Positions 1-64,000 of a stretch of DNA of 64,000 nt are shown piece after piece (position 1 is the stretch's first letter; every line of letters starts with the position of its first letter). The DNA is taken from the NCBI GenBank assembly GCA_023634235.1, contig JAMKCF010000140.1, positions 1 through 64,000 of the forward strand. Reading direction: 5' to 3'. Position numbers and translations under genes: made by a program. The notes beneath the pieces are model-generated. The model saw nothing but the letters and a program-made list of their open reading frames with translations, searched no databases and had not been told where the DNA came from. Source of the stretch: Pisaster brevispinus (taxonomy: Eukaryota > Echinodermata > Asteroidea > Forcipulatida > Asteriidae).

Positions 1-127
1 TTGTCTTTGCCTTCTCCTTTTTACCACAGATGAGACGCCTCTAATCTGCCTCATTCACTAATTAATTACTTTTCTTTCCCTCTTCCCATCATTTATTTTA
101 TACTTTTTGAGGCTTTGCATGATGAGG

Positions 128-912
128 TATCAATGTATATTCAGTTTGCAATAACACCGTATGTATATCTACTAGCTATGTAGATTTGCTCTAATGAACT
201 AGGTCTTGCTTTTTAATTTTTTTTTATTCTACTGCCGCAGAGTAGATTTGGAAATCGGGAGACTACTTCGGGAGACTACTTAGTTCTGAAAAGAACTGTC
301 CAGCTTATTAGCTACTACCTGGGCGGTGGGTAGGAAATCGGCCGGGGCTACTACTTTGGCTTCATAGTGGATAGGATCGAGGGGACTTCTCGTTATTAAC
401 TTCATTGCCTCGGAGTGAGTTCTTAGTTGGTCTCAACATTTAGACTAGCTTGCTCTAGTCATCATCTCCGTACAATGACTAGAGCAAGCTAGTCGGTTTC
501 GACTAGCTTGCTCCAGTCATCATCTCCTAACGATGAGATGATGACTAGAGCAAGCTATGCTCTAGACATCGTCTGCTGACAATGACTAGAGCAAGCTAGT
601 CTAAATGTTGAGACCAATTAAGAACTCACTCCGCGGCAATGAAGTTAATACTGAGAAGTCCCCTCGATCCTATCCACTATTAAGCTAAAGTAGTAGTCCC
701 GGCCGATTTCCTACCCTCCACCCAGGTAGTAGCTAATAAGCTGGACAGTTCTTTTCAGAACTAAGTAGTCTCCCGAAGTAGTCTCCCGATTTCCAAATCT
801 ACTCTGCGGCAGTAAAATAAAAATAAAATAAAAAGCAAGACCTAGTTCTTTAAGAACAAATCTACATAGCTAGTAGATATACACACGGTGATTACTGCAA
901 ACCGAATATACA
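128..912. mobile_element. Foldback element, outer left copy
   Basis: A long imperfect inverted repeat of nearly 400 bp per arm. It begins near GTATATTCAGTTTGC and ends near GCAAACCGAATATAC. Each arm carries the ordered blocks TAGATTTG, AACTAGGTCTTGC, GAGACTACTT, GCTACTACCTGGG and AGTGAGTTCTTA. The middle (about 440-610) is built of short GACTAGCTTGCTCTAGTCAT subrepeats in both orientations. No coding capacity is visible. The structure fits a foldback or MITE-like family; I cannot name the family. Confidence 0.85.
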
Positions 913-2633
913 TCATTTATTTTGTCTTTTGTAATCGTTCCTCTTGTGGTCAAACCAGCCCCTCCCCCACCCCCACCCCCTTTTGTTACCCTCCTTTTTG
1001 TTCATCCTCCTGCTTTCTCTGTGTGCTTTCATTTGTAACGTCTATCTCCACTCCACTTTTTATGTTTGTAGTCTTGTCATTTAGCCTTCAAGAAAGACTC
1101 TGCTAGGGTCGAAACGTCAGGCCACTATGTATTTTTGTGTGTGTAGTACTTTTTCCATGATTTTTTGAGCCAATTTGTAGTAATTTTTTTGCTGAGAATG
1201 TTTTATTCATGCATATTTGTATTTAGAAGAACTGATTTAATGTCTGGTCATATTGTTACTTTCAGTGCATATAATTATATACAGTGTATTTTCCTTAAGT
1301 GTGAGGGACTGTTTATGTATAATTTTCTTGTGTATGAATCTCACAAGTTAGTCAAATTGTGAGTTTGAGGTGCATATATAGCTTGGCCTTGACTCTCTGG
1401 CTGGTAGGAGAGAGGCACACTGCAGGCGTTTTGCTAATGAACTTGCTAATAACCCTCACACTAGAGACCTTCCCCCTACCAGGCATGAGAGTCATGGTCG
1501 AAACCTCCGAAATAGTCATCATGTTTCAACCATCCCCACCAGATCCAGTCGTTTTAAAAATTAATTATTAATTATTTCTCCATTTTATTGTGTGTGGTGG
1601 TCTGAGTGAGGTTCTTATTTAATTTTATGTTTTATTGAAACATTTATGTCCCTGTTAATTATTCCATTTCCCTTTTAAACTACAGTGAGGTGTTTCTTTT
1701 GTTTATGTGCTTCTGTTTTTGTTTTAAAGGCGAGTGTGCAATCTGTTTTTCTTATCTATTTTTTTGCTATTTAGGTGTCCTTAAAAAAAAAAGTATGTCT
1801 TATCGATTTTTTACTATTGTAATGACTCTGTAATTTGACTTTCAAGTCACAAAGTTTGTCAATTTTAATACATCTTATAATCTTATTCATATATAAATGT
1901 CATTTTCATAAATCCTTTCTAGGTCGCATTGTTTGTTTTTATGGACCACTCGGGTCGCGTGGTCGTAAAGTAGGGAACCCAAGTGCATCCTCAATGTTCA
2001 ATTGTCTCCTCCAACTTGGTTGTTAGAATATTTATAGTGAAAAGTTAAGTTTGAAGTCTCGACCTTTAGGCTCATTCTCTTTTTCATTTTAGCTTTAAGC
2101 AAGAGAGATCAAGAGCACATTTATTTTCTCTTGTTATTTTTCTTTATTTTGTACAAAGCATGACTCTGGCCATACTCCAAATGCATTTCAGTAGGGAGGG
2201 ATAGGGTCATAGAGCTATTTGTGAGTATCTGTATCAAAATCATAACTTTATTCCAGAAATAATTTTTAAATAGAAGGCCGGCCTCCTTCCCTTGTCTCTA
2301 CATTAACTGTTAATTAAGTGAGGAGGGTCCTCATAAATTCCCTCATCTCTGCCAATTGCTTTGTTTTGCTTTATTAATTGACTTTATATTTATTATATTG
2401 TATTTTGTTATGTTCCCTTTGGGGGAGAATTACAAGATGAGCGAGTACCTGCATTTCTGTTTCCATTTTGGAGTAATTTGTTTGTCTCCGAGTTTAGCGG
2501 GTAGTCCGCTCCCCTTCTGGCAGATAGGGATGAGCTCTTACAATATGTTGAGCCACTTTTTATAGCTCTTACATCCTTTTAAAGATTCTTTTGCAAAAAA
2601 GTATAGTCCCTGCATAAATAGGCAAAGAGTAAA
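913..2633. other. Arm segment without recognised gene
   Basis: AT-rich sequence with scattered short open frames and no splice-supported exon that I can recognise. The piece at 940-1130 (C-rich run, then GGTCGAAACGTCAGGCC) is shared with the palindrome spacer and is part of the repeat flank. The mirror is 26777-28497, in which I also see no gene. Confidence 0.5.
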
Positions 2634-3310
2634 AATGGCATCTGAAAAACTGTGGTTAATTAACCACTAATAAGTGAGCCAAATTAGCCAGCTTCTATTC
2701 ATAATGAAGAGTACAAATTCTATTCAGAAAAGTAGTTGACTCAAAAGCACAGGCATTATAAATAGAAATGGTGTCTGTATATAGTTGTGGCTATTTTTGA
2801 GCTGCCTTATTTGTTTCACTAATTAGTGGTTAAATACAGTTTTACAGATGCCATTTTCCATCTAGAGCAGGTAAAATGCACATGCAGTTGAGTAAACTAC
2901 CTTAAAAAAAATTGTATCCTTCATTATCAGTAAAAAAAAAATTAGCCCAGGATCTTGAAGACTGTTATAGCCTGGGCACACCACTTTTTGAAGTAGCTAA
3001 ATTGGTCCAGTAATTAGTGAATTAATTGGCTGTTAATTAACCACATCTATGCAGATGTCATTTGCGTCTCACGTACATTTGCCTTATGCGGTTGAGTAAT
3101 AACTACCTCTAAGAATGTACTCTTCGTTATTAGTAAAAGTGTAAGTTTAAGCCCAGAATCTTGAAAACTGTCAAACTGAACGTACCAAATTTTTGAGTTG
3201 GCAAATTTGGTCCATTGATTAGTGGTTAGTATCACAGTTATATACGCCATTTTCCATCCATAACACGCACAATTACATAACGCTGTTGAGTACACTACTT
3301 TTCTTTTCGA
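2634..3310. repeat. ~207-bp tandem repeat with inverted lead copy
   Basis: Units start near 2798, 3008 and 3216. Each runs from an AATTAGTG motif through a GCCATTTTCC or related block and a GTTGAGTA block to AAATTGGTCC. An additional copy at about 2634-2775 is in the opposite orientation, so the cluster can fold on itself. The units are moderately diverged. The mirror is 26100-26776. Confidence 0.7.
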
Positions 3311-3876
3311 TATTTGATATTTTATTGAAAAACAAACACAATTGAATGCGTTCATACAAACATATTTAAAAGGTACTACAAGTGGTTAAAAGAAAAATAT
3401 TAATTGTTGGGGAAAAATATTGGTGTTAATATAAAATTTATTAGGCCTATTATTATTCCAACGAAAAACTACAAAAAGGAAAACAACTTTTTGATTAGTT
3501 CAGAAGTCCCCATCATTGCAATAGTGAGAAAGAAACCCGCTCTGAGACTATCATTGCAAGAGTAGTTCAATTTCAACACTTCCAATTTAATTTGTTAATT
3601 TAATTAACGTTAAGGTTGTCGATTACAAATTTAAGATTGACAACATATTTTCATCTGCATAAAAACTAGTAATATTAGTTCTTGAATGACGAAAGTGGTT
3701 TAATTTTTCAATGTGTAAACGTATGCAGTTTTCAGATTACGATAACATGCATACTATTTTACTTTTACTTATTTAATCTTAATTACTGAATTCAGAAAAG
3801 TTGCAAGATCAAGGATGACTAGTTTCTCAATGTTTGAAGTACACCCCCCCCCTCACTTCATTTGTGCTTACTTGGA

Positions 3877-3909
3877 TGACGTTGCTGACGTCGCATTCTA
3901 ATGACGTAA
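3877..3909 (+). promoter_or_regulatory. Cluster of CRE/ATF-like sites
   Basis: Three TGACGT cores lie at 3877-3882, 3886-3892 (TGACGTC) and 3902-3909 (TGACGTAA). A fourth related TCGTCAT follows. They sit 112-145 bp upstream of the ATG of the signal-peptide exon at 4021, which suits a proximal promoter bound by CREB/ATF-type bZIP factors. No TATA box is evident. The sites are seen in the sequence; promoter function is inferred. Confidence 0.5.
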
Positions 3910-4020
3910 TTTTTACTCGTCATGTAGCTTATTTTATTGTACAGCGCCCTCACAGCCAAAAACTAGCGTTTGGAATTTTCGCGGGGTTTCTCCAGCATTA
4001 TTTTGCTTTACGAAGACAAG

Positions 4021-4130
4021 ATGACACTTCGGGTTTCTGGCTACGTTTTTGCTGTTGTTGTTCTTCTTCATTTTGAATGCAGCCTTCGAATGATTGAAGA
4101 TGTAGGCACTGCATGTGTGCGAATGTTCAG
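4021..4130 (+). CDS. Candidate first exon with signal peptide
   Basis: The ATG opens 36 codons plus two bases and runs to a clean donor (TTCAG|GTAAATATC). The start MTLRVSG is followed by a hydrophobic core (YVFAVVVLLHF) and then Glu-Cys-Ser, typical of a secretory signal peptide. The CRE-like cluster lies just upstream. The next exons on this strand that I can recognise are the CUB exons at 11641-13526, so this may be the 5' exon of that secreted or membrane CUB protein. The link is inference: 7.5 kb of tandem repeats and a minisatellite lie between, and phases were not traced. Coding status would need transcript evidence. Confidence 0.45.
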
Positions 4131-4454
4131 GTAAATATCACTTTATTCTACTCTTGTTCTACGGTTTATCATGTCGTTTGTGCAGTTAGGTTTGTTTCTC
4201 TACGATCATTACAACTTTTGGGAGAAAACAAACACTAAACAGTGACGGCAGCAACGTTTGTCAGTGAAGACAGTGGCGAGAATGCTAATATTAGTCAAGT
4301 CGGGAGCACTCATTCTGGTTTAGTCTGGTTTGGAAATTATGTCTGCAGCACATAATAATACTTTATTCATCTTTATCATCATCTATGAATTCCAGTTGTC
4401 AGAGACATTTTGTGAACTAAATCAACAGTTAAGTTTTCGGTAGGTTTCTTCTGA

Positions 4455-7400
4455 TCTCTGACTCTGCTCTGGTCAGTCCCTCCTGCTACCAAATTGTCCA
4501 CTTGCCGCTTGTGTGCATATACCATTCTACATTGACTTGCCACAGTCATGAAGAAAAGTTATACTTACAAAATCTGTGTCTGCAGTTTCTTCCCAGAACT
4601 TAATTATTTCCAAGCGTTTTATATGTCTTCTTTGGAATTGTCTTTGTCCAATAGGCACAGCTATTTCTTCATGAGTTTGTGCTGTCTGTGTCGGCTCTTC
4701 ATCCCACGGCTCATGAAAAGGTACGATTAAGTATTATTAAAGGTATAATACAGGATTGGTAGATCTGGTAGAAGAGAGAGTTTGTGACCTTAATCAACAG
4801 TTCAGTTTTCAGGAGGTTTCTTCTTCCCCATATCTTTTTCTGACGGTAGTCATCTTGAAAAGCCCTTTGGAATTCGCCTTTTGTTCCAGGGCTTGAATTT
4901 GTTGGGGAAATCCACAAGAATGCAGGTCTTGCATGTTGCTTTAAATATGCAGTAGACAAGAATTTCTGTTACAAGACCAGAATCAAAGAGAAAAATCCAT
5001 TATCTACACAGTTGAACATGTAAACTGTTTTTATCTGAACAAGCACTAACACAAGAGTGATTTCATTTGTCTGCAGTTTCTTCCCAGAACTTAATTATTT
5101 CCAAACTTTTCATAGGTGTTCTTTTGAATTGTCTTTGTCCAGTAGGCACAGCTTTTTCTTCATGAGTTTGTGCTGTCTGTGTCGCCTCTTCATCCCACGG
5201 CTCATGAAAAGGTACAAATTTTATAAGACCTTTGGACTGGTCTGGTCATTAGTTTACTGGCCAGACTCTAAAATTACTGGCCTCGAGTCTGCGTTTCAAC
5301 TCGAAATGATGGCCTTTGCAACTGCAGGGTTTTGATGTTGCTTACCACTCATCAGAATTTAGTGTGTGAGAGCTGAATTTAATTTCCGAATAGACACTTT
5401 CATCTGTGTCTAGCTGTTTGTTGGAGGTGAATTCGCCTCGCAATCCAGCTAATATACATTGTCAAAGAACTGTTTTTTGCCATCCTTAGAGCAGCCAACT
5501 CTTCCTGTTTCTGCGGATAGTTCCCTGAAAATAAATCCATCTTTCCATGTTCAGATAAACAAATTTGAAAATCTCCCCAATTATTTTAGGTTTTCCGCCA
5601 TGTTCTTCATATCGCCCAGATTATTGTAGAAAATTTCCTTGACTGCAAGATGAAAATTTTGGCAGCTTGACCTAGAGTGGATGTTCGCGTATAAGATCTT
5701 CTCTTGAAATCGTACACTTCCGAACTTAATTCTTGAGGCATGTTAAACCCTATCAATATTTGAAGTTTATTGATTATTTCCTTAATGAATCAAGTCTTAT
5801 ATTAGTGGGATCTTGTTTGAACTCTTGATTGCACCTGAGAAAGTTCAGGCTTTTTGAGTTTTTTGACATTCACTTATAGTTTGGAGACTTTCAGATCATA
5901 ACATATGCAGGCGACGCAGGCTAATGGAACTACATTTAAAGTGTCCTTTTGTGTTGTTATGATAACAAGCCCAGTCTGTTCTGTGAGGTCTGCATCACTG
6001 GACCGCTAGGCCACAACACTCCACTAATTATTGTAGAACAGAACAAGGGATGAATGCATAGTCAGATTATGGGTCAGGCTCATTCCAGATTGGATTTCGA
6101 GCAGAGGAGGCAAACTTATAATTTCAAAATCCGTTGGAGTTAAGTGACCAAGTGTAATAAAAACTTGAATTGGTAAGACGTCGTCACTGATCTCTGGTCA
6201 GTCCCTCCTGCTACCAATTGTCCACTTGCCACTTGGGTGTGCATATACCATTCTATCTTGACTTGCCACAGTCCTAAACAAAAAAGTTACATTTACAAAA
6301 TCTGTGTCTGCAGTTTCTTCCCAGAACTTAATTATTTCCAAACTTTTCATATGTGTTCTTTTGAATTGTCTTTGTCCAGTAGGCACAGCTATTTCTTCAT
6401 GGGTTTGTGCTGTCTGTGTCGGCTCTTCATCCCACGGCTCATGAAAAGGTACGATTGAGTATTATTAAAGGTATAATACAGGATTGGTAGATCTGGTAGA
6501 AGAGAGAGTTTGTGAACTAAATCAACAGTTCAGTTTTCAGGAGGTTTCTTCTTCCTCATATTTTTTTCTGACGGTAGTCAGCTTGAAAAGCCCTATGGAA
6601 TTTGCCCCTCGTTCCAGGGCTTGAATTTGATGGGGAAATCCACAAGAATGCAGGGCTTGCATGTTGCTTAAAATATGCACTAGACAAGAATTTCTGTTAC
6701 AAGACCAGAAATAAAGAGAGAAATCCATTATCTACTCAGTTTAACATGTAAACTTTTTTTATCTGAACAAGCACTGACACAAGAGTGATTTCATTTGTCT
6801 GCAGTTTCTTCCCAGAACTTGATTATTTCCAAACTTTTTATATGTGTTCTTTTGAATTGTCTTTGTCCAGTAGGCACAGCTATTTCTTCATGAGTTTGTG
6901 CTGTCTGTGTCGCCTCTTCATCCCTTGGCTCATGAAAAGGTACAAATTTTATAAGACCTTTGGACTGGTCTGGTCATTAGTTTACTGGCCAGACTCTAAA
7001 ATTACTGGCCTCGAGTCTGCGTTTCAACTCGAAATGATGACCTTTGCAACTGCAGGGTTTTGATGTTGCTTACCACTCATCAGAATTTAGTGTGTGAGAG
7101 CTGAATTTAATTTCCGAATAGACACTTTCATCTGTGTCTAGTTGTTTGTTGGAGGTGAATTCGCCTCGCAATCCAGCTAATATACATTGTCAAAGAACTG
7201 TTTTTTGCCATCCTTAAAGCAGCCAACTCTTCCTGTTTCTGCGGATAGTTCCCTGAAAATAAATCCATCTTTCCATGTTCAGATAAACAAATTTGAAAAT
7301 CTCCCCAATTATTTTAGGTTTTCCGCCATGTTCTTCATATCGCCCAGATTATTGTAGAAAATTTCCTTGACTGCAAGATGAAAATTTTGGCAGCTTGACC

Positions 7401-9210
7401 TAGAGTGGATGTTCGCGTATAAGATCTTCTCTTGAAATCGTACACTTCCGAACTTAATTCTTGAGGCATGTTAAACCCTATCAATATTTGAAGTTTATTG
7501 ATTATTTCCTTAATGAATCAAGTCTTATATTAGTGGGATCTTGTTTGAACTTTTGATTGCACCTGAGAAAGTTCAGGCTTTTTGAGTTTTTTGACATTCA
7601 CTTATAGTTTGGAGACTTTCAGATCATAACATATGCAGGCGACGCAGGCTAATGGAACTACATTTAAAGTGTCCTTTTGTGTTGTTATGATAACAAGCCC
7701 AGTCTGTTCTGTGAGGTCTGCATCACTGGACCGCTAGGCCACAACACTCCACTAATTATTGTAGAACAGAACAAGGGATGAATGCATAGTCAGATTATGG
7801 GTCAGGCTCATTCCAGATTGGATTTCGAGCAGAGGAGGCAAACTTATAATTTCAAAATCCGTTGGAGTTAAGTGACCAAGTGTAATAAAAACTTGAATTG
7901 GTAAGACGTCGTCACTGATCTCTGGTCAGTCCCTCCTGCTACCAATTGTCCACTTGCCACTTGGGTGTGCATATACCATTCTATCTTGACTTGCCACAGT
8001 CCTAAACAAAAAAGTTACATTTACAAAATCTGTGTCTGCAGTTTCTTCCCAGAACTTAATTATTTCCAAACTTTTCATATGTGTTCTTTTGAATTGTCTT
8101 TGTCCAGTAGGCACAGCTATTTCTTCATGGGTTTGTGCTGTCTGTGTCGGCTCTTCATCCCACGGCTCATGAAAAGGTACGATTGAGTATTATTAAAGGT
8201 ATAATACAGGATTGGTAGATCTGGTAGAAGAGAGAGTTTGTGAACTAAATCAACAGTTCAGTTTTCAGGAGGTTTCTTCTTCCTCATATTTTTTTCTGAC
8301 GGTAGTCAGCTTGAAAAGCCCTATGGAATTTGCCCCTCGTTCCAGGGTTTGAATTTGATGGGGAAATCCACAAGAATGCAGGGCTTGCATGTTGCTTAAA
8401 ATATGCACTAGACAAGAATTTCTGTTACAAGACCAGAAATAAAGAGAGAAATCCATTATCTACTCAGTTTAACATGTAAACTTTTTTTATCTGAACAAGC
8501 ACTGACACAAGAGTGATTTCATTTGTCTGCAGTTTCTTCCCAGAACTTGATTATTTCCAAACTTTTTATATGTGTTCTTTTGAATTGTCTTTGTCCAGTA
8601 GGCACAGCTATTTCTTCATGAGTTTGTGCTGTCTGTGTCGCCTCTTCATCCCACGGCTCATGAAAAGGTACAAATTTTATAAGACCTTTGGACTGGTCTG
8701 GTCATTAGTTTACTGGCCAGACTCTAAAATTACTGGCCTCGAGTCTGCGTTTCAACTCGAAATGATGGCCTTTGCAACTGCAGGGTTTTGATGTTGCTTG
8801 CCAATTGTTAGAATTTAGTGTGTGAGAGCTGAATTTAATTTCCGAATAGAAACTTTCATCTATGTCTAGCTGTTTGTTGGAGGTGAATTTGCCCCGTAAT
8901 CCAGCTCACATAGATTGTCAAAGAAGTGTTTTTTGCCATCCTTAGAGCAGCCAACTCTCCCTGTTTCTGCGGATAGTTTCCTGAAAATAAATCCATCTTT
9001 CCAGGTTCAGATAAACAAATTTGAAAATCTCCCCAATTATTTTAGGTTTTCCGCCATGTTCTTCATATACCCCAGATTATTGTAGAAAATTTCCTTGACT
9101 GCAAGATGAAAGTGTTGGCAGCTTGACCTTTTAGAGTGGTTGTTCGCGTATAAGATCTTCTCTTAAAATCGTACACTTCCGAACTAAATTCTTGGCGCTT
9201 GTTAAACCCT
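4455..9210. repeat. Three tandem 1,728-bp units (left arm)
   Basis: Corresponding points recur at 1,728-bp spacing, for example 5057, 6785 and 8513, and 6198 and 7926. Copy 1 is more diverged, copies 2 and 3 are nearly identical, and copy 3 decays toward its end. Each unit contains two related modules. On the minus strand these read as coding-like peptides, e.g. EEIAVPTGQRQ then KSLEIIKFWEET, and a third stretch MQALHSCGFPHQ ... TTVRKKYEEEET keeps its frame between copies. I recognise no protein family and found no complete set of splice sites. It could be a tandemly amplified piece of a gene or of a transposon. Confidence 0.75.
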
Positions 9211-9263
9211 ATCAATATTTTCAGCATGTTATTACCTTATCCTTTATTTTGGTTGTACCAACC

Positions 9264-9375
9264 ATTTTCAGATTGGAGTGTGGAGTTCGGAGGTTGGAGT
9301 TTGGGGTTTGGAGTTTGGAGTTTGGAAATTGGAGATTTGAGGTTGGTGTTTGGAGATTGGGGCATCTGGTTGTTA
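9264..9375. repeat. Short GGAGTTT minisatellite
   Basis: Degenerate 7-8-bp units of the type GGAGTTTG directly precede the 12-bp array. The mirror is 20035-20146. Confidence 0.7.
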
Positions 9376-9381
9376 GCTTCC

Positions 9382-11634
9382 AGTTGTAGTCTCAGTTGTA
9401 GTCGCAGTTGAAGTCTCAGTTGTAGTCTCAGTTGTAGTCTCAGTTGTAGCCCCAGTTGTAGCCCCAGTTGTAGCCCCAGTTGTAGCCCCAGTTGTAGCCC
9501 CAGTTGTAGCCCCAGTTGTAGCCCCAGTTGTAGCCCCAGTTGTAGCCCCAGTTGTAGCCCCAGTTGTAGCCCCAGTTGTAGCCCCAGTTGTAGCCCCAGT
9601 TGTAGCCCCAGTTGTAGCCCCAGTTGTAGCCCCAGTTGTAGCCCCAGTTGTAGCCCCAGTTGTAGCCCCAGTTGTAGCCCCAGTTGTAGCCCCAGTTGTA
9701 GCCCCAGTTGTAGCCCCAGTTGTAGCCCCAGTTGTAGCCCCAGTTGTAGCCCCAGTTGTAGCCCCAGTTGTAGCCCCAGTTGTAGCCCCAGTTGTAGCCC
9801 CAGTTGTAGCCCCAGTTGTAGCCCCAGTTGTAGCCCCAGTTGTAGCCCCAGTTGTAGCCCCAGTTGTAGCCCCAGTTGTAGCCCCAGTTGTAGCCCCAGT
9901 TGTAGCCCCAGTTGTAGCCCCAGTTGTAGCCCCAGTTGTAGCCCCAGTTGTAGCCCCAGTTGTAGCCCCAGTTGTAGCCCCAGTTGTAGCCCCAGTTGTA
10001 GCCCCAGTTGTAGCCCCAGTTGTAGTCTCAGTTGTAGTCTCAGTTGTAGTCTCAGTTGTAGTCTCAGTTGTAGTCTCAGTTGTAGTCTCAGTTGTAGTCT
10101 CAGTTGTAGTCTCAGTTGTAGTCTCAGTTGTAGTCTCAGTTGTAGTCTCAGTTGTAGTCTCAGTTGTAGTCTCAGTTGTAGTCTCAGATGTAGTCTCAGA
10201 TGTAGTCTCAGATGTAGTCTCAGTTGTAGTCTCAGTTGTAGTCTCAGTTGTAGTCTCAGTTGTAGTCTCAGTTGTAGTCTCAGTTGTAGTCTCAGTTGTA
10301 GTCTCAGTTGTAGTCTCAGTTGTAGTCTCAGTTGTAGTCTCAGTTGTAGTCTCAGTTGTAGTCTCAGTTGTAGTCTCAGTTGTAGTCTCAGTTGTAGTCT
10401 CAGTTGTAGTCTCAGTTGTAGTCTCAGTTGTAGTCTCAGTTGTAGTCTCAGTTGTAGTCTCAGTTGTAGTCTCAGTTGTAGTCTCAGTTGTAGTCTCAGT
10501 TGTAGTCTCAGTTGTAGTCTCAGTTGTAGTCTCAGTTGTAGTCTCAGTTGTAGTCTCAGTTGTAGTCTCAGTTGTAGTCTCAGTTGTAGTCTCAGTTGTA
10601 GTCTCAGTTGTAGTCTCAGTTGTAGTCTCAGTTGTAGTCTCAGTTGTAGTCTCAGTTGTAGTCTCAGTTGTAGTCTCAGTTGTAGTCTCAGTTGTAGTCT
10701 CAGTTGTAGTCTCAGTTGTAGTCTCAGTTGTAGTCTCAGTTGTAGTCTCAGTTGTAGTCTCAGTTGTAGTCTCAGTTGTAGTCTCAGTTGTAGTCTCAGT
10801 TGTAGTCTCAGTTGTAGTCTCAGTTGTAGTCTCAGTTGTAGTCTCAGTTGTAGTCTCAGTTGTAGTCTCAGTTGTAGTCTCAGTTGTAGTCTCAGTTGTA
10901 GTCTCAGTTGTAGTCTCAGTTGTAGTCTCAGTTGTAGTCTCAGTTGTAGTCTCAGTTGTAGTCTCAGTTGTAGTCTCAGTTGTAGTCTCAGTTGTAGTCT
11001 CAGTTGTAGTCTCAGTTGTAGTCTCAGTTGTAGTCTCAGTTGTAGTCTCAGTTGTAGTCTCAGTTGTAGTCTCAGTTGTAGTCTCAGTTGTAGTCTCAGT
11101 TGTAGTCTCAGTTGTAGTCTCAGTTGTAGTCTCAGTTGTAGTCTCAGTTGTAGTCTCAGTTGTAGTCTCAGTTGTAGTCTCAGTTGTAGTCTCAGTTGTA
11201 GTCTCAGTTGTAGTCTCAGTTGTAGTCTCAGTTGTAGTCTCAGTTGTAGTCTCAGTTGTAGTCTCAGTTGTAGTCTCAGTTGTAGTCTCAGTTGTAGTCT
11301 CAGTTGTAGTCTCAGTTGTAGTCTCAGTTGTAGTCTCAGTTGTAGTCTCAGTTGTAGTCTCAGTTGTAGTCTCAGTTGTAGTCTCAGTTGTAGTCTCAGT
11401 TGTAGTCTCAGTTGTAGTCTCAGTTGTAGTCTCAGTTGTAGTCTCAGTTGTAGTCTCAGTTGTAGTCTCAGTTGTAGTCTCAGTTGTAGTCTCAGTTGTA
11501 GTCTCAGTTGTAGTCTCAGTTGTAGTCTCAGTTGTAGTCTCAGTTGTAGTCTCAGTTGTAGTCTCAGTTGTAGTCTCAGTTGTAGTCTCAGTTGTAGTCT
11601 CAGTTGTAGTCTCAGTTGTAGTCTCAGTTGTAGT
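9382..11634. repeat. 12-bp minisatellite, two unit types
   Basis: About 188 units of AGTTGTAGTCTC or AGTTGTAGCCCC. Units of the CCCC type form one block (about 9442-10020), with CTC-type units on both sides. Three consecutive units near 10188-10212 carry A for T. On the minus strand the array is an uninterrupted frame of Thr-Thr-Thr-Glu and Thr-Thr-Gly-Ala repeats (9373-11649). A 12-bp unit stays open automatically in two of three frames per strand, so the open frame alone is weak evidence. The array ends at GTTTCTAG, the likely acceptor of the CUB exon at 11641, so on the plus strand it lies in an intron. Block B lacks it. Confidence 0.9.
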
Positions 11635-11640
11635 TTCTAG

Positions 11641-11784
11641 TTCAACCAAAAGCCTGCCTACACTACCTCTCCTCCAAGCAGACTGCGGCTGTCAGATCCT
11701 CTATACTCCTCCACCAGATTTTGCGCTTCTTGACATTCATGGGCCTGTGATACCCGATGCTGACTGAGAGCGACATTATTTGAG
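11641..11784 (+). pseudogene. CUB-like exon with in-frame stop
   Basis: An acceptor (TTTCTAG) precedes the frame and a GAG|GTACTT donor closes it. The frame reads ...ADCGCQILYTPPPDFALLDI..., which resembles the N-terminal half of a CUB domain: a Cys, an aromatic or aliphatic strand, then PPxxxxLL. At 11765-11767 the frame has TGA. Block B (32193-32330, minus) has TGC at the same codon, so a cysteine seems to have become a stop. B has its own lesion, so neither copy is intact. CUB domains are extracellular binding modules of about 110 residues. Family assignment is moderate. Confidence 0.5.
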
Positions 11785-12160
11785 GTACTTTTCATCAAGT
11801 TACTGTTAATGTCACTTCTTATATATTTGAATGTACAGCTTTTTGATATTTTGCACAGAGCGGAGCATTCTCTGAGGCATGGGTCAGTAGACTTACCAGG
11901 TCATTCAATGTCTTAAAGATGTGTGCATGCTCAGTACTGTCAACAGTAGAAGATATCACAGTATGTTTGCTGCCACCTAGAGTTCCAATGATGTAAACTG
12001 GAAATAAATCTTCTGTTAATAATTCTATTGGTTTTTGGAAGAGTACTTTCATTCCCTCTTGATGGTATCTGACATCCACAAAATGTCAACCAACATTTTC
12101 TAGAAAAGTGCTAATAACAAGTTAATGTCTGCTAATCTTTCCCGCTTATGTAAATTTCAG
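11785..12160 (+). other. Intron with CTCF-like motif
   Basis: An intron between the two CUB-like exons. On the minus strand it holds CTCTAGGTGGCAGC (about 11972-11985), close to the CTCF core. The same motif recurs at 17425-17438, about 31987 and 44826. No exon was seen on the other strand. The mirror is 17250-17625. Confidence 0.3.
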
Positions 12161-12346
12161 AGTGCAGCAAGGTCCTGACCGCTGACTGAGGAGCCTTCCA
12201 GTCTGTCAACTTCCTGTTAAACAATCAACCAGATGCCGAGTGTCAGACGCTGATACACTCCCAACCAGACATCAGGGTTCAGACTGTTTTCAGCGAGTTG
12301 GAGTTGGAGAAACATGGTAGGAAGCTTCACAACTGACTACCTCAAG
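12161..12346 (+). pseudogene. CUB domain, 5' exon, disabled
   Basis: The acceptor AATTTCAG is followed by a frame with CUB N-terminal landmarks: SKVLTAD, GAFQSVNF, PDAECQTLIHSQPD, RVQTVFSELELE. It ends in DYLK before a GTCAGA donor. An in-frame TGA lies at 12187-12189. A one-base gain near 12314-12322, relative to block B, breaks the frame before the DYLK end, and the Cys that B keeps there is Phe. It pairs in phase with the exon at 12696-12867 to make one CUB module. The lesions indicate a pseudogene, or an exon skipped in transcripts. Confidence 0.65.
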
Positions 12347-12695
12347 GTCAGAATCTTACTCCTCAACATTTCAACAACTTTTGAAATATTTTCCAAATAT
12401 TTCCCATTGAAATTGATTGGCTGATTCTTTGTTCATGCTTAGGTTCAAGAGATCAATCTTCAATAACCTGCCTACACTTTTTTTGTTCATAAAGCAATTT
12501 TCAATCAATTTGTTTTAGAGACATCATAATTCTGAAAGATCTTATATTTTTAATCATAAAAAATGCAAATATTTATTTGGCAAATCCACTAATGGTGAAA
12601 CAATTTTCCTTTTTCCCCCCACTTCTTAAAAATGTTTTTTAAAAGATCTTCAGATGTATTTTTGACAATTCTTGATTTTATTGTCTGAATTACAG

Positions 12696-12867
12696 CCGAG
12701 TGAGTTGAGGACAGGCCAGAATGTCAACCTGTGCAGCCAGCTTGGCCCTATGGACCGGTCATCCATCGGGAGTGAAGTCCTGCTGGAGTTTGTTTCTGAT
12801 GAATCGAACTATTTCCCAGGATACTCAGCTGATCATACAGTGTTGCCATGGATACCTGACTCTCCAG
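12696..12867 (+). CDS. CUB domain, 3' exon
   Basis: This 172-bp exon lies between TTACAG and CCAG|GTTTGT. Its open frame (LRTGQNVNLC, then EVLLEFVSDESNYFPGYSA) shows the classic second half of a CUB domain: a Cys, a hydrophobic strand, F-x-S-D, then G-[YF]-x-A. It has no lesion. A paralogue of exactly the same length lies at 33292-33463 (minus), and most of its differences keep the frame and the CUB landmarks, so the exon was once under selection. The gene is probably a secreted or membrane CUB protein; which one cannot be told. Confidence 0.7.
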
Positions 12868-13364
12868 GTTTGTTGAGAAATGGGTGTTAATCTGTGTATG
12901 TAGTTAACGTACATTATTTTCCTTCATGCATGACGCGGCTTATCTGACTCCAAATGTTCAAAAACCCACTCCAACAGCTTTATTCCATGTACATGTCTTT
13001 GTAACTCCTTGCCTTTAACATCAACAAATTTCTCCATCCTACAATCTAAACTGATTTCAGATGCAATTCCTACCTTTAGTTCCCTGAGTTATTCTCATCT
13101 TGTACGTAACCTGTTACCAAGAGTGGCTTTTAGCCATGTTTTAGGCAAACGTGCATTAAAGTTATACAAAAACACAGGGTTGTAACTTGATAGGTCGAAA
13201 GTTCATATCTAACACACTATAGCAAGCACACAATTTGCTGCACGTTATAAGGTCGTATTTCACTTAATTTTAGTTTGCGTTCACTTATTGCACTTCTCAA
13301 AAAATTAAATCGCTCCCTTGCTCCACTGACATAGTGAAATCTTGTCTTTTTTGTGTGTGTTCAG

Positions 13365-13526
13365 ACACGGAATGTGATAACCCAAGAAGCGTCTGTCTTC
13401 TGTGGTGATGCAAACACTTTCAGTTGGATCTCGGAGGGGAGTGAAGTCATCGAAAATCCCAAACTGACGACGACGAGTGTTTCCAAGGTTGCAGAGAGCC
13501 TGAGAGAAAGAGACATTTTCCTGTAA
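13365..13526 (+). CDS. Candidate terminal exon of CUB gene
   Basis: The acceptor GTGTTCAG opens a frame of 53 codons to TAA (13524-13526). It contains ASVFCGDANTF, EGSEVI and VSKVAESLRERDIFL. The paralogue in block B (30196-30357) keeps VSVFCGDA and EGSEVI in the same frame, then diverges. The preceding CUB exon ends in phase 1. That phase would select a different frame here, which stops after about 14 codons. The true frame is therefore uncertain, and an exon may be missing between them. No domain is recognised. Confidence 0.4.
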   Translation, partial: TRNVITQEASVFCGDANTFSWISEGSEVIENPKLTTTSVSKVAESLRERDIFL

Positions 13527-14280
13527 AGTGTCGGACATCAGGGTGGTTGGACGGCAGCTTTTTTCTATGTATAAACTGAATGTATTTATTTCTGTATAAT
13601 TTATTATCTGCTTGTCGTCCGACCAGGTTCATATTGTAATATTAATATTAATAATAATAATAATTATGTGTAATACTTTAAATGGAATGCATGGGGGTGT
13701 TGACTGCGATTTGGCTGGTGGGATTCGACTTGGAGGCATAGGTTTGTGAGTTTGTTGTGTGAATGATGATGATTAGTGGGCCCTGTGTGTTAGGTAACTT
13801 ATGCCTTCTTGCCCATCCAGTGTCGTGCTATATATTCTATGTTCTCCGATCACGCACTCATGCATTTGCTTTCTTTGAGATATATAATTATTTGCTAGAG
13901 ACAGAATATTTAAGTGTTGCCTTCATTTGTATTGACATTTTATTGACATACTTGCATTGTATAAGATAATAGTTTGTACATGTATGTGTTTTATTTTCTG
14001 CCTGCACAACTCTCAACAGTCTTTTGCAGGTGTTTACAGATCCAGAGTCAACATCCAGTAGCTGGATACACCCGTGTGGGACGTCACTTCAATGTTCCTA
14101 ATCACTCCATTTCTGTCATGACTTTACAGGGCTTTATGAGGCACTAGGAAACCACAGAGACTGTTCGTCTGAGTAGGGAGAAGCTATGGATAATGCGTCT
14201 TATAACTTTTTGTCTTTGCTTTCTCCTTTTTACCACAGATTCTCCTCTCCAGTCTGCCTCATTCACTAATCAATTACTTT

Positions 14281-15129
14281 AACAATACAGGTGTAAAAAA
14301 AAGCAGTCGAGTGGACACAGATGTTAGAAATGAAAGCAAACAGAACGAGAGGCAGGATGAACAGAGAGGAGGAAAACAAAAGGGGGTTTGGGGAGGGGCT
14401 GGTTTGACCACCAAAGGTAAGGAGTACAAACGACAAAATAAATTATTTATAGAGGGAGAGAAAACTTTTTAAGGCTTTGCATGTGTGAAGTATCAATATA
14501 TGCTCGGTTTGCGGTAACACCATGTGTATATCTACTATCCATGTAGATTTGTTCTTAAAGAACTAGGTCTTGCTTTTTATTCTACTGCCGCGGAGTAGAT
14601 TTTGGAAATTGGGAGACTACTTCGGGAGACTACTTAGTTCTCAAAAGAACTGTCCGGCTTATTAGCTACTACCTGGGCGGAGGGTAGGAAATCGGCCGGG
14701 ACTACTACTTTAGCTTGATAGTGGATGAGATCAAGGGGACTTTTCGTTATAAACTTCACTGCCGCGGAGTGAGTTCTTATTTGGTCTCAACGGCGATGAC
14801 GATGACTAGAGATAGCTAGTCGAAACGTTGAGACCAAATAAGAACTCACTCCGCGGCAGTAAAGTTAATAACAAGAAGTCCCCTTGATCCGATCCACTTT
14901 CAAGCTAAAGTAGTAGTCCCGGCCGATTTCCTACCCTCCGCCCAGGTAGTAGCTAATAAGCTGGACAGTTCTTTTGAGAACTAAGTATTCTCCTGAAGTA
15001 GTCTCCCGATTTCCAAAATCTACTCCGCGGCAGTAGAATAAAAAGCAAGACCTAGTTCTACAAGAACAAATCTACATAGATAGTAGATATACACATGGTG
15101 TTACCGCAAACCGAATATACAGGGAGAGA
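14281..15129. other. Asymmetric spacer at palindrome centre
   Basis: Between the arms, 14281-14486 resembles the reverse complement of 900-1080: both contain a G-rich run followed by a GGCTGGTTTGACCAC stretch. The rest is a foldback element. The centre of the large palindrome (14705) and the centre of the foldback element (about 14806) differ by about 100 bp. Confidence 0.85.
14487..15120. mobile_element. Foldback element, central copy
   Basis: Same family as the copies at 128-912 and 28498-29282, with a shorter middle (about 14790-14830, GGTCTCAAC ... GTTGAGACC). The flank reading AAGGCTTTGCATG...GTATCAAT lies on its left. The outer right copy has that flank on its right, so this copy appears inverted within its flanks, as recombination between its own arms would produce. 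Confidence 0.85.
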
Positions 15130-15883
15130 AAAGTAATTGATTAGTGAATGAGGCAGACTGGAGAGGAGAATCTGTGGTAAAAAGGAGAAAGCAAAGACAA
15201 AAAGTTATAAGACGCATTATCCATAGCTTCTCCCTACTCAGACGAACAGTCTCTGTGGTTTCCTAGTGCCTCATAAAGCCCTGTAAAGTCATGACAGAAA
15301 TGGAGTGATTAGGAACATTGAAGTGACGTCCCACACGGGTGTATCCAGCTACTGGATGTTGACTCTGGATCTGTAAACACCTGCAAAAGACTGTTGAGAG
15401 TTGTGCAGGCAGAAAATAAAACACATACATGTACAAACTATTATCTTATACAATGCAAGTATGTCAATAAAATGTCAATACAAATGAAGGCAACACTTAA
15501 ATATTCTGTCTCTAGCAAATAATTATATATCTCAAAGAAAGCAAATGCATGAGTGCGTGATCGGAGAACATAGAATATATAGCACGACACTGGATGGGCA
15601 AGAAGGCATAAGTTACCTAACACACAGGGCCCACTAATCATCATCATTCACACAACAAACTCACAAACCTATGCCTCCAAGTCGAATCCCACCAGCCAAA
15701 TCGCAGTCAACACCCCCATGCATTCCATTTAAAGTATTACACATAATTATTATTATTATTAATATTAATATTACAATATGAACCTGGTCGGACGACAAGC
15801 AGATAATAAATTATACAGAAATAAATACATTCAGTTTATACATAGAAAAAAGCTGCCGTCCAACCACCCTGATGTCCGACACT

Positions 15884-16045
15884 TTACAGGAAAATGTCTC
15901 TTTCTCTCAGGCTCTCTGCAACCTTGGAAACACTCGTCGTCGTCAGTTTGGGATTTTCGATGACTTCACTCCCCTCCGAGATCCAACTGAAAGTGTTTGC
16001 ATCACCACAGAAGACAGACGCTTCTTGGGTTATCACATTCCGTGT
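15884..16045 (-). CDS. Candidate terminal exon, right arm
   Basis: Mirror of 13365-13526. Confidence 0.4.
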   Translation of the reverse strand, partial: TRNVITQEASVFCGDANTFSWISEGSEVIENPKLTTTSVSKVAESLRERDIFL

Positions 16046-16542
16046 CTGAACACACACAAAAAAGACAAGATTTCACTATGTCAGTGGAGCAAGGGAGCGA
16101 TTTAATTTTTTGAGAAGTGCAATAAGTGAACGCAAACTAAAATTAAGTGAAATACGACCTTATAACGTGCAGCAAATTGTGTGCTTGCTATAGTGTGTTA
16201 GATATGAACTTTCGACCTATCAAGTTACAACCCTGTGTTTTTGTATAACTTTAATGCACGTTTGCCTAAAACATGGCTAAAAGCCACTCTTGGTAACAGG
16301 TTACGTACAAGATGAGAATAACTCAGGGAACTAAAGGTAGGAATTGCATCTGAAATCAGTTTAGATTGTAGGATGGAGAAATTTGTTGATGTTAAAGGCA
16401 AGGAGTTACAAAGACATGTACATGGAATAAAGCTGTTGGAGTGGGTTTTTGAACATTTGGAGTCAGATAAGCCGCGTCATGCATGAAGGAAAATAATGTA
16501 CGTTAACTACATACACAGATTAACACCCATTTCTCAACAAAC

Positions 16543-16714
16543 CTGGAGAGTCAGGTATCCATGGCAACACTGTATGATCAGCTGAGTATCCTGGGAAATA
16601 GTTCGATTCATCAGAAACAAACTCCAGCAGGACTTCACTCCCGATGGATGACCGGTCCATAGGGCCAAGCTGGCTGCACAGGTTGACATTCTGGCCTGTC
16701 CTCAACTCACTCGG
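16543..16714 (-). CDS. CUB domain 3' exon, right arm
   Basis: Identical mirror of 12696-12867, with intact splice sites. Confidence 0.7.
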
Positions 16715-17063
16715 CTGTAATTCAGACAATAAAATCAAGAATTGTCAAAAATACATCTGAAGATCTTTTAAAAAACATTTTTAAGAAGTGGGGGGAAAAA
16801 GGAAAATTGTTTCACCATTAGTGGATTTGCCAAATAAATATTTGCATTTTTTATGATTAAAAATATAAGATCTTTCAGAATTATGATGTCTCTAAAACAA
16901 ATTGATTGAAAATTGCTTTATGAACAAAAAAAGTGTAGGCAGGTTATTGAAGATTGATCTCTTGAACCTAAGCATGAACAAAGAATCAGCCAATCAATTT
17001 CAATGGGAAATATTTGGAAAATATTTCAAAAGTTGTTGAAATGTTGAGGAGTAAGATTCTGAC

Positions 17064-17249
17064 CTTGAGGTAGTCAGTTGTGAAGCTTCCTACCATGTTT
17101 CTCCAACTCCAACTCGCTGAAAACAGTCTGAACCCTGATGTCTGGTTGGGAGTGTATCAGCGTCTGACACTCGGCATCTGGTTGATTGTTTAACAGGAAG
17201 TTGACAGACTGGAAGGCTCCTCAGTCAGCGGTCAGGACCTTGCTGCACT
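17064..17249 (-). pseudogene. CUB domain 5' exon, right arm
   Basis: Mirror of 12161-12346, with the same TGA and frameshift. Confidence 0.65.
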
Positions 17250-17625
17250 CTGAAATTTACATAAGCGGGAAAGATTAGCAGACATTAACTTGTTATTAGC
17301 ACTTTTCTAGAAAATGTTGGTTGACATTTTGTGGATGTCAGATACCATCAAGAGGGAATGAAAGTACTCTTCCAAAAACCAATAGAATTATTAACAGAAG
17401 ATTTATTTCCAGTTTACATCATTGGAACTCTAGGTGGCAGCAAACATACTGTGATATCTTCTACTGTTGACAGTACTGAGCATGCACACATCTTTAAGAC
17501 ATTGAATGACCTGGTAAGTCTACTGACCCATGCCTCAGAGAATGCTCCGCTCTGTGCAAAATATCAAAAAGCTGTACATTCAAATATATAAGAAGTGACA
17601 TTAACAGTAACTTGATGAAAAGTAC

Positions 17626-17769
17626 CTCAAATAATGTCGCTCTCAGTCAGCATCGGGTATCACAGGCCCATGAATGTCAAGAAGCGCAAAATCTGGTGGA
17701 GGAGTATAGAGGATCTGACAGCCGCAGTCTGCTTGGAGGAGAGGTAGTGTAGGCAGGCTTTTGGTTGAA
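17626..17769 (-). pseudogene. CUB-like exon, right arm
   Basis: Mirror of 11641-11784 with the same in-frame TGA (17643-17645). Confidence 0.5.
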
Positions 17770-17775
17770 CTAGAA

Positions 17776-20028
17776 ACTACAACTGAGACTACAACTGAGA
17801 CTACAACTGAGACTACAACTGAGACTACAACTGAGACTACAACTGAGACTACAACTGAGACTACAACTGAGACTACAACTGAGACTACAACTGAGACTAC
17901 AACTGAGACTACAACTGAGACTACAACTGAGACTACAACTGAGACTACAACTGAGACTACAACTGAGACTACAACTGAGACTACAACTGAGACTACAACT
18001 GAGACTACAACTGAGACTACAACTGAGACTACAACTGAGACTACAACTGAGACTACAACTGAGACTACAACTGAGACTACAACTGAGACTACAACTGAGA
18101 CTACAACTGAGACTACAACTGAGACTACAACTGAGACTACAACTGAGACTACAACTGAGACTACAACTGAGACTACAACTGAGACTACAACTGAGACTAC
18201 AACTGAGACTACAACTGAGACTACAACTGAGACTACAACTGAGACTACAACTGAGACTACAACTGAGACTACAACTGAGACTACAACTGAGACTACAACT
18301 GAGACTACAACTGAGACTACAACTGAGACTACAACTGAGACTACAACTGAGACTACAACTGAGACTACAACTGAGACTACAACTGAGACTACAACTGAGA
18401 CTACAACTGAGACTACAACTGAGACTACAACTGAGACTACAACTGAGACTACAACTGAGACTACAACTGAGACTACAACTGAGACTACAACTGAGACTAC
18501 AACTGAGACTACAACTGAGACTACAACTGAGACTACAACTGAGACTACAACTGAGACTACAACTGAGACTACAACTGAGACTACAACTGAGACTACAACT
18601 GAGACTACAACTGAGACTACAACTGAGACTACAACTGAGACTACAACTGAGACTACAACTGAGACTACAACTGAGACTACAACTGAGACTACAACTGAGA
18701 CTACAACTGAGACTACAACTGAGACTACAACTGAGACTACAACTGAGACTACAACTGAGACTACAACTGAGACTACAACTGAGACTACAACTGAGACTAC
18801 AACTGAGACTACAACTGAGACTACAACTGAGACTACAACTGAGACTACAACTGAGACTACAACTGAGACTACAACTGAGACTACAACTGAGACTACAACT
18901 GAGACTACAACTGAGACTACAACTGAGACTACAACTGAGACTACAACTGAGACTACAACTGAGACTACAACTGAGACTACAACTGAGACTACAACTGAGA
19001 CTACAACTGAGACTACAACTGAGACTACAACTGAGACTACAACTGAGACTACAACTGAGACTACAACTGAGACTACAACTGAGACTACAACTGAGACTAC
19101 AACTGAGACTACAACTGAGACTACAACTGAGACTACAACTGAGACTACAACTGAGACTACAACTGAGACTACAACTGAGACTACAACTGAGACTACATCT
19201 GAGACTACATCTGAGACTACATCTGAGACTACAACTGAGACTACAACTGAGACTACAACTGAGACTACAACTGAGACTACAACTGAGACTACAACTGAGA
19301 CTACAACTGAGACTACAACTGAGACTACAACTGAGACTACAACTGAGACTACAACTGAGACTACAACTGAGACTACAACTGAGACTACAACTGGGGCTAC
19401 AACTGGGGCTACAACTGGGGCTACAACTGGGGCTACAACTGGGGCTACAACTGGGGCTACAACTGGGGCTACAACTGGGGCTACAACTGGGGCTACAACT
19501 GGGGCTACAACTGGGGCTACAACTGGGGCTACAACTGGGGCTACAACTGGGGCTACAACTGGGGCTACAACTGGGGCTACAACTGGGGCTACAACTGGGG
19601 CTACAACTGGGGCTACAACTGGGGCTACAACTGGGGCTACAACTGGGGCTACAACTGGGGCTACAACTGGGGCTACAACTGGGGCTACAACTGGGGCTAC
19701 AACTGGGGCTACAACTGGGGCTACAACTGGGGCTACAACTGGGGCTACAACTGGGGCTACAACTGGGGCTACAACTGGGGCTACAACTGGGGCTACAACT
19801 GGGGCTACAACTGGGGCTACAACTGGGGCTACAACTGGGGCTACAACTGGGGCTACAACTGGGGCTACAACTGGGGCTACAACTGGGGCTACAACTGGGG
19901 CTACAACTGGGGCTACAACTGGGGCTACAACTGGGGCTACAACTGGGGCTACAACTGGGGCTACAACTGAGACTACAACTGAGACTACAACTGAGACTTC
20001 AACTGCGACTACAACTGAGACTACAACT
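17776..20028. repeat. 12-bp minisatellite, right arm
   Basis: Mirror of 9382-11634, with the same unit counts, block structure and three variant units. On the plus strand the frame 17761-20037 would give 758 residues, almost all Thr, Glu, Gly and Ala. There is no signal peptide or other domain. I do not call it a gene. Confidence 0.9.
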
Positions 20029-20199
20029 GGAAGCTAACAACCAGATGCCCCAATCTCCAAACACCAACCTCAAATCTCCAATTTCCAAACTCCAAACTCC
20101 AAACCCCAAACTCCAACCTCCGAACTCCACACTCCAATCTGAAAATGGTTGGTACAACCAAAATAAAGGATAAGGTAATAACATGCTGAAAATATTGAT

Positions 20200-23100
20200 A
20201 GGGTTTAACAAGCGCCAAGAATTTAGTTCGGAAGTGTACGATTTTAAGAGAAGATCTTATACGCGAACAACCACTCTAAAAGGTCAAGCTGCCAACACTT
20301 TCATCTTGCAGTCAAGGAAATTTTCTACAATAATCTGGGGTATATGAAGAACATGGCGGAAAACCTAAAATAATTGGGGAGATTTTCAAATTTGTTTATC
20401 TGAACCTGGAAAGATGGATTTATTTTCAGGAAACTATCCGCAGAAACAGGGAGAGTTGGCTGCTCTAAGGATGGCAAAAAACACTTCTTTGACAATCTAT
20501 GTGAGCTGGATTACGGGGCAAATTCACCTCCAACAAACAGCTAGACATAGATGAAAGTTTCTATTCGGAAATTAAATTCAGCTCTCACACACTAAATTCT
20601 AACAATTGGCAAGCAACATCAAAACCCTGCAGTTGCAAAGGCCATCATTTCGAGTTGAAACGCAGACTCGAGGCCAGTAATTTTAGAGTCTGGCCAGTAA
20701 ACTAATGACCAGACCAGTCCAAAGGTCTTATAAAATTTGTACCTTTTCATGAGCCGTGGGATGAAGAGGCGACACAGACAGCACAAACTCATGAAGAAAT
20801 AGCTGTGCCTACTGGACAAAGACAATTCAAAAGAACACATATAAAAAGTTTGGAAATAATCAAGTTCTGGGAAGAAACTGCAGACAAATGAAATCACTCT
20901 TGTGTCAGTGCTTGTTCAGATAAAAAAAGTTTACATGTTAAACTGAGTAGATAATGGATTTCTCTCTTTATTTCTGGTCTTGTAACAGAAATTCTTGTCT
21001 AGTGCATATTTTAAGCAACATGCAAGCCCTGCATTCTTGTGGATTTCCCCATCAAATTCAAACCCTGGAACGAGGGGCAAATTCCATAGGGCTTTTCAAG
21101 CTGACTACCGTCAGAAAAAAATATGAGGAAGAAGAAACCTCCTGAAAACTGAACTGTTGATTTAGTTCACAAACTCTCTCTTCTACCAGATCTACCAATC
21201 CTGTATTATACCTTTAATAATACTCAATCGTACCTTTTCATGAGCCGTGGGATGAAGAGCCGACACAGACAGCACAAACCCATGAAGAAATAGCTGTGCC
21301 TACTGGACAAAGACAATTCAAAAGAACACATATGAAAAGTTTGGAAATAATTAAGTTCTGGGAAGAAACTGCAGACACAGATTTTGTAAATGTAACTTTT
21401 TTGTTTAGGACTGTGGCAAGTCAAGATAGAATGGTATATGCACACCCAAGTGGCAAGTGGACAATTGGTAGCAGGAGGGACTGACCAGAGATCAGTGACG
21501 ACGTCTTACCAATTCAAGTTTTTATTACACTTGGTCACTTAACTCCAACGGATTTTGAAATTATAAGTTTGCCTCCTCTGCTCGAAATCCAATCTGGAAT
21601 GAGCCTGACCCATAATCTGACTATGCATTCATCCCTTGTTCTGTTCTACAATAATTAGTGGAGTGTTGTGGCCTAGCGGTCCAGTGATGCAGACCTCACA
21701 GAACAGACTGGGCTTGTTATCATAACAACACAAAAGGACACTTTAAATGTAGTTCCATTAGCCTGCGTCGCCTGCATATGTTATGATCTGAAAGTCTCCA
21801 AACTATAAGTGAATGTCAAAAAACTCAAAAAGCCTGAACTTTCTCAGGTGCAATCAAAAGTTCAAACAAGATCCCACTAATATAAGACTTGATTCATTAA
21901 GGAAATAATCAATAAACTTCAAATATTGATAGGGTTTAACATGCCTCAAGAATTAAGTTCGGAAGTGTACGATTTCAAGAGAAGATCTTATACGCGAACA
22001 TCCACTCTAGGTCAAGCTGCCAAAATTTTCATCTTGCAGTCAAGGAAATTTTCTACAATAATCTGGGCGATATGAAGAACATGGCGGAAAACCTAAAATA
22101 ATTGGGGAGATTTTCAAATTTGTTTATCTGAACATGGAAAGATGGATTTATTTTCAGGGAACTATCCGCAGAAACAGGAAGAGTTGGCTGCTTTAAGGAT
22201 GGCAAAAAACAGTTCTTTGACAATGTATATTAGCTGGATTGCGAGGCGAATTCACCTCCAACAAACAACTAGACACAGATGAAAGTGTCTATTCGGAAAT
22301 TAAATTCAGCTCTCACACACTAAATTCTGATGAGTGGTAAGCAACATCAAAACCCTGCAGTTGCAAAGGTCATCATTTCGAGTTGAAACGCAGACTCGAG
22401 GCCAGTAATTTTAGAGTCTGGCCAGTAAACTAATGACCAGACCAGTCCAAAGGTCTTATAAAATTTGTACCTTTTCATGAGCCAAGGGATGAAGAGGCGA
22501 CACAGACAGCACAAACTCATGAAGAAATAGCTGTGCCTACTGGACAAAGACAATTCAAAAGAACACATATAAAAAGTTTGGAAATAATCAAGTTCTGGGA
22601 AGAAACTGCAGACAAATGAAATCACTCTTGTGTCAGTGCTTGTTCAGATAAAAAAAGTTTACATGTTAAACTGAGTAGATAATGGATTTCTCTCTTTATT
22701 TCTGGTCTTGTAACAGAAATTCTTGTCTAGTGCATATTTTAAGCAACATGCAAGCCCTGCATTCTTGTGGATTTCCCCATCAAATTCAAGCCCTGGAACG
22801 AGGGGCAAATTCCATAGGGCTTTTCAAGCTGACTACCGTCAGAAAAAAATATGAGGAAGAAGAAACCTCCTGAAAACTGAACTGTTGATTTAGTTCACAA
22901 ACTCTCTCTTCTACCAGATCTACCAATCCTGTATTATACCTTTAATAATACTCAATCGTACCTTTTCATGAGCCGTGGGATGAAGAGCCGACACAGACAG
23001 CACAAACCCATGAAGAAATAGCTGTGCCTACTGGACAAAGACAATTCAAAAGAACACATATGAAAAGTTTGGAAATAATTAAGTTCTGGGAAGAAACTGC

Positions 23101-24955
23101 AGACACAGATTTTGTAAATGTAACTTTTTTGTTTAGGACTGTGGCAAGTCAAGATAGAATGGTATATGCACACCCAAGTGGCAAGTGGACAATTGGTAGC
23201 AGGAGGGACTGACCAGAGATCAGTGACGACGTCTTACCAATTCAAGTTTTTATTACACTTGGTCACTTAACTCCAACGGATTTTGAAATTATAAGTTTGC
23301 CTCCTCTGCTCGAAATCCAATCTGGAATGAGCCTGACCCATAATCTGACTATGCATTCATCCCTTGTTCTGTTCTACAATAATTAGTGGAGTGTTGTGGC
23401 CTAGCGGTCCAGTGATGCAGACCTCACAGAACAGACTGGGCTTGTTATCATAACAACACAAAAGGACACTTTAAATGTAGTTCCATTAGCCTGCGTCGCC
23501 TGCATATGTTATGATCTGAAAGTCTCCAAACTATAAGTGAATGTCAAAAAACTCAAAAAGCCTGAACTTTCTCAGGTGCAATCAAGAGTTCAAACAAGAT
23601 CCCACTAATATAAGACTTGATTCATTAAGGAAATAATCAATAAACTTCAAATATTGATAGGGTTTAACATGCCTCAAGAATTAAGTTCGGAAGTGTACGA
23701 TTTCAAGAGAAGATCTTATACGCGAACATCCACTCTAGGTCAAGCTGCCAAAATTTTCATCTTGCAGTCAAGGAAATTTTCTACAATAATCTGGGCGATA
23801 TGAAGAACATGGCGGAAAACCTAAAATAATTGGGGAGATTTTCAAATTTGTTTATCTGAACATGGAAAGATGGATTTATTTTCAGGGAACTATCCGCAGA
23901 AACAGGAAGAGTTGGCTGCTCTAAGGATGGCAAAAAACAGTTCTTTGACAATGTATATTAGCTGGATTGCGAGGCGAATTCACCTCCAACAAACAGCTAG
24001 ACACAGATGAAAGTGTCTATTCGGAAATTAAATTCAGCTCTCACACACTAAATTCTGATGAGTGGTAAGCAACATCAAAACCCTGCAGTTGCAAAGGCCA
24101 TCATTTCGAGTTGAAACGCAGACTCGAGGCCAGTAATTTTAGAGTCTGGCCAGTAAACTAATGACCAGACCAGTCCAAAGGTCTTATAAAATTTGTACCT
24201 TTTCATGAGCCGTGGGATGAAGAGGCGACACAGACAGCACAAACTCATGAAGAAAAAGCTGTGCCTACTGGACAAAGACAATTCAAAAGAACACCTATGA
24301 AAAGTTTGGAAATAATTAAGTTCTGGGAAGAAACTGCAGACAAATGAAATCACTCTTGTGTTAGTGCTTGTTCAGATAAAAACAGTTTACATGTTCAACT
24401 GTGTAGATAATGGATTTTTCTCTTTGATTCTGGTCTTGTAACAGAAATTCTTGTCTACTGCATATTTAAAGCAACATGCAAGACCTGCATTCTTGTGGAT
24501 TTCCCCAACAAATTCAAGCCCTGGAACAAAAGGCGAATTCCAAAGGGCTTTTCAAGATGACTACCGTCAGAAAAAGATATGGGGAAGAAGAAACCTCCTG
24601 AAAACTGAACTGTTGATTAAGGTCACAAACTCTCTCTTCTACCAGATCTACCAATCCTGTATTATACCTTTAATAATACTTAATCGTACCTTTTCATGAG
24701 CCGTGGGATGAAGAGCCGACACAGACAGCACAAACTCATGAAGAAATAGCTGTGCCTATTGGACAAAGACAATTCCAAAGAAGACATATAAAACGCTTGG
24801 AAATAATTAAGTTCTGGGAAGAAACTGCAGACACAGATTTTGTAAGTATAACTTTTCTTCATGACTGTGGCAAGTCAATGTAGAATGGTATATGCACACA
24901 AGCGGCAAGTGGACAATTTGGTAGCAGGAGGGACTGACCAGAGCAGAGTCAGAGA
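20200..24955. repeat. Three tandem 1,728-bp units (right arm)
   Basis: Mirror of 4455-9210. Here the coding-like modules read on the plus strand, for example the 62-codon frame at 21296-21484 and its copy at 23024-23212. One-to-few-residue differences between copies preserve the frame (Asp to Ala, His to Gln, Arg to Gln). This hints at past selection, but the evidence is weak. Confidence 0.75.
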
Positions 24956-25279
24956 TCAGAAGAAACCTACCGAAAACTTAACTGTTGATTTAGTTCACAA
25001 AATGTCTCTGACAACTGGAATTCATAGATGATGATAAAGATGAATAAAGTATTATTATGTGCTGCAGACATAATTTCCAAACCAGACTAAACCAGAATGA
25101 GTGCTCCCGACTTGACTAATATTAGCATTCTCGCCACTGTCTTCACTGACAAACGTTGCTGCCGTCACTGTTTAGTGTTTGTTTTCTCCCAAAAGTTGTA
25201 ATGATCGTAGAGAAACAAACCTAACTGCACAAACGACATGATAAACCGTAGAACAAGAGTAGAATAAAGTGATATTTAC

Positions 25280-25389
25280 CTGAACATTCGCACACATGCA
25301 GTGCCTACATCTTCAATCATTCGAAGGCTGCATTCAAAATGAAGAAGAACAACAACAGCAAAAACGTAGCCAGAAACCCGAAGTGTCAT
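25280..25389 (-). CDS. Candidate signal-peptide exon, right arm
   Basis: Identical mirror of the exon at 4021-4130, with the same donor. If the palindrome is real, there are two divergent copies of this promoter and first exon. Confidence 0.45.
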
Positions 25390-25500
25390 CTTGTCTTCGT
25401 AAAGCAAAATAATGCTGGAGAAACCCCGCGAAAATTCCAAACGCTAGTTTTTGGCTGTGAGGGCGCTGTACAATAAAATAAGCTACATGACGAGTAAAAA

Positions 25501-25533
25501 TTACGTCATTAGAATGCGACGTCAGCAACGTCA
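25501..25533 (-). promoter_or_regulatory. CRE/ATF-like cluster, right arm
   Basis: Mirror of 3877-3909, upstream of the mirrored signal-peptide exon at 25280-25389. Confidence 0.5.
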
Positions 25534-26099
25534 TCCAAGTAAGCACAAATGAAGTGAGGGGGGGGGTGTACTTCAAACATTGAGAAACTAGTCATCCTTG
25601 ATCTTGCAACTTTTCTGAATTCAGTAATTAAGATTAAATAAGTAAAAGTAAAATAGTATGCATGTTATCGTAATCTGAAAACTGCATACGTTTACACATT
25701 GAAAAATTAAACCACTTTCGTCATTCAAGAACTAATATTACTAGTTTTTATGCAGATGAAAATATGTTGTCAATCTTAAATTTGTAATCGACAACCTTAA
25801 CGTTAATTAAATTAACAAATTAAATTGGAAGTGTTGAAATTGAACTACTCTTGCAATGATAGTCTCAGAGCGGGTTTCTTTCTCACTATTGCAATGATGG
25901 GGACTTCTGAACTAATCAAAAAGTTGTTTTCCTTTTTGTAGTTTTTCGTTGGAATAATAATAGGCCTAATAAATTTTATATTAACACCAATATTTTTCCC
26001 CAACAATTAATATTTTTCTTTTAACCACTTGTAGTACCTTTTAAATATGTTTGTATGAACGCATTCAATTGTGTTTGTTTTTCAATAAAATATCAAATA

Positions 26100-26776
26100 T
26101 CGAAAAGAAAAGTAGTGTACTCAACAGCGTTATGTAATTGTGCGTGTTATGGATGGAAAATGGCGTATATAACTGTGATACTAACCACTAATCAATGGAC
26201 CAAATTTGCCAACTCAAAAATTTGGTACGTTCAGTTTGACAGTTTTCAAGATTCTGGGCTTAAACTTACACTTTTACTAATAACGAAGAGTACATTCTTA
26301 GAGGTAGTTATTACTCAACCGCATAAGGCAAATGTACGTGAGACGCAAATGACATCTGCATAGATGTGGTTAATTAACAGCCAATTAATTCACTAATTAC
26401 TGGACCAATTTAGCTACTTCAAAAAGTGGTGTGCCCAGGCTATAACAGTCTTCAAGATCCTGGGCTAATTTTTTTTTTACTGATAATGAAGGATACAATT
26501 TTTTTTAAGGTAGTTTACTCAACTGCATGTGCATTTTACCTGCTCTAGATGGAAAATGGCATCTGTAAAACTGTATTTAACCACTAATTAGTGAAACAAA
26601 TAAGGCAGCTCAAAAATAGCCACAACTATATACAGACACCATTTCTATTTATAATGCCTGTGCTTTTGAGTCAACTACTTTTCTGAATAGAATTTGTACT
26701 CTTCATTATGAATAGAAGCTGGCTAATTTGGCTCACTTATTAGTGGTTAATTAACCACAGTTTTTCAGATGCCATT
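26100..26776. repeat. ~207-bp repeat cluster, right arm
   Basis: Mirror copy of the cluster at 2634-3310, with the same number and order of units in reverse. Confidence 0.7.
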
Positions 26777-28497
26777 TTTACTCTTTGCCTATTTATGCAG
26801 GGACTATACTTTTTTGCAAAAGAATCTTTAAAAGGATGTAAGAGCTATAAAAAGTGGCTCAACATATTGTAAGAGCTCATCCCTATCTGCCAGAAGGGGA
26901 GCGGACTACCCGCTAAACTCGGAGACAAACAAATTACTCCAAAATGGAAACAGAAATGCAGGTACTCGCTCATCTTGTAATTCTCCCCCAAAGGGAACAT
27001 AACAAAATACAATATAATAAATATAAAGTCAATTAATAAAGCAAAACAAAGCAATTGGCAGAGATGAGGGAATTTATGAGGACCCTCCTCACTTAATTAA
27101 CAGTTAATGTAGAGACAAGGGAAGGAGGCCGGCCTTCTATTTAAAAATTATTTCTGGAATAAAGTTATGATTTTGATACAGATACTCACAAATAGCTCTA
27201 TGACCCTATCCCTCCCTACTGAAATGCATTTGGAGTATGGCCAGAGTCATGCTTTGTACAAAATAAAGAAAAATAACAAGAGAAAATAAATGTGCTCTTG
27301 ATCTCTCTTGCTTAAAGCTAAAATGAAAAAGAGAATGAGCCTAAAGGTCGAGACTTCAAACTTAACTTTTCACTATAAATATTCTAACAACCAAGTTGGA
27401 GGAGACAATTGAACATTGAGGATGCACTTGGGTTCCCTACTTTACGACCACGCGACCCGAGTGGTCCATAAAAACAAACAATGCGACCTAGAAAGGATTT
27501 ATGAAAATGACATTTATATATGAATAAGATTATAAGATGTATTAAAATTGACAAACTTTGTGACTTGAAAGTCAAATTACAGAGTCATTACAATAGTAAA
27601 AAATCGATAAGACATACTTTTTTTTTTAAGGACACCTAAATAGCAAAAAAATAGATAAGAAAAACAGATTGCACACTCGCCTTTAAAACAAAAACAGAAG
27701 CACATAAACAAAAGAAACACCTCACTGTAGTTTAAAAGGGAAATGGAATAATTAACAGGGACATAAATGTTTCAATAAAACATAAAATTAAATAAGAACC
27801 TCACTCAGACCACCACACACAATAAAATGGAGAAATAATTAATAATTAATTTTTAAAACGACTGGATCTGGTGGGGATGGTTGAAACATGATGACTATTT
27901 CGGAGGTTTCGACCATGACTCTCATGCCTGGTAGGGGGAAGGTCTCTAGTGTGAGGGTTATTAGCAAGTTCATTAGCAAAACGCCTGCAGTGTGCCTCTC
28001 TCCTACCAGCCAGAGAGTCAAGGCCAAGCTATATATGCACCTCAAACTCACAATTTGACTAACTTGTGAGATTCATACACAAGAAAATTATACATAAACA
28101 GTCCCTCACACTTAAGGAAAATACACTGTATATAATTATATGCACTGAAAGTAACAATATGACCAGACATTAAATCAGTTCTTCTAAATACAAATATGCA
28201 TGAATAAAACATTCTCAGCAAAAAAATTACTACAAATTGGCTCAAAAAATCATGGAAAAAGTACTACACACACAAAAATACATAGTGGCCTGACGTTTCG
28301 ACCCTAGCAGAGTCTTTCTTGAAGGCTAAATGACAAGACTACAAACATAAAAAGTGGAGTGGAGATAGACGTTACAAATGAAAGCACACAGAGAAAGCAG
28401 GAGGATGAACAAAAAGGAGGGTAACAAAAGGGGGTGGGGGTGGGGGAGGGGCTGGTTTGACCACAAGAGGAACGATTACAAAAGACAAAATAAATGA

Positions 28498-29282
28498 TGT
28501 ATATTCGGTTTGCAGTAATCACCGTGTGTATATCTACTAGCTATGTAGATTTGTTCTTAAAGAACTAGGTCTTGCTTTTTATTTTATTTTTATTTTACTG
28601 CCGCAGAGTAGATTTGGAAATCGGGAGACTACTTCGGGAGACTACTTAGTTCTGAAAAGAACTGTCCAGCTTATTAGCTACTACCTGGGTGGAGGGTAGG
28701 AAATCGGCCGGGACTACTACTTTAGCTTAATAGTGGATAGGATCGAGGGGACTTCTCAGTATTAACTTCATTGCCGCGGAGTGAGTTCTTAATTGGTCTC
28801 AACATTTAGACTAGCTTGCTCTAGTCATTGTCAGCAGACGATGTCTAGAGCATAGCTTGCTCTAGTCATCATCTCATCGTTAGGAGATGATGACTGGAGC
28901 AAGCTAGTCGAAACCGACTAGCTTGCTCTAGTCATTGTACGGAGATGATGACTAGAGCAAGCTAGTCTAAATGTTGAGACCAACTAAGAACTCACTCCGA
29001 GGCAATGAAGTTAATAACGAGAAGTCCCCTCGATCCTATCCACTATGAAGCCAAAGTAGTAGCCCCGGCCGATTTCCTACCCACCGCCCAGGTAGTAGCT
29101 AATAAGCTGGACAGTTCTTTTCAGAACTAAGTAGTCTCCCGAAGTAGTCTCCCGATTTCCAAATCTACTCTGCGGCAGTAGAATAAAAAAAAATTAAAAA
29201 GCAAGACCTAGTTCATTAGAGCAAATCTACATAGCTAGTAGATATACATACGGTGTTATTGCAAACTGAATATACATTGATA
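28498..29282. mobile_element. Foldback element, outer right copy
   Basis: Mirror of the element at 128-912 with the same inverted-repeat blocks. It marks the transition from the palindrome arm to block B, which starts about 120 bp beyond it. Confidence 0.85.
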
Positions 29283-30195
29283 CCTCATCATGCAAAGCCT
29301 CAAAAAGTATAAAATAAATGATGGGAAGAGGGAAAGAAAAGTAATTAATTAGTGAATGAGGCAGATTAGAGGCGTCTCATCTGTGGTAAAAAGGAGAAGG
29401 CAAAGACAAAAGGTTATTAGACATTTCCTTCTTAGATGTTTAGACCATGGGGTTGAATGGTCTGGAGACGCCTTATCCATAGCTTCTCCCTACTCAGACC
29501 AACAATCTTGTGGTTTCGTCAAAGCCCTGTAAAATCATGAGAGAAATGGAGTGATTAGAAAGATAAAGTGACGTCCTACACAGCTGTATCCAGCTTTTGG
29601 ATGTTGACTGTGGATCTGGCTAGGATTTATTCTCTCTGTAAACACCTGTACAAACTGTTGAGAGTTGTGCAGGCGGTCAATAAAACACATACATGTACAA
29701 TTAATTATCTTATACAATGCAAGTATGTCAATAAAATGTCAATACAAATGAAGGCAACTCCTAAATATTCAGTCTCTACCAAATAATGATTATCTCAAAG
29801 AAAGCAAATGCATGAGTGCGTGATCGGAGAACATAGAATATATAGCATGACACTGGATGGGCAAGAAGGCATAAGTTACCTAACACACAGGGCCCACTAA
29901 TCATCATCATTCACACAACAAACTCACAAACCTATGCCTCCAAGTCGAATCCCACCAGCCAAACCGCAGTCAACACACCCATGCATTCCATTTAAAGTAT
30001 TACACATAATTATTAATATTATTATTAATATTACAATATGAACCTGGTCGGAAGACAAGCAGCTAATAAACTATATAAAAAATAAAGACATGTAGGCTGA
30101 CCACTACCTGTACTAGTAGTAATTTTGTACTGATAGCCATAATTCAGTTCATACATAGAAAAAGCCGCCGTCCAACCACTCTGATGTCCAACACT

Positions 30196-30357
30196 TTACA
30201 GGAAAATGTCTCTTTCTCTCGAGCTCTCTGCAACCTTGGAAACACTACTCGTCGTCTGTTTGGAATTTTGCGATGACTTCACTCCCCTCGGTGATCCAAG
30301 TGAAAGTTTTTGCATCCCCACAGAAGACAGACACTTCTTGGGTATTACGTCCTGAAT
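30196..30357 (-). pseudogene. Terminal-type exon, block B copy
   Basis: Homologous to 13365-13526. The acceptor TGTTCAG is kept, and the frame with NTQEVSVFCGDA and TWITEGSEVI aligns to the arm copy. It then stops early at a TAG after QTDDE because of indels. Another frame stays open to the shared TAA. The copy is degenerate. Confidence 0.4.
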
Positions 30358-32192
30358 CTGAACACACACAAAAAAAGAAAAGATTTCGCTATGTCAGTGG
30401 AGCCAGGTTGCAATTGAAATTTTTGTTGGTAGTGCAATAAGTGAAGGCAAAAAACAATTAAAAGAGATACGACCTTATCGCGTGGAGCAAAATGTGTGCT
30501 TGCTATAGCGTGTTAGATATGACCTTTCGACCTATCAAGTTATGACCTTGTGTGTTTTTTATAACTTTAAAGCACGTTTGCCCAAAACAAGGCTAAAAGC
30601 CACTCTTGGTATTGGTGGTTACGTACAAGACAAAAAACATTCAATATGAGAATAACTCAGGGAGCTAAAGGAGGATTTGCGTCTGAAATCAGTTTAGATT
30701 GTAGGATGGAGAGAAATGTTGATTTAACAGGTAAGGAGTTCCAAAGAGATGTACATGGCATAAAGCTGTTGGATTGCTTTTTGTTCTACATCTCAGCCAA
30801 GCAAGATTAACAAGCAGAAAGCCTGGTTTAACACTCAAACATCCTGATAGGAGGAACCAGGTCGGACACACAGGTAGCACGTTTACCTTGCAAACATCCG
30901 TGTAAAAGACAGAGGCTGGCTACAGACCTTCTGTGGGAAAGCAGTTGTAGTTTTGATCCCATGCCTTCACCAACAAGATTAACAAATACAGTGCGCTTCT
31001 GATTCTATCTTATAATTGAAATCCAAAGACATTTTTTCAGCAGTCAAATCAGTTGGAGACAAATTAACGGTAAAACCCTGTTCTTACCTCAATAAAGTCC
31101 TTCGTGCATTGCAGATCGGATTCAAGTTTGAAATGACTAAAGGAAAGCATCACGTACTGCCATGGGATGTCAGTTTGACAATGATTGTTGAAAGCACAGC
31201 AGGGAGTTGTTTTATAACGGGTGCTGGAAGCGTTGTTCGGTGATTGGATGATTCCAGGCTCTGATGTCAGCGTTATCTTTAATTACAACCTTTATGTAGA
31301 CAAAAAAAAGAAAAAAAGAGAATATCACAGTGATGATAAGTACAATATAAGTTAGGTACCAGTCGTCATGACGTTTTGGCGGATCATAACTTGAGTCTAC
31401 TCAGCATTTTTATACTGCAGATAGCATTTTTTGTGTGCTAACAGGCATTATGAAATTAGGCTAAAGGTTCAAAATCTTATACAGATGCTTACCCTAAAAC
31501 TATGCTAAACCTTGCAAACTACACTTTATAACTACACATTGCGTTATTTTAATTAATATGACAATATTACCCTGAGCAAATGAAAGGCTCATTTTACAGG
31601 ATAAATATAATTTCTCACAGTAACGATCGTAGCACAAGGTGGCTAAATCATCAGTCTTTAAAAAGTAGAAAAACAAGAGTAGATTCTCAGAAATACACCA
31701 CAATAAAAGCATTTTTTTAAACCAAAGTTTGATGATCAAGAATCAACTAAACATTTTGGTAGTTTCCAAGTAATGCCTTGCACAAGAAAACTGACCTATA
31801 GAACTTCCAAATTTGATTTGCAAAATTTACATAGGCAGGAAACGTTAGCAGAAATAAACTTGTTATTTGCACTTTTCTTGAGAATGTTTTGTGGATGTCA
31901 GATACCATCAAGTGGGAATGAAGATACTCTGCCAAACACTAATAGAATTATAAAGGGAAGGTTTATCTCTAGTTTCCATCACTGGAACTCTAGGTGGCAG
32001 CAAACATACAGGGTTATTTTCCATTGTTGACATAGTACTGAACATGCACACATCTCCGAAGACAATGGATGTACCTGGTTAGTCTACTGCCTGCTATTAT
32101 TCCCAGAAGCCTCCACTCTGTGCGTAACATTGCTAGTCTGTACACTCCAGTATATAAAGTTTGCTTTACAACATTAACTTGATGAAAAGTAC
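30358..32192. other. Block B segment, no recognised exon
   Basis: 30358-30780 follows the arm. 30780-31790 has no counterpart in the arm and I recognise no exon in it. About 31340-31640 belongs to a 200-370-bp repeat that recurs at about 32640-32860 and 32840-33210. The shared text includes ACCCTGAGCAAATGAAAGGC. A CTCF-like CTCTAGGTGGCAGC lies near 31987. Confidence 0.5.
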
Positions 32193-32330
32193 CTAAAAAT
32201 AATGTTTCTCGCAGTCAGCATCGAGTATCACAAGCTCATGAATGACGAGAAGTGCAGTCTCTTCTGGAGGGAGAGTAAAGAGGATCTGACAGCTGCAGTC
32301 TGCTGGGAGAAGGTGTAGTGTAGGCAGGTC
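32193..32330 (-). pseudogene. CUB-like N-terminal exon, block B
   Basis: Counterpart of 11641-11784. The frame reads ...PADCSCQILFTLPPE... and keeps the Cys codon that is TGA in the arm. It ends with an in-frame TAG just at the expected donor (TTTTTAGGTAC). The two paralogues thus carry different disabling changes. Confidence 0.45.
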
Positions 32331-32639
32331 TTCGGTCAGAGATATGGCAAGGGCTGGCACATGGAAGACGTTGACACACTACGCTGAAATTTGAAAAGTT
32401 CAGAGATAATCGGTTTTAAAACTCAACGCTTTTGTCTTGAACCCATATCTACAGGATTTCCTGTAGAACACGCAAACGCTTTTAACGCCTAAGTACGAGA
32501 AAACCTGTAGATGAGTACAAAGTTAGTGTTTTTCTTTGTACCCAACTACTAGTAATATAAGATGGTAAAGATGACAAAATTAGATATCACATTCAAAAGA
32601 CTGGTGAGCTCTCTCCAACAGTATTCAGTTTCTTTGGAT

Positions 32640-33210
32640 ATGTTTATTTGCAATGCAGCAATAAGTGCTACTTTAAAAAATGTGACAACATTACCCTGAG
32701 CAAATGAAAGGCTTATTTCACACGATAAATTTAATTTCACATAGTTATCATCACAATGATCTGTAGTGATACCAGATAAGGTGCATCATTAGATAAGACG
32801 CAGTGATTTTTGTTGCACATTTGAAAGTCAGATAATTGTACAATTAGGTACCAGGCGTAGCAACCTTTACTATGACATTTAGGCTGATAACCTATTTCTG
32901 CTCAGCAATTTTCTACTGCGCGCATAACATTTTGTGTGTGCTATAACAGGCTTAATGAAATTAGGCTAAAGGTCCAATCTCATGTACAGTTGCTTACCTC
33001 AAAACTACGCTAAACCTTAAAAAACTACACTTTATAACTATACACTGCGTTATTTTAAATAATGTGACAACATTACCCTGAGCAAATGAAAGGCTCATTT
33101 TAGAGGATGAATTTAATTTCACACAGTGATCATCACAATGATCTATAGTTGTTCCAGATAAGACACGCCATTAGAAAAGACGTAGTGATTTTGTTGCACC
33201 TATGAAAGTC
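32640..33210. repeat. Intronic direct repeats
   Basis: Two copies of a 200-370-bp sequence, related to a third at about 31340-31640. They share ACATTACCCTGAGCAAATG, AGGTACCAG and GAAATTAGGCTAAAGGT blocks. They lie in the introns of the block B gene fragment. Confidence 0.6.
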
Positions 33211-33291
33211 AGATAAGCCGCGTCAAGTATGAAGGAAATTAAGGTACTTTTACTGCCTACACTGAGATTTAACACCCATTTCTCAACAAAC

Positions 33292-33463
33292 ATGGAGAGT
33301 CAGGGATCCATGGCAACACCGTATAACAAGCTGAGTATCCTGGAAAGGAGTTTGATTCATCAGAGACAAACTCCAGCAGGACTTCCCTCCCGATGGTTGA
33401 CCGGTCGATTGGGCCAAGCTGGCCGCACAGGTTGACGTTCTGGCCTGTCCTCAAATCACTCAG
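33292..33463 (-). pseudogene. CUB domain 3' exon, block B
   Basis: This exon is 172 bp, the same length as the arm paralogue. It reads DLRTGQNVNLCGQLGP ... EVLLEFVSDESNSFPGYSA. The acceptor is TTTACAG and the donor is CCAT|GTTTGT. The frame is open and the CUB landmarks are kept. It is called a pseudogene because its partner exons are broken. Confidence 0.6.
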
Positions 33464-33793
33464 CTGTAAATGACACAATCAAATCAAGAATTGTCAAAAA
33501 TACATCTAATGATCTTTCAAACAGTTTTCTTCAAGAAGTGGGAAACAATGTAAACATTATTTCACTGATAAGTGGATTTGCAAAAAAATGTTCAACATTT
33601 TTAAAATTTAAAATCTAAGATCATTTCAGCATTGTAAGATTGTCATTAGAACAAATTGATTGAAAATTGCTTTTGTGAACAAAAAAGTGTGGGCAGGTTA
33701 TAAGAAATTGTTCTCTCAGCCAATCAAATTCAATGGGAAATATTTGAAACATATTTCACAAGTTGTTTAAATCTTAAGGAGAAAGATTCTGAT

Positions 33794-33955
33794 CTTGAGG
33801 TAGTCAGATGTGCAGCTTCCCGCAAGTTTTTCCAACTTGAACTCACTGAAAACAATCTGAACCCTGAGGTCTAATTGCGAGTGTTTCAGCCACTGACACT
33901 TGGCATCTGGTGGATAGTCCAATGGAAGTTGACAGACAAGAGGTCTCCTCAGTCA
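33794..33955 (-). pseudogene. CUB domain 5' exon fused to CTR9 end
   Basis: The frame reads LDYPPDAKCQWLKHSQ, RVQIVFSEFKLEKL, AGSCTSDYLK, a good CUB N-terminal half including the Cys before DYLK. A one-base frameshift lies just before LDYPP. The expected donor is AT instead of GT (CTCAAG|ATCAGA). Homology to the arm exon starts at GACTGAGGAG (about 33954), so the upstream part of the exon is replaced by the end of CTR9. Confidence 0.6.
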
Positions 33956-33967
33956 ACGACCCCTTCA

Positions 33968-36779
33968 TTACCAGACACCGCTCCGTCCAACACTGCTTCT
34001 TCCCCAGCCGGACCCCTCTCCTTCAGATGCTGCCTCCTCGTTCCCCGATACAGCATCTGATCTCTGACCCTCACTGCCTGACCCCTGTGCTTCGCTACCT
34101 GACCTCTGACCCTCATCACTGTCTGACTGAAGTGCCTTGCTACGAGGTTTACTCTCCCCCTCGGACTCAGACCCAGAAGCTTGATCTTGACCTTCAGATC
34201 TTGACTTCCTTTCATCGGAGTCGCTGGAGTCCGAGGCGATACGGCGGATGCGACCACAACTCTTAGGTGGTGACAGTTTCTGACTACCAGACGCTTCCTC
34301 ATTGTCACTAAAATAAAAAGGAAATAACGAATGCCATCATTTAAGAGGATGTAATTTTGTAAAACTTCAAAAATCTTAATGCTTTGTTTTGAAGAATATC
34401 AATTTTTCTAAGCAGAATGACATCAAGCCATAAATTGCTTGGTCTGGTGTCCTAATGATGTGTTTTGTCATTAGTGAGTTGTGATTGAAAAACACAAGTT
34501 TTCCTTTTGAAATACAACAAACGAAACATACAAACTGCCATTTTGTAGAGTGAAAACTTAGGTTCTAGAAAACAGAAGACTATATTCTGTTTACACAAAA
34601 CCCACACAAATTCAAGGAATATTTCTGCGAATCACTGTAGTCTACTTTTAAAATACTTTTCCAACCACATTCATTTCAAAACAAATGTTTTTTACATCCC
34701 AGAGCGCCCAATGTGTCCCTTTGATAGAGAGAGATAGACAAAAACTGAAATGAACTGGTCTCATCAATCTGAAGCCTCTCTCCCTCTGAGTCCAACTCAC
34801 TAGAAGACACGATAGCCTTGGACTTAAACTTGCCAGGCTTCTCCTCTTCAATCCGGGATTCTCGGATCCCTTTGCGGCTGCGAGATGCTCCGCTCTCGCC
34901 GGACTTGCGCTCCTTGCGCTTTTGCAGGGCCGATTCCTCACCGTCTCATGTCTTACGAGGTTTGGTTTAATGAGAAGATAAAGTAAATAGTTCATTTGTG
35001 ACACTCTTCAAAATCATTTTATACCTGGATTCTTCTTTGGACTTTTGCTTTCTTACTTTCATGATCAGTTTTGACATGAGGTTAGAGACACTTGGAAAAT
35101 AACCAAATCAACAAACCTACTAGAGTCCTTAAAACTTTTGCCCTGACTCAGTTTTTGAAAATTTCTCGTGTTCCAATGGTCATAGCTGAAAACATTTGTT
35201 TAGAAATTTTACAAGTTTCTTTGTTAGTTTATTTCTAACCTTCTTTTCTTGGCCTTATTTTCTCGTTTCCCATCGTCGTCTCCTTCTTCGTCTATTCGCT
35301 GCTTCTTTCGCTTCTTTTGGGGTTTGGCTTCTCCCGTGTCCATCTCACTGTCACTTCCCTCGCTGTATATCTCGCCCTTGGATTTCTATCATGAATAATT
35401 CAACCTCATGAGTATTATTGCCTCATGATTATCCATAGACTCATTCATGATTATTCATAGACTCAACCATGATTATCCATAGAATCATCCATGATTATTC
35501 ATTACACTGTTTCATATGATCCAGAGAACCTTTCAAATGAATCATTTTGCTATTTCAATCGTAACTAATTCAGCCTCACAAATATTTTTGTCATAGTTAT
35601 TCATACAAATTTAATAATCTTACATTAAACTGTTGTGTTATATATTCTCTATACCTCAGAATAAAATATTTTTCTCGGTTTACACAGAAATGAAAGACTA
35701 ATCTAGGTCAAAAGTAATCATGAATAAATAAAGAAGTTCCAATGAGCATTCGTTTTACAAATAATTGAAATCAAATTTGTCCAACCTTTCCACGTCTACC
35801 ACCACCTCCTTTGCGGACAGGTTCGGGTTCAGCAACCACCAGGATGTTTTTGGTTTTCTCGAGCTCTCTTCTCCATCTGCTCTTTACTTCGTTGTTCCAC
35901 TTTTTGTTGACGGGCCATCTGGAATCGAGTAATACAAACTACACAAGAAAATGGCATTCATCAAAACAAGCAAAACTGTACAAAGTACAAAACAGTGCTA
36001 CCAAAAGAGGTTAATCGTTAAAGACCAGCTCAAACAAAAAACGGATACAACTCATCTTTGCTGAAATTCATTTGAAATGTTGAAATGTTGATTTTAAATA
36101 TAAAAAAACCACAATAATTTTTGAACACCCTTGTTCTGTGCTTAACTTTAGAAAGATTTGTGAAAAGCTCTGTTACATCATCACTCCTATTGCGTCATAT
36201 AAGGACGCTCCATTTTGTATAGCTGCTTTGTTGCAACATGGAGGTATAACAACGCAACATTCAACACATGACGTCAAGGATTTGTTATTTTGACACATGC
36301 CATCAGTGGCAGAGGTGTAGCTAGTTTTTCAAAACCTTGAGATTGGGGCCTAATTTTTTGATCGAAAAATATGAAAATTCAGAAGTGTAGCGGTATTTTT
36401 AAAATTACAATTAAATTATAAACACATTTTAATAGCATTACCGGAAAGAATTACTTGCTCGAGTAGCTGTTTAATAATATTACAACAAAAACAGAATAGT
36501 TGATGATATAATTGACTTAAAGTTTTCTACTGGTAGCCCTTCAAAATCATGGTCTGTCCCTAACAAAGAATCATCACTGTTTGGTTTTTGTGCCCAGATT
36601 ATACCAAAAGGTTAAAAAAAGGCTCGTTCTTTACATTCTTTACATGTTCCTCCATCTGTTTCTGCCTGAGTGCATCTCGTTCTTGATCTTGACCTTGTCT
36701 TAAGACTCTTTCTTCCTCGTCTTGATGCCTTGCTCGTCCAACATGATACTGGGCCTGACTTAGAAGATCGGAGCATTGT
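33968..36779 (-). pseudogene. CTR9: CTR9 C-terminal exons (Paf1 complex subunit), broken
   Basis: CTR9 is the TPR scaffold of the nuclear Paf1 complex, which promotes RNA polymerase II elongation and histone modification. Only the charged C-terminal tail is present, in exons 36644-36779 ([20 protein letters not shown]), 35786-35918 (EKTKNIL, then a GGGGRRGK run), 35240-35385 (KSKGEIYSEGSDSEM, basic KKRKKQR), about 34757-34944 (KFKSKAIVSSSELDSEGERL) and 33968-34307 (acidic Ser/Glu/Asp-rich end). The order and motifs match CTR9. Lesions: a frameshift inside 35786-35918 just before EKTKNIL; exon phases that do not join at 34944; no GT donor at 34757; and a frame choice at the 3' end (TAA at 33968 or TGA at 33949). 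All TPR exons, most of the protein, are missing: upstream come a minisatellite, retroelements and then DDX54. Confidence 0.75.
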
Positions 36780-36926
36780 CTGCCCAGGATAGAAACAAAA
36801 TTAATAAATAAATAATGAATTAATAAATTTGAAAAAAAAGTTATTTAATTTGGATTGATAATTTTTATTACTAGGAAGCTACTCCAAAAATTTAAACATG
36901 AAATGACGTGGAAAGTTTATAACCGT
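36780..36926. other. Gap between CTR9 exon and SINE
   Basis: AT-rich stretch. Beyond the acceptor at 36780-36781 no further CTR9 exon is recognised. Confidence 0.4.
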
Positions 36927-37106
36927 GTCGAGGCCACGCGGTTAAGAGCACCAGACTCAAGCTCTGGTGTTTCTGATGAGCGTAGCGTGGGTTCAAATCC
37001 AAGTCTTGGACACTTAACCATTGTTGCTTCGTCCTTTGGATGGGACGTAAAGCCCTAGGTCCAATGTGTTATGTAACACACATCAAAGAACCCAGTTACA
37101 CTTATC
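36927..37106 (+). mobile_element. SINE with tRNA-Leu-like head
   Basis: 36927-37011 folds like a class II tRNA. The anticodon arm is CCAGA-CTCAAGC-TCTGG (anticodon CAA, Leu), followed by a variable arm, the B box GGTTCAAATCC at 36990-37000 and a TCTTGGAC 3' acceptor strand with one mismatch. A non-tRNA body follows (TTTGGATGGGACGTAAAGCC, then CATCAAAGAACCC) and leads straight into the 69-bp array. This is the layout of a tRNA-derived SINE, not a tRNA gene. Confidence 0.65.
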
Positions 37107-37107
37107 G

Positions 37108-38143
37108 CTAAGAGACGGGGTTTGCCCCGGTATTTCTGGCAGTGGCTGCTGAATGCGCCGCAGTACCTTGTTAATCCTAAGAGACGGGGTTTGCCCCGGT
37201 ATTTCTGGCAGTGGCTGCTGAATGCTCTGCAGCACCTTGTTAATCCTAAGAGACGGGGTTTGCCTTGGTATTTCTGGCAGTGGCTGCGGAATGCGCCGCA
37301 GCACCTTGTTAATCCTAAGAGACGGGGTTTGCCCTGGTATTTCTGGCAGTGGGTGCTGAATGCGCTGCAGCGGCTTGTTAATCCTAAGAGATGGGGATTG
37401 CCCCGGTATTTCTGGCAGTGGCTGCTGAATGCGCCGCAGCACCTTGTTAATCCTAAGAGACGGGGTTTGCCTTGGTATTTTTGGCAGTGGCTGCTGAATG
37501 CGCTGCAGTACCTTGTTAATCCTAAGAGACAGGGTTTGCCCCGGTATTTCTGGCAGTGGCTGCTGAATGCGCCGCAGCACCTTGTTAATCCTAAGAGACG
37601 GGGTTTGCCTTGGTATTTCTGGCAGTGGCTGCTGAATGCGCCGCAGCACCTTGTTAATCCTAAGAGACAGGGTTTGCCCCGGTAGTTCTGGCAGTGGCTG
37701 CTGAATGCACCGCAGCACCTTGTTAATCCTAAGAGACGGGGTTTGCCCTGTTATTTCTGGCAGTGGCTGCTGAATGCGTCGCAGCACCTTGTTAATCCTA
37801 AGAGACGGGGTTTGCCCCGGTATTTCTGGCAGTGGCTGCTGAATACACCGCAGCACCTTGTTAATCCTAAGAGACGGGGTTTGCCTTGGTATTTCTGGCA
37901 GTGGCTGCTGATTGCACCGCAGTACCTTGTTAATCCTAAGAGACGGGGTTTGCCTTGGTATTTCTGGCAGTGGCTGCTGAATGCGCCGCAGCATCTTGTT
38001 AATCCTAAGAGATGGGTTTTGCCACGGTATTTCTGGCAGTGGCTGCTGAATGCACCGCAGCGCCTTGTTAATCCTAAGAGATGGGGTTTGCCCCGGTATT
38101 TCTGGCAGTGGCTGCTGAATGCGCCGCAGCACCTTGTTAATCC
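37108..38143. repeat. 69-bp minisatellite derived from SINE tail
   Basis: Fifteen units of 69 bp start at CTAAGAGACGGGG and end at CACCTTGTTAAT. The first unit continues directly from the SINE body, so the array is an expansion of SINE tail sequence. A 69-bp unit is a multiple of three, which keeps long frames open on both strands (for example 37083-38159 minus, 358 codons of a 23-residue repeat). These are not evidence of a gene. Confidence 0.85.
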
Positions 38144-38289
38144 TTAAAAGTTGCTTCATAAATCAGTCTCTTAATTTTGGTCTTAAAAATGCTTCTGTTT
38201 TTCAAGCCCCTCAAGTAATTTATTGAAAGATTTGTGCACAATCAAAACAAGAAAACAGTTCGCCATGGTGGAAACGTCGACTGGAGGGT

Positions 38290-40873
38290 CAAATTAAAGA
38301 CTTGCGAAAAGATCTCAGCAGAATAGAGCAAATGAATAAGGGTTGATTGAAAGGTTCAGACTTGAGGAATGCAGTCATGACAAAGTACAATGTCAAAGGT
38401 AAGGGGGTGAGTGTTGTAATAGAGGAGATAAAACAAAGGGTTAAGGCTAAGGCTGCAAAAGTAAATAGGTATGATGACAGAGTTAGGCAGTTTCATCAGA
38501 ATAGGTTATTCAACACCAATCAGCGTCAGTTGTTTAAGGAATTGGACGGGAAGGCTGACAACAAAAAGTGGGCCCGAAACCAGCAGAGGCAAGAACTTTC
38601 TGGGGTGGTATTTGGGACTGACTAGTACAGCACAATCGACAAGCGGAATGGCCAACGGGCATGAAAGATGAATTGAGAGGCGTACAACAGCAAGAAGGGT
38701 TCCAGATTGATGTGGACAAGGTAAAGAGACAGGTAAAAAAAGTGCCAAATTGGAAAGCCCCTGGTCCAGACCACGTGCATGGGTACTGGTTGAAGAACTT
38801 CCGTAGTTTGCATGAGCGAATGGCCCTACAATTGCAAGACTGTCTAGGACATGGTAAGGTCCCATGTTGGATGACTGAGGCAAGAGCGGTTCTGATCATG
38901 AAGGATGTCAAGAAAGGTAACATTGCTAGTAACTATAGACCAACCACGTGTCTACCTGTGATGTATAAACTCTTGACCAGTATGATTGCAGAAGACCTCT
39001 ATCGTCATATGGATGACCAGCAGTTGTTTCCAGAGGAGCAGAAAGGCTGAAAGAAGTGGTCCAAAGGTACGAAGGATCAACTTATCATCGATAAGGCTGT
39101 ACTGAAGGACTGCAGGAGCAGAAAGACGAACTTGGCAATGGCATGGATCGATTACAAGAAGGCGTATGACATGGTATCGCACACGTGGATAATGGAATGC
39201 CTGGATATGGTTGGAGTGGCTGATGCAGTAAAGCGTCTTCTAGGTGAGAGCATGAAGACATGGCGAACTAATCTGACGCCCAAAAATTGCTAGTCTGGGC
39301 AAGGAATGCATAAGAAAAGGGGTTTTCCAAGGTGACTCTTTGTCTCCGCTCCTGTTTGTTCTGGCACTGATGCCCCTGTCGATGATTCTGAGGAAGGTGA
39401 GTGCAGGTTATGAAATAAAGAAGGACGGATGTAAGATCAACCATCTGCTTTTTATGAACGATTTGCAAAGAATGAGGTGGAGATCAATTCTTTGGTGCAG
39501 ACTGTCAGGATTTTCAGCGATGACATCGGGATGCAGTTTGGCCTGGAGAAATGTGCTTCAATGACCATGAAGAGGGGAAAGAGGGTACCTTCCGATGGTA
39601 TTGTTCTGCCAGATGGTGCACAGATGAGGGCTTTGGGTGAGGAAGAGAGTTATCGGTATCTTAGTGTACTTGAATGGAACCATTTCCTTCACGAGGAATC
39701 AAAGGTGAGGTTGAGGGCAGAGTACACCAGACAGGTAAAGAAATGTTTGAAGTCGAAACTGAACGGGGGGAACATGGTTAAGGCAAATAACACATGGGCC
39801 GTGTCTTATCGAGTGGACTAAGGAAGATCTAGATGTCATGGACAGGAGAATGAGAAAACTGATGACCATGAATGGTATGCTTCATCCGCGGGCGAATGTG
39901 AGCAGACTTTATCTTCCGAGGTCAGAGGGCGATAGGGGGTTGCTAAGTGTGGCAGACAGTGTCAACATCGAGCGCAGGAGCTTACATTGTCATATTAGGA
40001 GGACTGAGGAGAACTTGTTGAAAGTGGCGCAGAAGTACACGAAGGCGGGCGAAGTTGGGCCGAAGGAGTACAAGGGAGGAAAGGAAAGAGGAAAGACATC
40101 AAGGTTGGCGGAACAAACCACTTCATGGCCAGTTCTTGAGTGCACTGAAGAAGTTGCCAGCAGCAAGTCCTGGAATAGGTTAAAGAGCGTAGAACTTAAG
40201 AAGGAAACAGAGGGCTTGATTACTGCGGCACAAGACCAGTCTCTAAGGACAAATGTAATGAAGGCAAGGATAGAGAAAGTAAACGTCTCTCCTATGTGCA
40301 GAATGTGCAGAATGTGTAATAAGGCAGAGGAGACTGTATTTCATATTGTCAGTGAATGTAGTATGATGGCCCAGACGGAGTACAAAGGAAGACACAACAA
40401 GTTGGCCAAATTGATTCACTTGGATCTGTGTAAAAAGAACGGTGTCTAAAGTGACTGCAAAATGGTACGAGCATGATCCGGATAAAGTTGTTGAGACCGA
40501 CCAGGTCAAGATCTTCTGGGACTTTAACATTCAGACTGATCATGTTAAAGATCATAGGCGTCCGGATGTTGAAGTCTTAGATAAGACGAAGAAGATGTGT
40601 CATCTTATTGACATAGCTGGGCCGGGTGATATAAGGGTCGCTAAGAAGGAGACAGAAAAGATCCAAAAGTATCAAGACCTGGCCAGGGAACTTCGTAAGA
40701 TTTGGCAGGTGAAGGTGAAAGTAGTCCCTGTGGTGGTTGGAGCACTTGGCACTATTCCGAAAGCACTTGGGAAACATCTAGAGGAAATAGGGACAAGTGT
40801 GAAGGTAGATCTATTACAGAAGGCGGCGCTTTTGGGAACAGCGAGGATTCTCAGAAAGACCCTTGAGATCTAA
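38290..40873 (+). pseudogene. Non-LTR retrotransposon (R2/R4 group) pol, decayed
   Basis: The pieces read in order as one reverse transcriptase polyprotein. First comes an upstream domain (38347-38625), then WKAPGPDHVHGYW (38661-39050), then SNYRP...LP..YK. After that come [21 protein letters not shown] (39110-39180), FQGDSLSPLLF and LLFMNDL where Y/F-x-DD is expected, so the catalytic pair reads Asn-Asp. The thumb follows (39477-39821), then a CCHC knuckle (C-x2-C-x8-H-x4-C near 40305). Last comes a PD-(D/E)xK restriction-like endonuclease (RPDVEVLD, HLIDIAGPGD, KYQDL; 40442-40873). The endonuclease type and position place it with the R2/R4/NeSL group. Frame breaks lie near 38336, 38600, 39050, 39290, 39465, 39820 and 40447. 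The element is inactive and 5'-truncated. Confidence 0.8.
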
Positions 40874-40954
40874 GGCTACGGGACGTAGCCTGACTCGAGG
40901 AGTTACCGGCACAAAGGAAAATGTGATCTTTCTTTTGCATGCTGTAATAGAATG

Positions 40955-41200
40955 AAATAATAATAATCATAATAATAACACAGCATTTGTATGGCACACT
41001 TTCTCTGTGAAACATTCAAAGAATTCTCAGATGTGCTCATAGGCCAATCTGAAAAGATGTGTTTTAAGAGATTGTTGGAAGTGGGAAATGTCATGTGTGT
41101 CTCTTAGATATTTAGGCAGAGAGTTCCAGAGGCGGGGGGCGGGGTGCAATGTTAGAAAAGGCCCTATCACCATAAGTGGCAAGGGGAGTTCGGGAACAAA
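40955..41200 (-). mobile_element. 3' fragment of a second non-LTR retrotransposon
   Basis: The minus-strand frame ends APRLWNSLPKYLRD, then SLKTHLFRLAYEHI and stop (41027). This is the usual C-terminus of CR1/L2/Jockey-type reverse transcriptases. It is followed by a short 3' region and an (ATT)n-like tail (about 40955-40980). The fragment abuts the 3' end of the R2/R4-type element tail to tail. Confidence 0.6.
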
Positions 41201-41714
41201 CAGCATGCTGCCCGATGACCTCAGACCTGGCACTGACATGCTGGTGCTGAAGCATGCTCTGAAGGTAGGGAGGGGGCTGAACCATGAAGTGCTTCGAATG
41301 TCAGGAGGTTGTATGCGGGTCTAAGCTTTACCACACCTGAGGGTGTTTCAAAGCTTTTCCTATTTTTTGCTACAAGGTTTGCGGAGCTATATTCCAAACA
41401 TAAAACCCACTTATTTACATAGCACCATGTAACGGTTTAAAAGGTGGCGCAACCTGCAGCCAAACATACCCCCGAAAACACCAGGGTCAACCTTTTCTCT
41501 TAATGATAAGTGTACTGAGTTCTTTTACACGCATTACACAACACACAGGACATGCTGGAAGATGGGTATGAGTGCAGTGGGCCACAAATTTATTAATTTG
41601 TTTTTGTCTACAAGTCTGTGATACAATGACTTTGCCCCCGCTGAAAACAATGGCCTTCAAAGATGTCTGTCACAGACCCCCCCCCCAAAAAAAACCCCAA
41701 AAACCCTGACTTAC
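41201..41714. other. No recognised gene
   Basis: Expected position for further DDX54 exons on the minus strand, including the HRxGR motif VI continuation. None is recognised. A C/A homopolymer region lies at about 41679-41706. Confidence 0.4.
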
Positions 41715-41883
41715 CAACTCGATGAACATAAAGCTTGGGCTTGCCAGGGATATTGAAGTTGATGACATTGTCCAGCATTGGAATGTCTATACCACGGGCA
41801 GCCACGTCTGTCACCAGCATGACTTTGGTCTTCTTGCGAGTAAACTTAGCCACGTTGACTGTTCTTGCCGCATAATCCGGCAG

Positions 41884-42040
41884 CCGATTTCACGAAACGC
41901 TAGGATTAATCTCGAGTTAGGACGAGTAACTAGTCCCAACTTAGGATTAATCTTAAGGTTTACATGTTACAGTGCAAGGCTGGGACTCGTCCTAAGTCCT
42001 AAGATTAGTCCTAAGTTAGGAAGAGTTTGGTGAAATCGAT
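41884..42040. mobile_element. 157-bp MITE inside DDX54 exon
   Basis: The ends CCGATTTCACGAAAC and GTTTGGTGAAATCGAT form terminal inverted repeats. The target duplication GGCAG flanks the element at 41879-41883 and 42041-42045. Without the element and one GGCAG, the exon reads through TYSDLPDYAARTVNVAKFT in one frame, so the insertion is inside coding sequence. With it, the minus-strand frame hits TAA after about eight more codons. Confidence 0.85.
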
Positions 42041-42683
42041 GGCAGGTCACTGTAGGTGTATCTGCAATTAATACCAGCCATTGTAAGGATCTGAAGGCAA
42101 AAATTACAGGAATTAATTTTTTTTAATGAAAAACTTGAAAAACTGCAAAATTTGTTTGGAACTGGACCAAAAAGCGACCAGCACGAATCAGTATTCATAA
42201 ATACCTTGGAGAGTTTATTCGTTCCGATTGGTCAAGATGTGATCACGTGCTAGTGTTTCGCCATTCTTAAATCACCATTGACTTTGTGGTAGGAAATGTT
42301 TAAGACCAGTTGGATGACACAAAAATAGTGAGGGGCAAACTTTTCAGGATGCTGCTTCCCACCTGTGCTCAGACCTTCAGGAACATAATCAGTGGCCGAT
42401 TGTTTAAGAGGAGGAAGGGGGACAGGAGAAGGAGGCGCTAACCGTGGTGTTTCTGATCAGCTGCGAGTGAAGATGATTAGCCCCCCAAATTAGTATAACA
42501 TGTTGTAATAGACCTTATGCATATGACGTTATTTGAGTGGGGCCCCTCACCTTCATGTAGAGGTCAAAAGCATATTGCTCATTGGCCAGTCATGTGTGCC
42601 TCACGTACAAATCTGTACATTTTCCATTGTTTCATCATCGACTTACCGCTAAGAAGGCGGCTGGATGACGTCAAGTCATAAGA

Positions 42684-42847
42684 GCCCAATTTCATAAAAC
42701 TTGTATTGTAAAAACTTGCCAAGCACAAAAAAACAATGCTTAGCAAAAACTGGTTACAAGCAAAAATTCCATAAAGTTTATATTGTTGTGACTGGTGCCC
42801 CACTCATTTTTTGCTAAGCATAGAAAGATGCTTTATGAAATTGGGCC
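42684..42847. mobile_element. MITE-like element
   Basis: GCCCAATTTCATAAA at the left and TTTATGAAATTGGGCC at the right form terminal inverted repeats of about 15 bp. There is no coding capacity. It lies in the DDX54 region between exons. Confidence 0.65.
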
Positions 42848-42949
42848 AAGGTCTTTAAAGAAGAGGTTCAAGATTCAAGGTTCATTTATTTGAAACCATG
42901 CCAGAAACAACGAGGACTACACCTTTTTAAAATACTGCAACTGGGTTTT

Positions 42950-43230
42950 TCAATGTGACATCCTGTGATGAATGCATCTACTCAGTACACATTCAACCCT
43001 CTTACTGTTTGACCATTTATCATCATCATCCACTATAGTTTGGAATGATAGATGCACCAAGCCTGCCTGTAATATGTCTGATATCATGTGATGAAAGCAA
43101 ACACAGAACACAGAACACAGAACACAGTCAACCCTTCTACTCTTGGACCATTCAATATCATCCGCTGTAGTTTTGAATGATAGATAAGTCAGCCTGCAAT
43201 ATGAAATCATGTGGTACACAAATGTACACA
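42950..43230. repeat. Dispersed intronic repeat, copy 1
   Basis: Shares blocks with 46180-46375: CAGTCAACCCT, CTACTGTTTGACCATT, TTTGGA-TGATAGATG and GATATCATGTGATGAA. It contains internally repeated versions of the same text (about 43010-43100 and 43125-43215). It occupies the place where the missing DDX54 motif IV exon would be expected. Confidence 0.55.
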
Positions 43231-44309
43231 GTTGGTTCAGTGCAGAGTTGTGCCACCGTACACTACATAACCCAAGCAGTTGAATGGTTGTAAAATGGTC
43301 AGTAAGCTTGCTGGAAAATGATACCAACAGAGGAAGAACAAACAGTCGTGTTAGTGCAAAAACTAAAAGAGCATTTACGTTATACATGAGTTTGAATATT
43401 CAAATCGTTGTACCTTGCTTAAAGTAACCCAAATGTACACACAATACAAGTACACACTAAGATATAACGATTTTTGCACTGAGCATTTTTGCCCCAAGAC
43501 ACAAATGATTTTCATACCTTGAGTTGATCTGATATCTTCGTCTCCACGTCAAGCCGTATGAGGGTTGGGTCGTTCAGTCCAGCCTTGGCAAACTCAACAA
43601 GAGATTTGAGCAGCGTCGCCGAAAAAGAGGAGTGCTGACGATGCTGCGGCAGAGAGTGTAGAATCTCCCGAAGCTGCTCGGCAAAACCCATATCAAAAAG
43701 TCTGAAAGGTGCTAAGAGAAAAAAATTATAGACCACCATTTGAAATAATCAGGAGAGAAATGGATTCAGTTTTAATCACTCTCCTCCAGAGAAATCTTTT
43801 CATCTGACAAACAGTCACAAAGCCAAGGAAGTAATGTTTACACTTTCTTGACATTTTCCTGCAAGTTGACCAACCATTTGAAGCCATCCCATGGTGGTGC
43901 AGATGCGAACAGAGCTGTACAACATCTACAGTGCAGATGCATTCACCACATGATATCTTGGTTCAGGCTGGAATAGTTTATCTACCATTCATAAATACTT
44001 CGGACAGTTTGTCCATTCTGATTGATCAAGAAGAGATCCAGAGAGATCACATGGCCGTGTTTAAAATTGTGATACAAACACAGTCAGAGTGTTTAAACAT
44101 AGACTTTCTAACAAATGAGGGGCGCTACCAGTGTAATTGTGCAGAGCGCGCAAGTTTCATGATGTGAACTGAAGTTAAATACTTCTTGGAGATCATCTAT
44201 TAAGGCCGGTGCTGCAAGTTCAGCACTGAACTTCCAAGATCTATGCTGGAGAGAATCAGATCATTACATAGTGATGGGAGCCATGATCATGATGATGATG
44301 ACGACTTCT

Positions 44310-44415
44310 TAAGGCATTGCGTGGTGAGGTATCAATGTAGACTCAGTTTGCGGTAAACGCCATGTGTATATCTACTTCGCTGTGTAGATTTGTTCTATGG
44401 GAACTAGGTTCAAAT
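44310..44415. mobile_element. Solo end of foldback family
   Basis: GAGGTATCAATGTAGACTCA followed by GTTTGCGG and GTGTATATCTACTT, then a GAACTAGGT block. It matches the terminal part of the foldback elements at 128-912 and 14487-15120. No opposite arm is evident next to it. It lies in a DDX54 intron. Confidence 0.55.
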
Positions 44416-44825
44416 CCTTAGCAGCGGGTACTGCAACAATTTAATAGATGTTAAATGCAATTAATGACCGCACAGTTCTGAGCAGACGGTGAATTCTACT
44501 TCTCACCTGTCTGCTTCGTCAAACACAACGTACTCAATGTACTTCAACTTCATCTCCATCTCAACCAGAACGTGGAGCAGGCATCCCGGCGTCGCGATGA
44601 TGACGTCCGGGTTCTCATGCAACGCCGCAAACTGATCATCAAGTTTGTCCCCACCGAGGATTACTTCCGCCTTCAGGGATGTGAAACGACCTAGCTGCGA
44701 AGATACACGAAGAAAAAAACCCATCATTTTCAAGCCATAAATTGATGTTACTTCTGGCTTGAAATAGCTTTAAAACCCTAAACGGCAGGGAACAATTTCA
44801 TTCAGCGATGGGAGACTTTTGGGGA

Positions 44826-44837
44826 CACTAGGTGGCA
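44826..44837 (+). promoter_or_regulatory. CTCF-like motif
   Basis: CACTAGGTGGCA fits the core CASYAGRKGGCR at every position. It lies in a DDX54 intron. The flanking text (CTAGGTGGCAGCA) is also shared with the arm motifs, so it could instead be part of a dispersed repeat. Confidence 0.3.
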
Positions 44838-44879
44838 GCAGACTAACCAGGTAAACCCATTGTTAAGTAGGATTTGAAA

Positions 44880-45230
44880 CGTTGCATGGTGGAAACTAAG
44901 AGAGGTTTGCGGTAACACCATGTGAAAATCTCTTTTGTGTAGTGTGTGTGTGTGTGAGTGAGTTTGTTTTCACATTCAAACCGGGGACCTATAACAAAAG
45001 AGGACAATAGGGTCCCCGGTTGGGTAAAGGTCCCCAGTTAGAAATTGTGTACAAAACCAATGAGAGCTGTTGCCAAAAAGTTAGAGTCCAAACAAAAGAG
45101 GGACAATAGGAGGTCCCCGATTGGAGGTGTTTACACACTTGTGTGTGTGTGTTGTGTTGGTTCTGAAGAGAACCGGTGGTTATAGACTAAACGTTTTGAT
45201 CAGTATGCTCTGATTGTCTTCAGGAGACGA
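44880..45230. mobile_element. Degenerate foldback-type repeat
   Basis: Starts GAGGTTTGCGGTAACACCATG, as in the foldback family. It then contains two copies of a GGGGACC...AACAAAAGAGG-ACAATAGG-GGTCCCCG block (about 44980-45020 and 45090-45120), GT-rich runs and GGTTCTGAAGAGAACC. It appears to be a relative with a different interior. Confidence 0.4.
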
Positions 45231-46179
45231 TCAGAGCAAATAGGAAAATAAACAAAACCCTAGAAGTTACCTCTTTTGAAAACTTCAAAGTCTGAAGCGC
45301 CAGCTCTCTGGTAGGAGAGAGGATGAGGGCTCTTGCTCCGGACTTTGCCGACCTCTGATGGAGTCTCTCAAACATGGGCAGGAGGAAAGCCGTCGTTTTA
45401 CCACTGCCTGTCCTTGCCATGGCAACAACATCTTAACCCTCCATGATCACCGGTATACACTGAAACATTCAACAAAGTACGTCAATCAAACGATGCCAAC
45501 TTAAAGGTATTATACAGGATTGGTAAGGATAAGTTTCATTTCAGTCTGAAAGCTTACTGATTAGGATAGATAGATAGATAGATCAAAATGGTTGGATTAA
45601 AAACAAAATTGTCTTCACAGCACGAAGGCTAATTTATATTTAATAAAAACTTAAGAACCTTAGGGGAGGTATGAAGACATCAAACAATGCAACTAAAAAA
45701 AAAATTAACATCAAGAAAATGTAAAGAAAGGTCAATAAAAACTAAAGCAGCAAACGAATAAACAAATTATTGTGTGTACGTGTACCGAACAAATTTAAAA
45801 TGGAGAAACATGAAGTTCATAAGCATTTTTATCTGTGAAATATTTCCCTCTGAAATGAAGTCATATTCATGAAAACTGTATCTGAAAACCTAAAAATACT
45901 TCACAGCTGATTTTAGTTATTTCACAACCAAAATTAAGGACAATGTGTTTACAAGCTGGAAGTTGTGAGTGGTTTTTTACTATTTTCTCCTGACTCACAC
46001 AATGGATCAAGCCCAAATTGTCACAGGTTCGTTGTTTCATGTACATACACACAGATGATCACACAAAACTTGAGCACTGTCTGTGACTATTTTGTCAGGT
46101 CAACCAGCTCTGTATAATACATTGATGTACCTTTACCAAGTATTGTTGCTGATTTTCTTTATAGTGAAAACCTACTACA

Positions 46180-46375
46180 CACTGACTGTAAAATGTCATC
46201 CATTGTGGTTTGCAGCCTGAATTATGATATCATGCAATGAGTGGTTGTACACAGTACACAGTCAACCCTCCTACTGTCTGACCATTTTGATATCATCCAC
46301 TGCGGTTTGGACAGATAGATGCACTACATGTATGCCAGCCTCCAGCATGATATCATGTGATGAATTCATTTACAA
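46180..46375. repeat. Dispersed intronic repeat, copy 2
   Basis: Relative of 42950-43230, with CAGTCAACCCTCCTACTGTC, GATATCATCCACTG and ATGATATCATGTGATGAATTC. Confidence 0.55.
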
Positions 46376-46383
46376 TAATTTGG

Positions 46384-46631
46384 GGCTGAACAAAGAAAAA
46401 TTGACTAGAGGCTCGGGCCTTGAACCTGTGACCTCTGAATTAATGTGTCGGCGCTCGACCAACTGAGCTACGTAGCCCTGATATTGGTGGTCTCCCTATT
46501 TTGACAATATCTTTGTTTAGGGGTGCCAGTCAGAGGCCATTCAGCCTGTAACTGCCGTAAAGCCAGGGATCACACCCAAATTTCAATACAACCTTGGAGC
46601 TGCAGGAGAGGGATCACCTTAAGGGGATGAC
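46384..46631 (-). mobile_element. tRNA-bearing interspersed repeat, copy 1
   Basis: 46406-46478 (minus) resembles a tRNA, with an A box TAGCTCAGTTGG and a B box GGTTCAAGGCC. The closest type by anticodon loop is Asn, though the loop is mutated. The adjoining 150-bp body is shared with 47774-48016. The element ends about three bases from the 5' splice site of the DDX54 exon 46636-46706. Confidence 0.6.
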
Positions 46632-47773
46632 TAACCTTTCTCTGGATTGGTGTTGGAATCTTGTAACCTTTCTTCATAATTCCGTTAAACACTGGATTAC
46701 TTAAACCTACAAAGACACAAATCAGCTCCAACAATTAATATTTCACCTCTTATCACAAAATGTGGATAAGACCCTAACTGAATAGGTTGCTACAGCTACG
46801 GCTACGACAGTTGCTAAGTGTTCTGCTAAAAACGCCCTCTACTTCAATGCATGTTGACGCTGCAATCCAGCCTTAGCCGTATCAGTAACCCATAATTTGT
46901 TTGTTGACAAAGTTTGTTGACAAAATCCACACTATGAATCGTTTCTCAGATTTCTGAGGGTTGGTGTCTGTTCACGAATGCTGCAGCAAGAGATGCGATT
47001 AGTAGTTGGTACCCGCTGTCACCTTGCTAAAAAAGGATGGATTCAACATCATCACAGTACAAATACAGTGACAGGTTTTTTTTGTAAATTTCTAAGCAAA
47101 TAGACACTGTGTTCAGCTGAAAATTTCACATGTAACTTTTATTGTATCTTTCGTTAAAATGTTGCCTGTAAATTAGCGATACCATGACAAAAACCAATCA
47201 GCGACCCTACATTTAAAGAAAGAAATGTCTCACCAATCAACTGGAAACCTCCAGACTTCTTCTTCTTCTTCCTGTTCATCTGTTTAACAAGTTCTCTTGT
47301 ATCGGGCTCTGCATCTGAAGTGTAACGGTCTAGCTTGGGAAAACCAACGGACACTCTTCCAGGCTGGGGGGGGGGGGGGTAAGAACAAGAATTTGAATTC
47401 TCTACTGTTGACTAGTGTTGTACACAATTATGATATTTTGAGTTTCACTGAAAAACTAAATAGTTTGTACATAGAACATGCTGTTCATTGGCAGTTTTTC
47501 AACTATCGTAACTTTGGTAAACCGTGTATGTATCAGCAGCAACTTGTATGACATGAGCATGTATGATGTACATGTACTGTAGCCAAACTTGTTGGACTGT
47601 TGTTATGGCTCTCTTTTAACTTCGGTATTATCATAGTCACCATTACGACTATGAGTATGACAAGACCTATGTTAAAAGGAGCCATAACACCCAATGGAAA
47701 CCAGTCATCTCGCCCCCCAGAAAAGTCGCCCACTCCAAAAAGTCGCCCCTACTTTATTGGGGTAATTTAGGTT

Positions 47774-48016
47774 TGAACAAAGAAAAATTGACTGGAGCGG
47801 GACTTGAACCAAGGACCTCCAGATTAACGTACCGGCACTCTACCAACTGAGCTATCCAGCCCTATGTTGGCGGTCTCCCTATTAGTCAATATCTTTGTTC
47901 GGGGGTGCCAGTCAGAAGCCATTCAACTGTGAGCTGCCGTGCAGCCAGGGATCACACCCAAGTTTACGATACAACCTGGGAAGCGGCAGCCACGGGATCA
48001 CCATAAGGGGATGCGA
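47774..48016 (-). mobile_element. tRNA-bearing interspersed repeat, copy 2
   Basis: Same family and orientation as 46384-46631. The tRNA-like part (GCTCAGTTGGTAGAGTGCCGG, B box GGTTCAAGTCC) lies at about 47790-47862 and the body at 47863-48016, ending AAGGGGATGCGAC. The tRNA part is at the 3' side of the body on the minus strand, unlike a typical SINE, so the true element limits are uncertain. Confidence 0.6.
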
Positions 48017-49375
48017 CTTTTTAATAACAAATATCAAGTAATAAGCCACAATGTTTTGGGGTGATAGGAAATGTGTATTTACTTTATTTACTTCTTTTAT
48101 TGTTTTCAGTCGTCTTTCCAAGGAGTCCTGAAAGTACTTGTTACCAGAACTAAGGGCCTTTGCTTTTGCATCCCCAAATTTTGTGTGATTGGCAGAAAGA
48201 AACGCTTCACCCTATTGGCTAAAATTGCTCAATTCATTGCACTGATTGGTTAATTAAAGTCTGCAATGTGAGTGGCTGATTTTGGATCATCCGATTGGCT
48301 AACCATACCAAACCTTAAAACCCCAGTTTGTCACAAATTTTGCTATGGCAAACCACACAATATACACTTCCCTATACTGTTACATTATAATTTTCTTGCA
48401 TTTTGATTGGCTGCAAGTTTGTTCATAGGATCCTTCATTTGCATAGCTTTTCCACATAAAGGAAATGAAACGCAGCGTCACCTCCACAGTGTGTACTTTG
48501 TGTGTGTGGACACACAACCACACATACAAAATAGTTTGGCATGTTTGTATTACATGTATAATCAATAAAGCAATGCAACAAGTACATGTACTTCCCAACC
48601 TTTGGCTTTAAGCATACATAACATCCTGGTATTATGCAGAATGCTGGTAATTAAGCTAACCAACTAAGCATGCAGACTTTTCCCCGAGTATAAAGCATTT
48701 GATCTTTAAGAGATAAAATGTGTTACTTGGTTTTGGTGTACGTGCACGGAACATAGTTTATGTGTTTAAATTTCATTACATTTTGTACCTTTTTGTTTAC
48801 TTGTTTATTATTTACTTTTAAATTAGGGTTGGCACCAACTTGTTATCAACTCTAGCAGATTAAACTTGGAGCCTCTCTTGGAAGCTAAAGCAAAAGCCTT
48901 CATGAAAGACTCAAAACAAAAGTTGAAACATCAGGCCTAAAAAAAATAATTGCACAGTCACTTTGTAAAATGACTTTATTACTCAAACTTTTACACGGGG
49001 CATTTGTCTGGGGCGACTCTGTCGTCAGGGGGTGGCTTTGCTAGGGGCGACTCAGGCCATAGCTACCTAATGTCATGAACATTTGACATCCACTGTTCAG
49101 TCATTAATTGCAAGTATATCTCATTTTTTAAAGGAGTACAGCGCCCCAGTTAGCCGGCCCGGTATGCCTGGGGTCTTTTTTTAAATACTATTTTAGTATT
49201 TGTATGTAATTATAATAAAAGTGAAAGCTGGTTAAAAACGGGTTAGCTGAATACGATTGTTCTTAATCTTACACATATGTACAAGTGCCTGCCTAAATAC
49301 TAGTTATGTATATGACCACTGGTCATTGTAGGAATAAGTAATAAATAGTACCCAGTGCTGGTGATATGATTTTAC
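48017..49375. other. No recognised gene
   Basis: Putative first intron of DDX54. It contains AT-rich DNA with two or three near-palindromic CAATTGGCT-like runs (48180-48300). I see no exon or transposon ends. Confidence 0.4.
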
Positions 49376-49533
49376 CTGTCTCTCTGTCTGTGGGAGCAAC
49401 CGTGTCCGTCTCCATCCTACTCCGTTCCCGATTCCATTCCACTGTCATCAATTTGTTTTGGTTTAACGTCGGCGTCTTTCTTTCCATTGGTTTCATACCG
49501 CCTGGCAGGCCTGCCTTTATTCTGTTTGCCCAT
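49376..49533 (-). CDS. Possible DDX54 first exon
   Basis: ATG at 49533 opens MGKQNKGRPARRYETNGKKDADVK and stays open to an in-frame TAG. A GACAG|GTAAAATC donor follows at 49376. The basic then acidic N-terminus and its position upstream of 47363 suit DDX54. However, the TAG and a phase that does not fit the next exon mean another exon, an error or decay must be assumed. Confidence 0.3.
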
Positions 49534-49683
49534 GACTTACAGCAATACTTTATGCTTAACGTGTATTTAATCATAATGTCAATAAAGGATTCCAGACGGA
49601 TCATTATAAATTGTTAAAGTTGAAAATCTACAGCAGGTTTCAGTCGATCTGCGGTCTGTGATTCTGTCTACAAAGGCCCACAC

Positions 49684-49880
49684 AGACCAGACTAAAGTCG
49701 GCACTACATTTAGTGCCAGTACAAAATTCCCAAAACCTTGTTAACGACCGTCATTGACAGTGCGAACGTAATCCCTAACCTGTAAAATCGTCAAATCTTA
49801 ATTTGTTTCTACTCGCATGTCTTTCGTACATCCCAAATCATAATCCATATGCGTCCCGATTAAATAATTGTTTCACAAAA
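49684..49880 (+). repeat. Direct repeat flanking hairpin cluster, left
   Basis: Shares CAGACCAGACTAAAGTCGGC, TTTAGTGCC, CCTTGTTAACGACCGTC and ACAGTGCGAAC with 50690-50890. The two copies are about 1.0 kb apart and bracket the hairpins. Confidence 0.65.
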
Positions 49881-49894
49881 TACATGTAGCTGTT

Positions 49895-50350
49895 CGGATT
49901 TGAATTTTTTTGTTAAAGCCTGGTAATTCGAGTCCACCGTTTCGAAAATACCCACTTTAGAGTATGTTCGAAACGCAGGCTTACCCTTTTCAGGCTTTGA
50001 AAAACCTAAAAGCCTGGTAATTACACTCTGCCGTTTCGAAAATACCCTGGTGGGTATTTTCGAAACGCAGGCTTTCCTTGCTCAGGCTTTGTGAAAAAAC
50101 CTAAGAGCCTGGTCATTCCGATCCACCGTTTCGAAAATACCCATATCGGGTATTTTTGAAACGCAGGCTTTGAAAGACCTAAAAACCTGGTAATTCGTCC
50201 GCCGCTTCGGAAATACCCACAGTAGGGTATTTTCGAAACGCAGGCTTTCCCTGTTTAGGCATAGAAAAACTAATTTTACTTGTTTATTACAGTCCGCCGT
50301 TTTAAAAATACCAAGTTAAGGATTTTTTCAAAATGCAGGCTTTCTCTAGG
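49895..50350. repeat. Array of about five hairpins
   Basis: Units of about 75-125 bp are repeated. Each carries AGCCTGGTAATT, then an inverted repeat of the form CCGTTTCGAAAATACCC, a short loop and GGGTATTTTCGAAACG, then CAGGCTTT. Stems are near-perfect in units 2 and 3 and decay in units 1, 4 and 5. The array lies 0.4 kb upstream of the possible DDX54 start. Confidence 0.8.
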
Positions 50351-50689
50351 GAAAAAATCTGTACTGTGTACTGTGTGTGCTGTTTGGAAAATAAGAGCCT
50401 TGAAGAGGTAGAATTTAAATGAGCCAACAACAATCGGGCAGAGCCAGCCAGTGAAAGAGCCGAGACATCATCAAAAAGACATCAGAGTCAGACTTCAGAG
50501 CATAGAGTTCCTTGTTCCTATGGTCAGAGAAACCCCCAGCAAAATAGTGTTGAACATTTAAATATATATCTCATCGCATTCTTTAAAACTATTGCTTATA
50601 AGTTACAATAATATCGAAATTTAGAATGAGAACTTACTACATTTAGTTTACAAACTTGCTTTTTGTGCGGATTCCTTGTTTATGATGAA

Positions 50690-50890
50690 AAAGACCAGAC
50701 TGAAGTCAGCACTAACTTTAGTGCCGGCACCAAATGGTGCTGGCACAAATTTGGTGCTAGCACCAAATATTTAAAAACCTTGTCAACGACCGTCTTTGAC
50801 AGAGCGAACGGAATTCTGAATTCCTTAATCTTTTCATTACTGTCTTCCTTATATCACAAACCATCATCCGTAGGCACCCGGTCAAATTGG
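50690..50890 (+). repeat. Direct repeat flanking hairpin cluster, right
   Basis: Counterpart of 49684-49880. It has gained a local palindromic run, GGCACCAAATGGTGCTGGCAC ... GGTGCTAGCACC in short pieces (about 50724-50770). Confidence 0.65.
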
Positions 50891-51847
50891 TTCACTTATT
50901 AGCTCAGCCAAACTAATTAAACTAGCGCATAAAAAAGAACTGCGAGCAAATTTACTATAAAAAATACACCATTTTCACTTGAAAAGTAGTCATTAAAAAA
51001 TCTTCCGATAACCCCCCGCTTACACATAAGGGTTAGGGTTAAGGTCTGTGGGAATTAGAGTACAGCGGTGTAGCCGGGGGGGGGGGGCAACAATCCCCCA
51101 CAACGGACAAAGTCCAACCAACAACTGTCTGTTCGCATGAGTGAGTGTAATAGACCTGATGTACATGACGTCATTTGAGATGGGCGCCCTCGCCTAGAGG
51201 TCAAATGGAGGTTGTTCATTGGTCAATCCTGAGCACCACGCATACAAAACTGTGCATTTCCATTGTTTCGTCATCAGTTTACCTCTAAATGGCGGCTGTA
51301 TGACGCCAATGCAAAAGGTCTATTAGCATGTTTTATAGGACTCAATAGTGTCAAGTGCCTAGCTCAAGGACACTCGCAATCGAACCCACACTCCATTGGT
51401 TCAGCCTTAAGAACACGCCTCTTTGGTACGAACATAAATTAATCAATTATCATAAGAAGCGGGACAACTTGTGAATTTTTTGTATTTTTTCTACAGTGCC
51501 GTGTTTAATGAATAAAGTCGGAATGTGTCAACAGCTAAAAAGCAAAACCATGTATAAATGGAATCACGGTAAAACATTGGGATAATAAACCTTTATACTA
51601 CAACCTTTAAACTAACAAACCTTTAAACTCTTGTTGAACTACAGGAAGAAGATGTGCATGCCAGGAATTAAGACTGGTTCATACTTCCAAATGTTTGCGT
51701 CACAACTCTGTTTTTGCTGCGAATGTTTTGCAAGAGCACAGCTCAACTCTTGAGAAATCGTATTCACAGAAAGGACTTTAATATTGTTGGGAATGCCCTT
51801 TGCAAAATGAAAAAGGCCGGCGTGCTCATTTCAAGGTAGAATTCCAG
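50891..51847. other. No recognised gene
   Basis: Intergenic DNA. A short GGGTTAGGGTTA at about 51038 and a poly-G run at about 51076-51088 are the only landmarks. Confidence 0.4.
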
Positions 51848-51994
51848 AGCTTGATTTCACAAAGTACTTAATTAGATTCATCTTAAGATGTTTTGACAAG
51901 TATTACAGTAAAGTGGTTTGTTTTACGACACTTTGCTTGGCAACTGAGATTGATACACAGTTAAGATCAATCTTAGCTTATTGTGAAACCTGCT
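51848..51994. mobile_element. 147-bp MITE
   Basis: AGCTTGATTTCACAA and TTGTGAAACCTGCT form imperfect terminal inverted repeats flanked by CCAG (51844-51847 and 51995-51998). The end sequence resembles that of the exon-inserted MITE at 41884-42040. Confidence 0.65.
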
Positions 51995-52162
51995 CCAGGC
52001 CTTGATGTGTCACCCTAACAGTTTATATGCTATAACCATTGAATATATTTATATATAGTCTATATATAGTCTGACATATTACTGGAGCTAACTACACTAA
52101 TGTCCGTAATAACTTTATTCTTATTGGTTCTGGTTTGACTTTGTAACTTTTTGCTGCGACAC

Positions 52163-52311
52163 CAATCACAGGATGTAGCATACACTGTGTACATATGGTC
52201 ATATTCATCAACACAAGATGAGCACACACTCATGGAGGTCAAAGCTATGAGCCTGTGTGTGGCCATCATATAAAATGACCATGTGTACAATATTTGCCAC
52301 ATCCTGTGATT
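52163..52311. mobile_element. MITE-like inverted repeat
   Basis: CAATCACAGGATGT ... ACATCCTGTGATT with about 38 bp of imperfect pairing per arm (…ACATATGGTCAT / ATGACCATGTGT…). It is flanked by ACAC on both sides. Confidence 0.6.
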
Positions 52312-53138
52312 ACACAAAATGTTTGCAAGTTTGCCTCTTTCAAGAAACTCTGAAGCCCAAGGGAGGTCAATAGAAAATCCTGAAACCAGGAAAAAGCCTG
52401 AGAAATCACAGGCCTAGGTTCGGAATTCTTCTGCAACTCAAAGGTTTGAGTTCACCCTGCTGCACTGGCATGGCCTGGACGTATGGTTGAGAAGAAGTCA
52501 TGATAGTTATGTTGCCTTGGTTCGGAACATAGTGGTGAACCTGCACAAAATGATAAAACAAACGTCCTTGTCATTCAAAAATACAAGATGAAAATGACTG
52601 AACTAGTTATTCAATCATTCATTTTAACAGTATTTAATACAGGACTGTTAAGGATTAAAAACATCATTGTTTTATTTAACTCTGAAATGAAGTCATAAAT
52701 TCCACAAAACTGTAACTGAAAACCTAAAATTAGTGACAATATTATGTTCACATGCTGAAATTTGTGCCTGAAATTAGTGTCGATTATTATGGCACATCAA
52801 GATTAAAACTGTATTTAATATGGACTGTGCAAGTCTTGCGCGTATATGGCACATCAAGATTAAAACTGTATTTACTATGGACTGTGCAAGTCTCGCGCGT
52901 ATACGAACATTGGGACCTGTTTAATGTGCACAAGTTTGTTTCTTTTACGCATTCAGGCAATGTACATTGGAACAAAGCAGTCCCAAAAATGTTTGAATAT
53001 GCGCCAGACTTGCAGGGTCTATTAACCAATTCAAGTCGGATGACATGTACATTGGCCAAATCTTTCCCATCAGGCATATGGTGGAAGGTTTATTTAACCC
53101 GGAAAAATGTCGGAGCGCTCTCAAGTTAATATCCACCT
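52312..53138. other. No gene; 57-bp tandem duplication
   Basis: ATGGCACATCAAGATTAAAA ... CGCGCGTAT occurs twice, at about 52788-52844 and 52845-52901. Otherwise no gene is seen. The stretch ends in CACCT (53134-53138), the target duplication of the LTR element. Confidence 0.6.
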
Positions 53139-53298
53139 TAAAGAAGGTTGACAACTTCGTGAGGTAGAGGCTTCTTGAGCTTTATTTGGATAGACACAAG
53201 CATAGTAGCTTACATGTGAGCAGCCATGTTATAAGGTGATGCATACTGGGAAGATAAACATTAGACTTGAGTTAGTCTACTAATGGCATACCGCTACA
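53139..53298 (-). repeat. 3' LTR
   Basis: On the minus strand it begins TGTAGCGGTATGCC and ends CCTTCTTTA. It contains AATAAAGC as a likely polyadenylation signal. It matches the 5' LTR with roughly a dozen differences over 160 bp, so the insertion is not recent. Confidence 0.88.
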
Positions 53299-53373
53299 TC
53301 CTCTCTTCTAAGTTTTGTTTTAGTACTTGAATAAACAAACAGCTTTGGTTTAAAAAATGAACATACTATGATA

Positions 53374-53831
53374 CTAAGTTTGTAAACTGGAGTCTGCTGA
53401 TTTAGAGTCCGACGGCTTTACTGAACAAGAATCACTTATAATAAATTTCACGAAATAACGATGACAAACGGGTGAAAAAACAGCAATTAGTGTGAAAAAA
53501 TAACTTGCCTTGGGCATTGACGATATAGGATCTGGGGTCACCGGAACGCTTTTGACAATGCCAAGCTGATCGTGTCCTTTGGGTGATTGGAGACGGACAA
53601 CTTGCCCTGGGTTCAGTGGTCGGAGGGGTTTGGCGGATTTGTCGAATGAAAACTTCTGCTGCTGGAGTCGCTTTCGTAACTGCGCTGTGACGCGTGTGTA
53701 GACGGTTGGTTTAAGGAGGGGTGTTGAGGTTGGGATGGTTGTTTGAAGACGCCGTGACATGAGGCGTTGGGAAGGTGAGGCAAGCTGAGGGTTGGTTGGG
53801 ACATTGCGAATGTTCAGCAGGTTGCGGTATA
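53374..53831 (-). pseudogene. LTR element integrase C-terminus
   Basis: LLNIRNVPTNPQLASPSQRL, then RRLQTTIPTSTPLLKP and DKSAKPLRPLNPGQVVRLQ, typical of the integrase C-terminal region of Mag-like Ty3/gypsy elements. It is cut off from the catalytic core by the 1.3-kb insertion at 53838-55137. Confidence 0.72.
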
Positions 53832-53837
53832 CATATG

Positions 53838-55137
53838 AACAACTTTGCCTTGGTTTCGTGCAACAAATCCCATTTCCTCTGTGTAGTGTGTGCAGTGTGG
53901 GGATTTGACCTTGTGTACAAAGCACACACATTCTTTGTGAAATGGGTCAATGGACTGGACCATTTCACACAATTGGGGGGATTATAACTAATGTACACAG
54001 TCTTAGTACACAATACAAGAAGATGTTGGAGTTAAACTGTTCAACTAAATGAAGTTTTATTTTATAAGTACATGTACATGTACTCATGTTTTCTTCAGCA
54101 CATTAACAATGGTATGAATACAATAAGCAACCACTTATTCAATAATGTGATATATAAATATTACAGGAATGGTTGAAAAATAAACTTTTCATGTACACAA
54201 GTTGCATTTGGTATTGCTGACTCTTCCTCCAAACTCCAATTTAGTTTAAACAATGAATGATGATAAACAGTAAAAAAATAACATATAAATATAGTTTACA
54301 AAAAATATAGTGGTACAAGTTACAACAATACTTTGCAGTCACCCCTCGAAGAAAAATGATACGGCCCGACTAGCATTGACGACAAACAAGACTCATTTTG
54401 CCGATATCCAGTGAATGTTATGAAAATAACAGAAACCCTATGATATAAGATCTATATTCCTATACTGAACAATTTAGTTTTGAGCTTTTGAATCAGTGAA
54501 AAACGAACATTGAAGGGGAAAAAACTAACACCTTTCCAGCGTGCTTCAGTTCCGGCGAGATGAATGCGTGGCCTGATCTAGTTCCCCGTTCAACCTACAA
54601 TATATGCATGTTTATAAGAGAATGGAGCCAGACTATAGAAACACTTTGCATATGATAATTGGGTCATGTCTTAGAAGAGAGACGTTGCATGATTGGAAGC
54701 AAAAAAGCCCCTTTTTCCCTACGTCCAATCAGAATGATTCTTATATGAGTGGAATGGAAATTTTATGTAGTTTATTCAGAAGTGCGAGTTGAATCTGTGG
54801 GACAAAAGGAACGACTGTTCCGTTCAATTCAGTGAGACAACCCACCGGAAAATAGTAAATAATCGTGTTGACCTCCATTGACTTTGCCGATTTTGAGGTT
54901 TTACACCCCGTTTTTGTTTGAAAAAAGCCCCCTTTTCACGAGCATAATATATTTTAAAAAAATAACCAAACTAAAGGTAATACTTTGTACTTTGAAATGC
55001 GTAGCGAGTTGGTGAGAAACATACACGTACTTTCCATTTACTCACGAAAGTTCTCAGTGAGTGGTCTTTTTGAGTGTCATTTTCCTGCGCTGAGCGTAGG
55101 GACACGGAGCTCAGTGAGCAGATGCACGCAAGTTGTT
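53838..55137. mobile_element. 1.3-kb insertion in integrase gene
   Basis: Flanked by CATATG at 53832-53837 and 55138-55143. The ends AACAACTT and AAGTTGTT form an 8-bp terminal inverted repeat. Outside it, the integrase frame resumes (YVYRNLLNIRN). The interior has no recognised protein. It is likely a nonautonomous DNA transposon; a 6-bp palindromic target duplication is the best clue to its family. Confidence 0.72.
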
Positions 55138-55895
55138 CATATGGTCGGAGTCTTCGCGTTTTGTCTTCTCAAGGAGTAGTTTGGCACGCTTGACGGAGCT
55201 TTCTGCAGGTCCGTTGGACTGTGGGTAATAAGGACTACTTGTCGTATGCTGGAAACCCCATGACTGCGCAAACTGTTTGAAGACAAAGCAATCAATTTGT
55301 CGAGCGTTGTCACTGATGACAATGCAGGAAACCCCGTGGATGGAAAACTGTCTCTTTAGTACCTCAATGACTGTGGAGGCACAGGTGTTGTCAAGTGAGG
55401 CAAAGTCAAACCAGCCGGAGTATGAGTCGCCAAGGGCTAGGTTATCCATGCCGTTCCATTGGAATAGGTCAACACCAATGAGTTCCCTGTGCATCTAGAG
55501 ACGAACTGTTCGATATCCATGCACATTGATGGCCAGTAGACTATATCTCTGGCTCTGCGTTTGGTAGCTTCGATACCTGGGTGACCTTCATGCAGTAATT
55601 TGGTGTATTCCACACGAAGTGACTTGGGAATGATGGCCTTTTGTCCCTTCAAGATGATGCCACGTTCGAGAGTCAGTTCATCTCTGAATGGGAAGTAGGG
55701 GTGAGCATCTGGTGGGGCATTGTTGGCGTTTGAAGGCCATCCGCGACTCATGACGTCAGTTAGCTGTTGCATGATGGAGTCACCGGTGGTTGCTGCTTTG
55801 AGTTGTTCAAGTCGTGTATCGGAGATTGGCAGGAAGGTCATGACTTCCAGGTCGTAATTTTCGGTACCAGTTGTTGACATTGGAGCACGTGACAA
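55111..55895 (-). pseudogene. LTR element integrase
   Basis: 55437-55895 shows the end of the connection region, then the zinc-binding H-H-C part (LLHEGHPGIEATKRRARDIV, DIEQFVSRC). 55144-55494 shows the DDE core: GVDLFQWNG, then VISDNARQ, then SNGPAESSVKRAK. The two frames join with a shift and loss of a few dozen residues. RNase H is absent upstream. Confidence 0.78.
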
Positions 55896-55953
55896 AGTGT
55901 CGGTACATGAGCGATCTTGTCCTTAATCTTCAAAAATACTGCGTTGTGATAGT

Positions 55954-56872
55954 CTAACCAGCACCAATGGACGTCATTATGTGTGAGCTCGCGTAGTGGG
56001 GCTGCAAGTCGCTTAAATTCGGTATGAACTTGGCCAGGTATGTCACCATGCCAAGGAAGCGTTGTAAGGTAGTGACGTCCTCAGGTGGAGGCATGTCTGT
56101 GATAGCACTGACTTTGGCTGGATCAGGTCGGAGGCCAGTGGCGGTGAAGACGTGACCGACATATGAAACTTGGGTAAGACCAAATCGGCATTTCTTGGGA
56201 TTGAGACGCATGTTGATTTTGCGTATCCGATTGAGGACAGTGTGGAGGTTTTGATCATGTTCCTCTTTGGTACGTCCACCAACAAGTATGTCATCTACGT
56301 CGATGGAGCATGGCAGATCAGCAAATAACTGCTCCATGGTTCTCTGGTACACATCAGAAGCAGAAGCAGAACAAATACCATAGGGCATGCGAAGGTAGCG
56401 GTACCTGCCGTGTGGTGTGCTGAAAGTAGTCAGCAATGATGACTGATAATCAAGAGGGATCTCAAGCACTGAGAAAATAGTGGCACCATCCATCTGGGCG
56501 GCAACTTCCTCTACAGTTCGCGTAGGGTGGTGCGGGCGTTTTAGGGCTTGGTTAAGATCACAAGGGTCGATGAATAAGCGAATATCTGCACTGAGTTGCA
56601 ACCATGGAGGAAACCCAGTCCGTCGGTTCAGAGACTGGAGTGATCACACCAAGGGCAGTCATTCGCTTGAGTTCAGATTTGACCTTGTCTTGCATCGCTG
56701 CTGGGATGCGACGTGTGGGACGTACAACTGGTGTGGCTTTAGGGTCTATGGTCATGGTGTAGATGACAGGTAGTGACCTGAGAGAGCCGTTGAACAGGTC
56801 TTTGTAATCTTTGAAGATCTCTGTCGATGTTGTGTCAGTTGAGATGTGGTAGACCATGTTATTGACAGACAA
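55954..56872 (-). pseudogene. LTR element reverse transcriptase
   Basis: The first part (56558-56872) has the entry region KDYKDLFNGSLRSLP and RRIPAAMQDKVKSEL. The next frame (55954-56601) has RLFIDPCDLNQALKRPH, GRYRYLRMPYG and a DVDDIL active site, then FGLTQVSYVGHV and LQRFLGMVTYLAKFIPNLSDL. A frame shift separates the two. The palm pair DD is kept. The sequence ends where RNase H should begin. Confidence 0.8.
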
Positions 56873-57362
56873 CAGGCCTAATCAGAGGATTGTTTCCCCG
56901 GATTGTTTCTTTCAGGGCATCTCCGGTGGGGAATTTTAAAAATTGTCTCTGAAGAAATACAATCGCTTTGGCGACTTGATGAACGACTAAACAGGCTGTA
57001 GATCGACCAACACCAAATAGTGCTCCAATTGTCCTAAACTCAACATTGGTTGCCATTCTCCATAGCGCAATGGCAACTCCCTTTTCCACGGAAATTGACT
57101 GACGGAAGCGAGTGTTTCTTTTGGCGAGTTTTGGCCGCAACAGCTCGCAGATTAACTGGAATGTGTCCCTCTTAACTCTGAAGTGTTCCTTCCATTCATC
57201 GTTGTTTAGGTTTCGGACCATTTCATCCCATACTGCTGTCGTTCTTGGTTTAACCCAGATGATCCGTTGAACTTGCTGTTGTTGTTCAACAAATGATGTT
57301 GCCAGCATTAGCACAAACATGACAACCTGTCGCTCCACTAACCGTGCCCTTCTTGCCATCAT
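56859..57362 (-). pseudogene. PIF/Harbinger transposase, N-terminal part
   Basis: It reads MMARRARLVERQVV ... WDEMVRNLNNDEWKEHFRV ... FQLICELLRPKL, then SVEKGVAIALWRMAT, TIGALFGVGRSTAC and KFPTGDALKETIRG. This matches the N-terminal half of HARBI1-like DDE nucleases, including the helix-turn-helix-like ALFGVGRST region. It then joins foreign sequence (NNPLIRPVVCQ stop), so the catalytic DDE part is absent. Confidence 0.75.
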
Positions 57363-57620
57363 GACTCGCCTGTGTGACCGTCATCTAGACACTCGAATTT
57401 CCTCCATTGCTACCATTCTACCACGATGTCGGTGGTAAAATTGTGCCAGAATTAATGGCAACAACACAGCAAATAAATGAAACTGATCATCCATTAAAAA
57501 ACTGTAATTTAATGAGGAAAAAATCAAACGTAAACAGTGAAAGTGAGTCGGTCGATCTGTGTTTGTAAAATTTGCGAACGAAGCATAAGCTTAGATGGCG
57601 GCATGCATCAACGCGTGTGT
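56875..57620 (-). mobile_element. Harbinger-type transposon fragment
   Basis: It carries the frame 56859-57362. Outer limits are approximate and no clear terminal inverted repeats were seen. It separates the protease part from the reverse transcriptase part of the LTR element, so it was inserted later. Confidence 0.6.
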
Positions 57621-57621
57621 C

Positions 57622-57882
57622 GCGTGTGCGTACAATCAATGACCTTGCTCAGTTGACCTGTCACACGAGCAGTGTGGAACTTCCGTTGAACCGACGGTCG
57701 GGCTAGGGGGATCAATGCACGATCAGATTCAAGTGTGAACGTGTCCGTGATCAGTGTGCGCACAATCAATGACCTTGCTCAGTTGACCTGTCACACGACC
57801 AGTGTGGAACTTCCGTTGAACCGACGGTCGGGCTAGGGGGATCAATGCACGATCAGACTCAAGTGTGAACGTGTCCGCGATC
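57622..57882 (-). repeat. 131-bp tandem duplication in pol
   Basis: The run from GTGTGCGYACAATCAATGACC to GTGAACGTGTCC occurs at about 57622-57752 and again at about 57753-57882, with few differences. On the minus strand it is coding sequence of the element just after the protease. Confidence 0.8.
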
Positions 57883-59126
57883 AGTTTGATCGCCCTTGCA
57901 GGATCTGATCCTCCGTTGATCGCCCTTGCCGGATCTAGTGTAAATGCGGTCTCAGTCAATCCGAGTATAGCTTTCACTTGGGAGTCAACAATGTGAAAGT
58001 CAATCATGTGATCAGTCTTTGATGATTCAATGCGACATGGCAGTGTAGCTAGTCCAACTGTGTGGAGCTCGTTCCCTCCATAAGCTATGAGCGTGGTTGT
58101 CTTAGAACTGTCAATGGACTTAGGCGGTGCGATGACATTGTAGAGCTTCAAGGGAAGAGCATTACAACGTGTGTCAAGTTGGACAGGAACATGTGTGCCA
58201 TTCACAACAAGTGTTGTGTGGATGTCATGCTGCAAGTTCAGTTTGGTTTGATCTAGGGCTCGAATGTGGAAAAGTTGTTGCTCATCCACGATAGAGTCGT
58301 CTTCCTCCGAGTATGGGTCGGAGTTGACGGTGTAGATGCGGCTGCTGCTTCGGCAGTAATCACCGTAGTGGTTCTTTCTGTTGCACTTGTGACAAGTTTT
58401 GCCATAGGCTGGACATTCACGCCTCTTGTGAAAAGTACCGCAATTTCCACAAGGTTTTCTGGGCTGTTGCTGCTGTGTTGGTCTACTGCGTGAGGATTGT
58501 TGCCATTGGTTGGACTTACTTGGCTTTGAGCATTGGGCTTGTTTCTTTTTTAAAGCATTGACACTGAAACTTGATTCTGCAATGGTACTGGAAGAGGCTG
58601 TCAGCATTTTAGCCTGGTCACCTGCAAGCTGCATTGATTGTGAAAGTTCCACTGTGTCCTTGAGGTCAAGTTTGTCCTCTGGTTAAGCAAGCAGGGATTT
58701 CTGGATACGTTCATCCTGCACACCACAAACAAGCCGGTCTCTCAGCATCTCATTAAGATTTTGTCCATAGTAACAGTCACTTGCAAGTGCACGCAGTGCT
58801 GCTAAATATTAAGCAATTGATTCACCAGATCGCCAGTATCGGCTGTTGAACTGAAAACGAGTGATGATGCTAGACTTTGTAGGCTTGAAATGCTTCTCTA
58901 TTTTATCCACTAGCTCTTGGTATGTAGCCTCGTTGGGTTTCTTTGGGGCAAGAAGATCGCTGATCAGCTTATACGTTTGTGAACCAATGACGGAGTTAAG
59001 TATGGCCTGTTTGCGTGTTGCGTCAGTGATGTTGTTCGCCGTGAAATATTCACCAAGACGATCGGTGTACATTTGCCATGTCTCTTTCTTCTCGAAAAAG
59101 TCTCCAATATTGCCGAAAGTGGCCAT
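57729..59126 (-). pseudogene. LTR element gag and protease region
   Basis: ATG at 59126 opens MATFGNIGDFFEKKETWQMY and a capsid-like stretch of 105 residues, then an in-frame TAA (about 58809) and another at 58683. After that a frame of 307 residues holds two CCHC-like knuckles (CGNCGTFHKRRECPAYG and CHKCNRKNHYGDYC). A retropepsin segment follows with LDT-Arg-Cys where LDTGA/C is normal, so the catalytic loop Gly is changed. A tail segment is duplicated (see 57622-57882). Confidence 0.8.
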
Positions 59127-59164
59127 GATATATTAAGAAATAGTTCCAGTACTTACTGGCACCA

Positions 59165-59322
59165 TAAAGAAGGCTGACAACTTCGTGAGGTAGAGGCTTC
59201 TTGAGCTTTATTCAGATAGACACAAGCATAGTAGCTTACATGTGAGCAGCCATGTTATAAGATGATGCATGGTGGGAAGATATACATTAGACTTGTCAGT
59301 CTACTAATGGCATACCGCTACG
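59165..59322 (-). repeat. 5' LTR
   Basis: Pairs with 53139-53298. The first base or two differ (CGTAGCGG instead of TGTAGCGG). It is followed on the minus strand by TGGTGCCAGTAAG and then the gag start at 59126. Confidence 0.88.
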
Positions 59323-59327
59323 CACCT

Positions 59328-59500
59328 GAACGTTCCATGCTCGTTAATTCCCTTTTTTCAGGGGTTATTTTTAAAATTTCATGGCACCGCTTATTGTGGA
59401 ATTCCGCTTTAACAACCCATTAAAACCATGCATTTCATTCAGCACCAGATGCGCAGAAATCTGTGGTAAAGAAGTTTCAAAAAATAAGAACAAGACTTTT
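59328..59500. other. Gap between LTR element and satellite
   Basis: No gene. The left neighbour of the LTR element joins here if the element is removed. Confidence 0.4.
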
Positions 59501-62500
59501 GTACATAAAATTTCAAAAAAATTTCGAACCGAATCTTAATTTGACCATGCCGGCATGGTCGAGTTTTTTTGTTCTTTGAACCCAAAACTTAACTCACAAT
59601 AATTGATAGGGGGCCTACATCTCATACTATGAATTATTTTTCCAGTCTGCACCAGTAAACTGTCTTCAGGAGTCCCTTCTAGATCATTTAAAACCATAAA
59701 TTTGCCAAAACATTTTCGACCAAAAATCTTGAAATTTTGACCATGCCGGCATGGTCGATTTTTTGGTTTTTCAGACCCATAACTAAACTCACAAAATTCT
59801 CAATATTTGACAAACTATGCATCATTTTTATAGTCTGCACCAGTAAACTGTCTTCGGAAGTCCGAGCAGTATCATTTGAAACCATAAAAATGCCAAAACA
59901 TTTTTGACCCAACAGCTTGAAATTTTGACCATGCCGGCATGGTCGTTTTTTGTTTGTTTTTCGGACCCATAAATAAACTCACAGAATTCTAGATACATCT
60001 CATACTATGAATTATTTTTCCAGTCTGCACCAGTAAACTGGCTTCAGGAGTCCGTTCTGTATCATTTGAAACCATAAAATTGCCAAAAACAATTTGACCT
60101 AAATCTTGAAATTTTGACCATGCCGGCATGGTAGATTTTTTGGTTTTTCGGACCCATAACTAAACTCACAAAATTCACAATATCTGACAAACTATGCATC
60201 ATTTTTATAGTCTGCATCAGTAAACTGTCTTCGGAAGTGCGAGCAGTATCATTTGAAACCATAAAAATGCCAAAACATTTTTGACCCAAGAGCTTGAAAT
60301 TTTGACCATGCCGGCATGGTAAATTGTTTTGTTTTTTCGGACCCATAACTAAGCTTACAAAATTCCTGATACATCTCATACTATCAATTATTTTTCCAGT
60401 CTGCACCAGTAAACTGTCTTCAGGAGTCCGTTCTATATAATTTAAAACCATAAAATTGCCCCAAAAAGTTTGACCCAAATCTTGAAATTTTAACCATTCC
60501 GGCATGGTCAATTTTTCTGACCCATAACTAAACTAAAAAAATTCTAAAAATCTGACAAACTGTGCATCATTTTTATAGTCTCTACCAGTAAACTGTCTTC
60601 AGGAGTCCGTGCTCTATCATTTGAAACCATAAAGTTGTCCAAAAAATTTTTGACCCAAAATCTTGAAATTTTGACCATGCCGGCATGGTCGTTTTTTGTT
60701 TGTTTTTCATACCCATAACTAAACTCACAAAATTCTCAATATCTGACAAACTATGCATCATTTTTATAGTCTGCACCAGTAAACCAACTTTAGGAGTCCG
60801 TGCTGTATCATTTGAAACCATAACATTGCCAAAAACATTTTCGTCCCAAAATCTTGAAATTTTGACCATTCCGGCATGGTCGTTTTTTGTTGTTTTTCGG
60901 ACCCATAAGTAAACTCACAAAATTCAAGATACATCTCATACTATGAATAATTTTTCCAGTCTGCACCAGTAAACTGTTTTCAGGAGTCCATTCTGTATCA
61001 TTTGAAACCATAAAAATGCCCCCAAAAATTTGACAGAAATCTTCAAGTTTTATTTTTGCTGGTTTTGTCGATTTGTTTGGTTCTTCGGACAGAAAACTAA
61101 ACTCACAAAATACCTGATACATCTCATACTATGAATTATTTTTTCAGTCTGCACCAGTAAACTGTCTTCAGGAGTCCGTTCTGTATCATTTAAAACCATA
61201 AAATTGCCCAACATTTTTCAACCTAAACATTGAAATTTTGACCATGCCGGCATGGTAGATTTTTGGGTTTTTCGGACCCTTATCTAAACTCACAAAATTC
61301 TCAATATCTGACAAACTATGCATCATTTTTATAGTCTACACCAATAAACTGTCTTCAGGAGTCCGTGCTCTATCATTTGAAACCATAAAATTGCAAAAAC
61401 ATTTTTCGTCCCAAAATCTTGAAATTTTGACCATGCCGGCATGGTCGTTTTTTGTTTGTTTTTCGGACCCATAAATAAACTCGCAGAATTCAAGAAACAT
61501 CCCATACTATGAATTTTTTCCAGTGTGCACCAGTAAATTGTCTTCAGGAGTCCGTGCTGTATCATTTGAAACCATAAAAAAGCAAAAACATTTTCGTCCC
61601 TAAATCTTGAAATCTTGACCATGCCGGCATGGTCGTTTTTTGTTGTTTTTCGGACCCATAAGTGAACTCACAAAATTCAAGATACATCTCATACTATGAA
61701 TTATTTTTCCAGTCTGCACCAATAAACTGGCTTCAGGAGTCCGTTCTGTATCATTTGAAACCATAAAACTGCCCCCCAAAAATTGACCGAAATCTTCAAA
61801 CTTTGACCTGGCCGGTTTTGTCGATTTGTTTGGTTCTTCGGACCAAAAACTAAACTCACAAAATACCTGATACATCTCATACTATGAATTATTTTTCCCG
61901 TCTGCACCAGTAAACTGTCTTCAGTAATCTGTTCTGTATCATTTAGCCATAAAATTGCAAAAAAAAAATCAACCCAAACCTTGAAATTTTGACCATGCCG
62001 GCATAGTCAATTTTTGGGTTTTTCAGACCCATATCTAAACTCACAAAATTCTCAATATCTGACAAACTTTGCATCATTTTTATAGTCTGCAGCAGTAAAC
62101 TGTCTTCAGGAGTCTGTGCTGTATCATTTAAAACCATAAAATTGCCAAACAATTTTTGACCTAAATTCTTGAAATTTTGACCATGCCGGCATAGTCGTTT
62201 TTTGGGGGGGTTTTCGGAGCAAAAACTAAATTCACAGAATACCTGATACACCTCATACTATGAATTATTTTTCCAGTCTGCGCCAATAAACTGGCTTCAG
62301 GAGTCCGTGTTGTATCATATGAAACCATAAAACTGCCAAAACATTTTGACCCAAAATCTTGAAAATTTGACCATGCCGCCATGGTCGAGTTTTTTGTTTT
62401 TTTAGACCCATAACTAAACTCACAAAAAATTCTCAATCTCAAAACTATGCATCATCGTTATAGTCTGCACCAATAAACTGTCTTCAAGAGTCCGTGCTCT

Positions 62501-64000
62501 ATTATTTGAAACCATAAAACTGCCAAAACATTTTTGACCCAAAATCTTGAAATTTTGACCACACCACTGGTTGATTTTTTGTTTTTTCGGAACCAAAACT
62601 AAACTCACAAAATTCCTGATACATCTCATACTATGATCTATTTTTCCAGTCTGCACAGTAACCTGTGTTCTGGAGTCCGTTCTGTATCATTTGAAACCAA
62701 AAAATTGCCAAAAAGAATTTGACCAAAATCTTCAAAATTTGACCATGCCGGCATGGTCGTTTTTTTTGTTTTTCAGACCCATAACTAAACTCACAAAAAT
62801 TCTCAATATCTGACAAAATATGCATAATTTTTGCAGTCTGCACCTGTCCAGTAAACTGTCTTCAGAAGTCCAACTGTATCATTTGAAACCATAAAAATGC
62901 CAAAACAATTTTGACCCAACAGCTTGAAATTTTGACCATGCCGGCATGGTCAATTTTTGTGGTTTTTCAGACCCATAACTAAACTTACAAAATTCCTGAT
63001 ACATATCACACTATGAATTATTTGTCCAGTCTGCACCAGTAAACTGTCTTCAGAAGTCCGGTCTATATCATTTAAAACCCTAAAATTGCCCCCCAAAAAT
63101 TGATCGAAATCTTCAAAATTTGATCTTGCCTGTTTGGGCGATTTTTGTCGTACTTCGGACTAAAAACTAAACTCACAAAATACCTGATACATCTCATACT
63201 ATGAATTATTTTTCCAGTCTGCACCAGTAAACTGCCTTCAGGAGTCCGTTCTATATCATTTAAAACCATAAAATTGCCAAGAAAATTTGACCCAAATCTT
63301 GAAATTTTGACCATGCCGGCATGGTCGATTTTTCGGTTTTTTGGACCCATAACTAAACTCACAAAATTCTCAATATCTGACAAACTATGCATCAATTTTA
63401 TAGTCTGAACCAGTAAACTGTCTTCAGAAGTCCGGTCTGTATCATTTAAAACCCTAAAATTGCCACCTAAAAATTGACCGAAATCTTCAAATTTTGATCT
63501 TGCCTGTTTGGGCGATTTTTGTCGTACTTCGGACTAAAAACTAAACTCACAAAATACCTGATACATCTCATACTATGAATTATTTTTCCAGTCTGCACCA
63601 GTAAACTGCCTTCAGGAGTCCGTTCTATATCATTTAAAACCATAAAATTGCCAAGAAAATTTGACCCAAATCTTGAAATTTTGACCATGCCGGCATGGTT
63701 GATTTTTCAGTTTTCGGACCCATAACTTAACTAAAGAAATTCTCAACATCTGACAAACTATGCATCGTTTTTATAGTCTGCACCAGTAAACTGTCTTCAG
63801 GAGTAAGTGCTGTATCATTTGAAATCAAATAATTGCAAAAACATTTTGTCCCAAAATCTTGAAATTTTGACCATGCCGGCATGGTCATTTTTTTTCTTGT
63901 TTTTCGGACCCATAACTAAACTCACAAAATTCAAGATACATCTCTTACTATGAATTATTTTTCCAGTCTGCACCAGTAAACTGTCTGTCCATTCTGTAGG
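59500..64000. repeat. ~187-bp satellite array
   Basis: About 24 units run to the window edge. Each contains GTCTGCACCAGTAAACTG, an AGTCCG...ATCATTTGAAACCATAAA block, TTGAAATTTTGACC and, in most units, the perfect palindrome CCATGCCGGCATGG. Two unit types differ before GTCTGCACC: CATACTATGAATTATTTTT and CAAACTATGCATCATTTTTA. They alternate for several units and elsewhere repeat. Repeated minus-strand frames of about 70-150 codons are a by-product. A few units carry TTGCCTGTTTGGG or GGCCGGTTTTGTC in place of the palindrome. Confidence 0.92.

What the first reader, a model, noticed from the sequence alone, without database searches (positions are those of the whole stretch)
1..29409. 29-kb palindrome with indistinguishable arms
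Two 14.28-kb arms in inverted orientation match at every point I compared, including an unstable 12-bp array of some 188 units. Either it arose very recently, or the arms are kept alike by gene conversion (as in ampliconic palindromes of sex chromosomes), or a read or assembly was folded back. The palindrome reaches the window edge, so its full size is unknown.
Basis: partly seen in the sequence, partly recalled or inferred. Interest (0 to 1): 0.85.

Follow-up and report, generated by a model that had tools for sequence, protein, structure and literature searches.

The report
Perfect fold-back at a contig end
The 29-kb mirror-image sequence is really in the assembly, but it sits at the loose end of a contig inside a huge repeat array and is more likely a sequencing or assembly fold-back at a hairpin-forming element than a chromosomal palindrome.

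Summary
In detail: window 1-14280 and 15130-29409 are inverted copies, 14,280 of 14,280 bases identical, around an 849-bp spacer. The context changes its meaning. Window base 1 is the last base of a 7,047,016-bp contig (C24), so the left arm is anchored to nothing. The region lies in an array of ~79-99-kb units that carry CTR9- and DDX54-like exon stretches and are separated by an element "O", a strong hairpin former. An ordinary unit reads X-O-A; here A lies on both sides. The start of contig C25, in the same kind of array, is also a perfect fold-back at an O, with X arms of 2,637 bp reaching exactly base 1. The next unit in C24 differs by 0.76% substitutions and by 120 versus 188 copies of the 12-bp repeat, so the arms look like one sequence read twice. 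C140, identical to the C24 end over the 120 kb compared, is probably redundant, not independent support. Best explanation: a fold-back at O made in the library or by the assembler (0.63). A real, very recent fold-back duplication is the main rival and cannot be excluded without reads.

The parts
1..14280 (-). Left arm (reverse complement of A, the DNA that follows element O in the array unit); base 1 is the contig end
   Evidence: 100% inverted match to 15130-29409; C24 ends at 7047016 = window base 1
14281..15129 (+). Spacer: element O carrying a 438-bp internal deletion compared with an ordinary array copy (about 1287 bp)
   Evidence: alignment to the ordinary copy 79 kb further into C24; 1-849 contiguous at 100% only in C24 and C140 among the listed places
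14497..15119 (.). Self-complementary core of O (hairpin stem)
   Evidence: inverted self-match of spacer bases 217-839 at 92%; DNA fold -343.2 kcal/mol, z -41.6
15130..29409 (+). Right arm (A), continuous with the rest of the array unit
   Evidence: matches the start of the next unit
14280..14281 (.). Fold-back junction: reversed A joined to the left boundary of O, blunt (0 bp shared)
   Evidence: comparison with native X-O and A-O boundaries
4467..9220 (.). Tandem repeat of about 1.73 kb in the left arm (mirrored at 20190-24943)
   Evidence: self-BLAST
9381..11634 (.). 12-bp array, 187.8 copies (mirrored at 17776-20029)
   Evidence: TRF
133..913 (.). Second, diverged O-like inverted-repeat element in the left arm (mirrored at 28497-29277)
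   Evidence: self-inverted match 88.6% and 86-89% matches to the spacer
29410..64000 (+). Continuation of the array unit on the anchored side
   Evidence: parts match the next unit in C24 at 97-98% (29410-50047 in pieces); the rest of the window was not matched at that level within the 134 kb compared
41611..41889 (-). Exon-like stretch of a DDX54-type DEAD-box helicase in the array unit
   Evidence: Helicase_C 1.4e-13; best PDB match DDX54 8e-17

Best explanation
Fold-back artefact. C24 ends in the middle of an unresolved array of ~79-99-kb units. One long read or corrected molecule at that end runs along A to element O, folds back there and runs along A again. The assembler kept it because nothing else extended the contig. 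O, whose single strand is predicted to form a hairpin with a stem of nearly 300 bp, would promote the fold. Shown: exact arms, contig-end position, the O element, a second terminal fold-back at O on C25, and divergence of the neighbouring unit. Inferred: that the fold arose in library preparation or assembly rather than in the organism, and that a single read carries it.
For: Left arm ends exactly at the contig end. C25 also begins with a perfect palindrome at an O element, arms 2637 of 2637 identical and reaching exactly base 1. Of the 20 O copies listed on C24 and C25 (8 and 12), A was listed on both sides only at the terminal C24 copy; of the 18 internal copies 16 had A on one side and 2 had none listed (capped list; the matching test with X did not complete). 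The next unit differs by 89 of 11,687 aligned bases and by 120 versus 188 repeat copies. Junctions share 0 bp (C24) and 3 bp (C25). Fold-back reads are ~0.55-0.6% of ONT genomic reads, one example carries ~2 kb between segments, they can recur at one place (in recent R10.4 genomic data few places did, typically with two reads), and they can tangle assembly graphs (PMC12870357, sections 5 and 6 read, a conclusions passage seen). The C25 overhang of 2.6 kb is short if many reads crossed a real junction (inference). Redundant contigs are a habit of this assembly: C140 starts at the same base as the C24 end, and C171 and C184 carry the same probe at the same coordinate.
Against: No reads or coverage could be examined, and the sequencing technology is unknown; PMC12870357 found virtually no fold-back reads in PacBio HiFi. 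Ending at a contig edge does not discriminate, because a real palindrome with identical arms longer than the reads would also stop the assembler there. Two terminal fold-backs at the same element could mean a real biological hotspot. The array contains units in both orientations. Some units are closer than the neighbour: on a 1201-bp probe seven other places print as 100% after rounding, with 8-35 fewer bits than the arms. Terminal fold-backs were not shown to be common elsewhere: the last 8 kb of C28 are a direct repeat, not a fold-back; of 18 contig ends searched, places came back for 3 (C104 start, C61 end, C445 start), with only same-strand copies in their own contig for C104 and C61 and none listed in C445 (saturated list).
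Confidence: 0.63

Rival explanations
1. Real, very recent fold-back (breakage-fusion or template-switch) duplication at O. A break or stalled fork at O's hairpin joined two sister ends or switched template, making A-O-A; identical arms longer than the reads then stopped the assembler.
For: O is a strong hairpin former. Fold-back inversions in yeast are mediated by ssDNA hairpins, with loops up to thousands of nt (PMC7467729, start of abstract and passages). Two O copies are affected. The spacer O has lost 438 bp between similar direct repeats, as polymerase slippage at hairpins would give (inference).
Against: Two independent perfect events would both have to fall at contig ends; the C25 arm stops after 2.6 kb; C140 probably gives no independent support; no such junction was seen inside a contig among the listed places (capped lists; the direct junction search did not complete).
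Confidence: 0.23
2. Ordinary inversion of one existing unit lying between C24 and C25, which would give an A-O-A junction on one side and X-O-X on the other.
For: These two junction types are seen at the C24 end and the C25 start. Units of both orientations occur within C24 and C25. Some units are very close on a 1201-bp probe.
Against: The arms would then be two different units. Measured pairs differ by 0.15% (6 kb) and 0.76%, that is about 21 and 109 differences expected in 14,280 bp; bit scores of the nearest probe copies suggest about one event in 1.2 kb, or roughly 12 expected (inference); 0 are observed. The 12-bp array of the next unit has 120, not 188 copies. The junction pair is not simply reciprocal: O is cut at different points. 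That one end has A arms and the other X arms is forced by the orientation of each contig and is no extra coincidence.
Confidence: 0.06
3. Natural hairpin-capped DNA ends at O (closed ends, or somatic breaks sealed by O's hairpin), read through by the sequencer.
For: C24 starts with telomere-like repeats and ends at a fold around a hairpin element; C25 starts at such a fold. Hairpin-capped DNA is proposed as an intermediate of inverted amplification (ODIRA; PMC10766183, title and passages).
Against: 18 of the 20 listed O copies on C24 and C25 lie inside contigs; the spacer includes 216 bp left of the stem, which a simple hairpin cap would not hold; the far end of C25 shows no telomere repeat; no read data.
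Confidence: 0.04
4. Old palindrome with arms homogenised by gene conversion, as in ampliconic sex-chromosome palindromes.
For: Identical arms.
Against: No anchored outer boundary; A on both sides not listed at any of the 18 internal O copies on C24 and C25 (capped); the neighbouring unit is not homogenised. Sex linkage was not tested.
Confidence: 0.04

Closest known systems
Fold-back artefacts in long reads (Heinz, Meyerson and Li 2026, PMC12870357; sections 5 and 6 read)
   Same: Inverted copy of the same locus, with or without a spacer (one example ~2 kb), can recur at a site, said to tangle assembly graphs
   Different: Here seen in assembled contigs, not reads; both cases centre on one hairpin-forming element; that paper saw virtually none in PacBio HiFi
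Whole-genome-amplification palindromes (Warris et al. 2018, PMC6218980; abstract and background read)
   Same: Artificial palindromes from polymerase continuing on an already made product
   Different: Whether this sample was amplified is unknown
Hairpin-mediated fold-back inversions (yeast, PMC7467729, passages) and breakage-fusion-bridge junctions in tumours (recalled)
   Same: Inverted duplication with a spacer; hairpin hotspot
   Different: No reads, no copy-number step, no resolved outer end
Ampliconic palindromes of sex chromosomes (recalled)
   Same: Long inverted arms, near-identical
   Different: Here 100.000% with no anchored outer boundary, inside a tandem array; gene conversion not shown
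Macro-dyad symmetries of Tribolium satellite arrays (PMC13081366, passages including the abstract)
   Same: Long arrays with orientation switches
   Different: Unit here is 79-99 kb with gene exons, not a satellite monomer; the 8 kb around the midpoint of each orientation switch in C24 and C25 showed no inverted self-match

Membership tests
Long-read fold-back artefact | Second segment is the same locus on the opposite strand | tested here: met
   14,280 of 14,280 identical; the adjacent unit is 0.76% different
Long-read fold-back artefact | Unsupported by independent reads of different extent | not testable with these tools
   no reads held
Long-read fold-back artefact | In an assembly, an unanchored fold-back at a contig tip | tested here: met
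   C24 end and C25 start
Long-read fold-back artefact | Same pattern at unrelated contig ends of this assembly | tested here: inconclusive
   18-end search saturated by repeats; 3 of 18 pieces returned places, none an inverted copy in its own contig; the last 8 kb of C28 are not a fold-back
Ampliconic gene-conversion palindrome | Both arms anchored in different unique flanks | tested here: not met
   left arm ends at the contig end
Ampliconic gene-conversion palindrome | Arms more alike than age allows, with conversion tracts | not testable with these tools
   no second individual or species at hand
In vivo fold-back inversion / breakage-fusion-bridge | Inverted junction with spacer and little microhomology | tested here: met
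   849 and 867 bp spacers; 0 and 3 bp shared
In vivo fold-back inversion / breakage-fusion-bridge | Copy-number gain of the arm | not testable with these tools
   no coverage data
Hairpin-capped natural DNA end | Closed end resistant to exonuclease; all end reads palindromic | not testable with these tools
   needs DNA or reads

The most novel reading that the evidence does not exclude
The O element of this CTR9/DDX54 array is a natural fragile hairpin that keeps producing in vivo fold-back duplications or hairpin-capped ends, so that the array grows and flips orientation by repeated fold-back at O.
Probability: 0.13. Interest if true: 0.6.

Novelty: not a real feature. Interest (0 to 1): 0.24.

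Why it matters
If the fold-back is an artefact, it is a clear case of how a hairpin element at an unresolved array end can give a perfect fake palindrome in a contiguous assembly, which could be misread as an ampliconic or sex-linked palindrome. If it is real, the array would be a natural site of hairpin-driven inverted duplication.

Tried and rejected
Sex-chromosome-like palindrome: rejected as unsupported, because the outer boundary is a contig end and the internal O copies listed on C24 and C25 do not show A on both sides (capped lists). Simple inversion of an existing unit: rejected as the main explanation, because measured units differ; on recheck I raised it from 0.05 to 0.06 and lowered the artefact from 0.64 to 0.63, because one search shows some units nearly identical on a 1201-bp probe. 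Independent support from C140: set aside; it matches the C24 end in 120,000 of 120,000 bases compared from the same starting base, and its last 4 kb match with a net 1-bp offset (the positional comparison was off by one base and one search corrected it). Bases 120,001-166,905 of C140 were not compared. Orientation switches inside C24 (near 6.91 Mb) and C25 (824-925 kb): the 8 kb around each midpoint showed no inverted self-match, so they are not symmetric fold-backs; the C25 switch point itself was not found. Contig-end survey: 40 ends were fetched (300 bases each); 3 read only N; 18 were searched as one joined query, and the 40 scored places matched only 3 of the 18 pieces, so the survey is inconclusive. 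Species not identified: a transposase fragment (HARBI1-like, a label partly recalled) gave two unnamed matches. No tRNA from ARAGORN; Rfam gave one tRNA match. Searches for the exact junctions elsewhere and for the X side did not complete. A probe at 40500-42000 did not complete.

Full report
What is there. The window holds two inverted arms, 1-14280 and 15130-29409, identical over all 14,280 bases without a gap, around an 849-bp spacer. The 12-bp arrays in the arms have the same length and 187.8 copies each.

Where it is. The window is C24:6983017-7047016, minus strand, in a 549.7-Mb assembly of 512 contigs, and C24 is 7,047,016 bp long. Window base 1 is therefore the last base of the contig. 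The left arm is attached to nothing on its outer side, and the size of the palindrome is undefined. C24 starts with telomere-like repeats.

The array. The spacer element, called O here, is listed on C24 at 8 places (6.41-7.03 Mb) and on C25 at 12 places (0.003-1.01 Mb), 79-99 kb apart within runs of one orientation, with one orientation switch in each contig. More diverged copies lie on other contigs. Only the best 40 candidates are scored, so these are lower bounds. The unit carries exon-like stretches of CTR9 (best PDB match 3.3e-18) and of DDX54 (8e-17), plus retroelement and transposase fragments. In the ordinary unit next to it the order is X-O-A, O being about 1287 bp. In the window the order is reversed A - shortened O - A.

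The element O. The spacer is an imperfect palindrome; 14497-15119 matches itself inverted at 92%. Folded as single-stranded DNA it reaches -343.2 kcal/mol, against a shuffle mean of -87.25 (z -41.6, 20 shuffles). Compared with the ordinary copy it has lost 438 bp between two similar direct repeats. Among the listed places the spacer is contiguous over 849 bases at 100% only in C24 and C140; four other contigs (C187, C104, C102, C61) have it contiguous at 92-94%, and in these X-like sequence lies on one side and A-like sequence on the other.

A second case. C25 begins with another perfect palindrome: 1-2637 against 3505-6141, 2637 of 2637 identical, reaching exactly base 1, spacer 867 bp. It folds at the same element, but with X arms, the other side of O. 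The junctions share 0 bp (C24) and 3 bp (C25). Which side forms the arms follows from the orientation of each contig and is not an extra coincidence.

Inside the contigs. Of 18 O copies listed inside C24 (7) and C25 (11), A was listed on one side at 16 and on neither at 2, never on both (capped list). The mirror test, X on both sides, did not complete.

Age of the arms. The next unit in C24 differs from the right arm by 89 of 11,687 aligned bases and has 120 instead of 188 copies of the 12-bp repeat and one ~1.73-kb tandem copy fewer. Two units of opposite orientation in C24 agree at 99.85% over 6 kb. At these two divergences about 21 and 109 differences would be expected in 14,280 bp; there are none. 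Some units are closer still on a 1201-bp probe: seven other places print as 100% after rounding, with 8-35 fewer bits, from which I infer perhaps one event in 1.2 kb, still about 12 expected. The arms thus look like copies of one molecule or of one very recent event, not two established units.

Redundant contigs. C140 (170,905 bp) starts at the same base with the same spacer in the same orientation and agrees with the C24 end over the 120,000 bases compared; its last 4 kb also agree, with a net 1-bp offset; 46,905 bases between were not compared. I take it as a redundant contig. Other pairs behave alike: C171 and C184 carry one probe at the same coordinate, C102 and C104 repeat the same probe order and share an identical 3.8-kb stretch with each other and C187. 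C140 is therefore not counted as independent support.

Interpretation. An unanchored perfect fold-back at a contig tip, twice, at a hairpin-forming element, is what fold-back reads could leave. In ONT genomic libraries such reads are about 0.55-0.6% of reads, one example holds ~2 kb between segments, they can recur at the same places (few in recent R10.4 genomic data, typically with two reads), and they can tangle assembly graphs (PMC12870357, sections 5 and 6 read, conclusions passage seen). Amplified DNA gives artificial palindromes too (PMC6218980, abstract and background read). Against this, the same paper saw virtually no fold-backs in PacBio HiFi (PMC12870357), the platform here is unknown, and a real palindrome with arms longer than the reads would also end a contig. 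I put a library or assembly fold-back at 0.63 and a real recent fold-back duplication at 0.23.

What was not settled. A survey of other contig ends was inconclusive: 3 of 18 pieces returned places, with same-strand copies only in their own contig for C104 and C61 and none listed in C445. The last 8 kb of C28 are a direct 5.4-kb repeat at 99.96%, not a fold-back. Searches for the junctions inside other contigs did not complete by the machine. Reads and coverage are not held.

Noticed in passing
C24:6406153-7047016 and C25:1-1007561: Long arrays of ~79-99-kb units carrying CTR9- and DDX54-like exon stretches, with one orientation switch in each; related copies on C8, C28, C102, C104 and others.
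   Followed up: partly
window 59504-63986: 188-bp satellite, about 24 copies at ~80% identity; related satellite lies near the midpoint of the orientation switch in C24 and, by eye, at several contig ends.
   Followed up: partly
window 37108-38144: 69-bp minisatellite, 15 copies, open in several frames.
   Followed up: no
C28:2966085-2974084 (L072): Contig end inside a 5.4-kb direct tandem repeat at 99.96% that contains an O-like element.
   Followed up: partly
C140, C171/C184, C102/C104/C187: Redundant near-identical contigs or stretches, some starting at the same base or sharing probe coordinates.
   Followed up: partly
window 55437-57362: Retroelement fragments (reverse transcriptase, integrase zinc domain) next to a HARBI1-like transposase fragment at 56859-57362; no LTRs were sought.
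   Followed up: no
window 47789-47861: tRNA match in Rfam on the minus strand that ARAGORN did not call.
   Followed up: no
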